Positions 1-64,000 of a stretch of DNA of 64,000 nt are shown here, piece after piece. Source of the DNA: Citricoccus zhacaiensis (GTDB taxonomy: Bacteria; Actinomycetota; Actinomycetes; Actinomycetales; Micrococcaceae). Positions within the stretch are counted from its first letter, which is position 1. Each line of letters opens with the position of its first letter. The translations under genes and the position numbers were made by a program. The stretch lies in contig NZ_BMLQ01000003.1 of the NCBI RefSeq assembly GCF_014645315.1, positions 54,063 to 118,062 of the forward strand, read 5' to 3'. The notes below the pieces were generated by a model. It searched no databases. It was given only the letters and a program-made list of their open reading frames with translations, and was not told the origin of the DNA.

Positions 1-39
1 AAGGTGACGCGCCGCCGTCGTTGGTGGGGGTGGCCCCGA

Positions 40-171
40 TCAGATGATCGGGCGGCCCGCCTTCTTGGACTCCGAGACGTCGCGGAAGAAGCCGCGCGCG
101 ATGAAGAACAGGACGGCGGCCACGATCACGGGCCACATCAGTACGTACACAGTCAGCAGAACTGTTGTCAT
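40..171 (-). CDS. Putative transporter small subunit (43-residue membrane peptide)
   Basis: A short reading frame begins at ATG 171 behind AAAGGA (7-nt gap) and ends 30 nt downstream of the symporter gene on the same strand, so the two are almost certainly co-transcribed. The 43-residue product is one hydrophobic helix (about residues 3-25, MTTVLLTVYVLMWPVIVAA onward) followed by a basic, polar tail (RGFFRDVSESKKAGRPII). Tiny single-helix proteins of this kind accompany sodium:solute symporters and NSS transporters in Actinobacteria (MetS-like or 'putative transporter small subunit') and are thought to be needed for function or assembly. That role is family knowledge; here only the position, the RBS and the hydrophobic helix are seen. 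Confidence 0.75.
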   Translation of the reverse strand: MTTVLLTVYVLMWPVIVAAVLFFIARGFFRDVSESKKAGRPII

Positions 172-201
172 GGTGGTTCCTTTCTGGTTCGTCGCGGCCG
201 G

Positions 202-1956
202 TCAGTCGCGCTGGGAGTCGGACGAGGATGATCCCCCCGAGGTTTCCGATGCCTTGGCGGCGGCAGCGGCCGCCACGATCTGCTCGGCTGTCTGCGGGGT
301 GTCCGGATCGAAGTCTCCGGTGATGTCCTTGATGACGTCGAAGTCGAAGTTCTGCTTCGACCGGACGGACATCAGGTAGCAGACCAGGAAGGAGACCGCG
401 TAGGCGACCAGCGAGGCGGAGAGCACCGTGTAGTCGCGCAGACCGCCGGTGAAGATCCCGGCGAACGTGAAGGGCGCGGCCGCCACGGTGGCGATCCCGC
501 CGACCCAGATCGCCGGCTTCAGGCCGAAGAACCCGAAGGACATGATGCCCAGCACCACACCGATGCCGACCGTGGCCAACAGCTCGACGCTGAAGCCGAG
601 GACGCCGGTGAACGGGATCCACTCGAAGCGCACCGGCAGGAACGCCACGAGGGCGGCGAGCACCGACACGGAGAAGGCCGCGTTGGTGACCTTCGGCCAG
701 TAGAACGAGGCGATGACCGGGAACACCAGGCAACCCCACAGAGCACCGACGAACACCAGCAGATCGAGGATGTTGAACTGCGCCGTGGCGAAGTACAACC
801 CCGCGCCCGTGGCCACGATCATGCTGATGCGGCCGACGAGCAGCATGGTCTTCGGGTTGGCCTTCTTCTTGCCGACGGACTGGCCGTAGATGTCCGCCAT
901 GACGATGGAGGACAGGGCGGCTAGGTCCGAGTCGGCGGTGGAGGAGAGGGCGCCGATGATCATGATGAACGCCAGGGCCAGCAGGATCGGGCCGAGGTAG
1001 GTGCCGGCCATCTGCGGGATGAGGTTGTTGACGTCCCCGTTCATGGGCTCCACGCCCAGGTACAGCGCCATCACGCCGAGCATGCCGATGCCGATCACCG
1101 AGCCGCCGTAGCCGATGGTGGCGGTCACGAAGGTCGGCTTGATGAGATCCTCCCGCACGGCGAACAGGCGCTGGGCGATGGTCTGGTTGCCGATGGCGTA
1201 GGCGAGGACGGCGGCGATGTACGGGGCGCCCTGGTTCATGAAGGCCTCAGAGGAGAAGAAGTTCTCCTGCTGCGGGGTGACGTTGCCGGCAGCCACACCG
1301 GCCTCGAACATGCCCGGGCCGCCGGCCACGAAGAAGATCACCGGGATGATGATGACGGCCGCGCCCAGCATGAACATCACCTGGGCGAAGTCGGTCAGCA
1401 CGGAGGCGCGGAAGCCGGACCACAGGGTATACATCAGCACGCCCGCGGCCACGATCACGATGCCCGCACCGAAGCTCAGCGGGGACAGCATCGAGATCAG
1501 GGCGCCGCCGGCAATGAAATTGGAGGTCAACGAGATCAGTGAGCCCAGGACGTTGGATCCGGCCAGCATCAGCTGGGAGGACCGTCCGTGGCGGGCGTAC
1601 ATGACCTCGGCCAGGGTGTGGGCCCTCGGGGCAACCTTGCGGATGCGCTTGCCGAAGGGGTAGATGAAGAGGATCATCAGGGCTCCCCAGAGCCCGTAGT
1701 GGATGGGACCGGAGATGCCGTAGGTGTAGCCCGCGGTGGCGGAGGCGTACATGGACGAGGCCCAGATCCAGGTGGCGGTCATCGATGCCGCGGAGATGCC
1801 GAATCCGATGTTGTTGCCGGCGGTCATGTAGCCGTCGGCGTTCTCCTTCTTCCGGCTGATGCCCACGGACATCCACATGGTGCCGCCGTAGAAGAGGATC
1901 AGCAGCAACACCACTGCCAAGATCCCTAACTGATTGAATTCCTGAGCGGGTGGCAT
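202..1956 (-). CDS. Sodium:solute symporter family permease
   Basis: A 584-residue polytopic membrane protein with about 13-14 hydrophobic segments, matching the SSS (SLC5-type) fold length. Recognisable SSS features are the N-terminal YMTAGNNIGFGISAASM stretch, an early HTLAEVMYARHG segment and a long central GALSSTADSDLAALSSI helix. It should take up an organic solute with sodium. The overall look is closer to the urea/DUR3-like and putative amino-acid/carboxylate branch than to PutP, but the substrate cannot be read. ATG 1956 is preferred over an in-frame codon at 1995 because AAAGGA precedes it and the hydrophobic region starts a few residues later. The C-terminus is a charged Ser-rich cytosolic tail. 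It precedes the small transporter subunit at 40-171. Confidence 0.85.
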   Translation of the reverse strand: MPPAQEFNQLGILAVVLLLILFYGGTMWMSVGISRKKENADGYMTAGNNIGFGISAASMTATWIWASSMYASATAGYTYGISGPIHYGLWGALMILFIYPFGKRIRKVAPRAHTLAEVMYARHGRSSQLMLAGSNVLGSLISLTSNFIAGGALISMLSPLSFGAGIVIVAAGVLMYTLWSGFRASVLTDFAQVMFMLGAAVIIIPVIFFVAGGPGMFEAGVAAGNVTPQQENFFSSEAFMNQGAPYIAAVLAYAIGNQTIAQRLFAVREDLIKPTFVTATIGYGGSVIGIGMLGVMALYLGVEPMNGDVNNLIPQMAGTYLGPILLALAFIMIIGALSSTADSDLAALSSIVMADIYGQSVGKKKANPKTMLLVGRISMIVATGAGLYFATAQFNILDLLVFVGALWGCLVFPVIASFYWPKVTNAAFSVSVLAALVAFLPVRFEWIPFTGVLGFSVELLATVGIGVVLGIMSFGFFGLKPAIWVGGIATVAAAPFTFAGIFTGGLRDYTVLSASLVAYAVSFLVCYLMSVRSKQNFDFDVIKDITGDFDPDTPQTAEQIVAAAAAAKASETSGGSSSSDSQRD

Positions 1957-2007
1957 CCCGGTCCTTTCATCTCGGCGACAATGACAGCGGTCCACGGGGC
2001 TGGTATT

Positions 2008-2089
2008 CGGTCCCCGCGGACCGTAGTACGTAGCCGTCTCCGGCTACCGGCGGCCCCCTCGGGCCACGTGCGATGGCCCCGTTCGGGCC
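2008..2089 (-). promoter_or_regulatory. Structured 5' leader of the symporter gene: four consecutive hairpins
   Basis: In the 50-135 nt upstream of the symporter start there are four GC-rich hairpins in a row: CGGTCC/GGACCG (2008-2013, 2018-2023), GTAGCC/GGCTAC (2030-2035, 2042-2047), GGCCC/GGGCC (2052-2056, 2061-2065) and GGCCC/GGGCC (2075-2079, 2085-2089). A further GTTGGC/GCCAAC hairpin sits at 2183-2200. This density suggests a folded mRNA leader such as a riboswitch or attenuator, but I do not recognise a known class, and there is no clear terminator U-tract. The rest of 1957-2383 shows no convincing gene. Confidence 0.4.
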
Positions 2090-2383
2090 TCGCGGCGACC
2101 CTTCAGGTCACCTCCGGCGGGAGCCATGTCAGCGGGTCTGCATGTCGTGTCCATGCACCCAGCTGGGCTCTCTCGCATCGGCGTTGGCAATGAAGCCAAC
2201 CGCTGAAGTCTCTCATGTTTGCAACCGCAATACCAGTTCGAGGGGTCGATCTTGAAGTAAAGCGCCTTGTCAGAAAGGAGTTTCCAGCGTCTTCACAGGC
2301 GGTCAGCAGTGGGGCCTGCGTCAGCCCGTGTTGGTCTGGTGTTGGCATCGGCGCGGCTCGGCCACGATGGGGACACCTGCGAA

Positions 2384-2413
2384 TTCGAAGGGCGGCCAGT
2401 GACGGAGTATGAT
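2384..2413 (+). promoter_or_regulatory. Candidate promoter of tRNA-Ala
   Basis: TATGAT at 2408-2413 is a near-consensus -10 box, 35 nt before the mature tRNA 5' end. TTCGAA at 2384-2389 would be a weak -35 with an 18-nt spacer. The assignment rests only on position and the -10 match. Confidence 0.35.
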
Positions 2414-2448
2414 GGCTGAGCGCCTTCCGGCGATGCGTCGGGATCCGC

Positions 2449-2521
2449 GGGGCCTTAGCTCAGTTGGTAGAGCGTTTCGTTCGCAATGAAAAGGTCAGGG
2501 GTTCGACTCCCCTAGGCTCCA
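2449..2521 (+). tRNA. tRNA-Ala (anticodon CGC)
   Basis: A 73-nt cloverleaf can be folded by eye: acceptor GGGGCCT pairs with AGGCTCC (one G-U), D-arm GCTC/GAGC with an AGTTGGTA loop, anticodon stem TTTCG/TGAAA with loop TTCGCAA giving CGC, and T-arm AGGGG/CCCCT with loop TTCGACT. The discriminator is A, and no CCA is encoded. CGC reads GCG alanine codons. The 3' half is duplicated at 4601-4645, so the gene has served as an integration site. Confidence 0.95.
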
Positions 2522-2522
2522 C
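2478..2522. repeat. Left copy of a 45-bp direct repeat (tRNA 3' end, att-like)
   Basis: The last 45 bp of the tRNA region, from the anticodon loop to just past the discriminator, match 4601-4645 with about 7 mismatches and no gaps. This is the classic signature of an element inserted at a tRNA 3' end, where the intact gene is kept at one side and a partial copy marks the other. Confidence 0.7.
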
Positions 2523-2526
2523 AATT

Positions 2527-2578
2527 GTCCTGAGTCGAGACACCGTTAGTAAACGATGTCTCGACTCAGGACTTTTTT
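2527..2578 (+). terminator. Rho-independent terminator behind tRNA-Ala
   Basis: A 16-bp perfect stem, GTCCTGAGTCGAGACA (2527-2542) pairing with 2557-2572 around a 14-nt loop, is followed at once by six T residues (2573-2578). It starts 5 nt after the tRNA. Part of the stem (GAGTCGAGACA) recurs at 4649, next to the other copy of the tRNA repeat, so the sequence may also derive from the end of an inserted element. Confidence 0.85.
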
Positions 2579-2865
2579 CGTGGGTTCGTTTTTCGGGTTG
2601 TTGTCTTGAGGTGTGGTGGTGTGCCGGGGGTTCGGCTGAGGGGCTTCTGGTAGTTCTTGCTGGGGTCGATGGCGTGCTCGGCGATGACGTCGCCGGTGGC
2701 TGCGTTAGTGGTAGTGACGTGGTTGTCCTGGATCAGGAGCAGGACGTTCTCTTCGATGCGTGCCTGGGAGGTGTCGGAGTTGTCCGGCGTAGAGGTTGGA
2801 GACCTTGCCGTAGCGGTCCACCCGGTCGGTGTGGCTGCGAGATTCTGCTTCAGGGTGTGTGTTCC
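2566..2865 (-). pseudogene. Remnant of an IS481-family transposase (C-terminal part, frameshifted)
   Basis: Reading the minus strand, one frame gives HTDRVDRYGKVSNLYAGQLRHL (shown in pieces: HTDRVDRYGKV, then SNLYAGQLRHL; about 2835-2770). A second frame continues with NVLLLIQDNHVTTTNAATG and then AIDPSKNYQ (about 2750-2640). Together these follow the C-terminal pattern of actinobacterial IS481 transposases, which typically read like RVD..GKV.L...RLHHIG, then VLLLV.D..V.V..AATGE, then IDP.KDYQP. The two halves lie in different frames, and no catalytic DDE core is present upstream, so this is a decayed fragment. Base composition is lower in GC than the neighbouring chromosome. It lies inside the region bracketed by the tRNA repeat. 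Confidence 0.65.
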
Positions 2866-3019
2866 GGGCTGCCGACTCAGGCCGAAGCGCTGGGCGGCCT
2901 GGACGATGACGAGGTTGCGATTTTTCGATCCCATGGAATATCGTTGCCGGTCCACACTGTCGGTGCAGTGTCGTCGATGTCCCGAGTCATCGGTGGCCTT
3001 GGAGCCGACCATGCGGTGA

Positions 3020-4474
3020 TCATGCAATGGCTTGCGGTATGCGTCCTGCTTGGCGCATCTCTTCCGAAGCTTCGAACTCCGGGGCGTTCGATGACTCGTG
3101 GAACTCCAAGAGCTGCGCCTCGTGGTCGGCATGGTGCTCTAGAAGCGCCTCCTTGACCTCCGACGGAGTGGCATAGAAATACTCCCGTCGTAGATTGACC
3201 AGATTCACACGCTTGTTGGCGAAGTGTTCATGGAGCGCACGTTCAAGTCCAACTGCATCCTTGGCGAAGATCATGGTGTGACTGTCGAAGTAGAATGGGA
3301 CCGATGCGTCGCCCAGCTCTCGTACTCGGTCGTCCGGGTTGAGGCGTCGAGTCATGCCGATCTTGATGATTCCCGGTCCGAAAGCGCCGCGATTCGAGAT
3401 GACGTAGACGTACCCTGCGCGTGTATTGGCCATAGTCGATTCAACATCGGCGAGTTTCTCCTCCGCCTCAGCGAGTGCTGAATTTGCCTTGTTGATGGCT
3501 TCTTGGTCGCCTGAAGCCTGGAGGGTCGCGAGCACCGATTTGTAGTGCTCGACCTCCTTCTCCTGCTTGGCCTTGGCGGCGAGAAATTCCTTTTGAGCTT
3601 GGCGTTCCTCACGCTCTCGAGCCCGTGCTTCCCGCTCCTCCTCCTTGGCGGCCTTGGTTGCCTCGAGATGGGCATGGGTGAGGGTGAGTTCCTTTTCGCG
3701 GAGGTTGAGGTACCCAGGGGTGATGCGGATGCTCATGGTTTTGCCAAGCCGAGCGACCGCCTCTGCGGACTTCTCGAGTCTCTTCTTTGCCGCTGACAAG
3801 TGGCCCGCCTTGACCGTCTTGATGGAGTTTTCTGCCTCCGCGTTGAATGCGCGGAGGAGTAACTTGGTCATATCGTTGACCATCTTCCGTCCCTGTGCCT
3901 CCGAGCCGTTGACTGTCCAACCCTGAGCGGCTGACGTGGCATTCTTGTCCCGGACCATGCCCTTAATGCGCTCGCGAGTTGCCTGAAGGTCAGCGCCGTA
4001 CTGCACGGAATCCGATGCGGGATTTTCGAAGTTGTAGAGGCCATAGTCGTTCAGGTCAACCATGTCTTCTAGGTCGATCACCTGTTGTTTTAGGTCAGCG
4101 ACACGGTCGCTTTCGAATTTTGCCTCGTCCTGGGTTGTCACGATGTGCCGGCGCAATGCGTCGATGTTTTCGTCGAGTCGGGCGACCTCGTCCTGACGCT
4201 CCAATACCTCCATGCCGTTAATGCGATCGAAGTCGGAACGAAGCTGGCGGTTCTCTGCTTGTGCTGCCCGTAAGGCAGTGGCCCTGCTTTCCCCGGTGCT
4301 GGCAAGGGTTTCGTTCTCCTTGCGAAATTTGAGGACGTGGGCGAGCCCCGCGATAGTGAAAGGAATGCCAACAATTGTGAATGTCGCGAGGATGAGTCCA
4401 ATGATGGCGGATATGAACATCGGCTTGTTCTGCGATGTGGGTTCTGGACTTTCGGGTGGCGTTTTCAGTTCCAT
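3020..4474 (-). CDS. DUF4041 and T5orf172/GIY-YIG-type domain membrane-anchored protein
   Basis: A 484-residue protein. After a short polar start there is a hydrophobic segment (about residues 19-47, FISAIIGLILATFTIVGIP), then heptad-rich coiled coil (about 50-140), a DUF4041-like middle (about 160-300) merging into a highly charged KEEEREAREREE helix, and a C-terminal T5orf172/Mug113 domain of the GIY-YIG superfamily (about 352-445). The last contains YVYVISN, IKIGMTRR, DRVRELGDASVPF and LERALHEHF. Domains of this kind occur in phage genomes and mobile or defence regions; the biochemical role is not established. The GIY-YIG part suggests nucleic-acid cleavage or binding near the membrane. 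The gene is distinctly AT-richer than its neighbours and is the only intact gene between the tRNA-Ala repeats, so it was probably acquired. No strong Shine-Dalgarno sequence precedes ATG 4474. Confidence 0.75.
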   Translation of the reverse strand: MELKTPPESPEPTSQNKPMFISAIIGLILATFTIVGIPFTIAGLAHVLKFRKENETLASTGESRATALRAAQAENRQLRSDFDRINGMEVLERQDEVARLDENIDALRRHIVTTQDEAKFESDRVADLKQQVIDLEDMVDLNDYGLYNFENPASDSVQYGADLQATRERIKGMVRDKNATSAAQGWTVNGSEAQGRKMVNDMTKLLLRAFNAEAENSIKTVKAGHLSAAKKRLEKSAEAVARLGKTMSIRITPGYLNLREKELTLTHAHLEATKAAKEEEREARAREREERQAQKEFLAAKAKQEKEVEHYKSVLATLQASGDQEAINKANSALAEAEEKLADVESTMANTRAGYVYVISNRGAFGPGIIKIGMTRRLNPDDRVRELGDASVPFYFDSHTMIFAKDAVGLERALHEHFANKRVNLVNLRREYFYATPSEVKEALLEHHADHEAQLLEFHESSNAPEFEASEEMRQAGRIPQAIA

Positions 4475-4600
4475 GAGAGGCCCGTCGTTTCGTTGCTAGC
4501 GGGATAGAGGTAAAGCCAAGTATCCCAAGTCGCTGGACACCTTAGGCAAGGGGTAAAAATCCTATTGACAGTTCACGCCACCCATCAGGGAATGCATTCC
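4475..4600. other. Intergenic stretch upstream of the DUF4041 gene
   Basis: This AT-richer segment must carry the promoter of the minus-strand DUF4041 gene, but no convincing -35/-10 pair is seen on that strand. A TTGACA occurs on the plus strand at 4565-4570 without a matching -10. No coding potential is seen here. Confidence 0.4.
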
Positions 4601-4645
4601 CGCTCGCAATGAGAAGATCACGGTTTTGACTCCCTTAGGCTCCAC
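4601..4645. repeat. Right copy of the tRNA-Ala 3'-end direct repeat (att-like)
   Basis: CGCTCGCAATGAGAAG onward matches the anticodon loop to discriminator of tRNA-Ala (2478-2522), including the terminal TAGGCTCCAC. Mismatches in the T-arm stem mean it cannot be a working tRNA half. With the left copy it defines an insert of about 2.1 kb. No integrase gene remains. Confidence 0.7.
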
Positions 4646-4648
4646 GAT

Positions 4649-4691
4649 GAGTCGAGACATGGGTGACACCTGAGTCGCGTCATCGGTGACA
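4649..4691. repeat. Two tandem 20-bp direct repeats resembling an IS481-type end
   Basis: GAGTCGAGACATGGGTGACA (4649-4668) is followed after 3 bp by a second copy (4672-4691) with three mismatches. Repeats of a GAGTCG..ACAT.GGTGACA type are what I recall from terminal regions of IS481 elements, which would fit the transposase remnant at 2566-2865. The identification as an element end is inference; the repeat itself is directly visible. Confidence 0.5.
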
Positions 4692-4693
4692 GA

Positions 4694-4730
4694 AGAACGG
4701 GAGTCCGGCCATCGGCCGGACTCCCGTTCT
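4694..4730. terminator. Long perfect hairpin, 17-bp stem and 3-nt loop
   Basis: AGAACGGGAGTCCGGCC (4694-4710) is exactly complementary in inverted order to 4714-4730 around an ATC loop. There is no T-tract, so it is only a possible intrinsic terminator or a protein-binding palindrome at the edge of the insert. Nothing else is recognised between it and the gene starting at 4856. Confidence 0.5.
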
Positions 4731-4855
4731 CATGTCTGAAGGACCTCAAGCGTGCTGGGTTGAACGATGAACTGGTCAGGAATCGAGAAGCGCCCCGGGC
4801 GGGGCCGCCGTTAGTGTGGTCGGCATCAGCCAGGTGAGACCGAGGAGAAGCGACG

Positions 4856-5314
4856 ATGACGACCGAGGGCGACACCCCAGGAGGTTTCTCCGCCCAGGAG
4901 CGGACCGCGATGAAGGAGCGAGCTGCGGAACTGAAGGCTGACGCCAAGCGGGCCAAGGGGGCGAAGAAGGCGGCTGCGGACGAGGCGGACCTTCTCGCCA
5001 AGATCGCGCAGATGCCCGAGGGCGACCGCGAGATGGCCGAACGGCTGCACTCGATCGTCTCGGCCGTCGCCCCCGACTTGGCGCCCAAGCTCTACTACGG
5101 TCAGCCCGGGTACAACCGGGATGGGAAGGTCGTGGTCTTCTTCCGCAGTGGGCAGATGGATAAAGAGCGCTACTCGACCTTCGGTGTCAGTTCGAAGGCG
5201 GCCCTCGACGAGGCTGACGGTTTCTGGCCGACCTCCTACGCCCTCATCGACCCGACCGAGGAGGGCTGGGAGCGGCTCGCCGACGTCGTCCGGCGCGCTG
5301 CGAAGACGGAGTAG
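4856..5314 (+). CDS. DUF1801 family protein
   Basis: A 152-residue soluble protein. The first 60 residues are a charged Lys/Ala/Glu helix (ELKADAKRAKGAKKAAADE). The rest is a DUF1801 (YdhG-like) domain with the typical PKLYYGQPGYNRDGKVVVFF and GFWPTSYAL.D patterns. Members of this fold have been linked to iron handling (frataxin-like) in some Firmicutes, but the function of actinobacterial members is not known. ATG 4856 is preceded by GAGGAG at a good distance. It converges with the oxygenase gene 5321-6379 with only 6 bp between them. It stands alone on its strand. Confidence 0.8.
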   Translation: MTTEGDTPGGFSAQERTAMKERAAELKADAKRAKGAKKAAADEADLLAKIAQMPEGDREMAERLHSIVSAVAPDLAPKLYYGQPGYNRDGKVVVFFRSGQMDKERYSTFGVSSKAALDEADGFWPTSYALIDPTEEGWERLADVVRRAAKTE

Positions 5315-5320
5315 CGAGCC

Positions 5321-6379
5321 CTACTTCGCCGCCAGCTCCGGGTGGAACTTCTCGGTGACCTTCGGATGCGCACGGACAAAGCCCTTGAGCATGTTGGAGC
5401 CGAACGAGGCCAGCATGGGGTTGTCGGGATCGTCGGAGACACCGCGGGCCTCGGCGGCCAGCTCGGCCGGCAGCTCCACGGGCTCGATCACGGCGTCCAG
5501 GCGCGGGGAGTAAAAGAACGGCACGGAATAGCGGTCCACGCCCTCGTCCGGGGCGATGGCCCGGTGGATGGTGGCCATGAGGTAGCCGTTGGTGGCCACC
5601 TCGAGCATCTCGCCGAGGTTGACGACCAGTGCGCCGTGGATCGGCTCGACGGGAAGCCACTCGTCCTGCCCGTAGGGGCGCACCTCAAGGCCGCCCACCA
5701 GATCCTGCAGGAGCAGGGTGATGAAGCCGTAGTCGGCATGCAGGCCGACGCCCTGGGTGCCGGCCTCCTTCACTCCGCCGACGTAGTGGGCCAGCTTGCC
5801 CATCCATGCGCGGTCACCGCTGAACGGCTCCGCGAAGTGGTCCTCGTCCAAGCCGATGGAGACACACAGGGCCTTCAGCAGGTCCTCGCCGACGCGATCC
5901 ATCAGACCGGTCCAGTCCATGGCCGCCCGCTCGAGTTCTGGCATGTCCGCCGGCCACTGATTGCGGCCCTGCAGGTACCAGTACTCCTCGCCGGGCGTGA
6001 TCTGCTCGGCCGGGACCGGGGCGCGGTCCGGGGAGAAGTCGATCTGCTCGCGCGAATCCGGGCGCCCCTGGGTGCGCTCGGAGCCCACCGAGGAATAGCC
6101 GCGGTAGTGCGGGGAATTCTGGTTGTGCAGGGCCAGTTTCTGCTCGTCCGGCCGGGCGAAGAACTCGGCGGTGACGCGGAACAGGTCGTCCACCTGGCCG
6201 GCGGCGGCGCCGTAGTTGACGATCTGGAAGAAGCCCACGTGGTGGGCGGCATGGCGCAACCGGTCCAGGAAGTCCGGGGCGAAGGAGCCGTCGGCGGTCC
6301 GCATGGTGGACAGGTCCAGGACCGGGATGTCCAACGGTGCACCGGTGGTGGTGGAGTCGTCAGAGAGCGCAGAAGTCAT
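5321..6379 (-). CDS. 2-oxoglutarate/Fe(II)-dependent oxygenase, isopenicillin-N-synthase-like
   Basis: A 352-residue member of the non-haem iron, 2-oxoglutarate-dependent oxygenase family (DIOX_N followed by 2OG-FeII_Oxy). The N-terminal part has IPVLDLSTM and the HHVGFFQIVNYG stretch typical of DIOX_N. The iron facial triad appears as HAD in GVGLHADYGFITLLLQD, and a distal His in ATIHRAIAP, followed by the 2OG-binding R-Y-S of DRYSVPFFYSPR. Family members hydroxylate or desaturate small molecules; the substrate here is unknown. I chose ATG 6379, which precedes the domain by about 16 residues. An in-frame GTG at 6409 is also possible, and neither has a strong ribosome site. It lies 74 bp downstream of the HAD gene on the same strand. 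Confidence 0.8.
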   Translation of the reverse strand: MTSALSDDSTTTGAPLDIPVLDLSTMRTADGSFAPDFLDRLRHAAHHVGFFQIVNYGAAAGQVDDLFRVTAEFFARPDEQKLALHNQNSPHYRGYSSVGSERTQGRPDSREQIDFSPDRAPVPAEQITPGEEYWYLQGRNQWPADMPELERAAMDWTGLMDRVGEDLLKALCVSIGLDEDHFAEPFSGDRAWMGKLAHYVGGVKEAGTQGVGLHADYGFITLLLQDLVGGLEVRPYGQDEWLPVEPIHGALVVNLGEMLEVATNGYLMATIHRAIAPDEGVDRYSVPFFYSPRLDAVIEPVELPAELAAEARGVSDDPDNPMLASFGSNMLKGFVRAHPKVTEKFHPELAAK

Positions 6380-6453
6380 GGAACCAGTCAACGACGCCGG
6401 CCGGCGCACATACTTCTACGTTGCCTTGCGCTACCCCGGGTGACGACATTTCG

Positions 6454-7440
6454 TCACATGGTGGCGTTCGGCGCGCCAGTGGTCTTTAATGCCCACTCCA
6501 GGAAGGCCTGCCCGGCTTCCTCATGCCGACCCTCGGCCGTCCCGAAGCCCTGGGCGGCCAGGTCGTCACTGGTCATCACCGGGTACGGGGTCTCCGGGAT
6601 GCCGTCCTCGTGCCGGACGTCCACGTGCACCACCGGCGCCCCGCGCTCCTGCAGCCAGTCCGCCATGGCGTAGTCCGTGCGGGAGTCCCCGCAGGTGAAC
6701 CAGCGCATCGGCAGTTCCCCGTCGGCAGCGATCAGAGCCCAGGAGCGCTCCGCACCGCGGTCCTTGCCACTGGAGGCATGCTCGACGTCCGAGGAGATGA
6801 TGGTCGAGTCCAGCTGGAACGCGTCGGCGGCCCGGTCCTCGGCGAGGAGGCCGGCCACGCGGTCCTCGAAGTCGCGCTGACCTGCCCGGTAGCGCTCCGG
6901 CGACTCGCCCACGTTCATCTCGGCCGAGAACATGGCCAGCTTGGTGTCGTCGTAGAACATGGTGTCCGTGTAGTCGCCCACCAGCCGGACCAAGCGCGAC
7001 TCCAGGTCCGCTGGGAGCCGCATGCCGGCGTCGACCTCCATCCATACGGGCACCCCGTGGCCGCGCGTGGCCCGGGGGAGGCCGGCGTCGCGATCCGTGT
7101 CAGTGGGGTCCTGACCATACTCGCCGGTCTCGCCCTTCCGTGCGCTTCCGGAGGCCGGAGCGGCAAGGTCGGCCAGAGCAGCGAAGGAGAAGTGGACCGC
7201 GCCCTTCTCGCACACCGCGTGGAACCGGGCGTCGCCGGGCAAACCGGCAGCGAGGAGCGGGGCAGCCACGTGCTGCAGCACGAAGTCGGCGGACCGGCCG
7301 GTGTTGAAGACCACGGGGATGCCGCGGCCCGCCAGGGAGACCAGTGCCGTGACGATGCCGTCCGGCACCCGGCGGGTCTCGGGAGAGGCGATGGGACCGT
7401 CGACGTCCAAGAGCAGTCCAAACGGGGGCACAGTACGCAT
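6454..7440 (-). CDS. HAD-superfamily hydrolase (sugar-phosphatase-like)
   Basis: A 328-residue protein carrying the HAD motifs in order: DVDGP near the N-terminus (motif I with the nucleophile Asp), FNTGRS (motif II), a downstream Lys in SSGKDRGAE (motif III) and CGDSRTDYAMADWL (motif IV). The large cap region between motifs II and III (about residues 80-230) and the RGIPVVFNTGR context resemble the Cof/sucrose-phosphatase branch. It probably removes phosphate from a sugar phosphate or similar metabolite; substrate unknown. It is divergent from the LytR_C gene (92-bp gap) and probably co-transcribed with the oxygenase downstream. Confidence 0.75.
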   Translation of the reverse strand: MRTVPPFGLLLDVDGPIASPETRRVPDGIVTALVSLAGRGIPVVFNTGRSADFVLQHVAAPLLAAGLPGDARFHAVCEKGAVHFSFAALADLAAPASGSARKGETGEYGQDPTDTDRDAGLPRATRGHGVPVWMEVDAGMRLPADLESRLVRLVGDYTDTMFYDDTKLAMFSAEMNVGESPERYRAGQRDFEDRVAGLLAEDRAADAFQLDSTIISSDVEHASSGKDRGAERSWALIAADGELPMRWFTCGDSRTDYAMADWLQERGAPVVHVDVRHEDGIPETPYPVMTSDDLAAQGFGTAEGRHEEAGQAFLEWALKTTGAPNATM

Positions 7441-7532
7441 GCCACCAGAGTAGGGGGCGAACCGGATGCCAGACCGTGGCCCGTCGCCTAATGTGGTGCG
7501 GACTACAGTCCACGTGCACCGAAGGGGGTCCC

Positions 7533-8192
7533 GTGTCCCACCCTCAGCTGCCTCCAGACGTGGACCCGCGCCAGGAGCCGGACGGGCGGCGGATCTTCAC
7601 GGAGAACGATCTCGGACGTTATTTCGGGGTGGTGGACCCGAAGGTGCTGCAGCGGGACCGCCGCCGGCGTCACCGGCGGCACGCGATCGTCCTGCTGATC
7701 GTGGCACTCCTCGTCTCCGGGGTGACCGTCACGGCATGCCAGGTGCTGCAGGGGGCCTGGAGCATCCCGGGATGGGAGGCGGCTCCGCCGGAGGAGCCCC
7801 TCCTGTGCCCGGCGGGGGAGTTCGACTACTCGACCGAGTCCACGGTGACGGTCTTCAACGGCACTAACATCGGCGGGCTGGCCGGGGACGTGGCCAACGC
7901 GCTCGAAGAGCGTGAGTTCGTGATCGGCGGAGTCGGCAACAAGGGGTTCACCACGTCCAACATGGTGGCCGTCATCATCTCCGGCCCGGAGGGGCGGGGC
8001 ACGTCCCTGGCGGTGCAGCGGAACATCGAGGGCTCGGTCTACCTCCCGGACGCCCGGGAAGAGGCCACGGTGGACGTCATCATGGGCACCCAGTACGAGG
8101 GCCTCGTCCCGGCGGACGGGGTCAACACCGCATCGGGACCGCTGGACTGCCAGCGGCTCGAGACGGAGGCTCCGACGGCGGCGCTGGGCTGA
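7533..8192 (+). CDS. LytR C-terminal domain membrane protein
   Basis: A 219-residue protein. A 50-residue cytosolic part ends in RDRRRRHRRH, one membrane helix follows (about 51-69, AIVLLIVALLVSGVTVTA), and the outside part is a LytR_C domain (about 95-200) starting STVTVFNGTNIGGLAGDVANAL. Such proteins occur widely in Actinobacteria beside cell-wall functions; LytR_C is an extracellular domain of unknown ligand. The start is GTG 7533 behind GAAGGGGG (5-nt gap). Two upstream in-frame codons have no ribosome site. It is monocistronic; the next gene faces it. Confidence 0.8.
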   Translation: MSHPQLPPDVDPRQEPDGRRIFTENDLGRYFGVVDPKVLQRDRRRRHRRHAIVLLIVALLVSGVTVTACQVLQGAWSIPGWEAAPPEEPLLCPAGEFDYSTESTVTVFNGTNIGGLAGDVANALEEREFVIGGVGNKGFTTSNMVAVIISGPEGRGTSLAVQRNIEGSVYLPDAREEATVDVIMGTQYEGLVPADGVNTASGPLDCQRLETEAPTAALG

Positions 8193-8239
8193 GCGCTGTC
8201 TCACCGGCCCCGCGCCGCCGTCGATCGCGTGCGATCAGG

Positions 8240-9790
8240 TCACATGCCGCCGGGGAACACCAGCGGGACCAACGTGTACATCACGAGCATGATCAAGCCG
8301 ATGGAGACGACGTTGAGCCAGACGCCGGCGCGCACCATCTGCTTGATGGTCACCTCGCCCGAGCCGAACGCCACCGCGTTGGACGGCGTGGCCACCGGCA
8401 GCATGTAGGCCGAGCAGACCGCCAGGGTCACGGCGATGGTCATGAACAGCGGATCCATGCCCAGGCCCACGGCCACGGCGCCGAAGATCGGGAAGAACGC
8501 GGCGGCCGTGGCGGTGTTGGAGGTGAGCTCGGTCAGGGCCAGGGCCACCAGGATCACGATCAGCAGCACCAGCCATGCCGGGACACCGCTGAGGGCTCCC
8601 ACCTGCCCGCCCAGCCACTCCGAGAAGCCGGTGGCCGTGAACATCGCGGAGAGGGAGAGTCCGCCGCCGAAGAGCAGCAGCAGTCCCCACGGGATCTCCT
8701 TGGCCGCGGACCAGCGCAGCAGGGCGGTGCCGTTCGGGTTCACGGAGCGCTTCTCGGCGGGGACGAGGAAGCAGGCGATGGCGGCGGCCATGGCGACCTG
8801 GGTGTCCGAGATGGTGTCCAGGAATGGCAGGGCTGAAGCCACGGCGGGGATGTCCGCGATGAAGGGGACGAAGACCCAGAAGAAGATCGCCAGCAGGAAG
8901 ATGATGCCCACGCGGCGCTCCGGGGTGGTCAGCCGGCCGAGCTTGGCCAGCTCGTCCTTGATCATCTGCTTACCGCCCGGGATCTCGGAGACCTCGGCAC
9001 GGAACACGAGCTTGGTCAGCACCAGCCAGGCGATCCCGATCATGACGACGGCCCAGGGCACCCCGACCAGCATCCAGTGGCCGAACTGCAGGTCGAAGCC
9101 GTGGGACTCCATGAGGTAGCCCTTCATGAGGGCCATCGGCGGCTGGCCGATCAGGGTGGCGGTGGAGCCGATCGTCACGCCGTAGGCGACGCCGAGGAGC
9201 ATGGACGCGGCGAACCGCTTGCCGCCGGCCTCCGGGTCGACGCGGCGCACCAGCTGCAGGATCGAGACAGCGATCGGCACCATGATGACGGCGGTGGCGG
9301 TGTTGGACACCCAGGCGGAGATGAAGGCTGAGGCCGCCATCAGCCCGAACACGATCTGCGCGGGCTTGGTGCCGACCATACGGATGGTCAGCAGGGCCAC
9401 CCGCAGGTGCAGGTTGGACCGTTCCGTGGCGAGCCCCAGGATCACGCCGCCCATCACGAGGAAGACGACCGAATCGGCGTATGGCGCGGCCACGTCCTTC
9501 ATGGGGGCCATCCCGAACAGCGGGAACAGCACGAGAGGCAGGAGGGATGTCACCGGGATGGGGGCGGCCTCGGTCATCCACCAGATCGCCATCCACAGGG
9601 CGCAGCCGGCCACGGCGCGGCCCTCGAAGGACAACGACGCCGGCAGCACCAGGGCCAGCACCAGGCCGGCTGCCGGCCCCAGGGCCAGCAACCACCAATT
9701 GCGCTTGCCGCCGGAGTCGAGCGCGTCTGACGGGGGTTCGGGTTGTCCCGGTGCGGTGACCGCGCGGGCGTCGGAAGAGGTCTGGGTCAT
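8240..9790 (-). CDS. DASS/SLC13-family sodium-coupled dicarboxylate symporter
   Basis: A 516-residue membrane protein with about 11-12 hydrophobic segments. The two SNT motifs diagnostic of the divalent-anion:Na+ symporter family are visible: WVSNTATAVIMVPIA in the first half and LTSNTATAAAFFPIF in the second. WWMTEAAPIPVTSLLPLVLFP near the N-terminus is also typical. It should import C4-dicarboxylates, citrate or a related acid. ATG 9790 is chosen because AAGGACC precedes it; a longer frame upstream begins within likely promoter sequence. It diverges from the LysR gene at 10078, which points to control by that regulator. Confidence 0.85.
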   Translation of the reverse strand: MTQTSSDARAVTAPGQPEPPSDALDSGGKRNWWLLALGPAAGLVLALVLPASLSFEGRAVAGCALWMAIWWMTEAAPIPVTSLLPLVLFPLFGMAPMKDVAAPYADSVVFLVMGGVILGLATERSNLHLRVALLTIRMVGTKPAQIVFGLMAASAFISAWVSNTATAVIMVPIAVSILQLVRRVDPEAGGKRFAASMLLGVAYGVTIGSTATLIGQPPMALMKGYLMESHGFDLQFGHWMLVGVPWAVVMIGIAWLVLTKLVFRAEVSEIPGGKQMIKDELAKLGRLTTPERRVGIIFLLAIFFWVFVPFIADIPAVASALPFLDTISDTQVAMAAAIACFLVPAEKRSVNPNGTALLRWSAAKEIPWGLLLLFGGGLSLSAMFTATGFSEWLGGQVGALSGVPAWLVLLIVILVALALTELTSNTATAAAFFPIFGAVAVGLGMDPLFMTIAVTLAVCSAYMLPVATPSNAVAFGSGEVTIKQMVRAGVWLNVVSIGLIMLVMYTLVPLVFPGGM

Positions 9791-9866
9791 CTCGGGTGGT
9801 CCTTGGGGATGTGATGGAGCGGGTTGAGCGGTGTCGAGCGGTTCTTTCTCCAGAACCGTCTGAATC

Positions 9867-9880
9867 TGTGATCTGTCACA
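9867..9880. promoter_or_regulatory. Palindrome TGTGA-N4-TCACA between the transporter and LysR genes
   Basis: TGTGATCTGTCACA lies in the 287-bp divergent region between the DASS transporter (start 9790) and the LysR gene (start 10078). It could be an operator for the LysR protein or for another regulator. A LysR T-N11-A box also fits over this stretch, but not uniquely. The rest of the interval shows no further clear signal. Confidence 0.4.
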
Positions 9881-10077
9881 CCGTACGCGGATCAATGACA
9901 GGACAGAAGTACACATTCCACCTGTATTGATATGTCCAGAGTTCTAATATGGTTGGAACTGGTCTTTCACTTGTGAGTCATGCCATCCCTACGCTGGATC
10001 GACCATGCCGCGCTCGCCGAGCGTGGCGCAGAGCGGGCCGGCCCGGCCCAGGATGGCATCGGAGAGGGGGTGGCGTG

Positions 10078-11019
10078 GTGGATCTGCGCCAGATGCGCTA
10101 TTTCGTGGCCGTTGCCGAGGAGCGGCATTTCGGGCGGGCGGCCGAGCGGCTGCACATGGCCCAACCGCCGCTCTCGCAGCAGATCAAGCAGCTGGAGGCC
10201 ACCCTGGGCACCCAGCTCTTCGAGCGCACCACTCGCCGGGTGGACCTCACCGATGCCGGGCAGCTCATGCTGGAGCGGGCCCGCCAGATCCTGGCCGACG
10301 TCGAGGCCCTGACCAAGGATGTCCGCGAGGTCGGTGCCGGCGCCGCGGGCGTGCTGCGCGTCGGGTTCGTCGGATCGGCCACCTATCGGGTCATGCCGGC
10401 CGTGGTGCAACTGGCCCGGCGTGAGCTGCCCGGGGTCCGCCTGCACGTGGTGGGGGAGATGCTCACCCCGCAGATCGAGCAGGGGCTGTTGGAGAACCGG
10501 CTCGATGTCGCCGTTCTGCGCCCGCCGGTGCAGTCCTCGGAACTGTCACTCGACGCCCTCGAGGGGGACAGTCTGGTGGTCGCCCTCCCGGCCCACCACC
10601 GGCTGGCCACCGCCGGCGGCCCCGTTCCCCTGGCCGAGCTCGCCGGAGAGGACTTCGTGAGCTACCCGCAGGGGTCCGCCGTCGCCACCATCACGTCCGA
10701 GGCCTGCCGGCAGGCGGGCTTCCGCCCGCGCGTCGTGCAGGAGGCCACGGAGACCTCGACCCTGCTGGCCTTCGTGGGTGCGGGCATGGGCCTGGCCCTG
10801 GTGCCCGACGGCGCCCGGCGGGCCGCGGCGTCCCCCATCGCCTACCGCGAACTCGAGAGTGCGCCGGAGGTCGGCCTCGCCATCGCCTGGAAGCACGGCA
10901 GCCGCTCCGGACTCATCCCGCCCTTCCGGGCCCTCGCCCACCGTGCCGTGGGCGAGGTGCGCCACGGCCAGCCCAGCCTCGTCCACCCTCCGTCCCCTGA
11001 CCAGCAGGAGCGTCCATGA
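10078..11019 (+). CDS. LysR-family transcriptional regulator
   Basis: A 313-residue LysR protein. The winged HTH is at residues 1-60 (LRQMRYFVAVAEERHFGRAAERLHMAQPP in pieces, with PLSQQIKQLE), followed by the linker helix and a substrate-binding domain (about 90-290). The HTH and the AERLHMAQPPLSQQI pattern resemble the CatR/BenM/CbnR subgroup that senses aromatic-ring-cleavage intermediates. GTG 10078 follows GGAGAGGGGG at 7 nt; the preceding in-frame region lacks any ribosome site. It overlaps the muconate-cycloisomerase-like gene by 4 nt and diverges from the DASS transporter, so it probably controls both in response to a substrate or product of the pathway. Confidence 0.85.
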   Translation: MDLRQMRYFVAVAEERHFGRAAERLHMAQPPLSQQIKQLEATLGTQLFERTTRRVDLTDAGQLMLERARQILADVEALTKDVREVGAGAAGVLRVGFVGSATYRVMPAVVQLARRELPGVRLHVVGEMLTPQIEQGLLENRLDVAVLRPPVQSSELSLDALEGDSLVVALPAHHRLATAGGPVPLAELAGEDFVSYPQGSAVATITSEACRQAGFRPRVVQEATETSTLLAFVGAGMGLALVPDGARRAAASPIAYRELESAPEVGLAIAWKHGSRSGLIPPFRALAHRAVGEVRHGQPSLVHPPSPDQQERP

Positions 11020-12119
11020 AGATCACCGGCATCGAAGCCATCCCCTACGCCATCCCGTACAGCCACCCGTTGAAGTTCGCCTCCGGTGCCGTGGAGACCG
11101 CGGACCACGTGCTGGTGCGGATCCACACCGATGAGGGGATCACCGGGGTGGCCGATGCCCCGCCGCGGCCCTACACCTACGGTGAGACGCAGGTGTCCAT
11201 CAAGAACATCGTCGAGGAGGTCTTCGCCCCGCAGGTCATCGGGCTGGACCCCTTCGACCGGGAGAAGGTCCATGCCGTGATGCGCCGGACCATCAACAAC
11301 CAGGTCGCCAAGGGCACCGTGGACATCGCCCTGTGGGACCTGGCCGGCAGGACGCTGGAGCGGCCGGTGCACCAGCTGTTGGGTGGGTGGACCGATTCGA
11401 TGCGGGTCTCCCACATGCTCGGCTTCAAGCCGGCCCAGGAGCTGCTGGACGAGGCGCTGCGCTTCGGCGAGGAGTACGGCATCACCACCTTCAAGCTGAA
11501 GGTGGGCCGCCGTCCGCTGTCCTTGGACATCGAGGCCTGCCACGTGCTCCGCGAGGGACTGGGGCCGGACGTGGAACTCTACCTGGACGCCAATCGCGGC
11601 TGGACCGCCAACGAGGCCATGCAGGTGCTGCAGCAGACGGACGGTCTGGGCCTGACCCTGCTGGAGGAGCCGTGCGACGCCAAGGAGGCCATGAGCCGCC
11701 GCCGCCTGGTCGAGAAGTCGCCGATCCCCGTGGTGGGGGACGAGTCCGTACCCACGGCCGGCGATGCCTCCCGTGAGCTGCTCTCGGGCGGCTGCAACGC
11801 GATCTGCATCAAGACCGCCCGGTCCGGGTTCACGGAGGCCACCGAGATCCTGGGGCTGTGCACCGGCCTCGGCGTGGATGTGACCATGGGCAACCAGATC
11901 GACACCCAGATCGGCTCACTCGCCACCGTGACTTTCGGCGCCGCCCACGAGGCGACCAGCCGCCGGGCCGGGGAGTTGTCCAACTTCCTGGACATGGCCG
12001 ACGACCTGCTGGCCGAGCCGATCGCCATCGCTGACGGACGCATCTCCGTGCGGGACGTGCCGGGCGTCGGTGCGGAGATCGACGGCGAGAAGCTGTCGAG
12101 GTACCGCACCGACCGCTGA
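11016..12119 (+). CDS. Mandelate racemase/muconate lactonizing enzyme family protein
   Basis: A 367-residue enolase-superfamily enzyme. The catalytic set can be traced: Lys-x-Lys in TTFKLKVGRR, metal ligands Asp in LDANRGW, Glu in LLEEPC and Asp in VVGDES, and a second-half Lys in AICIKTARSG. A Lys on each face is the muconate-cycloisomerase/dipeptide-epimerase pattern. With a CatR-like LysR partner it is most likely a (chloro)muconate-cycloisomerase-like enzyme or one acting on a related acid; other cat genes are absent here, so the actual substrate is open. ATG 11016 lies inside the end of the LysR gene (ATGA overlap) with CAGGAG upstream. Confidence 0.85.
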   Translation: MKITGIEAIPYAIPYSHPLKFASGAVETADHVLVRIHTDEGITGVADAPPRPYTYGETQVSIKNIVEEVFAPQVIGLDPFDREKVHAVMRRTINNQVAKGTVDIALWDLAGRTLERPVHQLLGGWTDSMRVSHMLGFKPAQELLDEALRFGEEYGITTFKLKVGRRPLSLDIEACHVLREGLGPDVELYLDANRGWTANEAMQVLQQTDGLGLTLLEEPCDAKEAMSRRRLVEKSPIPVVGDESVPTAGDASRELLSGGCNAICIKTARSGFTEATEILGLCTGLGVDVTMGNQIDTQIGSLATVTFGAAHEATSRRAGELSNFLDMADDLLAEPIAIADGRISVRDVPGVGAEIDGEKLSRYRTDR

Positions 12120-12121
12120 GG

Positions 12122-12760
12122 TCAGCTGCCGCTCACGAGCGGCCGGATGCCGCACAGGCGCATGGCCTGACCGTAGGTCTCGACCATCTGGTCCTCGAGT
12201 TCCTCCGGAGTGAACTTCCGGTTGGCGCTCTGGGCGTGCAGCGCGGGCGCGTGGAAGACCTTGATGGCCTTGGCTGAGAGTACCGAGCCGCCGATGGTGG
12301 AGGAGAACGCCTTGATGAGCTTCTGGGACTCGCCACCGTGGGCGATGATGGCCACCACGCGGGGGACGCGCTTGAGGAAGCGGTTGAAGGGCTTCACGCC
12401 CGTGGCAATCCGCTCCTTCGTGAGGTTCAGGGCGTAGTCCTCCTGGGTCCAGGGGTGGACCAGCCAGGGGATGGTGTACTTCGGGTCCAGGCCAGCCGAG
12501 GAGAAGACGCGGAGCAGGCGCTCGGAGGCGTCGTCGTCGTTCTCATGGGAGAGGAAGCCGGACGCGGTGCCGGGTCCGGGGGCGGGGGTGAGGACCAGGA
12601 TACGGGCCTCGTCCACGTCATGGGCGGGGTCCACGTAGGGGATGGGACCCTTGTCCGTGGCCTCCAGGGAATCGCAGAGCTGGGTGATCGGTTCGATGTT
12701 CTCGCCGTGGAGGCGGTCTTGGCTTTCGGAGACGTAGGCGGGATCGGACATTCGGCGCAT
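12122..12760 (-). CDS. Uracil-DNA-glycosylase-superfamily-like protein
   Basis: A 212-residue protein resembling the UDG-fold proteins of Actinobacteria that carry an L.L.APGP..SGF.S..NDDPSA-type motif. Here it reads ARILVLTPAPGPGTASGFL followed by SHENDDDASERLLRVF, then a WLVHPW segment, a GVKPFNRFLKRVPRVVAII core and HGGESQKLIKAF. These match the ligand-binding loop and strands of family 4/5-like UDGs. Classical catalytic residues are not clearly preserved, so the activity (uracil excision or another nucleic-acid role) is uncertain. ATG 12760 has GAGGG at about 9 nt; a second ATG lies three codons later. It converges with the cycloisomerase gene, 2 bp apart. Confidence 0.6.
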   Translation of the reverse strand: MRRMSDPAYVSESQDRLHGENIEPITQLCDSLEATDKGPIPYVDPAHDVDEARILVLTPAPGPGTASGFLSHENDDDASERLLRVFSSAGLDPKYTIPWLVHPWTQEDYALNLTKERIATGVKPFNRFLKRVPRVVAIIAHGGESQKLIKAFSSTIGGSVLSAKAIKVFHAPALHAQSANRKFTPEELEDQMVETYGQAMRLCGIRPLVSGS

Positions 12761-12826
12761 GGGTGCTGTCCCTCAGTGTTGATGTGTGGTGCTCCGGTCA
12801 GTTCAGACCGGCCTGCTGCCTCCAGT

Positions 12827-13264
12827 CTACGAGGCGGTTCTCACCCGCACGGAGGACCACTCCCCGGACAGCGGGATGTTGGCGTTCAGCGTGTGCCCAC
12901 GGGCCTCGATGTCCTTCCAGATGGTGTCCCGGTTGATGTCCGATCGGCCACCCTTCGGATAGCCGATCCACAGCACCCGGGCACCGAGCGCCGGCTCCAG
13001 CCAATCGTCCAGCACCCCGTCCAGGGACTTCTGGTCCTGGGCGAAGAGCACGACGGCGGTGGCCTCCGTGATCTCGTCCGACAGCCTCACGCCCTCGGGC
13101 AGGGGATCCAGGAGCGAGTGCAGGCCCTGGTGCCCGCCGGCCAGGTGCAGGGTGTCGGTGGGCTTGATGAAGAGCTTCTGCGCGGTGGTCTTCTGAGGCG
13201 CGGAGGGGGCGGCACGTGCAGTTGAGTCGGCGGGGGTGGCGGGCTGTTCCGGGGTCGTGGCCAT
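12827..13264 (-). CDS. DUF3052-like protein
   Basis: A 145-residue soluble protein. After about 28 low-complexity Ala/Pro/Thr residues come KLFIKPTDTLHLAGGHQGL, then VVLFAQDQKSLDGVLDDWL, ARVLWIGYPKGGRSDINRD and a C-terminal GEWSSVRVR. This order (K..IKPG start, acidic middle, LW..YPKG, and SDINRDT then WS..R at the end) is that of the small actinobacterial DUF3052-type proteins, whose function is unknown. It lies 66 bp upstream of the UDG-like gene on the same strand and may be co-transcribed with it. Confidence 0.6.
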   Translation of the reverse strand: MATTPEQPATPADSTARAAPSAPQKTTAQKLFIKPTDTLHLAGGHQGLHSLLDPLPEGVRLSDEITEATAVVLFAQDQKSLDGVLDDWLEPALGARVLWIGYPKGGRSDINRDTIWKDIEARGHTLNANIPLSGEWSSVRVRTAS

Positions 13265-13456
13265 GACACCATTCTGCCTCCACCATGACGGGGGAACGAC
13301 GTCGGCCCGGCATCGTCCACAGGATTCCCCGGGAAGATGCCGGGTCGGCTTCGAGGTCCGTGGAGCCCGTCATCTCCAGTGGCCGGGACCGCGGTCCTCT
13401 GCCGCTCGCCTATGCTGCTGTGGTCATCATGCGGAGGGGCACGCACAGAGGACTCG

Positions 13457-14683
13457 ATGGTCATGGCTGGTTTGTGGGCAAGGTCATCAGTGACCGCCAA
13501 GGTGGTCACCGGGGTGGCCGTGGTGGCCGTGGCGGCAGGCGCCACCGGCGTCGCGGTGGCGCAATCTGGTGGTTCGGACGACCGTGACCGGGCGACCGTG
13601 GTCCGGGTGATCGACGGTGACACCATCGACGCGGAGGTCAACGGTGAGGTCCAACGTGTCCGGCTGTTGAATGTGGATACACCGGAGACCAAGCACCCGG
13701 AGAAGCCCGTTCAGTGCCTGGGCCCGGAAGCCACGGCGTTCCTGGAGGAATTGCTGGCCCCGGGTGAGCAGATCGAGCTCGTCTATGACGTCGAACGCAC
13801 TGACCGGTATGACCGGACTTTGGCCGGTGTCTACAAGGACGATTCGCTGGTGAACGCAGATCTGGCAGAAGCCGGTTTGGGGGTGGCCGTCCTGTACGAG
13901 CCGAACGATCGCTTCTACGCAGAGGTTCTCGAGGCGCAGGAACGGGCCGAGGAGGCCGGCGAGGGCCTTCACGATGCGGCCGTTGAGTGCACCGTCCCGG
14001 CCCTGGCCGAGGCCCTTCCGCCCTTGGAGGATCTGCCGGCGGCCATCCCCGCAGACGCAGCCGGCGTGGCCGCGGCGCTCGCAGCGGCTGCTCCGGTGAT
14101 CGCCGCCGGTGAGGCATTGGGGGCGGCTTTGGATCTGGTCGAGTCAGGTGGTCACGTGGTCCTCTCCAAGGCTTATGGAGGTCTGGCCCTGGAGTTGAGA
14201 AAGAGGAGCGACGTGGCATTGCCGGCTGCGGTTGCCTATCAACAGGGGCTGCTGGCCAAAGAAGCCGAACTGGCGGAGGAGGCTCGAGTGGCGGCAGAGA
14301 AGGCTGCCGAGGAGAAACTGGCTGCCGAAAAGGCCGCCGCGGAAAAGAAGGCCGCGGAGGAACGAGCGGCTGCGGAGCAGAAGGCCGCAGAAGAGCGAGC
14401 TGCCGAAGAAGCTCATCAAGCGGAGCAGGACCGTGCCGCAGAAGCAGAGCGGCAGCAGGCGGAAGCTGAGCGGCAGCAGGCGGAAGCTGAGCGGCAGGCA
14501 GACAGGGCCCGCGAACGGGAGGACGCTCGCCAGGCAGAGCGCAACCGTTCGAACGAGAGGCAGCAGGAGACACCACGTCGCCAGCAGCCGTCGAATAGTG
14601 GTTACGGAACGGATGCTGACTTCCCGGGCTACACGGGACCCCGTTGCTATGCCCCGGGCGGACAGGCGTGGAAACCCTGCTGA
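13457..14683 (+). CDS. Secreted thermonuclease-family protein with long charged helix and Cys-rich tail
   Basis: A 408-residue protein. After an N-terminal hydrophobic stretch (about 12-34, VVTGVAVVAVAAGATGVAV; signal peptide or anchor) comes a staphylococcal-nuclease domain (about 45-165) with RVIDGDTIDAEV, VRLLNVDTPETKHP, the catalytic-type RTDRYDRTLAGVY segment and VNADLAEAGLGVA. Next is an Ala-rich region (about 190-260), then about 120 residues of Ala/Glu/Lys/Arg heptads (coiled coil), and a tail ending GYTGPRCYAPGGQAWKPC, an excalibur-like two-Cys motif. It probably degrades extracellular DNA or RNA. ATG 13457 follows AGAGGA at 5 nt. It is monocistronic and ends at a long palindrome. 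The region 13265-13456 upstream holds only its promoter. Confidence 0.8.
   Translation: MVMAGLWARSSVTAKVVTGVAVVAVAAGATGVAVAQSGGSDDRDRATVVRVIDGDTIDAEVNGEVQRVRLLNVDTPETKHPEKPVQCLGPEATAFLEELLAPGEQIELVYDVERTDRYDRTLAGVYKDDSLVNADLAEAGLGVAVLYEPNDRFYAEVLEAQERAEEAGEGLHDAAVECTVPALAEALPPLEDLPAAIPADAAGVAAALAAAAPVIAAGEALGAALDLVESGGHVVLSKAYGGLALELRKRSDVALPAAVAYQQGLLAKEAELAEEARVAAEKAAEEKLAAEKAAAEKKAAEERAAAEQKAAEERAAEEAHQAEQDRAAEAERQQAEAERQQAEAERQADRAREREDARQAERNRSNERQQETPRRQQPSNSGYGTDADFPGYTGPRCYAPGGQAWKPC
14447..14488 (+). repeat. Tandem 21-bp repeat inside the nuclease coiled coil
   Basis: Two exact copies of a 21-bp unit encoding ERQQAEA (14447-14467 and 14468-14488), followed by a partial third. The unit is in frame, so copy-number change would lengthen or shorten the helix by one heptad without breaking the gene. 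Confidence 0.85.
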
Positions 14684-14691
14684 GAACGCAC

Positions 14692-14731
14692 CTGTGGGGG
14701 TCAGGTCGACCGGTCGACCTGACCCCCACAG
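14692..14731. terminator. Perfect 40-bp palindrome between convergent genes
   Basis: CTGTGGGGGTCAGGTCGACC (14692-14711) is followed directly by its exact inverted complement (14712-14731). It sits between the converging nuclease and YihY genes and is most simply a bidirectional transcription terminator. Confidence 0.75.
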
Positions 14732-14747
14732 CGGGGAGGTGGAAGAG

Positions 14748-15875
14748 TCAGTCCCGGCGGGTGGGCTCCTCGTGGCCTTCGGCGCCGTAGGTCAGGCGCA
14801 GCACGCGCCCGTCGGCTTCCAGCTTGTCCCGGGCTTCCTTGGCCTTCTCCACCTTGGAGATGTCCCGCGGCGGGAGCTGGATCATCTCCTCGGCCGGGAT
14901 CCCAGCCTGCAGCTGCCGCGCGCGCTCGACCTCCGCGTCGACCTCCGCACCCAGCAACAGCACGATGTTGAAGATCCAGAGGACGAAGAGCAGGGCCATC
15001 ACGGTGCCGATCGCACCGTAGGAGCTGTAGCCGGCGAACTGCGTCAGGTAGATGGACAGGGCCACGCCGGCGATGGCGATGCCGACGATCGCCACGACCG
15101 AACCGATGCCGACCCAGGTGAACTTGGGTTGCTTCACGTTGGGCGTGAAGTAGTACAGCACGGCGATCATGGTGATCACGAGCGCCAGGATGACCGGCCA
15201 CTTGACCCAGGCCCAGATCGGCAGGAAGGTCTCGGACAGGAAGGTCAGGGTGCCGCCCAGCCCGAGGGGTTCGGCGATCGGGCCCAGGACGCCGTCGACC
15301 AGCGACTGGTTCAGGGCGAGCGAGACCAGGATGAGCACCACGCCGAGGAGCAGGGACAGGGTGACCAGCAGCATGGTCCCGAGCTGCTTCACGAGCCCAC
15401 GCCCCTCCTCCACCCCGTAGATGGCGTTCATGGACCGCGAGAAGGCCTTGACGTAGGCGGAGGCCGACCACAGTGCGGTGGCGATACCGATGATCAAGGC
15501 GATGACGCCTCCGGTGGCGGAGCTGATCATCGTGTCCACGAGGTCGACCACGAGGCTCTGGTAGTCCGCCGGCACGTACTGCTGGACCAGGTCGTCCACG
15601 AGCGTGGTCACCGTGCCGGCGTTGTTGGCGAGCACGAGGGTGATGATCGAGAAGATGGCCAGCAGGGCCGGTGCCAGGGACAGCACCATGTAGTAGGTCA
15701 GCCGGGCGGCCAGGTCGGTGCCGCTGTCGGTGCCGAACTCCTTGAGAGCGCGCTTGAAGGCGTACTTCCAGCTGGCGCCCTTGAGCTTGGGTGGATCATC
15801 GGGCTTGGTGCCGTGGTCCGGCTCCGGAGAGTCGGCCGCGTCGAGCGTTGCGTCTATCGGATCTTTGATGGGCAC
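14748..15875 (-). CDS. YihY/BrkB-family inner membrane protein
   Basis: A 375-residue protein with six predicted membrane segments, matching the YihY (formerly 'ribonuclease BN-like') family. Seen are DLAARLTYYMVLSLAPALLA at the first helix (cut here to LAARLTYYMVLSLAPALL), SASAYVKAFSRSMNAIYGVEEGRG between helices 2 and 3 (key part SRSMNAIYGVEE), and YAxYG-like YSSYGAIGTVMALL near the last helix. The acidic N-terminus and charged C-terminus are cytosolic. The family's role is not firmly known; it may be an exporter or flippase. GTG 15875 is chosen because GAGAGGA precedes it at 6 nt, whereas the longer frame to 16016 lacks a ribosome site. Confidence 0.85.
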   Translation of the reverse strand: MPIKDPIDATLDAADSPEPDHGTKPDDPPKLKGASWKYAFKRALKEFGTDSGTDLAARLTYYMVLSLAPALLAIFSIITLVLANNAGTVTTLVDDLVQQYVPADYQSLVVDLVDTMISSATGGVIALIIGIATALWSASAYVKAFSRSMNAIYGVEEGRGLVKQLGTMLLVTLSLLLGVVLILVSLALNQSLVDGVLGPIAEPLGLGGTLTFLSETFLPIWAWVKWPVILALVITMIAVLYYFTPNVKQPKFTWVGIGSVVAIVGIAIAGVALSIYLTQFAGYSSYGAIGTVMALLFVLWIFNIVLLLGAEVDAEVERARQLQAGIPAEEMIQLPPRDISKVEKAKEARDKLEADGRVLRLTYGAEGHEEPTRRD

Positions 15876-16068
15876 AGGATGTCCTCTCCTCTTCGTCTGC
15901 GCGGGTGCGCTGAACCTCGACTCGGGGCCCATGGTGCCACCGTTCGGTGGTCCGGCTGCACCGTTCTTGTTCTCCTGCCTGCCATCCTGTCCTGTCTGCG
16001 GCGGATCTGAAAGCACCGGCGGGCCGTGCCTACCCCTCCGCAGGTCACCGGTCGGTTAGGTTCGATGC

Positions 16069-17211
16069 ATGATCAAGTACCTGGGCTCCAAGCGGTTGTT
16101 GGTGCCCGTGCTGGGTGCCATGGCGTCAGCGGCCGGTGCCCGCACCGCCGTCGACCTCTTCTCTGGCACCACCCGTGTGGCCCAGGAATTCAAGCGCCGG
16201 GGCATCCGCACCACGGCCTCGGACCGGGCCACCTACACCGGCGTGCTCGCCGGCTGCTACATCGCCACCGACGCGCGGGACATCGACCGGACCGAGCTGG
16301 CCGCCATCCTGGCGGATCTTCAGGGCACGACGCCGGCCCGCGGCTATGTGACGGCGACGTTCTGCGAGCAGGCACGCTACTTCCAACCCCAGAACGGCAT
16401 GCGGATCGACGCGATCCGCCAGCGCATCGAGGACGACTACGCCGGCACCCCCTGGTACCCGATCCTGCTGACCTCCCTGCTCGAAGCGGCCGATCGCGTG
16501 GACTCCACCACGGGCATGCAGATGGCCTACCTGAAGTCCTGGGCCCGGCGCTCCGGGCGGGACCTGGAGCTGCGGGTGCCCGCGTTGCTGGACGGGCCTG
16601 GGGCGGTGGTGGTCGGGGACGTCATGGACACGGTGGACACCCTGCCGCAGTCCGACCTCTACTACGTGGACCCGCCGTACAACCAGCACCGCTATTACGC
16701 CAACTACCACGTGTGGGAGACCCTGGTCCGCTGGGACGAGCCCGAGCACTACGGGGTGGCCTGCAAGCGGGTGGACGTGCGGGACGAGGACACGCGCAGC
16801 GTCTTCAACTCCAAGAGAACCATGCCGGCGGCGCTCGCGGATGTGCTCACCCGGATCCGGTCCGAGCTGGTCATCGTGTCCTACAACGACGAGTCCTGGA
16901 TCACCGCGGACGCCATGGAGCAGTCCCTGCGGGGGGCCGGCCATGAGGAGGTGGCCGTGCTGGGCTTCGACTCGAAGCGGTACGTCGGGGCGAGCATCGG
17001 CATCCATTCGCCCACGGGGGAGAAGGTCGGGAAGGTGTCCCACCTGCGCAACACGGAGCTGGTCTTCGTGGCCGGGCCGGCCGAGAAGGTCGAGGCGGCG
17101 CAGGCTGCGGCGGGAGCGGTCATCGGCGGGGGACGCTTTTCCGCGGGCAGCACGGGCGGCACGGGCAGTACGAGGAAGAAGGGCGATGCGAGCCATGTCT
17201 GCACCCTATGA
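16069..17211 (+). CDS. DNA adenine methylase (D12 class)
   Basis: A 380-residue N6-adenine methyltransferase. It starts MIKYLGSKRLLVP, has the SAM-binding AVDLFSGTTRVAQEFK (motif I) and the catalytic YYVDPPYNQHRYY (DPPY motif IV). The order motif I then DPPY is that of the alpha (D12) class. It would methylate adenine in a specific site, but no restriction endonuclease or specificity gene is next to it, so it is an orphan here, perhaps for host marking or mismatch/replication control. The C-terminal 35 residues are Gly/Ser/Thr-rich and disordered. The thioesterase gene starts inside its end. Confidence 0.85.
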   Translation: MIKYLGSKRLLVPVLGAMASAAGARTAVDLFSGTTRVAQEFKRRGIRTTASDRATYTGVLAGCYIATDARDIDRTELAAILADLQGTTPARGYVTATFCEQARYFQPQNGMRIDAIRQRIEDDYAGTPWYPILLTSLLEAADRVDSTTGMQMAYLKSWARRSGRDLELRVPALLDGPGAVVVGDVMDTVDTLPQSDLYYVDPPYNQHRYYANYHVWETLVRWDEPEHYGVACKRVDVRDEDTRSVFNSKRTMPAALADVLTRIRSELVIVSYNDESWITADAMEQSLRGAGHEEVAVLGFDSKRYVGASIGIHSPTGEKVGKVSHLRNTELVFVAGPAEKVEAAQAAAGAVIGGGRFSAGSTGGTGSTRKKGDASHVCTL

Positions 17212-17599
17212 ATTCGAGATGGACCTGCGGTGGTCTGACCAAGACCTGCAGGGGCACGTGAACAATGCCAAGGTCGTGACCTTGGCCGAAGAGGCTCGCG
17301 TGCGGTTCCAGTCCTTCCTGGACCGGGCGACGTCGGGGCCGCCCGAGGCGAACCGCGTGGTGGCCCGGCAGGAGATCGACTACCACGCTCAGACAAGGTA
17401 TGCCCCGAGTCTCACCATGCAGGTGGGGGTCTTGAGGATCGGCACGAAGTCATTCACCTTGCGCCATCGCGGGATCCAGGACGGCGCACCGGTGTTCACG
17501 GTGGACGCGATCATGGTCAATGTGGATGGGACGGGCCGATCTCGGGCGCTGACCCAGGGGGAGCGCGCTCAACTCGAGGAATGGAGCTGGCCAGACTGA
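17186..17599 (+). CDS. Acyl-CoA thioesterase (4HBT hotdog fold)
   Basis: A 137-residue single hotdog domain. The catalytic-region signature is LRWSDQDLQGHVNNAKVVTLAEEAR (key part WSDQDLQGHVNNAK), as in the 4-hydroxybenzoyl-CoA/YbgC thioesterases, followed by VARQEIDYHAQTRY and FTLRHRGI strands. It should hydrolyse acyl-CoAs; chain preference unknown. ATG 17186 follows AGGAAGAAGGG; a second ATG three codons later is also possible. It overlaps the methylase gene by 26 nt in another frame, so the two are translated from one transcript. Confidence 0.85.
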   Translation: MRAMSAPYEFEMDLRWSDQDLQGHVNNAKVVTLAEEARVRFQSFLDRATSGPPEANRVVARQEIDYHAQTRYAPSLTMQVGVLRIGTKSFTLRHRGIQDGAPVFTVDAIMVNVDGTGRSRALTQGERAQLEEWSWPD

Positions 17600-17605
17600 G
17601 TGGTG

Positions 17606-17806
17606 CTAGTAGTTGGACGGCGGGTCCGAGGCCGGGAAGGACTCGTTCCCCCATTCCTCGGCCAGCTCCTCATCGTGGCGGTGTGCCGCCGTTTCGATCG
17701 GATCGTCGGCCACTGGCGGTTCGGCCAGGGCCTCGTCACCCGAGAGTTGTGGTTGCTGTTCGTCGAGGCGGTCCTCTTCGGGCACTTCGGGATTCACGTG
17801 GTCCAC
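17606..17806 (-). CDS. Small acidic protein with ESFPASDPP tail
   Basis: A 66-residue, strongly acidic protein ending WGNESFPASDPPSNY. The ESFPASDPP..-aromatic ending is a conserved mark of a family of small actinobacterial proteins of unknown role. The rest (DPIETAAHRHDEELAEEW) is polar and probably unstructured. The start is GTG 17806 with AAGGAG at 7 nt. It converges with the thioesterase gene. Confidence 0.75.
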   Translation of the reverse strand: MDHVNPEVPEEDRLDEQQPQLSGDEALAEPPVADDPIETAAHRHDEELAEEWGNESFPASDPPSNY

Positions 17807-17887
17807 GGCGACTCCTTGTTCCGACGATGGGTGGAGATCCCCAGTTTGACCATCCAGGTGATCTGCGGCAAGAGTGCCGCCGCGTTG

Positions 17888-18256
17888 TCAGCGCGGCGGC
17901 ATCTGCTGCAACGACCAGGTGTTGCCGTCCGGGTCAGCGAAGTAGACGAACCGGCCCCAGTCCTGTTCGTCCACGCCGCTGCACTCCACCCCGCGGCCGG
18001 ACAGTTCAGCGAAGGCTGCATCCGCGTCCTCGATGACCATCTGAATGCCCTTCTGCGAACCGGGTGCCATCTCGGTGATGCCCACTCCCAGCGCGATCGA
18101 GCAGGCTGATCCCGGCGGGGTGAGCTGGACGAATCGCAGCTCGGGGGAGAGGACGTAATCATGGTCGGCGTTGAAGCCGACCTGGTCCACGTAGAAGGAT
18201 TTCGCCCGGTCGACGTCGGTGACCGGAATATCGACCAGCTCGATCTTCATATCCAT
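17888..18256 (-). CDS. VOC-family (glyoxalase/bleomycin-resistance fold) protein
   Basis: A 122-residue protein with the two beta-alpha-beta-beta-beta modules of the VOC superfamily: KIELVDIPVTDVDRAKSFYV at the start (key part PVTDVDRAKSFYVDQVGF), then GIQMVIEDADAAFAEL and a closing FVYFADPDGNTWSLQQ. The metal-type Glu/His positions are only partly conserved, so it could be an enzyme or a binding protein. ATG 18256 starts exactly at the domain. It lies downstream of the malate synthase terminator and upstream of the small acidic protein. Confidence 0.8.
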   Translation of the reverse strand: MDMKIELVDIPVTDVDRAKSFYVDQVGFNADHDYVLSPELRFVQLTPPGSACSIALGVGITEMAPGSQKGIQMVIEDADAAFAELSGRGVECSGVDEQDWGRFVYFADPDGNTWSLQQMPPR

Positions 18257-18273
18257 GACGGCCACCGTAGAAC

Positions 18274-18310
18274 CGCGGCGGTGCCGGGACAATGTCCTGG
18301 CACCGCCGCG
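18274..18310 (-). terminator. Hairpin terminator after malate synthase
   Basis: CGCGGCGGTGCC (18274-18285) pairs exactly with 18299-18310, and an inner GGAC/GTCC extends the stem around an AAT loop. It begins 9 bp beyond the malate synthase stop codon. Confidence 0.7.
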
Positions 18311-18318
18311 ATCGAATC

Positions 18319-19992
<1,674 letters not shown>

Positions 19993-20182
19993 GGGAGCCT
20001 CCTCGGGGAGTCGTCCGCGCCCGCCGTGTTGGCGGTGACGCGGTGCGCGTTCTGAAGAACGCGTGGTGTCAGGAAAGTCGATGGAAGAGCCCCAGGGTGT
20101 GGTGCGGGGTGTGATGGGCGACGTCGGCCGTCAAGGTGGGCGCCGGCGTCGGGATAGCTGATGGTGGGGTGGAAGGACGGAC

Positions 20183-20212
20183 GGCGCCCGGACCATGTGG
20201 GGTCCGGGCGCC
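20183..20212 (-). terminator. Hairpin terminator after isocitrate lyase
   Basis: GGCGCCCGGACC (20183-20194) pairs perfectly with 20201-20212 around a six-base loop, 45 bp past the isocitrate lyase stop codon. The remaining 190 bp up to malate synthase show no other clear signal. Confidence 0.75.
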
Positions 20213-20256
20213 ACCCGCCTTCCGTCCGGCTCAAGGCTTGGCCTGAGCTGACTGGA

Positions 20257-21561
<1,305 letters not shown>

Positions 21562-21675
21562 GGCAGGCTCCTCGGGTCTGGACTGACGGATCTGTGGTGT
21601 CGAAGCGGTGTCTCGCTGCTTCGTTGAGATCCAGTCTTGACTCCTGCAAGGTCCCGAAGGGCGGAAAGGCCAGAA

Positions 21676-21704
21676 AAGTTCTGACCAATGCCCGACTCTG
21701 TCAA
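21676..21704 (-). promoter_or_regulatory. Candidate promoter for isocitrate lyase
   Basis: On the minus strand a perfect -35 box TTGACA (21704-21699) lies about 140 bp before the start codon, with only a weak -10-like AACTTT about 18 bp further (near 21680-21675). The AT-rich flank TGCACTTTTTGACAG could also bind a regulator of acetate metabolism; no exact known operator was recognised. Confidence 0.35.
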
Positions 21705-21785
21705 AAAGTGCATACCTGGGGTGCCATCTCCCCGGAGAGTGTCGTCCAGGATGCCAACTGCGTCAGAGAGCGAGAAAACTGACTC

Positions 21786-22619
21786 TCAGTCCTGAAGGAT
21801 GGCCGAGTGATACGCCGCGAGATCGTCAGCGAAGGAGTCGGCGCCGGAAAAACCGGTGACGCTCCTGGTCGGCGCTGGGCCAACGGTCGGCTGTACCGCG
21901 GTCATATCGCCCGGGGTGGACGCGGCCTCCTCCGCGGACCTCGCTGCGGCCAGGGCGCGGAACATGGACCACGTGGGCGGCATGAGCTGATGATGTCCGG
22001 CGCGGAAGTCCTGCAGGGCGCCGCCCGCCGTGGTCCATCGGCTGGCCGTGCCCTCGAAGGAGAGCGTCCCCGGGACCTGGCCCTCCGGCAGGATCGCGGC
22101 GAAGAAGTACGTGTCGTACCGCCGGGAGGCGCCCTTCGGGGTGATCCAGCGGGCGAGGGGCGCCATGCCGGTCACGTCTGGCAATAGCTCCTGCTCCGTC
22201 AGCAGGCCGCCGAAGTCCAGTTCGTGGCGCTCGATGCGGATCCGGGTGTCCTCCGGCCAGGCGTTCACCGAGGCGGGGTCTACCGGGGTCCCGTCCCGGT
22301 GCCGCGCCATCAGGATGCCGGTCTCCTCGAAAGTCTCCCGCACGGCCCCGGCCAGCATCTTCCCCGCGGCAGCGGGCTCCAGTCCGAGCGACTCTCCCCA
22401 GGCGTCCAGGTCGGTGCCCTCCCAGAGGGAGGCGGGCAGTTCGTCGGCCGGATCGATGCGACCGCCCGGGAAGGCCGAGACGCCCGCGCTGAAGGCGAGC
22501 TTCGTGGAGCGAGTGATCGTGAAGACCTCGGGGGTTCCGGCAGCAGATGCCGTTCCCGGGCGAAGCAGCAGGACGGTCGCGGCCTGGGGTATCGGCTGGA
22601 GCGTGCCCGGAGCCGTCAT
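21786..22619 (-). CDS. NUDIX hydrolase, NUDT19/CoA-pyrophosphatase-like
   Basis: A 277-residue NUDIX protein. The core reads AATVLLLRPG, TRSTKLAFSAGVSAFPGGRIDPAD and the NUDIX box LAGAVRETFEETGI, followed by PLARWITPKGASRRYDTYFFAA. This longer form with FPGG.-.D.AD before the box is the NUDT19-like group, some of which hydrolyse CoA and acyl-CoAs. It is a paralogue of the protein at 39187-40053. The start ATG 22619 overlaps the TetR stop codon by 4 nt, so both are on one transcript that diverges from the carboxylase operon. A role in trimming CoA esters is inference from family and context. Confidence 0.75.
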   Translation of the reverse strand: MTAPGTLQPIPQAATVLLLRPGTASAAGTPEVFTITRSTKLAFSAGVSAFPGGRIDPADELPASLWEGTDLDAWGESLGLEPAAAGKMLAGAVRETFEETGILMARHRDGTPVDPASVNAWPEDTRIRIERHELDFGGLLTEQELLPDVTGMAPLARWITPKGASRRYDTYFFAAILPEGQVPGTLSFEGTASRWTTAGGALQDFRAGHHQLMPPTWSMFRALAAARSAEEAASTPGDMTAVQPTVGPAPTRSVTGFSGADSFADDLAAYHSAILQD

Positions 22620-23254
22620 GCCGCGCTCCCGGCCTCGGCGGCGACGGCGGGGGAGGTGTCGCCGGCGAGGGACCGGTAGGCCATCCCGGCCAGGACGACG
22701 CCGGCCGGATCCCCAGGGGAGTCCGGGGCGCTGTGCGGGGTGGAGTTGAGCAGACCGAAGGTGCCGAGCAAGCGGACCTGGCGCTCGCCGTCGCGCATGG
22801 CCGGGTCCAGGCGGGCCAGCACACCGTCCCAGAGCTGGACGTACTCGCGCTGCAGTCGGCGCACCTCCTGGTTGTCCTCCGGGGCCAGGGAGGGCAGTTC
22901 GCGGTCCTGGATGCGGATGACGTCCGGATCGGTGGTGGCGAACTCCAGGTGGAACCGGATCAGGCGCATCAGGGTGTCCGCGGCGCCACCGCGTGCCTCC
23001 TCCGGCGAGTCCTCCGCCAGGATGGTCCGGCACCCGTCCAGCAGCCGCTCGGAGGCGTCCACGAGGATCTCGGCGAGCAGGGCGTCCTTGGACGGGAAGT
23101 GCTTGTAGAGGGCGGGGCCGCTCATCCCCACGGCCTCGCCGAGCTCGGCGGTGGACACGGCGGCGAAGCCGCGCTCGGCGAACAGCCGGGCGGCGGACTC
23201 CATCAGCGCGGCACGGCGATGGGCCTTCTGCGTGGCCCGCCAGGTTGCGGTCAT
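22616..23254 (-). CDS. TetR-family regulator of the carboxylase operon
   Basis: A 212-residue TetR protein with N-terminal HTH (about residues 14-60): ALMESAARLFAERGFAAVST, then LGEAVGMSGPALYKHFPSKDALL. The C-terminal ligand domain carries no recognisable specificity signature. The SGPALY..F recognition helix is common to TetR regulators of fatty and branched-chain acyl-CoA catabolism. AGGAGG precedes ATG 23254. It is divergent from the methylcrotonyl-CoA-carboxylase-like operon, with an inverted repeat between them, so it most likely represses that operon and itself and responds to an acyl-CoA. Confidence 0.85.
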   Translation of the reverse strand: MTATWRATQKAHRRAALMESAARLFAERGFAAVSTAELGEAVGMSGPALYKHFPSKDALLAEILVDASERLLDGCRTILAEDSPEEARGGAADTLMRLIRFHLEFATTDPDVIRIQDRELPSLAPEDNQEVRRLQREYVQLWDGVLARLDPAMRDGERQVRLLGTFGLLNSTPHSAPDSPGDPAGVVLAGMAYRSLAGDTSPAVAAEAGSAA

Positions 23255-23297
23255 CTGGTCCTCCTGCGGATCCGGGTGCATCCATCATAGACAACTT

Positions 23298-23331
23298 CGG
23301 TTACTGACCGCTAACCTGATTTCAGTTACCG
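23298..23331. promoter_or_regulatory. Inverted repeat, candidate TetR operator
   Basis: CGGTTACTGA (23298-23307) and TCAGTTACCG (23322-23331) form 10-bp arms with one mismatched pair and a 14-bp centre that itself contains part of GGTTA..TAACC. It lies between the divergent TetR and carboxylase start codons, 29 bp from the latter, the usual place for an autoregulatory TetR operator. Confidence 0.55.
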
Positions 23332-23359
23332 ACTGATTACCCAAAGGACGGCGCCCCCG

Positions 23360-24952
<1,593 letters not shown>

Positions 24953-24957
24953 GCCCC

Positions 24958-27033
24958 ATGTCAGCAGCAGTGACCGAGACAGGCCCCCAGACCATGTTCA
25001 AGACCGTCCTCATCGCCAACCGCGGCGAGATCGCCTGCCGGGTGATCCGCACCCTGCGCTCGATGGGCATCCGCTCCGTGGCGGTGTATTCCGATGCCGA
25101 CGCCGGCGCCCGCCACGTGCGGTTGGCGGACGCGGCCGTGCGGCTGGGCCCGGCCGCTGCGGCCCAGTCCTACCTGGACATCGACGCCGTCCTGGACGCC
25201 GCCCGCACGACCGGTGCCGAGGCCATCCACCCCGGCTATGGCTTCCTGGCCGAGAACGCCGCCTTCGCCCAGGCCTGCGCGGACGCTGGGATCGTGTTCA
25301 TCGGCCCCGAGGCGGAGTCCATCCGGGTGATGGGTGACAAGATCACCGCCAAGAACGCCGTCGAGGCGCGCGGCGTGCCGACCGTCCCGGGCATCGCGAA
25401 GCCGGGGATGGACAACGACGCCCTCGCCGCGGCGGCCCCCGGGATCGGCTACCCGCTGCTCATCAAGCCCTCGGCAGGGGGCGGCGGCAAGGGCATGCAC
25501 GTGGTGGAGTCCGAGGACCAGCTCGCCACCTCCCTCAAGGCCGCCCGGCGCGAGGCCGCCGCGAGCTTCGGGGACGACACCCTGTTCCTGGAGCGGTACG
25601 TCACGACCCCGCGGCACATCGAGGTCCAGGTCCTCGCCGACGCCCATGGCCATGTCATCCACCTCGGGGAGCGGGAGTGCTCGCTGCAGCGCCGCCACCA
25701 GAAGGTGATCGAGGAGGCGCCCTCGCCCCTGCTGGATGAGGCCACCCGCGCCCGGATCGGTGAGGCCGCCTGCGAGACCGCGCGGTCCGTGGGCTACCGG
25801 GGCGCCGGCACGGTGGAGTTCATCGTGCCTGCCGACTCCCCGGACGAGTTCTTCTTCATGGAGATGAACACCCGCCTGCAGGTCGAGCACCCGGTGACGG
25901 AGGAGATCACGGGCGTGGACCTCGTGGAGCAGCAGCTGCGGATCGCCGCCGGCAAGGTGCTGGAGCTGGACCAGGAGGACATCGTCCTGGACGGCCACTC
26001 GATCGAGACGCGCATCTACGCCGAGGATCCCTCCGCCGGCTTCCTGCCGACCGGCGGGCTCGTGGAGCACGTGCGCCACCCCGAGGGCGAGGGCGTCCGC
26101 GTGGACACGGCGCTGGAGGACGGACTGAGCGTCTCCATCGACTACGACCCGATGCTCGCCAAGGTCATCACCTGGGGCCGGGACCGCGAGGAGGCCCGGG
26201 CCCGCATGGTCGCGGCGCTGGAGAACACGGCGGTGGTCGGCTTCACGACCAACGTCGAGTTCCTGCGCGCGCTGCTGGAACTGCCGGCCGTCGTCGCCGG
26301 AGACCTGGACACCGGCCTGATCGCCCGCGAGTTCGACTCGATCGACTTCGCAGAGCCGGGGGAGCGGGAGTTCCGCGAGGCCGCCCTGCTGATGGACGCC
26401 GCCCGGGGCTCGTCTGCCGACCCGTGGCGGCGCCGTGACGGCTGGCGGCTGGGCGCGCCGGCAGCCCGGCGCTTCCCGCTCGTGGCGGCGGACGGCACCA
26501 GCCGGACGGTCCTGCTCTCCGGCACCGTGGACGCCCCCGCCGTGGTCGTCGAGGGTGACGCCGGGCCGGAGGCCAACACCGAGACCAACACCGAGCCCGA
26601 CGCCGGCCGGGCCGGGTCCCTGCCCGCGCTCGTCAGGCGCCGGGGGCAGGACGTGACCGTCACGATCGGCGGCGTCGGGCGCAGCTTCACGGCCGTCGTC
26701 GGGCCCGAGGGGGTCCAGCTCACCCGGCTGGGAGCCCTCTTCGACATCCGCCGGGTCCACGCGGACCACAGCATCCAGGGAGAGGCCGAGTCCAACCCGT
26801 CCCTGGCCTCGCCGATGCCGGGCACCGTGCTGCTGACGCCGGTGGCGGACGGCGACGTGGTGGCCGAGGGCGATCCGGTGATCGTGGTCGAGGCCATGAA
26901 GATGGAGCACGTCATCCGGTCCACCGTGGCCGGCACCGTGGCGCTGCACGCGGCCGTGGGGGACGCCGTCTCCCGGGGGCAGGCGCTCGCGGTGATCACG
27001 CCGGTGGAGCACGAGAGTGAGGAAGAGGCATGA
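24958..27033 (+). CDS. Acyl-CoA carboxylase alpha subunit (biotin carboxylase plus biotin carrier)
   Basis: A 691-residue fusion. Biotin carboxylase occupies about 13-460: TVLIANRGEIACRVIRT, GYGFLAENAAFAQAC, the ATP-grasp loop GGGGKGMHVV, ECSLQRRHQKVIEEAP and EMNTRLQVEHPVTEE. A linker with an MCC-type BT region follows. The biotinyl domain is at the C-terminus with EAMKMEHVIRS (biotin on the Lys between the Mets). It carboxylates its own biotin with bicarbonate and ATP and works with the preceding beta subunit. ATG 24958 was chosen, 5 nt past that gene; a second ATG at 24994 is possible. A low-complexity Glu/Thr/Asn insertion (about 535-555) lies in the linker. Confidence 0.9.
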   Translation: MSAAVTETGPQTMFKTVLIANRGEIACRVIRTLRSMGIRSVAVYSDADAGARHVRLADAAVRLGPAAAAQSYLDIDAVLDAARTTGAEAIHPGYGFLAENAAFAQACADAGIVFIGPEAESIRVMGDKITAKNAVEARGVPTVPGIAKPGMDNDALAAAAPGIGYPLLIKPSAGGGGKGMHVVESEDQLATSLKAARREAAASFGDDTLFLERYVTTPRHIEVQVLADAHGHVIHLGERECSLQRRHQKVIEEAPSPLLDEATRARIGEAACETARSVGYRGAGTVEFIVPADSPDEFFFMEMNTRLQVEHPVTEEITGVDLVEQQLRIAAGKVLELDQEDIVLDGHSIETRIYAEDPSAGFLPTGGLVEHVRHPEGEGVRVDTALEDGLSVSIDYDPMLAKVITWGRDREEARARMVAALENTAVVGFTTNVEFLRALLELPAVVAGDLDTGLIAREFDSIDFAEPGEREFREAALLMDAARGSSADPWRRRDGWRLGAPAARRFPLVAADGTSRTVLLSGTVDAPAVVVEGDAGPEANTETNTEPDAGRAGSLPALVRRRGQDVTVTIGGVGRSFTAVVGPEGVQLTRLGALFDIRRVHADHSIQGEAESNPSLASPMPGTVLLTPVADGDVVAEGDPVIVVEAMKMEHVIRSTVAGTVALHAAVGDAVSRGQALAVITPVEHESEEEA

Positions 27034-27566
27034 GTGAGAAGCGCATCGTCCAGCGGGGGCTGTACTTCGACGAGATGCAAGAGGGGGCCGTCTACGTCCA
27101 CAGCCCCGGGCGTACGGTGACGGAGGCGGACAACGTCCTGTTCACCACCCAGACCATGAACACCCAGTCCCTGCACCTGGACGCCGCCTGGTCCGCCGGG
27201 ACCGAGTTCGGTGAGCCGCTGGTCAACAGCATGTTCACCCTCTCCACGCTGGTGGGACTGTCCGTGGCGCAGCTGACGCAGGGGACCATCGTGGCCAACC
27301 TGGGATTCAGCGAGGTGGCGTTCCCCGCCCCGATGCGGCACGGGGACACCCTGTACGCCGAGACGCTGATCGCCGGCAAGCGACGCTCCAAGTCCCGCCC
27401 ACATCAGGGGATCGTGGAGTTCCACCACACCGCCCGGAACCAGGACGGGGTGGTGGTGGCCACGGCGAAGCGGTCCACCCTGATGCAGGTATCACCGGAG
27501 GCGCTGGCAGCGGAAGGCGCCGGGGGAACGGCAGCCGAACGGCCGGCGTCGGGCGGTGCGGCATGA
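27030..27566 (+). CDS. MaoC-family (hotdog) dehydratase
   Basis: A 178-residue protein of the MaoC-like hydratase family: a GRTVTEADNVLFTTQTMNTQSLHLD start (key part TVTEADNVLFT), then GEPLVNSMFTLSTLVGLSV and NLGFSEVAFPAPMRHGDTL. Members hydrate enoyl-CoAs, and this form resembles mesaconyl-type hydratases found with CitE-like lyases. It overlaps the alpha subunit by 4 nt and the next gene by 4 nt. In this operon it would hydrate the carboxylated enoyl-CoA (for example 3-methylglutaconyl-CoA); that assignment is inference. Confidence 0.8.
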   Translation: MSEKRIVQRGLYFDEMQEGAVYVHSPGRTVTEADNVLFTTQTMNTQSLHLDAAWSAGTEFGEPLVNSMFTLSTLVGLSVAQLTQGTIVANLGFSEVAFPAPMRHGDTLYAETLIAGKRRSKSRPHQGIVEFHHTARNQDGVVVATAKRSTLMQVSPEALAAEGAGGTAAERPASGGAA

Positions 27567-28393
27567 CCGCCGCCGACCGGATTCCGGGCCCGTCCATCCT
27601 GTTCTGCCCCGCCGACCGGCCCGACCGGTACGCCAAAGCCGCCGCCGCGGCCGACGCCGTGATCCTCGACCTGGAGGATGCCGTGGCCCCCGCGGACAAG
27701 GCGGCGGCTCGGGGGCACGTGGCCGCCTCCATGCTCGACCCGGAGGCCACCATCGTGCGGGTCAACCCGGTGGACGGTGAGGCGGCGGAGGAGCACCGCC
27801 TGGACCTGGCCGCGCTCGACGGCGGCCGGTACCGGACGCTGATGGTTGCCAAGGTGAAGGACCCGGCGCAGCTGGACCACCTGCATCAGGCCGGCTACAG
27901 GGTCATCGCCCTGTGCGAGACCGCGGCCGGGGTGGAGCGGGCCTTCGAGATCGCCCGGCACCCGGCCGTCGTCGCGCTGATGTGGGGTGCCGAGGACCTG
28001 GTGGCCTCCATGGCGGGTAAGTCCAGCCGTTTCGCGGAGGGCTCGCGCGCCGGGCAGTATCGCGAGGTGGCCCGGTATGCGCGCTCTCGGGTGCTCGTTG
28101 CCGCGAACGCAGCGGGGAAGGTCGCGGTGGACACGGTGTTCATGGACATCGTCGACCTGGACGGACTGCGGGACGAGGCTGAGGACGCGGTGGCCTCGGG
28201 GTTTGCCGCCACGGCGTGCATCCACCCCTCCCAGGCGGAGGTGATCCGGCAGGCCTATGCCCCGAGCGCCGAGGAGCGCGAGTGGGCCGAGGCGGTGCTG
28301 GCCGAGGCGGAGGTGCAGCCGGGCGTCTTCCGGTTCCGGGGCCGCATGGTGGACGAGCCGATCCTGCGGCAGGCCCGGCGGATCGTGGGGTGA
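27563..28393 (+). CDS. CitE-like HpcH/HpaI aldolase/citrate lyase family protein
   Basis: A 276-residue TIM-barrel lyase. Family features are PSILFCPADRPDRYAKA, VILDLEDAVAPADK (metal-binding region), the arginine-bearing IVRVNPVDG, ALCETAAGVE (metal Glu), LMWGAEDLVASM and the C-terminal ATACIHPSQAEVI. It probably cleaves or thio-hydrolyses a beta-hydroxyacyl-CoA such as a malyl-CoA-type compound. It is last in the carboxylase operon, after the MaoC hydratase, so hydration then C-C cleavage is the likely order. It is followed by about 160 bp containing an operator-like palindrome. Confidence 0.8.
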   Translation: MTAADRIPGPSILFCPADRPDRYAKAAAAADAVILDLEDAVAPADKAAARGHVAASMLDPEATIVRVNPVDGEAAEEHRLDLAALDGGRYRTLMVAKVKDPAQLDHLHQAGYRVIALCETAAGVERAFEIARHPAVVALMWGAEDLVASMAGKSSRFAEGSRAGQYREVARYARSRVLVAANAAGKVAVDTVFMDIVDLDGLRDEAEDAVASGFAATACIHPSQAEVIRQAYAPSAEEREWAEAVLAEAEVQPGVFRFRGRMVDEPILRQARRIVG

Positions 28394-28463
28394 CCGTCCC
28401 GGCTCGGCCGGTCTAGATCCTGATCGGGCCGGGCGGTCCTTGACGACCGTCGAGGTGACATCT

Positions 28464-28476
28464 ATGGTCAGTCCAT
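28464..28476. promoter_or_regulatory. GntR/FadR-type operator-like palindrome (site 1)
   Basis: ATGGTCAGTCCAT in the gap before the LuxR gene. The core GGTCAGTCC differs by one base from the GGTC-N-GACC core seen at four other promoters to the right, and the flanks match site 2 at 49179 (AATGGTCAGTCCATT) almost exactly. Confidence 0.5.
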
Positions 28477-28555
28477 TCTGGTGTGCTCTCGATGTGGATG
28501 TGAGTGCATTGACGTGCGTCTCCTCGCCCGGAGACGGTGATGCCGGGAGGCGGTA

Positions 28556-29653
28556 GTGCCTGAATCTGCCCAGGAGCTCACTGAGCATGCCCATCGCATC
28601 CTGGAGCTGGTGGGTTGTCTCAGCCGTCATTCCTACCAGCGGGTCGATGTGGGGGACCGCCTGCCCGAACTGGATGCAGCGCTTGCTCGGGCGGAGGCAG
28701 TGGTGCGCGGCCTGGCCAACCGGGCCAAGAGGGCGTCGAGCCCGGCGCCGTCCAGTGGGGTGATGGATCTCTTCACTCTGCTGGCCGATATTGGCGACGT
28801 CAGGAATCGCCTGCTCATACACCAGCTGGCTGGTCGGCATGAGGTGATTCACCGGATGAACGCGGCGCTGGGCAGGCTGCGATCAGTGGAGACGGTGCAG
28901 GAGTTCATCGACCAGGTGCCCGTGGAGGTCGTGAACCTGGGGTATGTCCGTTCCCTCTATTCTTCGGCGGAGAGCATGCAGTGGATCGCCCGGTCTGCGC
29001 ACTCGACTCAAGGCCCAGAGGAGAGCCTTCTTCTGCTGGAAGCGGGGCAGCAGGATCCTCTGCGAGATATCCACGACCTGTACGAGGCCGAGATGGTCCG
29101 GGAACGTCAGCCCATCTTGCGCCATGGAATCCGGAAGAGTCGACGGGTCCACCCGGAGATCATCAAGGTCACCGAATCTGATTCCTATGTGGCATCGCCC
29201 CTCATACTGGGCGGACAGGTCAGGGCCTTCGTCAGCGTGGACGTCAATGCGGAAAGCGGGACTGTCGATGCGTTCGACATGGAGCTGATGGGGCTGTTCA
29301 CCACCGGCGCCGCTATCGCGTTGGACCGGCTCGGGGGCCCACGTCACCTCAGCTCGGTGGTCGGTGCTGAGTGGGCTAACGGGGCCGGATCCGGCCGAGG
29401 AGATGGCATGCCCTCGGATCTGACCCGGCGCGAGCTGGAGATTCTCGGGTTGGTGGCTGAGGGCCTGTCCAATGCGGCCATTGCCCAGCGGCTCGTCATC
29501 AGCGAGGGGACCGCCAAGACGCATGTGAAGAACATCCTGCGCAAGCTGGGCGCCTCGAACCGCACCCAGGCGGCCGCCTTCCTGCGGCGGGCTAACCCCG
29601 CCGCGGAGGCAGAGGGTCTTCCTGGGGAGAGATACCCCTTTCGGGAGATGTGA
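28556..29653 (+). CDS. LuxR-type (GAF plus HTH) transcriptional regulator
   Basis: A 365-residue regulator. The N-terminal 100 residues are helical without a recognised domain. The middle (about 100-250) looks like a GAF sensor domain (ASPLILGGQVRAFVSVDVNA, ending in an FTTGAAIALDRL helix). The C-terminus (about 285-345) is a LuxR HTH: LTRRELEILGLVAEGLSNA, AIAQRLVISEGTAKTHVKN, ILRKLGASNRTQAAAF. The start is GTG 28556 behind GGGAGG. It lies directly upstream of the P450 operon in the same direction (50 bp), so it is probably its activator, with the GAF domain sensing the substrate. An inverted repeat lies in the 50-bp gap. Confidence 0.85.
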   Translation: MPESAQELTEHAHRILELVGCLSRHSYQRVDVGDRLPELDAALARAEAVVRGLANRAKRASSPAPSSGVMDLFTLLADIGDVRNRLLIHQLAGRHEVIHRMNAALGRLRSVETVQEFIDQVPVEVVNLGYVRSLYSSAESMQWIARSAHSTQGPEESLLLLEAGQQDPLRDIHDLYEAEMVRERQPILRHGIRKSRRVHPEIIKVTESDSYVASPLILGGQVRAFVSVDVNAESGTVDAFDMELMGLFTTGAAIALDRLGGPRHLSSVVGAEWANGAGSGRGDGMPSDLTRRELEILGLVAEGLSNAAIAQRLVISEGTAKTHVKNILRKLGASNRTQAAAFLRRANPAAEAEGLPGERYPFREM

Positions 29654-29669
29654 GCCGCATCACAGTAAA

Positions 29670-29695
29670 CCTAGATTGGGGGCACCCAACCTAGG
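29670..29695 (+). promoter_or_regulatory. Inverted repeat overlapping the ribosome site of the P450 gene
   Basis: CCTAGATTGGG (29670-29680) and CCCAACCTAGG (29685-29695) pair with a single mismatch around GGCA. The right arm ends inside the AGGAGG ribosome site (29693-29698), 8 bp before ATG 29704. It could be an operator for the LuxR protein or an RNA hairpin that hides the ribosome site. Confidence 0.5.
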
Positions 29696-29703
29696 AGGAA
29701 ACG

Positions 29704-31026
29704 ATGAGCGTCACCCAGGATTCCCCGGACACGTTGGTCCCCGACCACATCGCACGCCAGGTCGTCACGCCGGAGGGCCACCGCGATGACGAGGCCCTCT
29801 TCGAGGCGTACCGGTGGTTGCGTGACAACGCCCCGCTCGCCAAGGTCCACGTCGAGGGCTATGACCCTCTCTGGCTGCTCACCAAACACGCGGACATCAT
29901 GGAGGTCGAGCGGCAGCCGCAGATCTTCTCCAACGGCGGTCCGGAGATCGGCTCCCACAACCCCAATCTTGGCAGCCAGGCCGACGACGCCTTCCACCGG
30001 CAGCTCACCGGGGGCAGCCTGCGGGTGATCGACTCCCTCACCTACCTCGACCCGCCCGAGCACACCATGGTCCGGGACATCGCCACCGACTGGTTCCGTC
30101 CCGTCACCCTGAAGAAGTGGGAGGACGAGATCCGCGTCCTGGCCCGGGAGGCCATCGAAGCGCGGTTGCACCCCGGGACCAACGAGCTGGACTTCGTCAA
30201 GGAGTTCACGGTCTACTACCCCCTGCACGTCATCATGACCCTGTTCGGCGTCCCGGCGGAGGACGAGCCCCGCATGATGGCGCTGACCCAGGACTTCTTC
30301 GGCACCGCGGATCCGGACGCGCAGCGCGAGGACGTGGAGCCACTGTCTCCAGGGGCCGCGGCGGAGCAGTTCTCGGCGGCCATCCAGGACTTCTACGCCT
30401 ACTTCGACCGGCTGATCGAGGACCGCCGGGCCGAGCCGCGGGACGACCTCGCGTCCATCATCGCGAACGCGCGCACGGAGGACGGCGAGTACTTCGCCCG
30501 TAGCTACGCCTACGGTTGGTTCATCGCCATCGCCACCGCAGGCCATGACACGACGTCGAGCACCCTGGCCACCTGCCTTGAGGCGCTCGCACAGAACCCC
30601 GACCAGCTGGCCGCCGTACAGGCCGATCCCTCCCGGATCCCGGACCTGGTCAACGAGTCGCTGCGCTGGGCCTCGCCCGTCAAGCAGTTCACCCGGATGG
30701 CACTGGAGCCCTACGAGCTGCGGGGCCAGAAGATCGAGGCCGGCGATCGCCTGGTCACCCTCTACCAGTCGGCGAACCGGGATGAGGATATCTTCGAGGA
30801 CCCCTACGCGTTCCGCTACGACCGCAAGCCGAACAAGCACATCGCGTTCGGTTACGGCCCCCACATGTGCATCGGCCAGCACCTGGCCAAGATGGAGCTG
30901 CGGGTGATGCTTGAGGAGCTGCTGCCACGCATCACGTCCCTGCAGCTGACCGGGGAGCGCAAGGTCGTTCAGACCAACTTCGTGGGCGGGCTGAAGAACC
31001 GCCCGCTGGTCCTGGAGCTGTCATGA
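29704..31026 (+). CDS. Cytochrome P450, CYP108 (P450terp)-like
   Basis: A 440-residue soluble bacterial P450. The I-helix oxygen-binding motif is AGHDTTS (from residue 279), the ExxR is in NESLRWASP, and the haem Cys389 lies in [13 protein letters not shown]. Much of the sequence follows what I remember of Pseudomonas P450terp (alpha-terpineol hydroxylase): PDHIAR...[36 protein letters not shown] and a closing TNFVGG.KN. It would insert oxygen into an unactivated or allylic methyl of a terpenoid using the ferredoxin and reductase encoded next. The following four genes complete a terp-like operon. The reductase gene overlaps its stop by 4 nt. The substrate is inference from this recalled similarity. 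Confidence 0.85.
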
Positions 31027-32273
31027 GTCCGCGCAAGGTCATCGTGGTGGGGGCCGGCCACGCCGGAGGCACCTTCGTGGCGCTGCTGCGCCGGGAGGGC
31101 TTCGACGGGGAGATCGCGATGGTGGGCACGGAGGTCCACGCCCCGTACCACCGGCCGCCGCTGTCCAAGTCCTTCGGCGGGCCCAAGGACGGTGGGGACC
31201 GAGGTGCACCTGCGAAGTGGCTCTATGACCCGGCCTTCTACCAGGAGCAGGGGATCGATCTTCACCTGAGCGAGACCGTCACCTCCGTGGACCGGGGCGG
31301 CCGCTCGGTCACCCTGAGCGGTGGAGCCGTCCTCGACTATGACGTGCTCGTGTTGGCCACCGGCGCCGAACCCCGCAGCCTCGGTCTCCCGGGTGAGGGA
31401 CTGGAGGGTATCCACACCCTCCGGGACGTCGGCGACGCCGTGCGGCTGGACGAGGCCATCACCTCGGGTCGGCCGCTGGCGATCGTCGGCGGCGGCTATA
31501 TCGGCCTGGAGGTCGCCGCGGCGGCCAGGGCGCACGGCGTGGACGTGACCGTGATCGAACGCGAGGACCGCCTCCTCGCCAGGGTCGCGAGCCCGGCGCT
31601 CTCAGGGTTGCTGTCCGAGCACCACCAGGTGAGCGGCACCGCGATCCTCACCGGAGCGCAGACCGTCGGCTATGTGTGCGACGCCGGCCGGGTCGGCGGG
31701 GTGCGCCTGGCTGATGACACGGTCATCCCCTGCGGCACCGTCCTCGTCGGAGCCGGGGCCGTGCCCCGGCAGGCCCTCGCGGAGCAAGCCGGGCTGGAGT
31801 GCGGCAACGGCATCATGGTCGACGCGCGGTGCCGCACCTCCGACGAGTCGATCCTGGCGATCGGTGACGTCACCAACCGACCGGTGGACGGCTTGGAGAT
31901 GATGGACGGTCGCATGCGGGTGGAGAGCATCCCCAGCGCGGTCGACCAGGCCCGGCATGCCGTCGATGTCGTCCTGGGTCGGCCGGCCCAGGACCATGAG
32001 GTCCCGTGGTTCTGGTCCGACCAGTTCGACCTGAAGATCAAGATCGCCGGGATCGTCCACGGAGACTACGAGACGGTCCAGCGCGGGGATCCGGTGCGTG
32101 GTGGGTTCGCCCTCTACCACCTACGCGATGGTCGACTGGTCGCCGCGGAGGCCGTCAACGCACCGAAGGACTTCATGGTCGCCAAGCGCATGCTGTCCAC
32201 CGGGTGCCCCGTCGAGGCCGCGGCGCTCCGGGACCCGGACGCCGACCTGAGGGGCCTGGTCGCCGCCGCCTGA
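31023..32273 (+). CDS. FAD-dependent ferredoxin reductase (putidaredoxin/terpredoxin-reductase type)
   Basis: A 416-residue pyridine-nucleotide-disulfide-fold flavoprotein. It shows the FAD Rossmann motif [10 protein letters not shown] at the start, [11 protein letters not shown] (typical of P450-system reductases), [11 protein letters not shown], the NAD motif [14 protein letters not shown], and ILAIGDV near the FAD ribityl site, with a C-terminal dimer-type domain ([15 protein letters not shown]). It passes electrons from NADH to the [2Fe-2S] ferredoxin of the P450. It overlaps the P450 gene by 4 nt. The ferredoxin follows after 73 bp. Confidence 0.9.
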
Positions 32274-32346
32274 TCCGAATACCGGCGGTCGCCCGTCCTG
32301 CAGAAGTCAATCCTCGAGTCATCGAGATGCCCAGAAAGTGAATCCC

Positions 32347-32667
32347 ATGCCCACCATCACCTATGTCCTCCCCGACGGAACCGAACAGCAGATGGACGTC
32401 CCCTGCGGGCAGTCCGTGATGGACGGTTCAGTGCGCAACAACCTCCCCGGCATCGTGGCCGAGTGCGGCGGCAGCTGCTCCTGCGCTACCTGCCACGTCT
32501 TCCTGGAGCACGCCCCGGACGGGGCATTCGACGAACCCATGACGGAGGAGACGGACCTCGTGGAGTTCCTCGAGGACGCCGCACCGAACTCCCGGCTCTC
32601 GTGCCAGCTCATCGTCTCCGAGAACGCGGACGGCGCCCGCGTGCGCGTGTCCACAGCCAACGGCTGA
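32347..32667 (+). CDS. [2Fe-2S] ferredoxin, adrenodoxin/putidaredoxin type
   Basis: A 106-residue ferredoxin. Cluster ligands are Cys40, Cys46 and Cys49 (ECGGSCSCATCHV) and Cys86 (RLSCQL), the same spacing as putidaredoxin and terpredoxin. An additional Cys44 lies inside the loop. It shuttles electrons from the reductase to the P450. ATG 32347 is taken over the in-frame GTG three codons earlier, because the fold starts with MPTITYVLPDG. Confidence 0.92.
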   Translation: MPTITYVLPDGTEQQMDVPCGQSVMDGSVRNNLPGIVAECGGSCSCATCHVFLEHAPDGAFDEPMTEETDLVEFLEDAAPNSRLSCQLIVSENADGARVRVSTANG

Positions 32668-32711
32668 CCTCTCCTGCCCCACCCCCCTCATCTCACCGTC
32701 AAGGAGCAACC

Positions 32712-33815
32712 ATGCAAACCACCGCAGCCGTCCTCGAAGTTCAGGGCAGCGACTTCACCCTTCAGGAGATCACCATCTCGGATCCCGGGCCCGGTGAGGT
32801 CCTCTTCGAGGTGGCCGGGGTCGGCCTCTGCCATACCGACCTGGCTGTGCGGGAGGGGCACCTGCCGTTCCCCTTCCCGGGCGTCGTCGGGCACGAGGGC
32901 AGCGGCACCGTGGTCGCCGTGGGCGAGGGCGTCACCAAGGTCGCTGTCGGAGACAGGATCGCCGCGAGCTTCAATAGCTGCGGCCAGTGCTCGCAGTGTG
33001 CCGCCCACCAGCCCGCCTACTGCGTGGAGTTCATGGAGCGGAACTTCGGCGGTACCCGTTCGGACGGCACCAGCGCGCTGCGCGCCGGTGATCAGCAGGT
33101 CGGGTCGAACTTCTTCGGCCAGTCCTCCTTCGCCCGGCATGCGATCGCGCACGAGCGAAATGTGGTGCCGGTTCCCGAGTCCGTCCCCCTGGAGCTGGCC
33201 GGGCCGCTGGGCTGTGGTGTGCAGACCGGGGCCGGAGCCGTCCTCCGGTCCTTGGACTGCGAACCGGGGTCCTCCCTGTTGGTGACCGGCGGCGGGCCCG
33301 TCGGCCTCTCCGGTGTCCTCGGGGCGGTTTCGCGTGGGGTGAAGACCATCATCGTCTCCGAGCCGATGGCTTCCCGGCGGGAGTTGGCGCTCTCGCTCGG
33401 GGCGACCCACGCCGTCGACCCGCTGGCCCGGCCCCTGTCCGAGCAGGTCCGCGAGATCCTGCCGGAGGGAGTGCGCTATGTACTGGACACCACGGCCATC
33501 GTGCCAGTGGTCACCGAGATCATCGCGTCTATGGGGCAGCGAGGACATCTGGGCATGGTCGGGGTCCCCTCGGACCCCGCGGCCGCGCTGAACGTCAACC
33601 TGCTGGAGATGCAGGCTCGCGGACTGAGCTTCACCGGCATCGTCGAGGGCGACAGCGACCCGGACACCTTCATCCCCGAACTGATCGGCCTGTACGAACA
33701 GGGTCGGTTCCCGTTCGACCGAATGATCACCACCGTGCCGTTCGAGCAGATCAACGAGGCTGTTGCCGCCCAGGCCAGAGGTGAGGCCGTCAAGGTCGTC
33801 CTCGTCCACAGCTGA
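32712..33815 (+). CDS. Zinc-dependent alcohol dehydrogenase, aryl/terpenyl alcohol type
   Basis: A 367-residue MDR alcohol dehydrogenase. Zinc ligands include Cys in GLCHTD and the GHEGSG His/Glu region. The structural-zinc loop is reduced to CGQCSQC...C. LLVTGGGPVGLSG is the nucleotide-binding turn. It resembles the benzyl-alcohol-type enzymes (XylB group). AAGGAG precedes ATG 32712. Between the P450 system and an aldehyde dehydrogenase, it should oxidise the primary alcohol made by the P450 to an aldehyde with NAD. Confidence 0.88.
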   Translation: MQTTAAVLEVQGSDFTLQEITISDPGPGEVLFEVAGVGLCHTDLAVREGHLPFPFPGVVGHEGSGTVVAVGEGVTKVAVGDRIAASFNSCGQCSQCAAHQPAYCVEFMERNFGGTRSDGTSALRAGDQQVGSNFFGQSSFARHAIAHERNVVPVPESVPLELAGPLGCGVQTGAGAVLRSLDCEPGSSLLVTGGGPVGLSGVLGAVSRGVKTIIVSEPMASRRELALSLGATHAVDPLARPLSEQVREILPEGVRYVLDTTAIVPVVTEIIASMGQRGHLGMVGVPSDPAAALNVNLLEMQARGLSFTGIVEGDSDPDTFIPELIGLYEQGRFPFDRMITTVPFEQINEAVAAQARGEAVKVVLVHS

Positions 33816-33850
33816 GTCACCCCCACTGAGCACCCACCAAGGAGAACACC

Positions 33851-35320
33851 ATGACCACCGTCGACACCCGGCAGACTATCGACTACGACCGTCTCTTCCT
33901 GGGCGGTGAATGGACCGAGCCCACGACCGAAGACCGCATCCAGGTCCACTCCGCCACCACCCACGAGCTGGTGGGCAGCGTCCCGGAAGGCCGTGAGGGA
34001 GACATCGACGCCGCTGTCGCCGCCGCCCGCGCCGCCTTCGACGACCCGAGCGGCTGGGCGCACTTCACCCCGACGCAACGCGGAGAGGTGCTCGAGCGCT
34101 TCGCGAAGGCCCTGGAAGCCCGTGGCGCGGAGACCGCCCGGCGGGTGACCGTCCAGAACGGCATGCCCACCTGGCTGTCCCAGCAGTGGGAGCAGGGCTT
34201 TCCGCCCATGCTGGTGCGGTTCTTCGTCGACCTGGTGAAGCAGACGCAGGAAGAGATCCGCCCGGGCCTCCTGGGCAAGCAGACCATGGTCATCCGCAAG
34301 CCCATCGGCGTGGTGGGTCAGATCGTGCCGTGGAACGTCCCGCAGGCCATCACTTTCCTCGGCATGGCACCCGCCCTGGCGGCCGGTTGCACCGTCGTGC
34401 TCAAGCCCTCCCCGGAAACCGTCCTCGACGCCTTCATGCTCGCGGAGGCCGCCGAGGAAGCGGGGCTGCCGGCCGGCGTCGTGAACATCATCCCCGGTGG
34501 CCGTGAGGTGGGTGCCTACCTGGTGTCCCATCCCGGGGTGGACAAGGTGTCCTTCACCGGATCCACTGCTGCTGGCCGCAAGGTCGCGGCGGCGTGCGGT
34601 GAGCTGTTGCGCCCCGTCACCCTGGAACTGGGTGGCAAGTCCGCAGCCGTGATCCTGGACGATGCGGACCTGGACTCCCAGTTGGAGGACTTCTTCGGCA
34701 ACACCATGATCAACAACGGGCAGGTCTGCTGGACGTCCACCCGCATCCTCGTGCCCTCGTCACGGTACGACGAGATCACCGGGACCCTGGCGGACCTCTA
34801 CTCCGGGCTGGCGGTGGGGGACCCCCTGGATCCGGCCACGAAGGTCGGCCCCCTGGTCTCCGAGCGACAGCGTGAACGTGTGGAGGGCTACATTGCCGTC
34901 GGCAAGCAGGAGGCCCGTCTGCTGGTGGGCGGCGGCCGGCCGCACGGCATCGACCAGGGTTGGTTCGTGGAGCCCACGGTGTTCGCCGACGTCGATCCGA
35001 AAGCGAGGATCGCCCAAGAGGAGATCTTCGGCCCGGTGCTCTCGATCATCCGCTACGAGGACGAGCAGCAGGCCACCCAGATCGCCAACGACTCGGAGTA
35101 CGGGCTGGGCGGATCCGTGTGGACTGCCGATTCGGACCGCGGAGAGGCGTTCGCCCGCACGGTCCGCAGCGGTACCTTCGGCGTCAACGGCTATGCCAAC
35201 GATCCTGTCGCCCCGTTCGGCGGTGTAAAGTCCAGCGGCCTCGGCCGCGAGTTGGGTCCTGAGGGCCTGGCTGCGTTCCAGGAGATCAAGACGATCTACC
35301 TGGACCGTCCGAACGCCTGA
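33851..35320 (+). CDS. NAD(P)-dependent aldehyde dehydrogenase
   Basis: A 489-residue ALDH. Visible are the cofactor segment IVPWNVPQAITF, FTGSTAAGRKV, the general-base Glu in LELGGKSAAVIL, the catalytic Cys293 in NNGQVCWTSTR, and QEEIFGPVLSII. It would oxidise the aldehyde from the preceding enzyme to the carboxylate that CoA ligases then activate. A good AAGGAG precedes it. It is the last gene of the P450 operon, followed by a hairpin. Confidence 0.92.
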   Translation: MTTVDTRQTIDYDRLFLGGEWTEPTTEDRIQVHSATTHELVGSVPEGREGDIDAAVAAARAAFDDPSGWAHFTPTQRGEVLERFAKALEARGAETARRVTVQNGMPTWLSQQWEQGFPPMLVRFFVDLVKQTQEEIRPGLLGKQTMVIRKPIGVVGQIVPWNVPQAITFLGMAPALAAGCTVVLKPSPETVLDAFMLAEAAEEAGLPAGVVNIIPGGREVGAYLVSHPGVDKVSFTGSTAAGRKVAAACGELLRPVTLELGGKSAAVILDDADLDSQLEDFFGNTMINNGQVCWTSTRILVPSSRYDEITGTLADLYSGLAVGDPLDPATKVGPLVSERQRERVEGYIAVGKQEARLLVGGGRPHGIDQGWFVEPTVFADVDPKARIAQEEIFGPVLSIIRYEDEQQATQIANDSEYGLGGSVWTADSDRGEAFARTVRSGTFGVNGYANDPVAPFGGVKSSGLGRELGPEGLAAFQEIKTIYLDRPNA

Positions 35321-35331
35321 CGTGCCGGGCG

Positions 35332-35370
35332 GCCGGTGGCCGGTGCCTGATCACGGCGCCGCCCACCGGC
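35332..35370. terminator. Hairpin between convergent genes
   Basis: GCCGGTGG (35332-35339) pairs with CCACCGGC (35363-35370); inside, GGTGCC can pair with GGCGCC around TGATCAC. It lies between the converging aldehyde dehydrogenase and phosphatase genes and may terminate both. Confidence 0.55.
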
Positions 35371-35397
35371 TGCCAGTTTCGGAGGTGTCGAATCAGC

Positions 35398-36162
35398 TCA
35401 GCCGCCCGCGACCAGTCGCTCGTGGAGATGCCCGGCCAAGCTCTCGACCTGGGCTCTTGTGCCGTCGTCTTCCCCGGTGCCCGCAGCGGAGGACAGGAAC
35501 GGGACGACTCCACCGGCGGCGTGAATCCCTCGCAGGAAGGCCACCATGCTGTCGGGATGCGCATGCAGGATCGGATGGTCGGGGTACTCGGTGCTGGGCA
35601 TCGGCCGGCCGGTGGCCTCGGCGTGGCGCCGGTGGACCCCGTCCACGAAATCTGCGGTGCGCGCGTAGTCCTGGACCACCACGTCATCGTCGGCTCCGAG
35701 GAGCAGGAGGATGACGGCGGCCAGGACCCCGGTGCGGTCCTTGCCAGCGGTGCAGTAGAACAACACGCCGCCGTCGGAGGCGGCGATCTCCCGGATGCTG
35801 TCCAGCAGGACGGCCGAGCGGGCCCGAGCCAGTCGCAGGTACCAATCGCCCACTCCCTCGTAGTCCGTGATGGAGTCGAAGGTGGTGGCCAGGGTGGCCG
35901 GATCGGCCGACTTGCGGGTCATCGGTTGGTGCACGTGCCGGATTCCAATGCGCTCCAGGACGGCGGTGCCGGTCAACTGCACCTCGTCCGGGGCCCGCAG
36001 GTCGATGACGGTACGCAGCCCTTGGCCGCGGAGATCCTGCAGTTGCTCATCGGGGCTGACGGTGATGTTGTCACTGCGCCACAGCCGGTTTCCGGCAATG
36101 CGGCCGCCGCCCACCGGCAGCCCAGCGAGGCTTCGAAGGTTTGCCGCCGGAATCCCCACCAT
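35398..36162 (-). CDS. Tyrosine-type phosphatase (Cys-based, LMW-unrelated DUF/Y_phosphatase3 group)
   Basis: A 254-residue protein of the bacterial tyrosine-protein-phosphatase group. The P-loop is YCTAGKDRTGVLAA (CX5R with the AGKDRTG form common in MptpB/Y_phosphatase3 proteins). Upstream is GNRLWRSDNI, typical of the N-terminus, and LRTVIDLRAPDEV. MptpB-like enzymes remove phosphate from proteins or phosphoinositides; the target here is unknown. ATG 36162 lies 5 bp past the thiolase gene end, with GGAGGG upstream, so it is translated from the thiolase transcript. Linking a phosphatase to acyl-CoA catabolism is unusual. Confidence 0.8.
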   Translation of the reverse strand: MVGIPAANLRSLAGLPVGGGRIAGNRLWRSDNITVSPDEQLQDLRGQGLRTVIDLRAPDEVQLTGTAVLERIGIRHVHQPMTRKSADPATLATTFDSITDYEGVGDWYLRLARARSAVLLDSIREIAASDGGVLFYCTAGKDRTGVLAAVILLLLGADDDVVVQDYARTADFVDGVHRRHAEATGRPMPSTEYPDHPILHAHPDSMVAFLRGIHAAGGVVPFLSSAAGTGEDDGTRAQVESLAGHLHERLVAGG

Positions 36163-36166
36163 GGGC

Positions 36167-37351
<1,185 letters not shown>

Positions 37352-37430
37352 GGGAGTTCCTTCGTCAACGGAGGGGTCGCTGTCTGAGATGGATGGCTTG
37401 ATATCCACTCTAGCCCGCAAGTGCTTAACT

Positions 37431-37464
37431 ATCAGACCAAATGTCTCTCACAATGGTTCCATTA
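37431..37464. promoter_or_regulatory. Degenerate GntR-type site and AATGG-TT-CCATT palindrome
   Basis: TATCAGACCAAAT (37431-37443) keeps one full half (CAGACCA) of the GGTC-N-GACC pattern. AATGGTTCCATT (37453-37464) has perfect AATGG/CCATT arms like site 2 at 49179, but with a 2-bp centre. Both lie between the divergent thiolase and ligase genes. Confidence 0.35.
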
Positions 37465-37530
37465 ATTCTTCGGACCTCTTACTATGAGGTGCATCACACC
37501 CCCTGCCTGTCTCGTCTCCCGGAGGTCCAG

Positions 37531-39201
37531 ATGTCCGCAGTCGCCTATGTTCCAACCCTCGAAGAGCGCTACACGCCTGATCGGATCCGCGCCTTCTATG
37601 AGTCAGGCGTGTGGTTCGAGGACAGCTTCTACGGCCAGGCCAGCGCACAGGCCGAACGCCAACCGGACAAGGTGGCCTTCTTCGACTCCACGAGCTCGCT
37701 GACGTTCGCGCAGTTCCGGGAGCAGATCCTGAGGCTCGCCGTCGGGTTCAAGAGGCTGGGGGTCCAGCGCGGCGACCGGGTACTGGCCCAGGTCCCGAAC
37801 ATCACGGAGTTCCCGGTGATCGCCGGTGCCGTCAGTCGGATCGGGGCGGTCATCGTGCCCGTCATGCCGATCTATCGGGCACACGACCTCGAACACGTGC
37901 TGGAGAACTCGGGTGCCACCGTGGCCTGCTTCGCCCAGAGCTTCGGCGGGTTCAGCTACGAGGACATGTTCACCCAACTGCAGGCGGCCGCTCCGGAGTT
38001 GCGCCAGCTCGTTGTCCTCCGCTCGGAAGGCACCCCGGCGGAGGGGACGGTGACCTACGAATCCCTGTTGGTTGACGGGGACCTCGAGGCCCTCGAGGCC
38101 GAGGCCGGTCCGGACAGCTCCCCGGATGATCCCTTCGAGATCGTCTACACCTCGGGAACGACCTCCCGGCCCAAGGGCTGCTTCCACACGCTGAACACGG
38201 TCCGTTCCAGCGCCGTGCAGATCGTGCGGTCCCTGGACTACTCCGCGGAGGATGTGCAATTCGGGCCGTCCCCGATCACCCACAGCACCGGCCTGGTGAC
38301 CAGCGTGTTGATCCCCCTGTACCTGGGAGCCTCGTCCCATTTCATGGAGAAGTGGGAGCCGTCCGACGGCGTCCGACGGGTCCGGGAGCATCGGCTCACG
38401 GCGGCCGTGACCGCCACCCCGTTCCTGCAGATGCTGATGAAGGCCTTCGATCCGGAGCGGGACGACGCCTCCTCCCTGCGCATCTGGGTGTGCGCCGGTG
38501 CGCCGATCCCCGGCTCCGTGGTCTCGGCTGCCACCGCGATGTTCCCGAATTGCAGGATCCTCAGCCTGTACGGGCGTTCGGAGAACCTGTTGACCACCCT
38601 CTGCTCGGTCGACGACGCCCCGGAGCGTTCCAGCACCAGCGACGGCCGCGCCGCCGACCCATCCGTCGTCCAGGTGGTCGGCGCCGACGGTGCCGAGCTG
38701 CCGCGGGGCGAGGTGGGTGATGTGGCTTACAAGGGCCCGTCCCACATGCTCGGCTACTGGAACAACCGCGAGGCTACCGAGGAGCTGTTCACCCCGGACG
38801 GCTACTCGCGGTCCGGCGACCTCGGCTTCATGGACGAGGACGGCTTCGTGCGCATCACCGGCCGGTCCAAGGACATCATCATCCGCGGCGGCATGAACAT
38901 CTCCGCCCGCGAGGTCGAGGACGAGCTGCTGCAGAACCCGCAGATCGCCAACGTCGCCGTGGTGGCCATGCCGGACGAGCGGCTCGGCGAGAAGTGCTGC
39001 GCCTTCGTGGTCCCGGCGGACGACGGCGGCGCCCCGGACCTGGAGACGATCGTCGCCTTCCTGAAGGATCGGGGGATCGCGAACCAGAAACTCCCCGAGC
39101 GTCTGGAGATCGTCGAGGAGCTGCCCACGACGGCGACCGGCAAGATCCAGAAGCACCTGCTCCGGGCGCAAATCGCCGAGAAGGTCTCAGCCGGGGTCTG
39201 A
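37531..39201 (+). CDS. Acyl-CoA ligase (AMP-forming), paralogue 1
   Basis: A 556-residue adenylating CoA ligase of the ANL superfamily. The P-loop is VYTSGTTSRPKGC, A5 is SLYGRSENL (in place of YG.TE), the hinge region is GYSRSGDLGFMDEDGFVRITGR (key part SGDLGFMDEDG) with DIIIRGGMNIS, and the catalytic C-terminal Lys is in PTTATGKIQKHLL. It activates a carboxylic acid with ATP and CoA. It has the same length and layout as the ligase at 51281, including a start of the RYT..(R/Q)I..FY..G.W type, so they are paralogues. GGAGG precedes ATG 37531. It diverges from the thiolase. Confidence 0.88.
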   Translation: MSAVAYVPTLEERYTPDRIRAFYESGVWFEDSFYGQASAQAERQPDKVAFFDSTSSLTFAQFREQILRLAVGFKRLGVQRGDRVLAQVPNITEFPVIAGAVSRIGAVIVPVMPIYRAHDLEHVLENSGATVACFAQSFGGFSYEDMFTQLQAAAPELRQLVVLRSEGTPAEGTVTYESLLVDGDLEALEAEAGPDSSPDDPFEIVYTSGTTSRPKGCFHTLNTVRSSAVQIVRSLDYSAEDVQFGPSPITHSTGLVTSVLIPLYLGASSHFMEKWEPSDGVRRVREHRLTAAVTATPFLQMLMKAFDPERDDASSLRIWVCAGAPIPGSVVSAATAMFPNCRILSLYGRSENLLTTLCSVDDAPERSSTSDGRAADPSVVQVVGADGAELPRGEVGDVAYKGPSHMLGYWNNREATEELFTPDGYSRSGDLGFMDEDGFVRITGRSKDIIIRGGMNISAREVEDELLQNPQIANVAVVAMPDERLGEKCCAFVVPADDGGAPDLETIVAFLKDRGIANQKLPERLEIVEELPTTATGKIQKHLLRAQIAEKVSAGV

Positions 39202-40053
39202 CGCAGTGGTGTGGTGCGGCGAATCCGCGTAGTAGCCGTCCTCCAGGGCGAAGCGGACCCGCAGGGGCTGGGCGTCCGGGACGATCTCCGGTTGGATCGG
39301 CGAGCAGTCGGGGGAGGCGTCTAGGGCCTCGGCCACCGTGCCGAACCCCTGCAGGTAGTGGAACTGGGACCAGGTCGGTGGCATGAGGAAGGTGCTGCCG
39401 TCCCGGAACCACTCCAGGGCGGTGGCGGCGTCCAGCCACTGGACCGCGCTGGCCTCGCCGCTGACCTGACGGGGTTCCTGCCCCGCTGGCAGGGCCGCCA
39501 GGAAGAACCGGGTGTCGTAGCGGCGCGGCTCACCCACCGGGGTGATCCAGCGCGAGAGTGGCCGCAGCAGTCCGACGTCCGGGACGAGCCGGTGGGCGGC
39601 CAGGAAGTCGGCGAAGGAGAGTTCGCGTGATTCCAGCTGGGCCCGTTCCTCCTCGAAGTCCCGCGGATCGGCCAGCGCGCGGCCACAACTGGGCCGGACC
39701 AGCAGCACGCCACACTCCTCGAAGGTCTCCCGGATGGCTGCCGCCAGCAGTTGCCGAGCCAGGGCAGGATCCGGGCCCAGCATCGGCACCCACGGTTCCA
39801 GGTCGGTTCCGGCCCAGAACTGCTCCGGGAGGTCGTCACCCGGGTCGACCCGTCCGCCCGGGAAGACGGTGGCACCGGCGGAGAACGCCATGGAGGTGGC
39901 CCGGGTCAGCGTGAAGGCCTCCGGGCCTCCGACCCCGTCTCGCAGCAGGACGACGGTGGCCGCATCGCGGACCGGGGCGGGATCCGCGGCAGGCGCCCTG
40001 TACTCGGGGTACGAGGTGGGCACGTTGTCGGGGCTGGTCGCCGACGTGGGCAT
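39187..40053 (-). CDS. NUDIX hydrolase, NUDT19/CoA-pyrophosphatase-like (second copy)
   Basis: A 288-residue NUDIX protein with AATVVLLRDG, TRATSMAFSAGATVFPGGRVDPGD, the NUDIX box LAAAIRETFEECGVLL, PLSRWITPVGEPRRYDTRFFLA and MPPTWSQFHYL. It is clearly a paralogue of 21786-22619 in every block. Its start overlaps the stop of the oxidoreductase gene by 1 nt (TGATG), so it is last in a TetR-oxidoreductase-NUDIX string. The family suggests CoA or acyl-CoA hydrolysis, here placed among CoA-ester catabolic genes. Confidence 0.78.
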   Translation of the reverse strand: MPTSATSPDNVPTSYPEYRAPAADPAPVRDAATVVLLRDGVGGPEAFTLTRATSMAFSAGATVFPGGRVDPGDDLPEQFWAGTDLEPWVPMLGPDPALARQLLAAAIRETFEECGVLLVRPSCGRALADPRDFEEERAQLESRELSFADFLAAHRLVPDVGLLRPLSRWITPVGEPRRYDTRFFLAALPAGQEPRQVSGEASAVQWLDAATALEWFRDGSTFLMPPTWSQFHYLQGFGTVAEALDASPDCSPIQPEIVPDAQPLRVRFALEDGYYADSPHHTTASDPG

Positions 40054-41042
40054 CAGGACTCCTTGACGGTGACGACGACCTTGCCGACCGCGGTGCGGTT
40101 CTCCAGCGATGCGAAGGCCCGCGCCGCGTCCGCCATCGGGTAGGTGTTCTCCACCGCGGGACTCAGCCGGCCGGCGTCGAGCAGATCCTGGACCCCGCGG
40201 CGCACTCGGTCCAGCGTTCCGGGGTGCTCCTTCTCCATGACGTCCATGGCGATCCCCGTCAGGGTCAGGTTCCGCAGCAGCAGGCGGTTCACCTTGATCT
40301 CCGGGATGGTGCCGCCGGCGAAACCGACCACCACCCCGGTGCCGCCGATCGACAGGGCGCGGACGGTGTCCAGGAAGCCGTCCCCACCCACCATGTCGAT
40401 GAACCCCGCTACGCCGCGGCCGTCCGTGAGGGATTTGACCTCGTCCAGCCACGCACCGGTGGAGCGGACGACGTGCGTGGCTCCGGAGGCACGGGCCACC
40501 CGCTCCTTCTCGTCGGTGGAGACCAGGGCGATGGTGGAGATCCCCTGGGCGCGGGCGATGTCCAGCACCGCGGTGCCGACGCCGCCGGCGGCACCGGTCA
40601 CCAGCACCGTCCCACCCGGCTGCACCTTGGAGCTCTCGAGGGCATACCAGCCGGTGGAGTAGTTCATGTAGACGCCCGCCGCCTGCACGTAGTCCATGGA
40701 GTCGGGGATCCGGACCAGGTAGTCCTCGATGGCCAGGGCCCGTTCGGCCAGGGCGCCCTGCCAGACGATTCCTGCGACCCGGTCGCCGGTCCGCAGTGGG
40801 GAGCCCTCCGGAGCCTCCAGTACGACGCCGGCCAGCTCGCTTCCCGCGATATAGGGGGCTTCCAGTCCCGACTGGTACTTGCCCCGTGTCTGCAGTGGAT
40901 CGATGAAGGACAGGCCCACGGCGTGGACGTCCACCAGGACCCGCCTGCCCTCAGCCCGATGGTGGGCGCCTTCGGGCTCCGGAACCTCCTCCACGCGGGC
41001 GGCGGTGGGGCCGGTGAGTTCAGGGATGAGGACTGCCTTCAT
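40053..41042 (-). CDS. MDR-family quinone-oxidoreductase-like enzyme
   Basis: A 329-residue zinc-free medium-chain reductase of the QOR group: GLSFIDPLQTRGKYQ, YIAGSELAGVVLEAP, TVLVTGAAGGVGTAVLDIA (NADPH-binding) and VVGFAGGTIPEIKVNRLLL. Members reduce enones or quinones, or act as enoyl-CoA reductases. It is a close relative of the gene at 45961-46980, sharing the A/G-G-IPE.(K/R)VNRLLLR block. It lies between the TetR and NUDIX genes and the TetR stop is 51 bp upstream. Confidence 0.82.
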   Translation of the reverse strand: MKAVLIPELTGPTAARVEEVPEPEGAHHRAEGRRVLVDVHAVGLSFIDPLQTRGKYQSGLEAPYIAGSELAGVVLEAPEGSPLRTGDRVAGIVWQGALAERALAIEDYLVRIPDSMDYVQAAGVYMNYSTGWYALESSKVQPGGTVLVTGAAGGVGTAVLDIARAQGISTIALVSTDEKERVARASGATHVVRSTGAWLDEVKSLTDGRGVAGFIDMVGGDGFLDTVRALSIGGTGVVVGFAGGTIPEIKVNRLLLRNLTLTGIAMDVMEKEHPGTLDRVRRGVQDLLDAGRLSPAVENTYPMADAARAFASLENRTAVGKVVVTVKES

Positions 41043-41092
41043 ACGGGTCTCTGCTTTCCTCCCGCCCGGAGGCGGGATGCATCGGTGCGGGC

Positions 41093-41668
41093 CTAGCCCG
41101 TGGTGACGGAGGGGATGGGTCGCTCCAGGGTGGCGAGGGCGCCTTGAAGGAGGGCGAAGAGGTGGTCCTCCACGGCCGCGCCGCGGAGGGTGCGGCCCGG
41201 CCAGGACGTCATGGAGAAGATGGCGCCCAGCACGGACTGGACGGACTGAGCCGTGCGGTCCTGGCCCAGTCCGGGGTAGCGCCGTTGGAACAGGAACTCC
41301 CACTTCTCGATGTACTGGCGCTGGCGACGGTCGAAGGGGCGCTTCCAGGGATCCGAGAGCGAACGGACCTCCCGCTGGTACAGGCCGACGAGGTGTCCCT
41401 TGGTGGTCGAGAAGCGGATGTGGTGCCGCAGGGCGCGCTCGAGGTCCAGGGCCGGATCCTCATGGATCGAGATGGTGGCCGTCATCAGCTCGTCCAGCGC
41501 CTCGTTCAGCAGGGTGGCGAGGATCTCGTCCTTGCCGGAGAACGATCGGTACAACGCCGGGCCGCTCAGTCCGGCGCGACGCCCCAGTTCGTCCATGCTG
41601 ACGCCATGGAAACCCTTCTCAGCGAAGGCGCCGGTGGCGGCACTGAGGATCGTCTGTTCCCTGCCCAT
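41093..41668 (-). CDS. TetR-family regulator
   Basis: A 191-residue TetR protein. HTH at about 8-50: TILSAATGAFAEKGFHGVSM, LGRRAGLSGPALYRSFSGKDEIL. The recognition helix is very like that of the TetR at 22616 (SGPALY..F..KD). The C-terminal domain probably binds an acyl-CoA, though that is inference. No Shine-Dalgarno precedes ATG 41668, so translation may be leaderless or coupled to the SDR gene ending 30 bp upstream. Confidence 0.82.
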   Translation of the reverse strand: MGREQTILSAATGAFAEKGFHGVSMDELGRRAGLSGPALYRSFSGKDEILATLLNEALDELMTATISIHEDPALDLERALRHHIRFSTTKGHLVGLYQREVRSLSDPWKRPFDRRQRQYIEKWEFLFQRRYPGLGQDRTAQSVQSVLGAIFSMTSWPGRTLRGAAVEDHLFALLQGALATLERPIPSVTTG

Positions 41669-41683
41669 AGAGGGAGACTATCC

Positions 41684-41701
41684 GTGATAACGACCGTTCA
41701 C
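41684..41701. promoter_or_regulatory. Possible TetR operator GTGA-N10-TCAC
   Basis: GTGATAACGACCGTTCAC lies just before the TetR start and over the SDR stop codon. Its core resembles the inverted repeat in front of the other TetR gene (ATAACGACCGTTCAC against TTACTGACCGCTAAC, 10 of 15 matching). This is weak evidence on its own. Confidence 0.3.
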
Positions 41702-42477
41702 AACAGCAAGACGCCTCCATCCACGGGGATGCTGGTTCCGGTGATATAGGACGAGGCGTCGCTGGCCAGGAACACCACCGTGGCGGCGATGTCCTCCGGG
41801 TCCCCGATGCGGCCCAGGGGGATGCGGGCATCGATGATCTTGCGCTGATAGTTCTCGCTGTAGTGGGCCGTGGCCTCCGTGGGGAAGACTCCGGGCATCA
41901 GCGCATTGACCCGGATCCCACGGGCTCCCCACTGGGCCGCCAGATCCCGGGTCAGGCCGAGGACTCCGGCCTTCGAGGCGCTGTAGGCGGCCGCCGGCAT
42001 CCTCGCGGTGGTCACCGCCATCACCGAGGAGAAGTTGATGACCGATCCGCCGTCCGCCAGATGCCGTCCCGCAGCCTGGGCCATCCAATAGGAGCCGTTG
42101 AGGTTGAGGTCCACCATGGAGAGCCAGTGCTCCGGCGGATCCTCGGTCGCCTCGTGGTACTCGCCCCCGGCCCCGGCGTTGTTGACCAGGATGTCCACGC
42201 GGCCGAAGGCCTCCTGTGCGGCATCCGCCAGGGCGAAACAGGCCTCGCGGTCGGTGACGTCGGTGGGCACCGCCACGCAGCGCGCCCCGAAGGCCTCCAC
42301 GGCCCTACGGGTCTCGTCCAGCCGCTCGGCCCGTCGGGCGCCGATGGCCAGATCGGCACCCGCAGCGGCGAGCCCCAAGGCGACGGCCACTCCCAAGCCG
42401 GACGAGGCTCCGGTGACGATGGCGGTCTTGCCGGTCAGGGAGAAGCGGTTGCGGAACCGTTCGGGAGAGTAGTCCAT
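41698..42477 (-). CDS. SDR-family oxidoreductase
   Basis: A 259-residue classical short-chain dehydrogenase: TAIVTGASSGLGVAVAL (NAD(P)-binding TGxxxGxG), VNNAGAGGEY, the catalytic Ser before AAYSASKAGVLGLTRDLA (YxxxK), and the C-terminal SYITGTSIPVDGGVLL. Probably oxidises a hydroxyacyl-CoA or a cyclic alcohol. It is first of four minus-strand genes (SDR, TetR, oxidoreductase, NUDIX) and diverges from the kinase gene at 42602. Confidence 0.85.
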   Translation of the reverse strand: MDYSPERFRNRFSLTGKTAIVTGASSGLGVAVALGLAAAGADLAIGARRAERLDETRRAVEAFGARCVAVPTDVTDREACFALADAAQEAFGRVDILVNNAGAGGEYHEATEDPPEHWLSMVDLNLNGSYWMAQAAGRHLADGGSVINFSSVMAVTTARMPAAAYSASKAGVLGLTRDLAAQWGARGIRVNALMPGVFPTEATAHYSENYQRKIIDARIPLGRIGDPEDIAATVVFLASDASSYITGTSIPVDGGVLLL

Positions 42478-42601
42478 GGTTCCAGTGTCCGCGGCCGGCA
42501 GGTCGGCGACCAGGGGATGGCCGGTCCCTCACTGTGGAGTTCTCCATGACCGGGCCGGGGCGGGCCTTGCCCCGCGCGGTCCGGTGCCGGACAGTGGCAG
42601 G

Positions 42602-43654
42602 GTGACTGGACGTGCTCAGGTGCTCGCAGAATCCTCCGTGGTTGAACGGGTGGCCGCCGCTGCGCGGAATGCTGCCCCATGGGCCGGTGTGGGGCCAGCG
42701 CCGGAGGTGGCCGGGATGCGGCGGCTGCCGGGTGGGGTCTCGAGCCTGACCTACGCGGCCGAGATCCGCGCCGGGGGTGCAGACGGGTACCCCGTGGTCA
42801 TCAAGATCGCCCCGCCGGGGCTGGACCCCGTGCGCAACCGGGACGTGCTGCGGCAATCCCGGCTGATGGCGGCGATCGGGGCCACCGGCGCGCTGCCGGT
42901 CCCGCGCATCCTGATGGACGACGACGGCGACCCGCCCCTGTTCGTCATGGACCTCGCCCCCGGGCAGTCCTATGAGCCGTTGCTGGACGTGGCCGAGAAC
43001 CCTCCCCCGGCCTCGGTGGTCCGGGAGCGGGCCATGACGGCAGTGGCATCCCTGGCCGGCCTCCAAGGCCTGGACCCCGTCCTTGCAGGGGTGGGGGAGC
43101 CGGTCCTCGACCTGCGAAGGGAACTGGACCGCTGGGAGAGGCTGCTGCAGACGGTGCCCGATGAGATCGTCCCCGGCCATGAGGAGCTGTACCGCAGGCT
43201 GGCCGCAGCCGTCCCGACTGATGCGGCTCCGGTGCTGGTCCACGGGGACTACCGGCAGGCCAACATGCTCTTCGAGGGTCCCGTATTGAACGCCGTGATC
43301 GACTGGGAGATCTGGTCGGTGGGCGATCCACGACTCGATCTGGCGTGGCTGCTGATGCACACGGCCCCCGCCCACCGCTACGCCCGAACGCGTCCCGAGG
43401 CAGACCGGGAGGCCGGCGCCGGGATGCCGACCCGCGAAGAACTGGTCTCGGCGTACCTGGAATCCGGCGGGCCCGCTCGGCCGGATGACCTGCCCTGGTT
43501 CCTCGCCTATTCGTACTACAAGGTCGCCTCCACGCTGGGAGTCATCGTCAAGCGCAGCCGGAAGGACGCGAAACCGCCTAAGCATCTGCTGGCGGCAGCT
43601 GACAGTCTGCCGGACGTGGTGGCCTACGGTCTGGAGGCGCTGAGCGCGAGGTGA
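42602..43654 (+). CDS. APH-type phosphotransferase (ACAD10/11- and LvaA-like kinase)
   Basis: A 350-residue protein-kinase-like-fold phosphotransferase. The N-lobe has YPVVIKIAPPG (ATP-binding Lys), the catalytic loop VLVHGDYRQANMLFE and the metal motif VIDWEIWSVGDPRLDLAWLL. This family includes aminoglycoside kinases, but members next to acyl-CoA dehydrogenases form another branch: the kinase domain of ACAD10/11 and LvaA of levulinate catabolism phosphorylate the 4-hydroxyl of 4-hydroxyacyl-CoAs. The next gene (175 bp on) is an acyl-CoA dehydrogenase, which supports that role. The start is GTG 42602 with GGCAGG just upstream; the longer frame to 42476 crosses the promoter region. Confidence 0.8.
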   Translation: MTGRAQVLAESSVVERVAAAARNAAPWAGVGPAPEVAGMRRLPGGVSSLTYAAEIRAGGADGYPVVIKIAPPGLDPVRNRDVLRQSRLMAAIGATGALPVPRILMDDDGDPPLFVMDLAPGQSYEPLLDVAENPPPASVVRERAMTAVASLAGLQGLDPVLAGVGEPVLDLRRELDRWERLLQTVPDEIVPGHEELYRRLAAAVPTDAAPVLVHGDYRQANMLFEGPVLNAVIDWEIWSVGDPRLDLAWLLMHTAPAHRYARTRPEADREAGAGMPTREELVSAYLESGGPARPDDLPWFLAYSYYKVASTLGVIVKRSRKDAKPPKHLLAAADSLPDVVAYGLEALSAR

Positions 43655-43829
43655 CCGGCCGGCGTCGCCTCCGCCACTGGAGAAGCCCACACCCGGGAGG
43701 ATCGCGGCAGGGGCCTGAAGCCGACCGCGGGCCCTAGGGTCGCAGCAGATCATCCCCGTCTCACCGGACGGGCACGCCGGGCCACCCTGTCCCACGGGTA
43801 CACCGGCACCATCCCCACGAGAGGACCCC

Positions 43830-45092
43830 ATGGACTGGTCAACACCCGCACCCCTGCAGGACCTGCTGGACCGTCTGGATGCCTTCATCGACGCCGAGAT
43901 CGCCCCCTTGGAGCAGGAACACCCGCAGTTCTTCGATCACCGCCGGGAATACGCACGGACGGACTGGGACCGCGACGGGGTCCCGGCCCGGGAATGGACG
44001 GAACTGCTCGGGGAGATGCGCCGCCGGGCCGACGCCGCGGGGTTCTACCGTTACGGGCTCCCGGCGGCACTCGGTGGGCAGGACGGTTCGAACGCGGACA
44101 TGGCCCGCATCCGAGAGCACCTGCTGGCGCGTGGACCGGGCCTGCACTTCCCCCACAATGACGAGGCCTCGGTGGTGGGCAACCTCCCGCTGGCCCTGGT
44201 GCTGCACGAATACGGCACCCCGGAGCAGAAGGATGCCTACCTGCACCGCTACGTCGACGGGGAGATCGAGATCGCCTTCGGACTCACCGAACCCGGCCAC
44301 GGCAGCGACGCCACGTTCCTGGAGACCACGGCCCGCCGGGACGGCGACGACTGGATCATCCAAGGGGCCAAGCGTTTCAACAGCCTGTCCCACGCGGCCG
44401 AGGTGGATGTGGTGTTCGCCCGAACCTCGGGGCAGGATGGCAAGGCCCAGGGCATCACCGCATTCCTCGTCCCCACGGCATCGGAGGGGTTCGAGATCCC
44501 CTTCAACTGGTGGACCTTCAACATGCCGAGCGACCACCCGGAGGTCCACCTGAACTCCGTGCGGGTGCCGAACGCGGCGATCCTCGGCGAAGAGAGCCGG
44601 GGCCTGGACCTGGCCCAGCTGTTCGTCCACGAGAACCGCACCCGCCAGGCGGCGTCCTCCCTGGGCGCGGCCCAGTTCTGCATCGATGCCTCCGTGGCCT
44701 ACGCCCAGGAACGGACGGTATTCCGCAAGCAGCTCCACGAACACCAGGGCGTCCAGTGGCAGCTGGTGGACCTCAACACCGAGGCGGAGATGGTCCGCAG
44801 CCTGCTCTACCGGACGGCCGCCCTCATGGACGAGGGCGGCAAGACCAGTGCCAGCCCGCTGGTGTCCATGGTGAACCTGCGGTCCAATCAGCTGGCCTGC
44901 AACGCCGCGGATCGGGCGATCCAGATCCACGGGGGCACCGGGTACACGCGGCACCTGCCGTTCGAGCACCTCTATCGGCACCACCGGCGGTACCGGATCA
45001 CCGAGGGGGCCGACGAATTGCAGAAGCGGCGCATCGCCAGCAGCATGTTCGACTTCCGATCTTCCGCGCCGGCCCCCGGCACCCGGGGCTAG
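43830..45092 (+). CDS. Acyl-CoA dehydrogenase (ACAD10/11- and LvaC-like partner of the kinase)
   Basis: A 420-residue flavoprotein of the ACAD family: IAFGLTEPGHGSDATFLETTA (key part AFGLTEPGHGSDAT), the middle beta-domain with WIIQGAKRFNSLS, ENRTRQAASSLGAAQFCID, ERTVFRKQLHEHQGVQW and IHGGTGYTRHLPFEHLYRHHR (key part HGGTGYTR). Next to a kinase it would act on a phosphorylated 4-hydroxyacyl-CoA, removing phosphate and giving an enoyl-CoA, as described for ACAD11 and LvaC. GAGAGGA precedes ATG 43830. Its last 4 nt overlap the convergent SDR gene. Confidence 0.82.
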   Translation: MDWSTPAPLQDLLDRLDAFIDAEIAPLEQEHPQFFDHRREYARTDWDRDGVPAREWTELLGEMRRRADAAGFYRYGLPAALGGQDGSNADMARIREHLLARGPGLHFPHNDEASVVGNLPLALVLHEYGTPEQKDAYLHRYVDGEIEIAFGLTEPGHGSDATFLETTARRDGDDWIIQGAKRFNSLSHAAEVDVVFARTSGQDGKAQGITAFLVPTASEGFEIPFNWWTFNMPSDHPEVHLNSVRVPNAAILGEESRGLDLAQLFVHENRTRQAASSLGAAQFCIDASVAYAQERTVFRKQLHEHQGVQWQLVDLNTEAEMVRSLLYRTAALMDEGGKTSASPLVSMVNLRSNQLACNAADRAIQIHGGTGYTRHLPFEHLYRHHRRYRITEGADELQKRRIASSMFDFRSSAPAPGTRG

Positions 45093-45964
45093 TCCGTACC
45101 GAGGATCTTCGGGGCGACGGATCGGTGGAACGGCTGGAACGGTGAGACATTGCGCGCTGGCTCGGGCGTGACCCAGGCGCGCGAACCGTTGGGGGCCGCC
45201 CCGTCCACGCGGATCACCGAGCCTGAGGTGAAGCCCGAGGCGGGCGAGAGCAGGTAAGTGATCGCTGAGGAGACCTCGGCCTCGGAGCCCCAGCGTTGTA
45301 GGGGGATCTCCCCGCGCAGGTCACGTTGCATGTAACCGTCATCCTCCCGGTCATAGGTGTCCAGCCCGGAGGAGGCGATGGACCCCGGGGCCACGGCGTT
45401 GACCCGAACCCCCGACTCGCCCCATTCGGCGGCCGCCGTCTGGGTCAGGTTCCACATGCCGGCACGGGCGGCCCCCGAGTGGCCGTACATCGGCCAGCCC
45501 ATCCACATGTCCGCGACGATGTTGACGATGCCGCCTCCGTGCTCCTCCATGGTGCGGTTGTAGACTTCGCGCATCATGATGAAACCGCCGACCACATTCG
45601 AGCGCAGCACGGCCTCGAGGCCCTTGGTCTTGATGGTCTTCAGGGCACCCCGGTACTGGCCTCCGGCGTTGTTGACCAGACCGTGGATGTGGCCGCGATC
45701 GGCCAGGACCGCCTCGACGATCTCGATGACGCGTTCCTCGTCGCGGATGTCCCCCAAGTAGGTGGAGACCGAGCCGCCGTCCTCGAGGATCTCGGCTTGA
45801 ACGGCATCGAGCTTCTCCTGGGTGCGCCCCACCAGTGCCACGTGGGCGCCGAGGGAGGACAGTTCATGGGCCGTGCACCGGCCGATGCCGCTGCCGCCGC
45901 CCGTGACCACCACGGTCTGGCCGGCGAACAGGTCGCTCCGGAATGCTGACTGGTATCCGCTCAT
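45089..45964 (-). CDS. SDR, peroxisomal trans-2-enoyl-CoA-reductase/DECR-like
   Basis: A 291-residue SDR: TVVVTGGGSGIGRCTA, LVNNAGGQYRGAL and a helix YGHSGAARAGMWNLTQTAAAEW (key part HSGAARAGMWNLTQT). The usual YxxxK is replaced: the Tyr is followed at +4 by Gly, as in the PECR/2,4-dienoyl-CoA-reductase branch, which uses another arrangement. It therefore probably reduces a 2-enoyl- or 2,4-dienoyl-CoA with NADPH. It overlaps the oxidoreductase gene by 4 nt and is last of the PucR-headed operon. Confidence 0.82.
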   Translation of the reverse strand: MSGYQSAFRSDLFAGQTVVVTGGGSGIGRCTAHELSSLGAHVALVGRTQEKLDAVQAEILEDGGSVSTYLGDIRDEERVIEIVEAVLADRGHIHGLVNNAGGQYRGALKTIKTKGLEAVLRSNVVGGFIMMREVYNRTMEEHGGGIVNIVADMWMGWPMYGHSGAARAGMWNLTQTAAAEWGESGVRVNAVAPGSIASSGLDTYDREDDGYMQRDLRGEIPLQRWGSEAEVSSAITYLLSPASGFTSGSVIRVDGAAPNGSRAWVTPEPARNVSPFQPFHRSVAPKILGTD

Positions 45965-46980
45965 GGGTGTTCTCCTTCAGGTGATGCCGTTTGCTCCGGC
46001 CGTACTTCGATGACAACTTTCCCGTGGGCCTCGCGTCTGTCGATGATGCCCATGGCTGCTGGGGCCTGCTCCCACGGAAGGACATGGCCAATGAAGGGAT
46101 GCACCGCGCCGCCGGCAGCCAGTGCCTCCATCTCCCCGAGCAGTCGCTCCCCGAAGCCCGGGTGCCGTTCCAGCCAGGGGTTCACAGCCACACCCATGAC
46201 GCTGAGATCGCGCAGCAGCAGGCGGTTGACCCTCACCTCCGGAATGCTCCCTTCGGCGAAGCCGACCACCATCAGGCGCCCGCCGACGTCCAGGGACCGC
46301 AGGGAGTCGGTGAACCGATCCCCACCGACCGGGTCAATGACGATGTCCGCGCCGTGGCCGCCAGTCGCGGCCCGGGCCAGGTGCGACCAGTCCTCGTCCG
46401 TCCTCAGGACGTCGGTGGCTCCGCACCGGGCGGCCGCCTCGGCCTTGGAATCAGAGGACACCACGGCCAGGAGGCGGTCGGTGCGGTCCCTGAGCAGGTC
46501 CAGCACCGCGCTGCCCACGCCGCCGGCCGCGCCGTGCACCAGCACGGACTCCCCATCCGTGAATCCGGCCCGATACAGGGCGAACCACGCGGTCGCATAG
46601 TTCAGGAAGAAGGCCGCACCCTCGTTGAAGGACATCGTCGGGGGGATGCGCACCGTATAGCCGGGGATGGCCGTGACCTGCTCGGCGACGGCGCCGAAGA
46701 CCGTCAACCCCGCCACCCGGTCGCCCACCGTGAACCTGGAACCGGCAGGGGCGTCCAGGACGATCCCGGCGAACTCGCCGCCGGCCACATAGGGCACCGG
46801 TGCCGCATGCTGGTAGGCGCCACGGGACTGCAGCACATCGGGAAAGGCGACGGCGGCCGAATAGACCTCGACGAGCAGGCGCTCGCCGCTGGCCCAGGGA
46901 TGCGCGCCGACGGGCTCGGACACTTCTGTGAGTTCGGCGGCCTCCGGGCCGCTCGTCACGGGAACCTGCAGAGCCCTCAT
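45961..46980 (-). CDS. MDR-family quinone-oxidoreductase-like enzyme (paralogue)
   Basis: A 339-residue zinc-free MDR protein: AAVAFPDVLQSRGAYQ, YVAGGEFAGIVLDAPAGS, SVLVHGAAGGVGSAVLDLL, VVGFAEGSIPEVRVNRLLLRD. It is close to 40053-41042. Start ATG 46980 overlaps the preceding SDR stop by 4 nt. Probably reduces an enone, quinone or enoyl-CoA using NADPH. Confidence 0.82.
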   Translation of the reverse strand: MRALQVPVTSGPEAAELTEVSEPVGAHPWASGERLLVEVYSAAVAFPDVLQSRGAYQHAAPVPYVAGGEFAGIVLDAPAGSRFTVGDRVAGLTVFGAVAEQVTAIPGYTVRIPPTMSFNEGAAFFLNYATAWFALYRAGFTDGESVLVHGAAGGVGSAVLDLLRDRTDRLLAVVSSDSKAEAAARCGATDVLRTDEDWSHLARAATGGHGADIVIDPVGGDRFTDSLRSLDVGGRLMVVGFAEGSIPEVRVNRLLLRDLSVMGVAVNPWLERHPGFGERLLGEMEALAAGGAVHPFIGHVLPWEQAPAAMGIIDRREAHGKVVIEVRPEQTASPEGEHP

Positions 46981-47729
46981 GGGATCTCCGGAGACGGGTG
47001 GTGTGCGGAACCCGAGCTGGCCATCGAATCCACATGGGAGACCACGCTGGAGGTGACGCTGCGGTGGTTCAGGAAGTCGCCGCCGTCGATGGTCAGCAGT
47101 TGGCCGGTGACCATCCCTGAGGACTCGGCCGCGAAGAAGGCGACGCCGTTGGCGATATCGGCCGGTTCCACGAACCCCTCGGGCAACGTTCGCAGCCAGG
47201 CATCCTGGACGTCCTGCGGCATCGAAAGGATGCCGCTGCTGGCGGTCATCCCGGGCAGCACCAGGTTCGCCGTGATGCCGCGGCCGGCGCTCTCCGCGGC
47301 GACCGTGCGGACCATGCCGATCAGTCCGGCCTTGGAGGTGGAGTAGGAGACCTGCGCCGGCATGCCCTGCACGGCCGAGGTGGACGAGGTCAGGACGATG
47401 CGGCCGTAACCGCGCTCGCGCATCCCGGTCAGGCATTGCTGCAGCACGCGGAAGGTCCCGGTCAGGTTGATCTCCAGGTCCAGGCGCCACTGATCCAGGT
47501 CGAAGGAGTGGGCCCCGCCGAACAACGTGGTGATCGCCGCGTTGCCCACGTAGACGTCGATGGGGCCGAAATCAGGCAGCTCGTCCCGGGACAGGTCTAC
47601 CTGCCACGTGCAGCCGGGTTCCCGGTCCAACGTCACCACCTCGAAGCCATCGGACTCGAGCCGGGCGACAATTGCCTCACCGATGCCGCCGGATCGTCCG
47701 GCGCCTGTCACCAATGCGCGTCTGCTCAT
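46977..47729 (-). CDS. SDR-family oxidoreductase
   Basis: A 250-residue classical SDR: ALVTGAGRSGGIGEAIVA, YVGNAAITTL (NNAG variant GNAA), catalytic SSTSAVQGMPAQVSYSTSK (YxxxK present) and GQLLTIDGGDFL. The C-terminus is Ser/His-rich and extended. It lies between the PucR regulator and the MDR gene with 4-nt overlaps on both sides, so the four genes of this string are tightly coupled. Probably a hydroxyacyl-CoA or alcohol dehydrogenase. Confidence 0.84.
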   Translation of the reverse strand: MSRRALVTGAGRSGGIGEAIVARLESDGFEVVTLDREPGCTWQVDLSRDELPDFGPIDVYVGNAAITTLFGGAHSFDLDQWRLDLEINLTGTFRVLQQCLTGMRERGYGRIVLTSSTSAVQGMPAQVSYSTSKAGLIGMVRTVAAESAGRGITANLVLPGMTASSGILSMPQDVQDAWLRTLPEGFVEPADIANGVAFFAAESSGMVTGQLLTIDGGDFLNHRSVTSSVVSHVDSMASSGSAHHPSPEIP

Positions 47730-49135
47730 GCGATCCTCCTGCTGTTTGTCTGGTCCGTTGGGTCCGTTGGGTCCGTTGGGTCGGCCTGGTGCGTCTTCGG
47801 TGGCGCGGAGCCGCGCGCCGGCAGGGCGCCGGTGAGTTGGAGGACGAGCAGCGCCGTCTGGACGGACAGCTGGTCGTTGGCGTTACCGCCCACGTCCAGA
47901 CCGGTGATCTCATGCACCCGGCCTAGCCGGAGCCGGATGGTGTTCTCGTGGACGGCGAGGGCGCGCGCCGAGGCCCGGATGCTGCGGTCGTGGCCGAAGT
48001 AGGACTGCAGGGTCACCAGCAACGACCGCTGGGTCTCATCGCCGCGCAGCAACGGACCCAGTACCTCGGAAACATAGGCGCGGATGGCTTCGGTGTCCGC
48101 ATTGGCCACGAAGAGCCGAGCCGGACCAAGGTCATCCACGGCCAGGATGCGCTGTCTCCTTGGGGAGAACCGGTCTACGCATCGGGCGACCTCCCGGGCC
48201 TCCCGGTATGCGCGGCGCAGGCCCATGCGGTCGGTCACCGAGGAGACCCCGACGGCGGCGCCCGGCCTTCCGTCATCGTTCCGTGGTTGCAGGTACCGCC
48301 CAACTGCGTTCTTGACCTCGTGGACGAAGTCCGCCGGCGCCCGGCCGTCGGGTGCCTCGACGAGCAGGATGGTGCCCTGGTTGCCCTGAGTTCCCAGGAC
48401 CTCCACGCCGAGCGCGGAGGCGAGCCGGGCCGCGGCGCGGGCCTCGTCACCGGTGTGGGCGATGTGGCCGGCCTGGGACGGACGGCCGAGGCCGTGCCCT
48501 TCAGTTTCCGCGCGGCCTTGCTCTGTGGGGTCGGAGAGGTAGACGACCAGCCGCTTGCTGTCGACGTTGACGCCGAGGTATTCGCCGCTCGCCACCAAGT
48601 CGTCCTCGGCCCCGGACCCCCGTACCAGTTGGCGGGCCAGCAGGGACCGGGCGTTCCAGGCGGCGCGGGCCACGCGGTGCTGTGCGTCGTATTCGGTGGC
48701 CAGATGATGGGCCACGCGATCGGCGAGGATCCGGTCTGCCTCCTCGAAGAGCCGGGGCATTTCGGCCACCACCCACCACGCGTGGGTGATCCCGCGCCGG
48801 GCGACGGGAACCACGAGGTGTCGTCGAGCCAGACCGAGCGAGGGGGACGGGGGAACCATCGTGGCCTCCCGGCTATCGGGGTCGATCCCTCCGTCCATCT
48901 CCGTCAACGACTCCCATCGGGGGGTGGAGAATGCACGGGCGCGGGCCGTGCAGGCAACCAGCCGGCCATTCGCTCCGATCAGCCATTGCGGGCGGTCCGA
49001 GAGGCCCCCGGCGGCGGACACCAGGCCCACCAGACCCTGATGGGCGGCGGCGCTGTCTGCCAGAGTCAGCTCGGCATGGTGCAAACGGGGCAGGTCCGAG
49101 GGGGCGGGAAACGCGGACGCGGGGCGGCTGGTCAT
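47726..49135 (-). CDS. PucR/CdaR-type helix-turn-helix regulator
   Basis: A 469-residue regulator with a C-terminal PucR HTH (HTH_30, about 375-430): LLVTLQSYFGHDRSIRASA, RALAVHENTIRLRLGRVHEI. The centre (about 170-350) resembles the GGDEF-like domain of PucR/CdaR proteins; the N-terminal 150 residues are a possible sensor. The C-terminus holds a DPTDPTDPTD repeat from a 9-bp tandem repeat. It is first in a four-gene string with 4-nt overlaps and is divergent from the oxidoreductase at 49339, with two GntR-type palindromes between them. It probably activates these genes in response to a pathway compound. Confidence 0.82.
   Translation of the reverse strand: MTSRPASAFPAPSDLPRLHHAELTLADSAAAHQGLVGLVSAAGGLSDRPQWLIGANGRLVACTARARAFSTPRWESLTEMDGGIDPDSREATMVPPSPSLGLARRHLVVPVARRGITHAWWVVAEMPRLFEEADRILADRVAHHLATEYDAQHRVARAAWNARSLLARQLVRGSGAEDDLVASGEYLGVNVDSKRLVVYLSDPTEQGRAETEGHGLGRPSQAGHIAHTGDEARAAARLASALGVEVLGTQGNQGTILLVEAPDGRAPADFVHEVKNAVGRYLQPRNDDGRPGAAVGVSSVTDRMGLRRAYREAREVARCVDRFSPRRQRILAVDDLGPARLFVANADTEAIRAYVSEVLGPLLRGDETQRSLLVTLQSYFGHDRSIRASARALAVHENTIRLRLGRVHEITGLDVGGNANDQLSVQTALLVLQLTGALPARGSAPPKTHQADPTDPTDPTDQTNSRRIA
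47752..47778 (-). repeat. Three 9-bp tandem repeats in the PucR gene
   Basis: GGTCCGTTG occurs three times in a row (47752-47760, 47761-47769, 47770-47778) and encodes DPT repeats at the C-terminus on the minus strand. Being in frame, it can vary in number without disrupting the gene. Confidence 0.85.
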
Positions 49136-49178
49136 CAGTGTCCTCCCTGCGGGCGGTTAGTCTTCATCGACACTTTAG

Positions 49179-49193
49179 AATGGTCAGTCCATT
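49179..49193. promoter_or_regulatory. GntR/FadR-type operator-like palindrome (site 2)
   Basis: AATGGTCAGTCCATT lies 43 bp before the PucR start codon on the minus strand. The AATGG and CCATT arms are perfect and the core GGTCAGTCC is near the GGTC-N-GACC consensus shared with sites 1, 3, 4 and 5. Confidence 0.55.
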
Positions 49194-49314
49194 AAGCGCA
49201 AGTGAAGGCCGTGGGACGGCCTGTCCGACCATGCGAGTCGAAATGTCCATGGGGTGGCGAGGGTACAAGTGGGCCGCCGCCCCTTGCTCAAGGTGGCCGG
49301 TCTTGTAAGGTGTG

Positions 49315-49328
49315 AATGGTCAGACCGA
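49315..49328. promoter_or_regulatory. GntR/FadR-type operator (site 3)
   Basis: AATGGTCAGACCGA, with a perfect GGTC-A-GACC core (49318-49326), ends 11 bp before ATG 49339 and touches the ribosome site, so a bound protein would block the start of the oxidoreductase operon. Confidence 0.6.
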
Positions 49329-49338
49329 AAGGGGCAAG

Positions 49339-50319
49339 ATGCAGGCGATCGTGATGCGCGACTATGGCGGACCGGAGGTCCTGGTCCCGGGCACTGTCCC
49401 CGACCCGCAACAGCGTGACGGATGGACCACCGTGCGCCTGGGAGCCAGTGCGCTGAATTGGCATGACACCCTGGCGAGGCACGGCGTCTACCACTCCCCG
49501 TTGCCGGCCGTGCTGGGAGCGGATGGCGCCGGGACCGTGGTGGAAACCGGGGAGGATGTCGTCATCCTGCCGTCCCTGTTCTGGGGTGGGCGGGAGTCTG
49601 CCCCAGCCACGGGTTTCGAGATCCTCGGGGACCACCGCGGCGGAACCTATGCCGAGTTCGTGTCCGTGCCGGATGAATGCATCTTCCCCCGCCCCGCCGG
49701 CCTGGGTGTGCACGAGGCGGCGGCCTTCGGGTTGGTCGGCGTGACGGCCTACCGGGCGCTGTTCACCCGCGGGCGGTTGGTCGCCGGTGAATCACTCCTG
49801 GTCCTCGGCGCCAGTGGGGGTGTGGCCACCACGGCCGTCTCCCTCGCGGTGGCCGTCGGGGCCACGGTCACCGTGACCTCCACCTCGGGGGCCAAGATCG
49901 ACCGGGCCCGCGAGTTGGGGGCGACGGCCGGCGTCGACCATTCCGCCCCCGACTGGGTGGAGCAGGCTCGGAAGCTGACGCCGGGGGGCAAGGGCTATGA
50001 CCTGGTCCTGGATCCCGTGGGCCGCGTGGGCGAGTCCCTGGGCGCCCTGCGGGCCGGCGGCCGGTGCGTGGTGCTGGGGGCCAACGCGCAGGAGACGACG
50101 CCCTTGCAGGTGCGGCCCTTCTACTTCGGGCAGTACGACCTGATGGGCACCACCATGGGCAGCCCCCGGGACTTCGCGGGGCTGCTGCGGCTCGTGCGCG
50201 AGCGGACGGTCCGCCCGCCCATCATCGACCGCACCTACCCACTGGACCAGGCCGCCGAGGCCCATCGATATCTGGAGTCGGGAGCCGGGTTCGGCAAGAT
50301 CGTGCTGGACCATGGCTGA
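49339..50319 (+). CDS. MDR-family zinc-free oxidoreductase
   Basis: A 326-residue MDR protein: ALNWHDTLARHGVYHS, VLGADGAGTVVETG, SLLVLGASGGVATTAVSLA (cofactor turn), GYDLVLDPVGRVGESLGAL. It looks like an alcohol-dehydrogenase/quinone-reductase relative that lacks obvious catalytic zinc ligands. ATG 49339 has AAAGGGG 5 nt upstream. It begins an operon with the crotonase at 50365, and a palindromic operator precedes it. Probably oxidises or reduces an intermediate of the same pathway. Confidence 0.8.
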   Translation: MQAIVMRDYGGPEVLVPGTVPDPQQRDGWTTVRLGASALNWHDTLARHGVYHSPLPAVLGADGAGTVVETGEDVVILPSLFWGGRESAPATGFEILGDHRGGTYAEFVSVPDECIFPRPAGLGVHEAAAFGLVGVTAYRALFTRGRLVAGESLLVLGASGGVATTAVSLAVAVGATVTVTSTSGAKIDRARELGATAGVDHSAPDWVEQARKLTPGGKGYDLVLDPVGRVGESLGALRAGGRCVVLGANAQETTPLQVRPFYFGQYDLMGTTMGSPRDFAGLLRLVRERTVRPPIIDRTYPLDQAAEAHRYLESGAGFGKIVLDHG

Positions 50320-50350
50320 CCACTGACCACTGATCACTGATCACTGACAA
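50316..50350 (+). repeat. Five tandem 7-bp repeats containing stop codons
   Basis: CTGACCA, CTGACCA, CTGATCA, CTGATCA and CTGACAA run in a row over the stop codon of the oxidoreductase gene. Because the unit is 7 bp, successive TGA triplets fall in all three reading frames, giving an efficient stop before the crotonase ribosome site (AGGAGAAG). Confidence 0.85.
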
Positions 50351-50364
50351 CAGGAGAAGCCCTC

Positions 50365-51144
50365 GTGGACACCACCATCCGCTATGACGTGCGCGGCGCC
50401 GTCGCCACCATCACTCTCGACGACCCTTCGACTCGCAACGCCCTCGGGGATGAGACCCTGGACCAACTGCTGGCTGCGCTGGAGACGGCCCGTGACGACG
50501 GAGCCATCCGCGTGGTCGTGTTGCGGTCCGCCGACCCGAAGGTCTTCTCCTCCGGGGGCAATCTCAAGGCCTTCACCGATGACCGCCCGGTGGTGGATAA
50601 ATATGCCGGGCTGGACCGGTTCCCTCGCCTGTACAGATTGCTCGGTGGGCTCGGCAAGCCCGTGGTCTGCGCTGCCGAGGGGGATGTCCTGGCCGGCTCC
50701 TTCGGCCTGGCGCTCGCGTGCGACTTCATCGTGGCCGTCGACGGCGTCAGGTTCGGCTGCCCCGAGATCAACGTGGGGGTCTTCCCCTTCATGATCTCCG
50801 CCCTGATCTACCGCAGCGTGCCCCGCGCCCGGGCCAATGAGCTGATGATGACCGGCGAGCTCATCACTGCGGCCGAGGCGCACCGGCTGGACATCGTCAA
50901 CCGGGTGGTCCCGCGAGAGGACTTCGAGGATGAGCTCTCCGGGCTCGTGGATCGCCTGGCTTCCCGCTCGCCGCTGCTGATGCGGATGGGCAAGGACGCC
51001 TTGGACGCGACCCGGGACATGCCGCTCGACTCCGCGCTGGACTACCTCCAGTCGCAGCTGGCGCTGGCCTTCGCCACGGAGGATATCCGCGAGGGAGTGG
51101 CCGCGTTGAAGGACAAGCGGGAGCCTCGGTGGACGGGCCGGTGA
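50365..51144 (+). CDS. Enoyl-CoA hydratase/isomerase (crotonase family)
   Basis: A 259-residue crotonase: RGAVATITLDDPSTRNAL, the oxyanion segment VFSSGGNLKAFTDD, DVLAGSFGLALACDFIVA (second oxyanion helix), and FGCPEINVGVFPFMISALIY. A catalytic-Glu position (PEINVGVFP) is present. It would hydrate an unsaturated acyl-CoA; in a ring-degrading route it is the candidate for the BadK-type step (cyclohexenecarboxyl-CoA hydration). The start is GTG 50365 behind AGGAGAAG. It follows the MDR gene in one operon. Confidence 0.85.
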   Translation: MDTTIRYDVRGAVATITLDDPSTRNALGDETLDQLLAALETARDDGAIRVVVLRSADPKVFSSGGNLKAFTDDRPVVDKYAGLDRFPRLYRLLGGLGKPVVCAAEGDVLAGSFGLALACDFIVAVDGVRFGCPEINVGVFPFMISALIYRSVPRARANELMMTGELITAAEAHRLDIVNRVVPREDFEDELSGLVDRLASRSPLLMRMGKDALDATRDMPLDSALDYLQSQLALAFATEDIREGVAALKDKREPRWTGR

Positions 51145-51181
51145 TGCCCCTCGCGGCGGGCAACAATGGGCTTATTGTGCC

Positions 51182-51194
51182 AATGGTCTGACCG
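51182..51194. promoter_or_regulatory. GntR/FadR-type operator (site 4)
   Basis: AATGGTCTGACCG with a perfect GGTC-T-GACC core, 87 bp upstream of the ligase ATG 51281. Just before it is ACAAT-N6-ATTGT (51163-51178), a second small inverted repeat. Confidence 0.6.
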
Positions 51195-51280
51195 AACTAG
51201 GATGTCAGTGAGCCCAGTCACAGATGTGGCCGCGGGCATGGCCGAAGCAGGACGAGAGTAATGGCCCGGAAGGGGACCTG

Positions 51281-52951
51281 ATGGCATTCGCGACAGTGCG
51301 TGACCGCTACACCCAGGAGCAGATCGAAGGCTTCTATGCCGAGGGCTTCTGGGGTAGACCCACCATGTTCGAGGCGCTCGAGCACCAGGTGGCGCAGCGC
51401 GGTGACAAGGTTTTCATCACCGACGACACCACGGGCTTCACCTATCGTCAGGTCCACGATGACGCCGTTCGGATCGCGGCAGGTTTGTCCCGGCTGGGCG
51501 TGGGGCGCGGTGATTCTGTGGCCATCCAGATGCCCAGCTGGGCCGAGTTCGCGGCGCTGGCCATGGCCATCAATCGCGTAGGGGCCATCATCGTTCCGGC
51601 CCAGCCGATCTACCGGACTGACGAGGTCAGGCACATGATCGCGACGGCCAACGTCAAGGCCGTCTTCACGGCCACCGAGTACCGCGGGTTCGACCATGCC
51701 GGTATGTGGCTGAGCTTCCTGGAGTCTGCCCCGAGTCTTGAGCACGTCATCACGATCCGTGGCGAGGGGCCCGCCGGGACACAGACGGTGGAGTCCCTCA
51801 TTGAGGGCATCGCCGTGGAGGAGGCACAGCGCGAACTCCCGGCGGCTGCCGGCCCGGATGACGCGTTCGCCATGGTCTTCACCTCCGGCACCACGTCCCA
51901 GGCCAAGGGCTGTCTGCACACCTTCAACACCCTGGCCACCTCGGCCCGCATCCAGGCGGAGAACTACCGCTACACGGAAGACGATGTGCAGTTCGGCCCG
52001 AGCCCGCTCACCCACACCACCGGACTGGTCACGAGCATCATCCTGCCCCTCCTCTATGGAGCCGCGACCCACGTGATGGAGCGGTGGAATCCCGAGTTGG
52101 CCTTGGAGCAGATCCGGGAACACCGCTGCTCCGTCACCGTGAACGCCTCGACCTTCCTGCAGACGCTGCTGGAGGCCTATGACCCGGCACGCCACGATGC
52201 CTCGACCATGAGGGTCTGGACCCTCGCCGGTGCGCCGATCCCGGCCTCGCTCGTGGAGAAGGCCCGCCAGGCCCTGCCGAACCTCTCGGTCCTGAGCCTC
52301 TATGGCCGCACCGAGAACACCTCGATGACGATGTGCACGCTGGATGACGAGCCGGAGCGGTCCCTCACCTCGGACGGGCGCGCCTTCCGCGGCCAGGAGA
52401 TCGTGATCCTCGGCCCCGGGGACGAGATCCTCCCCGCCGGCAAGGAGGGTGAGATCGCCTTCCGTGGCGCCATGGTCCTGCTGGAATACGTCGGTGAACC
52501 GGAGAAGACGGCCGAATCGTTCACGGCCGAGGGCTACTCCAAGTCCGGTGACCTCGGGATCCTGGACGAGGAGGGGTACCTGCGCGTGACTGGCCGGCTG
52601 AAGGACATCATCATTCGCGGCGGGTACAACATCTCCGTCCGCCAGGTCGAGGACTTGCTGGCGGCGCATGAAGCGGTGGGCAAGGTGGCCGTCGTCGCGA
52701 TGCCGGACGAGACCATGGGCGAGCGGGCCTGCTGTTACCTGGTCCCCGCCGCCGGCCATGATCCACTGACGCTGGACGAGATTCGGGACTACCTCCTGGG
52801 CCACGGACTGGCGATCCAGAAGGTCCCCGAGCGTCTGGAAGTGGTGGACGAGGTGCCCACGACGCCGACGGGCAAGATCCAGAAGAACGTGCTGCGTGCC
52901 GAGATCGCCCGCAAGGTCCTGGGGGTCCCGGACCTCAGCAGCGCAGGCTAG
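51281..52951 (+). CDS. Acyl-CoA ligase (AMP-forming), paralogue 2
   Basis: A 556-residue ANL ligase: P-loop MVFTSGTTSQAKGCLHTFN, SLYGRTENTSM (A5), GYSKSGDLGILDEEGYLRVT (key part SKSGDLGILDEEG), RLKDIIIRGGYNIS and the C-terminal Lys in TTPTGKIQKNVL. It equals 37531-39201 in length and shares the pattern along its whole length. It activates a carboxylic acid with CoA. ATG 51281 follows GGAAGGGGA; the operator at 51182-51194 lies upstream. It is followed by a strong hairpin. Confidence 0.88.
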   Translation: MAFATVRDRYTQEQIEGFYAEGFWGRPTMFEALEHQVAQRGDKVFITDDTTGFTYRQVHDDAVRIAAGLSRLGVGRGDSVAIQMPSWAEFAALAMAINRVGAIIVPAQPIYRTDEVRHMIATANVKAVFTATEYRGFDHAGMWLSFLESAPSLEHVITIRGEGPAGTQTVESLIEGIAVEEAQRELPAAAGPDDAFAMVFTSGTTSQAKGCLHTFNTLATSARIQAENYRYTEDDVQFGPSPLTHTTGLVTSIILPLLYGAATHVMERWNPELALEQIREHRCSVTVNASTFLQTLLEAYDPARHDASTMRVWTLAGAPIPASLVEKARQALPNLSVLSLYGRTENTSMTMCTLDDEPERSLTSDGRAFRGQEIVILGPGDEILPAGKEGEIAFRGAMVLLEYVGEPEKTAESFTAEGYSKSGDLGILDEEGYLRVTGRLKDIIIRGGYNISVRQVEDLLAAHEAVGKVAVVAMPDETMGERACCYLVPAAGHDPLTLDEIRDYLLGHGLAIQKVPERLEVVDEVPTTPTGKIQKNVLRAEIARKVLGVPDLSSAG

Positions 52952-52984
52952 GTTCCGTCCTGTGGCGAGATCCGCAGTAAGGCG

Positions 52985-53018
52985 CGAGCGCGGCACCGGA
53001 TGTCCGGTGCCGCGCTCG
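52985..53018. terminator. Bidirectional hairpin terminator
   Basis: CGAGCGCGGCACCGGA (52985-53000) pairs perfectly with 53003-53018 around TG. It lies between the converging ligase and GntR genes. Confidence 0.75.
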
Positions 53019-53067
53019 GGTGTCGAGCATGGCGTGGGGGTGGACGTGTCGCTTCGGCGGAGGGCGC

Positions 53068-53844
53068 CTATAGGCCGACGTTGATCCCCGTGCGCTCGTC
53101 CACCTCGAGGAGAGCCTCCGCGTAGGAATGGACGTGACGGGTCATGCGACGCACGGCGGCGTCCCGGTCCTGTTCGCGGATCCCGCGGGTGACAGACCGG
53201 TGGGCCCGGACCGTGGTGGCCCGCACCGCGTCGTCCACGAATCCCTGGTTGTCCGTCGCCTCGTAGATCGCGCGGGATAACGCGCGCATCATTCCCGAGA
53301 GCAGCTCATTGTGGCTGGCTTCGGCGACGGCCATGTGCCAGTCAACGTTGATCTGGAGGAATTCGGCGAGCGAGGCGCCCTCTGCCTGCTCGATCTGGTC
53401 GTTGAGCTCATTCAGGCGCTTGAGGTCCTCGTCGGTGCGGTACAGGGCGGCGAGGCCGGCGCACTGCGGCTCGATGGCCTCGCGGGTCTCCAGCAGGTCG
53501 TCCAGCCGGATCTGCCGTCCGCGAATGAGCAATTCCACGGAGTTGGCCACGGAGTCGCTGTCCGGCCGGCGCACGAAGGCTCCACCCGATCTGCCGGTGC
53601 GGATGGTCACCAGGCCCTGAACCTCCAGGATGCGCAATGCCTCCCGGACGGTGGTGCGGCTCATGGCGGTCTGGGCGACCAGCTCGCGCTCGGGTGGCAG
53701 TGAGGTTCCCTCGGGGAAGTCGCCACGGAGGATCCGCTCCCGCAGGTCGTCCGCCAGGACGTCGGAGGCCTTGGGCACCTGCAGTGGCGACAGGGACGCA
53801 GAGGGCGCCTCCGGGCTCGGCGTGGTGCCGTTCGATGTGGCCAT
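53068..53844 (-). CDS. GntR-family regulator, FadR/FCD subfamily
   Basis: A 258-residue regulator with an N-terminal winged HTH (about residues 25-95): VLADDLRERILRGDFPEGTSLP, the PPERELVAQTAMSRTTVREAL recognition region (cut PERELVAQ, then SRTTVREALRILE), GLV.IRTGRSGGAFV, and a C-terminal all-helical FCD domain (about 100-245) with the metal-type His/Asp positions (DWHMAVAEASHNELL, RAHRSVTRGI). FCD-type regulators bind TGGTC-N-GACCA-like operators and respond to acyl-CoAs or organic acids. AGGAGG precedes ATG 53844. The perfect GGTC-A-GACC at 53990 lies between it and the divergent acyl-CoA dehydrogenase, and four similar sites occur at other promoters of the region, so it is the probable local repressor. 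Confidence 0.88.
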   Translation of the reverse strand: MATSNGTTPSPEAPSASLSPLQVPKASDVLADDLRERILRGDFPEGTSLPPERELVAQTAMSRTTVREALRILEVQGLVTIRTGRSGGAFVRRPDSDSVANSVELLIRGRQIRLDDLLETREAIEPQCAGLAALYRTDEDLKRLNELNDQIEQAEGASLAEFLQINVDWHMAVAEASHNELLSGMMRALSRAIYEATDNQGFVDDAVRATTVRAHRSVTRGIREQDRDAAVRRMTRHVHSYAEALLEVDERTGINVGL

Positions 53845-53987
53845 GGTTGCCTCCTGGGTTGCGCGGGTGTGCGACGTGTGGGCTCCTCGGGCGAACCGGT
53901 TCCTCGGCGGTCACGCCACCCATCCGAAAGCAATGGTTCAAGAATTTCCCTCACCACCGAGATTACCAGTAGGGGCATCGTGACTAA

Positions 53988-54000
53988 AGGGTCAGACCTT
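53988..54000. promoter_or_regulatory. GntR/FadR-type operator (site 5, autoregulatory)
   Basis: AAGGGTCAGACCTT with a perfect GGTC-A-GACC core (53990-53998) sits between the divergent GntR (start 53844) and acyl-CoA dehydrogenase (start 54080) genes. A TATGGT at 54004-54009 could be a -10 box that it overlaps or adjoins. Confidence 0.6.
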
Positions 54001-54079
54001 TGGTATGGTTTCGAGCATCGGATGCAGCGACCGCATCCAGCCCCTCACGGGGCGCCCCTTCATCTCAGGAGGCCTCCGC

Positions 54080-55246
54080 ATGGACTTCGAACTGACGGAA
54101 GACCAGCAGACCATCAAGGACGCCGTGGCAGAGCTCGCCGCGCGCTTCGACCACCAGTACTGGATGGACAAGGACCTCAACAAGGAGTTCCCCACCGAGT
54201 TCTACGATGCCTTCGCCGAAGGCGGCTGGCTCGGGCTGACCATTCCCGAGGAGTTCGGCGGCCACGGCATGGGCATTACCGAGGCCTCCCTGCTGCTGCA
54301 GGAGGTGGCGGCCTCCGGTGCCGGCATGAACGGCGCCAGCTCCATGCACCTGTCCATCTTCGGCATGCATCCCGTGGTCGTCCACGGCACCGAGAAGATG
54401 AAGCAGGAGAACCTGCCCCGCATCGCCGCCGGTGACCTGCACGTGTGCTTCGGCGTCACCGAGCCCGGTGCCGGCCTGGACACCTCCCAGATCACCACCT
54501 TCGCCCGCAAGGACGGTTCCGACTACGTGGTCAACGGCCGCAAGGTCTGGATCTCCAAGGCCGTGGAATCCGAGAAGATCCTGCTGCTGACCCGGACCAC
54601 CAAGGCCGAGGACGTGCAGAAGAAGACGGACGGCATGACGCTGTTCTTCACCGACCTGGACCGGGCTCACATCGATGTCCAGCCCATCAAGAAGATGGGC
54701 CGCAACGCGGTGACCTCCAACGAGCTGTTCATCGACGACCTGCGGATCCCCGAGGAGGACCGCATCGGGGAGGAGGGCAAGGGCTTCACCTACCTGCTGG
54801 ACGGCCTCAACCCCGAGCGCATGCTGGTGGCCGCCGAGGCGCTGGGCATCGGCTATGCCGCCCTGAAGGCGGCCACCCAGTACGGCAACGACCGGGTGGT
54901 CTTCAAGCGCCCGATCGGTAAGAACCAGGGCATCCAGTTCCCCCTGGCCGATTCACTGGCCCGCCTCGAGGCGGCCGAGCTGATGCTGCGCAAGGCCACG
55001 TGGCTCTACGATCACGGCAAGCAGTGCGGCAAGGAGGCGAACATGGCCAAGTACCTGTGCGCCGATGCCGGCTTCGACGCGGCCGACCGGGCCCTGCAGA
55101 CGCACGGCGGCATGGGCTACTCCGAGGAGTACCCCGTGGCCCGTTTCTTCCGCGAGGCCCGGCTGACCCGGATCGCCCCCATCAGCCAGGAGATGATCCT
55201 CAACTACCTGGGCTCGCACGTCCTGGGCATGCCGAGGAGCTACTGA
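54080..55246 (+). CDS. Acyl-CoA dehydrogenase
   Basis: A 388-residue canonical ACAD: MDFELTEDQQTIKD, GLTIPEEFGGHGMGITEA, VCFGVTEPGAGLDTSQITTFA (key part GVTEPGAGLDTS), WISKAVESEKILLLTRTT, NPERMLVAAEALGIGYAAL and HGGMGYSEEYPVARFFREAR (key part HGGMGYSEEYPVAR). It introduces the 2,3 double bond of an acyl-CoA. ATG 54080 has AGGAGG. It starts a seven- to eight-gene operon (55248-62796) with spacings of 1-90 bp. The substrate is probably a branched or cyclic acyl-CoA, judged by context only. Confidence 0.9.
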   Translation: MDFELTEDQQTIKDAVAELAARFDHQYWMDKDLNKEFPTEFYDAFAEGGWLGLTIPEEFGGHGMGITEASLLLQEVAASGAGMNGASSMHLSIFGMHPVVVHGTEKMKQENLPRIAAGDLHVCFGVTEPGAGLDTSQITTFARKDGSDYVVNGRKVWISKAVESEKILLLTRTTKAEDVQKKTDGMTLFFTDLDRAHIDVQPIKKMGRNAVTSNELFIDDLRIPEEDRIGEEGKGFTYLLDGLNPERMLVAAEALGIGYAALKAATQYGNDRVVFKRPIGKNQGIQFPLADSLARLEAAELMLRKATWLYDHGKQCGKEANMAKYLCADAGFDAADRALQTHGGMGYSEEYPVARFFREARLTRIAPISQEMILNYLGSHVLGMPRSY

Positions 55247-55247
55247 G

Positions 55248-56027
55248 ATGACCGTGGAACAACGCACCTACCCTGCCGTCTTCTCCCTGCAGGGCCGTTC
55301 GGCCCTCGTGACCGGGGCCGGTGCCGGCATCGGCGAGGCCGTGGCCCGCGCGCTGGCTGCGGCCGGCGCCGCGGTGCTCGTCACCGACCTTCAGGAGGAG
55401 GCCGCCCGCGCGGTGGCCGAGTCCATCGTCGCCGGTGGCGGTACCGCCGCCCATGCCGCCCTGGACGTGCGCAACGCCGAACAGGCCGCCACTGCGGCGC
55501 GCCAGGCCGCGGAGCTCAACGGGGGAACCCTGAACATCCTCATCAACAACGCGGGGGCCATCGCCCCGGCGATGTTCCCGAAGATGACCGCTGAGCAGTT
55601 TGAATTCGTGGTCGGCGTCCACCTGGTGGGTTCCTTCACCGTCAGTCACGCGGCCCAGGAATTCCTGCCCGACGACGGCACGGGCCGCATCCTCAACGTC
55701 ACCTCGGCCGCGGGGCTGACCGGCACGATCGGCCAGGTGAACTACGGCTCCGCCAAGGCCGGCATCATCGGCCTCACCAAGTCCCTGGCCAAGGAACTGG
55801 CCCGCCGCCAGATCACGGTCAACGCGCTCGCCCCGCTGGCCGCCACGGCCATGACGGAGACCGTGCGGACCAATGAGAAACTGTCCGCGAAGCAGCTGGC
55901 CCGGATCGCCATGGGGCGTTGGGCCACCCCGGAGGAGATCGCCCCCAGCTTCGTGTTCTTCGCATCCGATGCGGCCAGCTACATCACTGGCCAGGTCTTG
56001 CCGGTCGACGGCGGAACGGTGGTCTGA
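55248..56027 (+). CDS. SDR-family oxidoreductase
   Basis: A 259-residue SDR of the FabG/3-hydroxyacyl-CoA-dehydrogenase type: ALVTGAGAGIGEAVARAL, LINNAGAIAPAMF, TSAAGLTGTIGQVNYGSAK (catalytic Ser, Tyr, Lys), and SYITGQVLPVDGG. It starts 1 nt after the acyl-CoA dehydrogenase stop, so translation is coupled. Probably oxidises a 3-hydroxyacyl-CoA ahead of the thiolase that follows. Confidence 0.86.
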   Translation: MTVEQRTYPAVFSLQGRSALVTGAGAGIGEAVARALAAAGAAVLVTDLQEEAARAVAESIVAGGGTAAHAALDVRNAEQAATAARQAAELNGGTLNILINNAGAIAPAMFPKMTAEQFEFVVGVHLVGSFTVSHAAQEFLPDDGTGRILNVTSAAGLTGTIGQVNYGSAKAGIIGLTKSLAKELARRQITVNALAPLAATAMTETVRTNEKLSAKQLARIAMGRWATPEEIAPSFVFFASDAASYITGQVLPVDGGTVV

Positions 56028-56031
56028 AACC

Positions 56032-57243
56032 ATGAGCAACACCGCGCGTACGCAACGTTCCTTCACCAACCCGTTCATCGAGAACGGCCGCGATGCCTGG
56101 ATCGTCGAGGCCCTGCGCACTCCGATGGGCAAATCCCACCCGGAGAAGGGCTGGTTCCGGGATGTCCACCCGAACGAGCTCCTCGGCCGGGTCTACACGG
56201 AACTGCTGGAATCCACCGGTCTGGCCCCCACGGAGATCGAGGACCTCGTGGTCGGCTGTACGGCACCGTTCGGCGAGCAGTCCCGCAACATCGCCCGCAA
56301 CGCCTGGTTGCAGGCCGGTTATCCGCCGGAGGTCCCCGCCACCGTGCTGGACCGCCGCTGCGGATCGGCCCAGACTGCCGTGGAGATGGCCGCCGGGCTG
56401 GTGTCTTCCGGGACCCATGACGTGGTGATCGCCGGCGGAGTGGAACACATGGGTCATGTGCCCATGAACTCCCCGGCGGAGATCTCCAAGCTCTACGGCG
56501 AACCGTGGCCCGAGGAATTGCGGGCCCTGTACGACTTCGTGCCGCAGGGTGAGAGCGCCGAGCTCATCGCCGATCGCTGGGGCATCACCCGCGAACAGAT
56601 GGACGAGTTCGCCGTCCGCTCCCATGCCAGGGCCGCCGAGGCCGTGGACGCCGGCCGCTTCAAGCGCGAGATGATCCCGTGGGAGACCCAAGGGGAGCGT
56701 CATGCCAGTGACCAGACGATCCGCCCGGGCACCTCCCTGGACTCGCTGTCCGGGCTGAAGACCGTCTTCCGTGAGGATGGCCGGATCACCGCCGGCTCCT
56801 CCTCGCCCATCTGCGACGGCGCCGCCGGTGTGGTCATGGCCTCGGACGCCGCCGTCGAACGCCACGGCCTGACCAAGCGGGCCCGCATCCTGGACCAGAC
56901 CACGGTGGGGGTGGATCCGATCATCATGCTGACCGGCCCGATTCCCGCCACGCAGAAGCTGCTCCAGCGCAATGGGATGACGATCGACGACATCGACCTG
57001 TTCGAGATCAATGAGGCCTTCAGTTCCGTGGTCCTGGCCTGGGAACAGGAACTGAAGCCGGACATGGAGCGGGTCAACGTCAACGGCGGCGCCATCGCCC
57101 TGGGTCACCCCGTAGGCGCCACCGGCTCCCGGCTGTTCGCCACCTTGCTGGCCGAAATGGAGCGGCGTGACGTGGAGATCGGCCTGGTCACCATGTGCTG
57201 TGGCGGCGGCCTCGGCACTGCCACCCTGATCCAGCGGGTCTGA
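56032..57243 (+). CDS. Thiolase (acetyl-CoA C-acyltransferase)
   Basis: A 403-residue thiolase. The N-terminal part is WIVEALRTPMGKSHPEKG; the nucleophile Cys is in LDRRCGSAQTAVEM; NEAFSSVVLAWEQEL and GGAIALGHPVGATGSR follow, and the base Cys is in TMCCGGGLGTA. It cleaves a 3-ketoacyl-CoA with CoA. It is 4 bp from the SDR. Its sequence differs from the thiolase at 36167, so the two probably have different chain or branch preferences. Confidence 0.9.
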   Translation: MSNTARTQRSFTNPFIENGRDAWIVEALRTPMGKSHPEKGWFRDVHPNELLGRVYTELLESTGLAPTEIEDLVVGCTAPFGEQSRNIARNAWLQAGYPPEVPATVLDRRCGSAQTAVEMAAGLVSSGTHDVVIAGGVEHMGHVPMNSPAEISKLYGEPWPEELRALYDFVPQGESAELIADRWGITREQMDEFAVRSHARAAEAVDAGRFKREMIPWETQGERHASDQTIRPGTSLDSLSGLKTVFREDGRITAGSSSPICDGAAGVVMASDAAVERHGLTKRARILDQTTVGVDPIIMLTGPIPATQKLLQRNGMTIDDIDLFEINEAFSSVVLAWEQELKPDMERVNVNGGAIALGHPVGATGSRLFATLLAEMERRDVEIGLVTMCCGGGLGTATLIQRV

Positions 57244-57248
57244 CGACC

Positions 57249-58577
57249 ATGGCCCGCATCGATTTCAGCGCTCTGCTGGCGGAGGCGTCCGCCAGCGGTG
57301 CCGTACCGGGCGTGTGGTGGGGCCAGGGGGCCGGGGAACCGATGTCCTTGGTGGACGCCCTCCTGGACGCCCTGGCGGATCCGGACTCCGCGCTGGACCG
57401 GGTCCGCGCCTTCAGTGGCCTGAGCTTGAACGAGCGCCTGGGTCGGGATCTGCCGGCAGGCCTCGAGATGGAGTCCTACGGCGCCCTTGGGCAACTGCGC
57501 AAGGTCGCGGCCGCCGGCCGCCTGGAGGTCGTCCCGGCCAACTATTCGGCGTTGCCCCGGCTCTTCGCGCAGGGAAGGCTCCCGTCCGACGTCGGGATGG
57601 TCCAGGTCTCGCCGCCGAACCGGAACGGCGAGGTGTCCCTCGGTGTGGCCGTCGATTACTTCGGCGACGCGATCGGCTCCACGCGGATGCTGATCGCGGA
57701 GATCAATCACGCCATGCCCTTCCTCGAGGATTCGCCCCGGCTGCCGCTCTCCGCGTTCGCCGCCACCGTGGACGTGGACCGGCCCCTGGCCGAGATGGGT
57801 CACCGCGCCCCGGACGAGGTCGATCTGGCCATCGCGGGTCATGTGGCCGGGCTGATCGAGGACGGCTCCACCCTGCAGATCGGCGTCGGCACGCTGCCGA
57901 ATGCCGTGCTGCGGGCGCTGTCCGGGCACCGGGATCTCGGCTTCCACTCGGGCATGGTCACCGACGGCGTCCTCGACCTCATCGAGTCCGGCGTGGCCAC
58001 CGGTGCCCGCAAGGAGATCGACACCGGGGTGGCCGTGACCGGTTCCGCCCTCGGTTCCGCCGGCCTCTACCGCCGGCTCGGCGAGAAGCAGGGCCGGCGG
58101 CAGGACGGCGGGCTCGACGTGTCGTTCCGTCCGGCCAGCTACACCCACGACCCGGCCGTGCTGTCCCGACTCGGCAGTCTCGTCTCGATCAACTCCGCCC
58201 TGGAGGTCGATCTGTCCGGCCAGGTCGGATCCGAACGCGTCGGCGGACGCTTCCTCGGTGCGATCGGCGGCCAGGCCGACTTCAGCCGGGCCGCGGCCCT
58301 GACCGGGGCCCGGTCCATCATCGCGTTGCGGTCCACCAGCCGCGGCGTCTCCACCATCCGCCCCGAGCTCGACGGCGGCTTGGTCGCCACCGCGCGCGCC
58401 GACGTCGACGTGGTGGTCACCGAGCACGGCGCCGCCGTGCTGACCGGGCTGACGGAGCGGGCCCGCGCAAGAGCCCTCATCGGCATCGCGGCGGAGGAAC
58501 ACCGCGATGGCCTGACCCGCGCAGGCTGCATCCAGACGACCGAGAAGAACCAGACGACCCAGGAGGTACCGGCATGA
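57249..58577 (+). CDS. Acetyl-CoA hydrolase/transferase (4-hydroxybutyrate/butyrate CoA-transferase-like)
   Basis: A 442-residue member of the CoA-transferase family I-type/acetyl-CoA hydrolase group: QVSPPNRNGEVSLGVAVDYF, LQIGVGTLPNAVLRAL, the catalytic Glu region SINSALEVDLSGQVGSERV, and GAIGGQADFSRAAALT. It would move CoA between an acyl-CoA and acetate or a similar acid, or remove it. In the pathway it could free or recharge an acid such as an acetoacetate- or hydroxyacid-type product. ATG 57249 lies 5 bp past the thiolase gene. The lyase gene overlaps its end by 4 nt. Confidence 0.82.
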   Translation: MARIDFSALLAEASASGAVPGVWWGQGAGEPMSLVDALLDALADPDSALDRVRAFSGLSLNERLGRDLPAGLEMESYGALGQLRKVAAAGRLEVVPANYSALPRLFAQGRLPSDVGMVQVSPPNRNGEVSLGVAVDYFGDAIGSTRMLIAEINHAMPFLEDSPRLPLSAFAATVDVDRPLAEMGHRAPDEVDLAIAGHVAGLIEDGSTLQIGVGTLPNAVLRALSGHRDLGFHSGMVTDGVLDLIESGVATGARKEIDTGVAVTGSALGSAGLYRRLGEKQGRRQDGGLDVSFRPASYTHDPAVLSRLGSLVSINSALEVDLSGQVGSERVGGRFLGAIGGQADFSRAAALTGARSIIALRSTSRGVSTIRPELDGGLVATARADVDVVVTEHGAAVLTGLTERARARALIGIAAEEHRDGLTRAGCIQTTEKNQTTQEVPA

Positions 58578-59521
58578 CTGAGACGACCACCAACGCCACC
58601 CCCGGTGAGGACCGCACCGTGGTGATCCGCGAGGTCGGCCCGCGGGACGGCTTCCAGAACGAACCGGAGACCATCGCCACCGCGGACAAGATCCGGCTGA
58701 TCAATGAGCTCGGACAGACCGGTCTCACCCGGATCGAGGTGGCCAGCTTCGTCCGCCCGGACGTCATCCCGCAGCTCTCCGATGGGGTCGAGGTGCTGAA
58801 GGGCATCGACCTGCCCGAGTCGGTGGAACGCATGGTGCTGATCCCCAACACCAAAGGCCTGGACAACGCCCTGGCCATCCGCGAACTCTTCGATGCCTGC
58901 ACCCTGTTCGTGAGTGCGTCGGAATCCCACAACAAGGCCAACATCAACCGCACGGTCCGCGAGACCATGGAGGATGTGAAGACCATGGGTGGAAGGATCG
59001 CCGCCGAGGGCATCCAATACGGTGCGGTCATCGCCACCTCCTTCGGCTGCCCCTACGAAGGACACGTCCCCATGGACCGGGTCCTGGACCTGGCCGAGGA
59101 GTTCGCCGAGTCAGGCGCCACCGAACTGGGTTTCGGGGACACCACGGGCATGGCCAACCCCGCCTACGTGCACCGCTTCTTCACCGAGGCGGCCCGCCGG
59201 CTGCCCGGCGTCGAGCTGACCGCGCACTTCCACAACACCCGTGGCCAGGGGCTGGCCAACGCCTACGCGGCGCTGGAGGCCGGCTGCCGGTCCTTCGAAT
59301 CCAGCTTCGGAGAGCTCGGAGGCTGCCCTGTGCCCAAGGGCTCCACCGGCAACATCGCCTCCGAAGACCTCATCAGCATGTTCCACGAGATGGGCGTGGA
59401 GACCGGCATCGACCTGGACGCCCTCATCACTGCGGCCCGCCACGCCCAGGAGGTGCTGGGCCGCAAGCTGACCAGCCACTCGATCGTGGCCGGTCCCGTC
59501 CTCTGGGAGTCCGCCGCCTGA
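58574..59521 (+). CDS. Hydroxymethylglutaryl-CoA lyase-like protein
   Basis: A 315-residue TIM-barrel lyase of the HMGL family: VGPRDGFQNEPETI, GLTRIEVASFVRPDVIPQL (key part IEVASFVRPD), SASESHNKANIN, SFGCPYEGHVP, FGDTTGMANP, HFHNTRGQGLANAYAAL and FGELGGCPVPKGSTGNIASED (key part LGGCPVPKGSTGN). All active-site motifs (metal Asp in GPRDG, His-x-His in HFHN, catalytic Cys in GGCP) are present. It would cleave HMG-CoA to acetoacetate and acetyl-CoA, the end of leucine or isoprenoid degradation. AGGAGG precedes ATG 58574 (4-nt overlap with the transferase gene). Confidence 0.87.
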   Translation: MTETTTNATPGEDRTVVIREVGPRDGFQNEPETIATADKIRLINELGQTGLTRIEVASFVRPDVIPQLSDGVEVLKGIDLPESVERMVLIPNTKGLDNALAIRELFDACTLFVSASESHNKANINRTVRETMEDVKTMGGRIAAEGIQYGAVIATSFGCPYEGHVPMDRVLDLAEEFAESGATELGFGDTTGMANPAYVHRFFTEAARRLPGVELTAHFHNTRGQGLANAYAALEAGCRSFESSFGELGGCPVPKGSTGNIASEDLISMFHEMGVETGIDLDALITAARHAQEVLGRKLTSHSIVAGPVLWESAA

Positions 59522-59609
59522 TCGGCTCCATCCACCGAAGAGCCACCACCATCACCACGACCATTTCGGGCGTCACCGCCCGAACGCATGACCTGAAGGG
59601 AACACGACC

Positions 59610-60371
59610 ATGACCGAAGAACGCACCGCACTGATCACCGGAGGGGCCCAGGGCATCGGCAAGGGCATCACCACATCCCTGGCCGAGGCCGGGTTCTCGG
59701 TGGTCATCGCCGACCTCAATCTGGAGGTCGCCACCGCCACCGCCGAGGAACTGACCGGCCGCGGGCTGAAGGCCTCCGCCGTACAGATGAACGTGACCGA
59801 CTCCGCCTCCGTTGCCGAGGCGGTCCAGCAGGCCGAGGCCCAGTCCGGCCCCATCAGTGTGCTGGTCAACAACGCCGGGTGGGATGACTTCATGCCCTTC
59901 CTGGACACCACCGAGGAATTCTGGGACAAGATCGTGGACCTCAACTTCAAGGGCCACTTGCGCACCGTCAAAGCCATCGTGCCCGGCATGATCGAGCGCG
60001 GCTACGGCCGCGTCATCAACATCGGCTCCGACGCCGGCCGCGTCGGTTCCTCGCTCGAGGCCGTGTACTCCGGGGCCAAGGGCGGCGTCATCGCCTTCAC
60101 CAAGACCCTCGCCCGGGAGATCGCCACGAAGGGCGTCACCGCCAATGTGGTCTGCCCCGGCCCCACGGACACCCCCGCCTTGCGCAAGTTCGCGGACGGT
60201 GCCGGCGATGACGCGGACAAGGTCATCAACGGGATGAAGCGGGGCGTGCCGATGAAGCGCCTCGGCACCCCCGAGGACATCGGTCCGGCCGTGGCCTTCT
60301 TCGCCTCCGAGGGCGCGGGATTCGTCACCGGCCAGACCCTGTCCGTCTCCGGCGGACTGACGATGGCCTGA
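59610..60371 (+). CDS. SDR, 2-hydroxycyclohexanecarboxyl-CoA dehydrogenase (BadH)-like
   Basis: A 253-residue SDR. Besides GGAQGIGKGI and YSGAKGGVIAFTKTLARE, it has the NNAGWDDFMPFLDT and GSDAGRVGSSLEAVYSGAK stretches and CPGPTDTP, which I recall as characteristic of BadH, the enzyme that oxidises 2-hydroxycyclohexane-1-carboxyl-CoA to the 2-keto form. The next gene is a BadI-like ring hydrolase, the next step of that pathway, which supports the call. It lies 88 bp after the lyase gene. Function is by recalled similarity, not by search. Confidence 0.8.
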   Translation: MTEERTALITGGAQGIGKGITTSLAEAGFSVVIADLNLEVATATAEELTGRGLKASAVQMNVTDSASVAEAVQQAEAQSGPISVLVNNAGWDDFMPFLDTTEEFWDKIVDLNFKGHLRTVKAIVPGMIERGYGRVINIGSDAGRVGSSLEAVYSGAKGGVIAFTKTLAREIATKGVTANVVCPGPTDTPALRKFADGAGDDADKVINGMKRGVPMKRLGTPEDIGPAVAFFASEGAGFVTGQTLSVSGGLTMA

Positions 60372-60380
60372 GCTGTGGAC

Positions 60381-61220
60381 ATGGCCGAGACGACCACGCC
60401 GGAAACCTGGAACGTCTCCGGGAACTACGAGGACATCCGCTACGAGACCACCCCCGATGGCATCGCCAAGATCACCATCGACCGCCCCGAGGTGCACAAC
60501 GCCTTCCGGCCCCAGACGCTGATCGAGGTGTCCGATGCTCTCGTGACCGCCCGCGAGGACGAACGCGTGGGCGTCATCATCCTCACCGGTGCCGGTGACC
60601 AGGCGTTCTGTTCGGGCGGGGACCAGCGTGTGCGCGGCGACAGCGGCTATCAGACTGCTCCGGGCACGACGGGACGGTTCCACGTGACGGACCTGCACGT
60701 GCAGATGCGCCGGTGTCCCAAACCGATCGTGGCCATGGTCGCCGGCTGGGCCATCGGCGGCGGCCACATCTTGCAGATGGTCTGCGACCTGTCCATCGCC
60801 GCGGACAACGCGCGCTTCGGACAGGTCGGTCCGCGCGTCGGCTCCTTCGACGGCGGCTTCGGCGCCTCCCTGCTGACTGAACTGGTGGGGGCGCGCAAGG
60901 CCAAGGAGATCTGGTTCCTGTGCCGCCAGTACACGGCCGAGCAGGCGCTGGAGATGGGCCTTGTCAACACCGTGGTGCCGCTGGAGCAGCTCGAGCAGGA
61001 GACACTGTCCTGGTGCCGCGAGATGCTGGCCTTGTCCCCGTACGCGCTACGCCTCATGAAGGCCTCCTTCCATGCGGCCGAAGACGGCTTCGCGGGCATC
61101 CAGCAGCTGGCCCATGACGCGAACCTGCTGTTCTACGGCACGGAAGAGGCCCAGGAGGGCCGCGAGGCGTTCAAGGCCAAACGGGAACCCGACTTCTCGA
61201 GGTTCCCCCGCCGGGCCTGA
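60381..61220 (+). CDS. 2-ketocyclohexanecarboxyl-CoA hydrolase (BadI)-like crotonase
   Basis: A 279-residue crotonase of the BadI/MenB branch: [20 protein letters not shown] (key part [13 protein letters not shown]), [60 protein letters not shown] (key part [10 protein letters not shown]) and [14 protein letters not shown] near the end. BadI hydrolyses 2-ketocyclohexane-1-carboxyl-CoA to pimelyl-CoA, opening the ring. MenB, its relative, closes a ring, but here the neighbours favour ring opening. It is placed 9 bp after the BadH-like gene with no clear ribosome site, so translation is probably coupled. Confidence 0.82.
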
Positions 61221-61284
61221 ACCGGGATCCCGGTGCTTCCCCTGCCACTGTCCCAGACCGTTCACCACCTACGTGAGGACCACC

Positions 61285-62796
61285 ATGCACGCCCTCGGAC
61301 TGGCCACCTGGTTCCGCCGCCGCGCCGAAAGGGATGGATCCCGAGATGCGATCTCCTTCGCCGGCCAGACCCTGACCTTCGCCCAAGCTCAGGCCGAGAT
61401 CGAGGCCTTTGCCGACATGCTGGCCGCCTCCGGGGTCGAACCCGGGGACCGGGTCGCCTATGTGGGGTTCAACCACAGCCGCTTCCTCATCGCGCTGTTC
61501 GCCACCGCGCGCCTCGGGGCCATCTTCGTGCCGCTGAATTTCCGGTGCACCGGCCACGAGCTGGCCTACTTCGTCCGGGACAGCGGCGCACAGTTGCTGA
61601 TCGCCGACGAAGCGCACTCGAGCCCGGTGGACGAGGTCCGCGCCGACCTCGACGTTCGGACCTACCTGCGGTTCGGGGAGGGTGCGGAGGAATGGCAGGG
61701 CATCGAGGAGCTGCTGGCCCGGGGACATCCGCACGTCCAGGAGGCTCCCGTGGACGCGGAGTCTCCGGGCGTGATCGTCTACACCTCCGGCACCACCGGC
61801 AACCCCAAGGGTGCCGTCCTCTCGCACCGGAACCTGTGGACGAACAACGTCAACTGGATGCTCTCGGTGGGCTACGGCTCTGACCATGTGGCTCTGACCT
61901 CAGCACCCTTGTTCCATTCCGGCGGCATGTGCGTGATGACCCTGCCGATGCTCATGGCCGGTGCCCACGTCATCATCCACGAGAAGTTCGACCCCGGTCT
62001 GTTGCTCGATGACGTGGAACGGTACCGGGTGACCTCGCTGTTCCTGGTCCCGGCCATGATGCAGGGCATCAGCCGGCACGAGCGCTTCGACTCGGCCGAC
62101 CTGTCCAGCATCCGCATCGTCGTGGCCGGCGCCGCTCCCGTGCCGGAATCCCTGCTGCGGCTCTATGGTTCGCGGGGCATTCCCGTGAGCCAGTGCTGGG
62201 GCCAGACGGAGGTGGCCACCGGTGCCACCTTCCTCGGAACCGAGGAGGCCCTCGACAAGCTGGGCTCCTGCGGGACGGCGGGCTTCCTCAACGAGGTCCG
62301 GCTTGTCGACTTCAGCGGCGAGCCGATCACCGAGCCGGGAGTCCGCGGCGAGCTTTGCGTGCGTGGGGACACCGTCACCCCCGGGTACTGGAACCTGCCG
62401 GAGGCGACGGCGGCCGCGCAGGGCGGAGAGGGATGGTTCCGTACCGGGGACGTCGCCTACCAGGACGAGGACGGCTACTTCTACATCGTGGACCGCCTGA
62501 AGGACATGATCATCAGCGGTGGGGAGAACGTCTATTCCGCCGAGGTCGAGGACGCGATCTACGGTCACCCGGCCGTGTCCGAGGTCGCCGTGATCGGCGC
62601 CGCCGATGAACGCTGGGGCGAACGCGTGGTCGCCATCGTGGCTCTCAAGGACGGCGAGAAACTCGACCTCGAGGGCCTCCGCGAGTTCGCCGGTAAGCGG
62701 CTGGCCCGCTACAAGCTGCCCCTCGAACTGAGACTGGTGGACGAGCTGCCTCGCAACACCACCGGGAAGGTCCTCAAGCACGAACTGCGCGCTTGA
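61285..62796 (+). CDS. Acyl-CoA ligase (AMP-forming), FadD/cyclohexanecarboxylate-ligase-like
   Basis: A 503-residue ANL ligase, shorter than the two 556-residue paralogues: P-loop IVYTSGTTGNPKGAVLSHR, CWGQTEVATGA (A5), EGWFRTGDVAYQDEDGYFYI (key part GWFRTGDVAY), RLKDMIISGGENVYSAEVED and a C-terminal Lys in PRNTTGKVLKHEL. It activates a carboxylic acid with ATP and CoA. ATG 61285 follows GAGGA. It is the last gene of the plus-strand operon that contains BadH/BadI-like genes, so it is a candidate ligase for the cyclic acid. Confidence 0.85.
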   Translation: MHALGLATWFRRRAERDGSRDAISFAGQTLTFAQAQAEIEAFADMLAASGVEPGDRVAYVGFNHSRFLIALFATARLGAIFVPLNFRCTGHELAYFVRDSGAQLLIADEAHSSPVDEVRADLDVRTYLRFGEGAEEWQGIEELLARGHPHVQEAPVDAESPGVIVYTSGTTGNPKGAVLSHRNLWTNNVNWMLSVGYGSDHVALTSAPLFHSGGMCVMTLPMLMAGAHVIIHEKFDPGLLLDDVERYRVTSLFLVPAMMQGISRHERFDSADLSSIRIVVAGAAPVPESLLRLYGSRGIPVSQCWGQTEVATGATFLGTEEALDKLGSCGTAGFLNEVRLVDFSGEPITEPGVRGELCVRGDTVTPGYWNLPEATAAAQGGEGWFRTGDVAYQDEDGYFYIVDRLKDMIISGGENVYSAEVEDAIYGHPAVSEVAVIGAADERWGERVVAIVALKDGEKLDLEGLREFAGKRLARYKLPLELRLVDELPRNTTGKVLKHELRA

Positions 62797-62843
62797 GGAC
62801 CCTGAGCGGCTCGTGCGCCCGTTCCGATAGAGAGTCATCAGAG

Positions 62844-64000
62844 TCAGCGGAGCAGCTCATCTGTGTACTCGACCGCCGCATCGGCGACGGCGGCCGCGGG
62901 GGCTGACGCGCCGCCGTCGGGGTGGACCTCGTCCTCCCGGCGGCGCAGTTCGACGCGGCGGATCTTGCCCGAGATGGTCTTGGGCAGGTCGTGGAACTCG
63001 AGACGACGGATCCGCTTGTACGGGGCCAGGTGCTCGCGGCAGTGCTGCAGGATGGCCTTCGCGGTCTCCTCGGTGGGCTCCCATCCCTCGGCGAGGCGGA
63101 TGTAGGCCTTGGGCACGGCCAGCCGGATCGGATCGGGGGAGGGGACCACGGCCACCTCGGCCACGGCAGGGTGCTCGATCACCGCGGACTCGAGTTCGAA
63201 GGGGGAGAGCCGGTAGTCGGAGGCCTTGAAGACGTCGTCATTGCGGCCCACATAGGTGATGATCCCGTCCTCATCCCGGGAGACCAGGTCGCCCGTGTGG
63301 TAGACCCCGTTGCGAAACGCGAATGCCGTCTTCTCGGGATCGCCCCAGTAGCCGGGGGTCAGCCCGACGGGTCGGGGATCCAGCCGCAGGCACAACTCGC
63401 CCATCTCGGTGGACTCCTCGTCCGTGTCCGGGTCGATCAGCACCACGTCGTAGCCGGGCAGCGGGCGTCCCATGGCGCCGGGGCGCACGGGCTGGCCCGG
63501 GGTGTTGGCCACTTGGAGCGTGGACTCCGTCTGGCCGAAGCCGTCCCGGATCTGGGTGCCCCAGGCCTTCTCGACCTGGGCGATGACCTCCGGGTTGAGC
63601 GGCTCTCCGGCTGCCACGATCTTGGTCGGTGGGGTCTTCAGCTGGGACAGGTCGGCCTGGATCAGCATCCGCCAGACGGTGGGCGGGGCGCAGAAGCTCG
63701 TGACGGACTCGCGCTCCATCTGGTTCATCAGGGACTGGGCATCGAAGCGGCCGTAGTTGTAGAGGAAGACGGTGGCCTCGGCGATGAACGGGGCGAAGAA
63801 GTTCGACCAGGCGTGCTTGGCCCAGCCGGGGGAGGCCACGTTCAAATGCACATCTCCGGGCTCGAGGCCGATCCAGTACATGGTGGACAGGTGTCCCACC
63901 GGGTAGGAGGTGTGGGTGTGCTCCACGAGCTTGGCCTTGGACGTGGTCCCGGAGGTGAAGTACAACAGCAGCGTCTCGTCGGCCCGGGTCGGCTGGTCGA
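62844..64000 (-). CDS. Acyl-CoA synthetase, ACSM/medium-chain type (5' end outside the window)
   Basis: A partial frame that runs off the right end; about 385 residues of the C-terminal part are visible. It reads YFTSGTTSKAKLVEHTHTSYP, GHLSTMYWIGLEPGDVHLN, SPGWAKHAWSNFFAPF, GFGQTESTLQ, YHTGDLVSRDEDG and a C-terminal Lys in KTISGKIRRVEL, the ACSM/benzoate-CoA-ligase type. The last 30 residues are Ala-rich. It would activate a medium-chain or aromatic acid. It converges with the ligase at 61285. Confidence 0.85.
   Translation of the reverse strand, partial: DQPTRADETLLLYFTSGTTSKAKLVEHTHTSYPVGHLSTMYWIGLEPGDVHLNVASPGWAKHAWSNFFAPFIAEATVFLYNYGRFDAQSLMNQMERESVTSFCAPPTVWRMLIQADLSQLKTPPTKIVAAGEPLNPEVIAQVEKAWGTQIRDGFGQTESTLQVANTPGQPVRPGAMGRPLPGYDVVLIDPDTDEESTEMGELCLRLDPRPVGLTPGYWGDPEKTAFAFRNGVYHTGDLVSRDEDGIITYVGRNDDVFKASDYRLSPFELESAVIEHPAVAEVAVVPSPDPIRLAVPKAYIRLAEGWEPTEETAKAILQHCREHLAPYKRIRRLEFHDLPKTISGKIRRVELRRREDEVHPDGGASAPAAAVADAAVEYTDELLR

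What the first reader, a model, noticed from the sequence alone, without database searches (positions are those of the whole stretch)
28556..62796. Contiguous region that reads as a complete route for a cyclic terpenoid such as alpha-terpineol
The P450/reductase/ferredoxin/alcohol dehydrogenase/aldehyde dehydrogenase set matches the gene content of the Pseudomonas terp operon. It is followed in the same region by CoA ligases, a crotonase, a BadH-like dehydrogenase, a BadI-like ring hydrolase, thiolases, a CoA transferase and an HMG-CoA-lyase-like gene. On paper this works: terpineol methyl to carboxylate (oleuropeic acid), CoA ester with the ring double bond already alpha,beta, hydration, oxidation, ring cleavage to a 3-substituted pimelyl-CoA, one beta-oxidation round to a glutaryl-type 4-hydroxyacyl-CoA, then removal of the tertiary alcohol. 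I know of no described gene set that joins all these parts; the substrate is not proven.
Basis: partly seen in the sequence, partly recalled or inferred. Interest (0 to 1): 0.85.

Follow-up and report, generated by a model that had tools for sequence, protein, structure and literature searches.

The report
Aerobic cyclic monoterpene breakdown gene island
An actinobacterium carries a large, probably borrowed block of genes that reads as a route for eating cyclic plant oils such as terpineol or limonene; the two halves of the route are known from other bacteria, but their combination here and one odd kinase-containing step appear undescribed.

Summary
The gene content is real. Window 28556-62796 holds a P450/ferredoxin-reductase/ferredoxin/ADH/ALDH operon and a GntR-flanked operon ACAD-SDR-thiolase-CoA-transferase-HMG-CoA-lyase-BadH-BadI/MenB, part of an island that runs about 62 kb past the window. 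The block recurs near the same P450 type in Frankia, Protofrankia, Kribbella, Saccharopolyspora, Nocardioides and on a Rhodococcus ruber plasmid. In 394 class genomes all 7 with this P450 also have the cluster-type lyase and a conserved second BadI. Best reading: oxygen-dependent degradation of p-menthane monoterpenoids by methyl-to-carboxylate oxidation, hydrolytic ring cleavage, one beta-oxidation round and HMG-CoA-lyase-type cleavage. That alpha-terpineol is the substrate is not shown; limonene fits about as well. Corrections: the window's 'BadI' scores as MenB; the conserved ring hydrolase lies outside the window; a second, 83%-identical P450 lies beside aromatic dioxygenase genes. 'No described gene set' is too strong: mrc and lrc operons describe the lower half. 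Unexpected: a conserved ACAD11/LvaA-type kinase paired with a DUF7064 protein.

The parts
28556..29653 (+). LuxR/GerE-type regulator upstream of the P450 operon
   Evidence: Pfam GerE 69.3 bits; 33-34% matches just upstream of the P450 in Kribbella, Saccharopolyspora and Nocardioides
29704..31026 (+). cytochrome P450, CYP108-like (ring-methyl hydroxylase, inferred)
   Evidence: PDB P450tol 666 bits, P450terp 468 bits; 83% identical paralogue at G000:C10:8593-9915
31023..32273 (+). NAD(H)-ferredoxin reductase; start overlaps P450 stop
   Evidence: AndAa/HcaD-type reductase models, 297.5 and 296.1 bits, below their cut-offs
32338..32667 (+). [2Fe-2S] ferredoxin
   Evidence: TIGR02007 41.5 bits; 92% identical paralogue on C10
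32712..33815 (+). zinc/NDMA-type alcohol dehydrogenase (ATG at 32712)
   Evidence: TIGR03989 224 bits, below cut-off 440
33851..35320 (+). aldehyde dehydrogenase
   Evidence: BADH and StyD models 404-413 bits, below their cut-offs
36167..37351 (-). beta-ketothiolase (BktB-like)
   Evidence: PRK09051 451.6 bits; TIGR01930 413.4, over cut-off 240.55; start
37441..39201 (+). acyl-CoA ligase, best model cyclohexanecarboxylate-CoA ligase
   Evidence: TIGR03208 419.1 bits, below cut-off 792.3
40053..41042 (-). zinc-binding oxidoreductase, PIG3 type (QOR1)
   Evidence: TIGR02824 193 bits; start
41093..41668 (-). TetR regulator
   Evidence: NF050111 104 bits
41698..42477 (-). SDR1
   Evidence: PRK08213 239 bits
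42476..43654 (+). APH-family kinase (APH1), distant relative of the ACAD11 kinase domain
   Evidence: Pfam APH 101 bits; PDB 9o56 65 bits, ACAD11 49.5 bits; relatives of 50% or more in 3 of 394 class genomes, all three with the cluster-type lyase
43830..45092 (+). acyl-CoA dehydrogenase ACAD1 (canonical catalytic Glu)
   Evidence: Pfam ACAD domains; alignment
45089..45964 (-). SDR2
   Evidence: PRK07576 169 bits
45961..47490 (-). zinc-binding oxidoreductase QOR2 (ORF; true start internal)
   Evidence: TIGR02824 184 bits over residues 171-496
47726..49135 (-). PucR-type regulator
   Evidence: Pfam HTH_30, GGDEF_2
49312..50319 (+). zinc-binding oxidoreductase QOR3
   Evidence: TIGR02824 181.6 bits; next to the crotonase in several cluster genomes
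50365..51144 (+). crotonase (candidate BadK-like hydratase)
   Evidence: EchA19 model 169 bits, below cut-off; 63-71% in cluster genomes
51224..52951 (+). acyl-CoA ligase, AliA-like
   Evidence: TIGR03208 408.2 bits, below cut-off
53068..53844 (-). GntR/FadR-type regulator, divergent to next operon
   Evidence: PdhR model 114 bits; 67-74% in cluster genomes
54005..55246 (+). acyl-CoA dehydrogenase ACAD2; no Glu/Asp at the MCAD position, a Glu in the IVD-type position (read by eye, positions recalled)
   Evidence: segments printed; 77-82% in cluster genomes
55248..56027 (+). SDR3 (3-hydroxyacyl-CoA dehydrogenase role inferred)
   Evidence: FabG-type model 231 bits
56032..57243 (+). thiolase
   Evidence: TIGR01930 432.7 bits, over cut-off 240.55; start
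57249..58577 (+). acetyl-CoA hydrolase/transferase family CoA-transferase
   Evidence: Pfam AcetylCoA_hyd_C; TIGR03948 173 bits, below cut-off
58574..59521 (+). HMG-CoA-lyase family protein, cluster subfamily
   Evidence: PRK05692 321.9 bits, over cut-off 246; 1ydo 257 bits with conserved motifs; 73-79% in 7 other class genomes versus at most 47% in the rest
59610..60371 (+). BadH-like SDR
   Evidence: TIGR03206 286.4 bits, cut-off 431.2
60375..61220 (+). BadI/MenB-family crotonase (scores as MenB)
   Evidence: R. ruber plasmid homolog 76.9%
61285..62796 (+). FadD-type acyl-CoA ligase
   Evidence: PRK06187 494.9 bits, over cut-off 476; start

Best explanation
The region is the first part of a roughly 98-kb catabolic island for oxygen-dependent growth on p-menthane-type cyclic monoterpenoids. 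Inferred order: the P450 and its redox partners hydroxylate the ring methyl; ADH and ALDH make the cyclohexene carboxylic acid; an AliA-like ligase makes the CoA ester; a crotonase hydrates the ring double bond; the BadH-like SDR makes the 2-oxo compound; a BadI-family hydrolase (most likely the conserved one at C3:158856-159656, outside the window) opens the ring to a branched pimeloyl-CoA. One beta-oxidation round gives a 3-substituted glutaryl-CoA. This is turned into a 3-hydroxy-3-alkylglutaryl-CoA and split by the HMG-CoA-lyase-family enzyme into acetyl-CoA and a branched 3-oxoacid, which CoA-transferase and thiolase turn into isobutyryl- or methacrylyl-CoA for the valine-type operon downstream. 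For alpha-terpineol the glutaryl-CoA would be a 4-hydroxyacyl-CoA, and a conserved ACAD11/LvaA-type kinase could start moving that tertiary hydroxyl. Shown: gene families, synteny, co-occurrence. Inferred: every reaction and the substrate class. Not decided: which monoterpenoid.
For: Gene families. Synteny of the P450 operon, QOR3-crotonase(-ligase) and ACAD2-SDR3-thiolase-CoAT-HMGL-BadH, in whole or large part, in F. canadensis, Ca. F. californiensis, Protofrankia, Kribbella, Saccharopolyspora, Nocardioides and the R. ruber plasmid. In 394 class genomes, own included: P450 (E<=1e-140) in 7, cluster-type lyase (73% or more) in 8, second BadI (78% or more) in 8; all 7 P450 genomes have the other two. 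The cluster lyase is far from ordinary lyases (at most 47%) yet keeps the conserved motifs. Own genome has a separate actinobacterial MenB (504.8 vs cut-off 378), so neither BadI-family crotonase is needed for menaquinone. Valine-type enzymes: 3-hydroxyisobutyryl-CoA hydrolase and 3-hydroxyisobutyrate dehydrogenase over cut-offs at C3:173883-175974. Precedent for the same chemistry proposed for the anaerobic lrc operon (PMC12583861 passages).
Against: No substrate, transcript or enzyme data. Equivalog cut-offs for BadH, BadI and AliA are not met. P450s of the same kind also lie beside aromatic dioxygenases, in R. ruber and on this genome's own C10 contig. The P450 tree does not unite the ring-cleavage-linked P450s (6 changes for 14 rows; shuffled mean 9.0, as low in 17 of 500). 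The co-occurrence comes from two families (f1, f25), so few independent events; identity thresholds were set after seeing the gap. G324 has the lyase without a P450 or BadI2 match, and G351 BadI2 alone. In G152 the three lie on different contigs.
Confidence: 0.72

Rival explanations
1. The route is specifically for limonene/perillyl compounds (or phellandrene), not alpha-terpineol: P450 makes perillyl alcohol, the end product is methacrylyl-CoA or isobutyryl-CoA, and no tertiary alcohol has to be removed.
For: Both described ring-cleavage gene sets that I found are for limonene/phellandrene. CYP108N12 and N14 are reported to make perillyl alcohol from limonene (review passages). Valine-type operon in the island.
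Against: An ACAD11/LvaA-type kinase is conserved in the cluster and has no obvious role for limonene.
Confidence: 0.35
2. alpha-Terpineol (or another hydroxylated p-menthene) is the main substrate.
For: P450terp homology; CYP108N14 reported to make 7-hydroxyterpineol; 3-(2-hydroxypropan-2-yl)glutaryl-CoA would be a 4-hydroxyacyl-CoA, the substrate type of ACAD11/LvaA kinases (PMC12440821, PMC11342911 passages), and such a kinase is conserved.
Against: P450tol is a closer relative than P450terp. None of the seven island ACADs read has the HCMR string of ACAD11/LvaC.
Confidence: 0.3
3. The P450 operon serves p-cymene/toluene-type aromatics and merely sits beside an unrelated ring-cleavage cluster.
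For: Closest solved structure is P450tol. A paralogous operon (82-92% protein identity) on C10 lies beside extradiol and Rieske dioxygenase genes. In R. ruber the nearest P450 homolog (70.6%) is followed by ring-hydroxylating dioxygenase genes.
Against: No aromatic dioxygenase among the window ORFs scanned, which start at 24.8 kb. P450 and lyase lie within about 30 kb in 6 of the 8 lyase genomes; in G152 they are on different contigs and G324 has no P450 match.
Confidence: 0.12
4. The cluster degrades unsubstituted or simple cyclohexane carboxylates (naphthenic acids).
For: AliA-like ligases and BadH/BadI-like genes.
Against: Cyclohexanecarboxylate would not need an HMG-CoA-lyase-type step or the P450/ADH/ALDH operon (established chemistry); both recur in the cluster genomes.
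Confidence: 0.08

Closest known systems
Pseudomonas terp operon (P450terp)
   Same: P450, ferredoxin, ferredoxin reductase, alcohol and aldehyde dehydrogenases together; P450 homologous over its whole length. Gene content of terp is from the finding and recall, not read.
   Different: P450 is closer to P450tol; the terp operon as recalled has no ring-cleavage genes attached.
CYP108N12/CYP108N14 of Rhodococcus globerulus and P450tol
   Same: P450tol 666 bits; ring-methyl hydroxylation of p-cymene, limonene and, for N14, alpha-terpineol reported (review passages).
   Different: The N12 and N14 sequences were not compared here; that P450tol belongs with CYP108N is recalled; no ring-cleavage cluster was seen described with them.
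mrc genes of Castellaniella defragrans 65Phen
   Same: Hydratase, BadH- and BadI-like ring cleavage of perillyl-CoA on a monoterpene island; a CoA-transferase and a thiolase are also listed on it (passages).
   Different: Oxygen-independent limonene dehydrogenase instead of a P450; the only lyase in the passages read is a 'citrate lyase', no HMG-CoA lyase.
lrc operon of Syntrophobacteraceae LiM6
   Same: BadI-like hydrolase, two thiolases, CoA-transferase and cleavage of a 3-hydroxy-3-alkylglutaryl-CoA (passages).
   Different: Anaerobic, started by a glycyl radical enzyme; LrcC is placed in the HMG-CoA synthase superfamily in the text, here it is an HMG-CoA lyase family protein.
LvaA/LvaC and ACAD10/11 4-hydroxyacyl-CoA pathway
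   Same: APH2 kinase at C3:122588-123664 aligns over most of its length with the ACAD11 kinase domain, Asp and Asn of the catalytic loop kept.
   Different: Partner gene is a DUF7064 protein, not an LvaC-type dehydrogenase.

Membership tests
Pseudomonas terp-type operon | CYP108-type P450 with ferredoxin, ferredoxin reductase, ADH and ALDH in one transcription direction | tested here: met
   Five genes, same strand, 29704-35320; P450terp 468 bits
Pseudomonas terp-type operon | hydroxylates the ring methyl of alpha-terpineol | not testable with these tools
   no assay
BadI (TIGR03210) | score over 467.6 bits | tested here: not met
   window protein 273.5; C3:158856-159656 335.4; no match over cut-off in own genome (3 matches) or in the 14 controls
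MenB (TIGR01929 / PRK07396) | score over 342.7 / 380 bits | tested here: met
   window protein 391.3 / 448.2. By sequence a MenB, but by place, and with a separate MenB on C5 (504.8 vs 378), probably not the menaquinone enzyme
BadH (TIGR03206) | score over 431.2 bits | tested here: not met
   286.4, best of all models for this protein
AliA cyclohexanecarboxylate-CoA ligase (TIGR03208) | score over 792.3 bits | tested here: not met
   419.1 and 408.2
HMG-CoA lyase (PRK05692) | score over 246 bits and conserved catalytic motifs | tested here: met
   321.9 bits; GPRDG, HxH and GGCP..G(S/A)(S/T)GN segments aligned with 1ydo (motif roles recalled)
LvaC/ACAD11 dehydrogenase (for ACAD1 43830-45092) | catalytic Asp in place of Glu, and Arg/HCMR phosphate-binding helix | tested here: not met
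   Glu at the catalytic column and no HCMR string in ACAD1; residues as described in PMC12440821 passages. ACAD11 itself was not in the printed alignment, so the mapping is indirect
LvaA/ACAD11 hydroxyacyl-CoA kinase (for APH2 C3:122588-123664) | full-length similarity and catalytic Asp/Asn | tested here: met
   9o56 180 bits, 3dxp 142 bits, ACAD11 112 bits versus about 24 bits for macrolide kinases; activity not tested
LvaA/ACAD11 hydroxyacyl-CoA kinase (for APH1 42476-43654) | same | tested here: inconclusive
   9o56 65 bits, ACAD11 49.5 bits, aminoglycoside kinases 22-23 bits
mrc/lrc-type monoterpene ring cleavage | hydratase, BadH- and BadI-family genes clustered with thiolase and CoA-transferase | tested here: met
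   gene lists of the two papers seen in passages; no Mrc or Lrc sequences compared

The most novel reading that the evidence does not exclude
The actinobacterial cluster is a complete aerobic route for alpha-terpineol-type alcohols in which an ACAD11/LvaA-type kinase phosphorylates the tertiary 4-hydroxyl of the branched glutaryl-CoA and a DUF7064 protein, not an LvaC-type dehydrogenase, eliminates the phosphate, so that hydration puts the hydroxyl at C3 and the cluster-specific lyase can cut. Kinase plus DUF7064 would be a new two-protein way to remove tertiary alcohols in terpenoid breakdown.
Probability: 0.22. Interest if true: 0.8.

Novelty: new variant of a known kind. Interest (0 to 1): 0.58.

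Why it matters
Aerobic bacterial breakdown of cyclic monoterpenes past the carboxylic acid has little gene-level description in what I could search, although plants release these compounds in very large amounts. Here one syntenic gene set, found across several actinobacterial genera including a named Rhodococcus ruber plasmid, links P450 methyl oxidation to hydrolytic ring opening and a lyase step, and makes each step testable. The kinase-DUF7064 pair gives a first handle on a protein family for which the library searched held no paper.

Tried and rejected
LvaA/LvaC pair at 42476-45092: rejected as an LvaC, because ACAD1 keeps the canonical Glu and has no HCMR string. Six further ACADs of the island lack HCMR too; ACAD3 (C3:153427-154620) does have an Asp at the catalytic place.

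P450 tree as a guide to substrate: 84 rows, of which 58 were in no label group; ring-cleavage-linked P450s are more clustered than most shuffles but not one clade, so it does not decide.

Structure of DUF7064: the AlphaFold model from five sequences had mean pLDDT 35, so no fold search was run.

Window BadI as the ring hydrolase: put behind the conserved second one, because the window type was found only in R. ruber and Saccharopolyspora among the cluster stretches laid out (stretches are partial).

General APH-DUF7064 pairing: one search listed 83 DUF7064 matches in 54 of 394 genomes. I examined 42 of the 83, chosen for diversity, not at random: 26 of the 30 strongest matches, most of them from one genus, were left out, and the 4 of those 30 that I did examine had no kinase near. 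13 of 42 have an APH kinase within 1.5 kb and 29 do not; 6 of the 13 lie in genomes that carry the lyase cluster, two of them next to the APH2 relatives themselves. Control: 2 APH genes in 318 kb of fetched sequence that I chose, not drawn at random. So pairing holds for part of the family only.

Full report
What is there. The window is C3:54063-118062 of a 3.69-Mb, 23-contig genome. Window 28556-35320 is a LuxR gene followed by P450, ferredoxin reductase, ferredoxin, ADH and ALDH on the same strand. Window 35.4-53.8 kb holds a thiolase, two AliA-like ligases, zinc oxidoreductases, SDRs, an APH-family kinase, an acyl-CoA dehydrogenase, a crotonase and TetR, PucR and GntR regulators. Window 54005-62796 is one closely spaced same-strand row: ACAD2, SDR3, thiolase, CoA-transferase, HMG-CoA lyase, BadH-like SDR, BadI/MenB-family crotonase, ligase.

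It is larger than the finding. Beyond the window the catabolic genes go on to about C3:181000: crotonases, a CaiB-type CoA-transferase, an APH kinase (APH2, C3:122588-123664) followed by a DUF7064 protein, and MaoC proteins (Pfam), a second BadI-family crotonase (BadI2, C3:158856-159656), ETF, and a valine-type set with 3-hydroxyisobutyryl-CoA hydrolase (442 vs cut-off 274) and 3-hydroxyisobutyrate dehydrogenase (349 vs 291.6). The ORFs there were called by codon-position GC only; many were not searched against any library and some names are by similarity to window genes or by eye.

Is it chance? No. A scan of the genome collection for the P450 found 239 relatives and kept the best 80. In 5 of these 80 loci three or more genes of the ACAD2-SDR3-thiolase-CoAT-HMGL-BadH block lie within 10 kb (L021, L022, L024, L025, L086), and in L012 two at the edge. 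By the wider label, 14 of 80 are ring-cleavage-linked, 4 aromatic-linked, 3 both and 59 neither; all loci are cut at 10 kb or at contig ends. Wider stretches show most of the set in F. canadensis, Ca. F. californiensis, Protofrankia, Kribbella, Saccharopolyspora, Nocardioides sp. Root140 and on Rhodococcus ruber MSA14 plasmid pmega_1 (NZ_CP145320.1).

Co-occurrence. In 394 genomes of the class, own included: P450 at E<=1e-140 in 7; lyase at 73% or more in 8, all other listed matches at most 47%; BadI2 at 78% or more in 8. All 7 P450 genomes are in both other sets; G324 has only the lyase and G351 only BadI2. They belong to two families (G351 to a third), so this is few independent events. The five other genomes of the window's family in the sample have none of the three at these thresholds, which suggests horizontal gain here.

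How it most likely works. The steps are given in the best explanation. [quoted passage not shown] An HMG-CoA lyase leaves a free 3-oxoacid, which explains the CoA-transferase beside it (established enzymology, recalled). A cyclohexanecarboxylate without a para substituent would need no such lyase. A possible objection is that the lyase serves leucine breakdown: own genome has this as its only lyase match at E<=1e-60. Against that, next to the methylcrotonyl-CoA-carboxylase-like gene at 24802-27033 lies a CitE/RipC-like gene (144 bits, below the RipC cut-off), a kind reported to act as HMG-CoA lyase in mycobacteria (recalled, not read). It is not excluded that the cluster lyase serves both.

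Which substrate. The P450 is nearest to P450tol and next to P450terp among solved structures. A review states that CYP108N12 hydroxylates p-cymene, limonene and p-xylene at a methyl group and that CYP108N14 also takes alpha-terpineol (PMC11279926 passages). I did not have those two sequences. The same genome has a second operon on C10, proteins 82-92% identical except the LuxR gene at 49%, beside LigB-type extradiol and Rieske dioxygenase genes, so one P450 type may serve both aromatic and, by context, alicyclic p-menthanes. The substrate class is likely; the compound is open.

BadI, BadH and AliA equivalog cut-offs are not met; the window BadI passes MenB cut-offs. The conserved hydrolase is BadI2 (73-85% in the cluster stretches), nearer to BadI (335 bits) but also under the cut-off. 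The genome's MenB is on C5. P450s linked to ring cleavage are not one clade. The window's kinase-ACAD pair is not an LvaA/LvaC pair by the residues I could read.

The odd part. APH2 matches hydroxyacyl-CoA kinases of the ACAD11 type. Of 12 genomes or records searched, own included, seven others have relatives at 60-64%, three Frankia/Protofrankia genomes at 49-51%, and G324 at most 44%. It is next to a DUF7064 gene in own genome, in Kribbella, Nocardioides, F. canadensis, G056 and G152 and in Streptomyces humicola L016; the weaker relatives in G260 and G300 are next to a DUF7064 match too. In R. ruber it is on the same plasmid but 9 kb away, where two other kinase/DUF7064 pairs also lie. Outside these, see the count in Tried and rejected. 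The pairing is real for part of the family; its reaction is a guess.

Novelty. Searches that found no description of this gene set: (open-licence library only; the CYP108N12, CYP108N14 and terp papers themselves I did not read). Upper and lower halves are each known; their union in actinobacteria with an HMG-CoA lyase and a kinase appears undescribed in what I could search. I file it as a new variant of a known kind.

Papers, what I saw: PMC4109377 outline with abstract and passages; PMC12583861, PMC11889516, PMC11342911, PMC12440821, PMC4097962, PMC11279926 passages; PMC13348398 whole text.

Noticed in passing
G000:C3:140508-144163 and 148626-152439 (first set L170:2446-6101): Two sets of 2-hydroxyacyl-CoA dehydratase/benzoyl-CoA-reductase-like subunits with activase beside oxygen-dependent catabolic genes (first set by profile; second by similarity in reading only); similar sets on the R. 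ruber plasmid, in Saccharopolyspora and Nocardioides. Such enzymes are normally oxygen-sensitive (recalled).
   Followed up: partly
G000:C10:4274-24830 (L214, L215): Second LuxR-P450-FdR-Fdx-ADH-ALDH operon, P450 83% identical to the window's, with extradiol and Rieske dioxygenase genes in the next 15 kb: probable p-cymene/p-cumate route.
   Followed up: yes
NZ_CP145320.1 178337-180480 and 256462-258684: Two APH-kinase genes each beside a DUF7065/DUF7064 gene, one pair overlapping by 4 bases.
   Followed up: partly
window 24802-28393: Acyl-CoA carboxylase alpha subunit of methylcrotonyl type, MaoC hydratase and CitE/RipC-like lyase in a row: reads as a leucine-type operon with a CitE-type lyase.
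   Followed up: partly
window 55710-55786, - strand: ARAGORN calls a tRNA-Ala (ggc) inside the SDR3 coding sequence on the other strand; possibly a false call.
   Followed up: no
window 39187-40052: Stretch without a clear gene; the minus-strand ORF 39187-40452 has only a weak NUDIX match.
   Followed up: no
window 40053-49135: TetR, QOR1, SDR1, APH1, ACAD1, QOR2, PucR module recurs in Saccharopolyspora (C6) and Nocardioides (C16), and in part near a P450 in Patulibacter L080 and Rhodococcoides L048; its role is open.
   Followed up: partly
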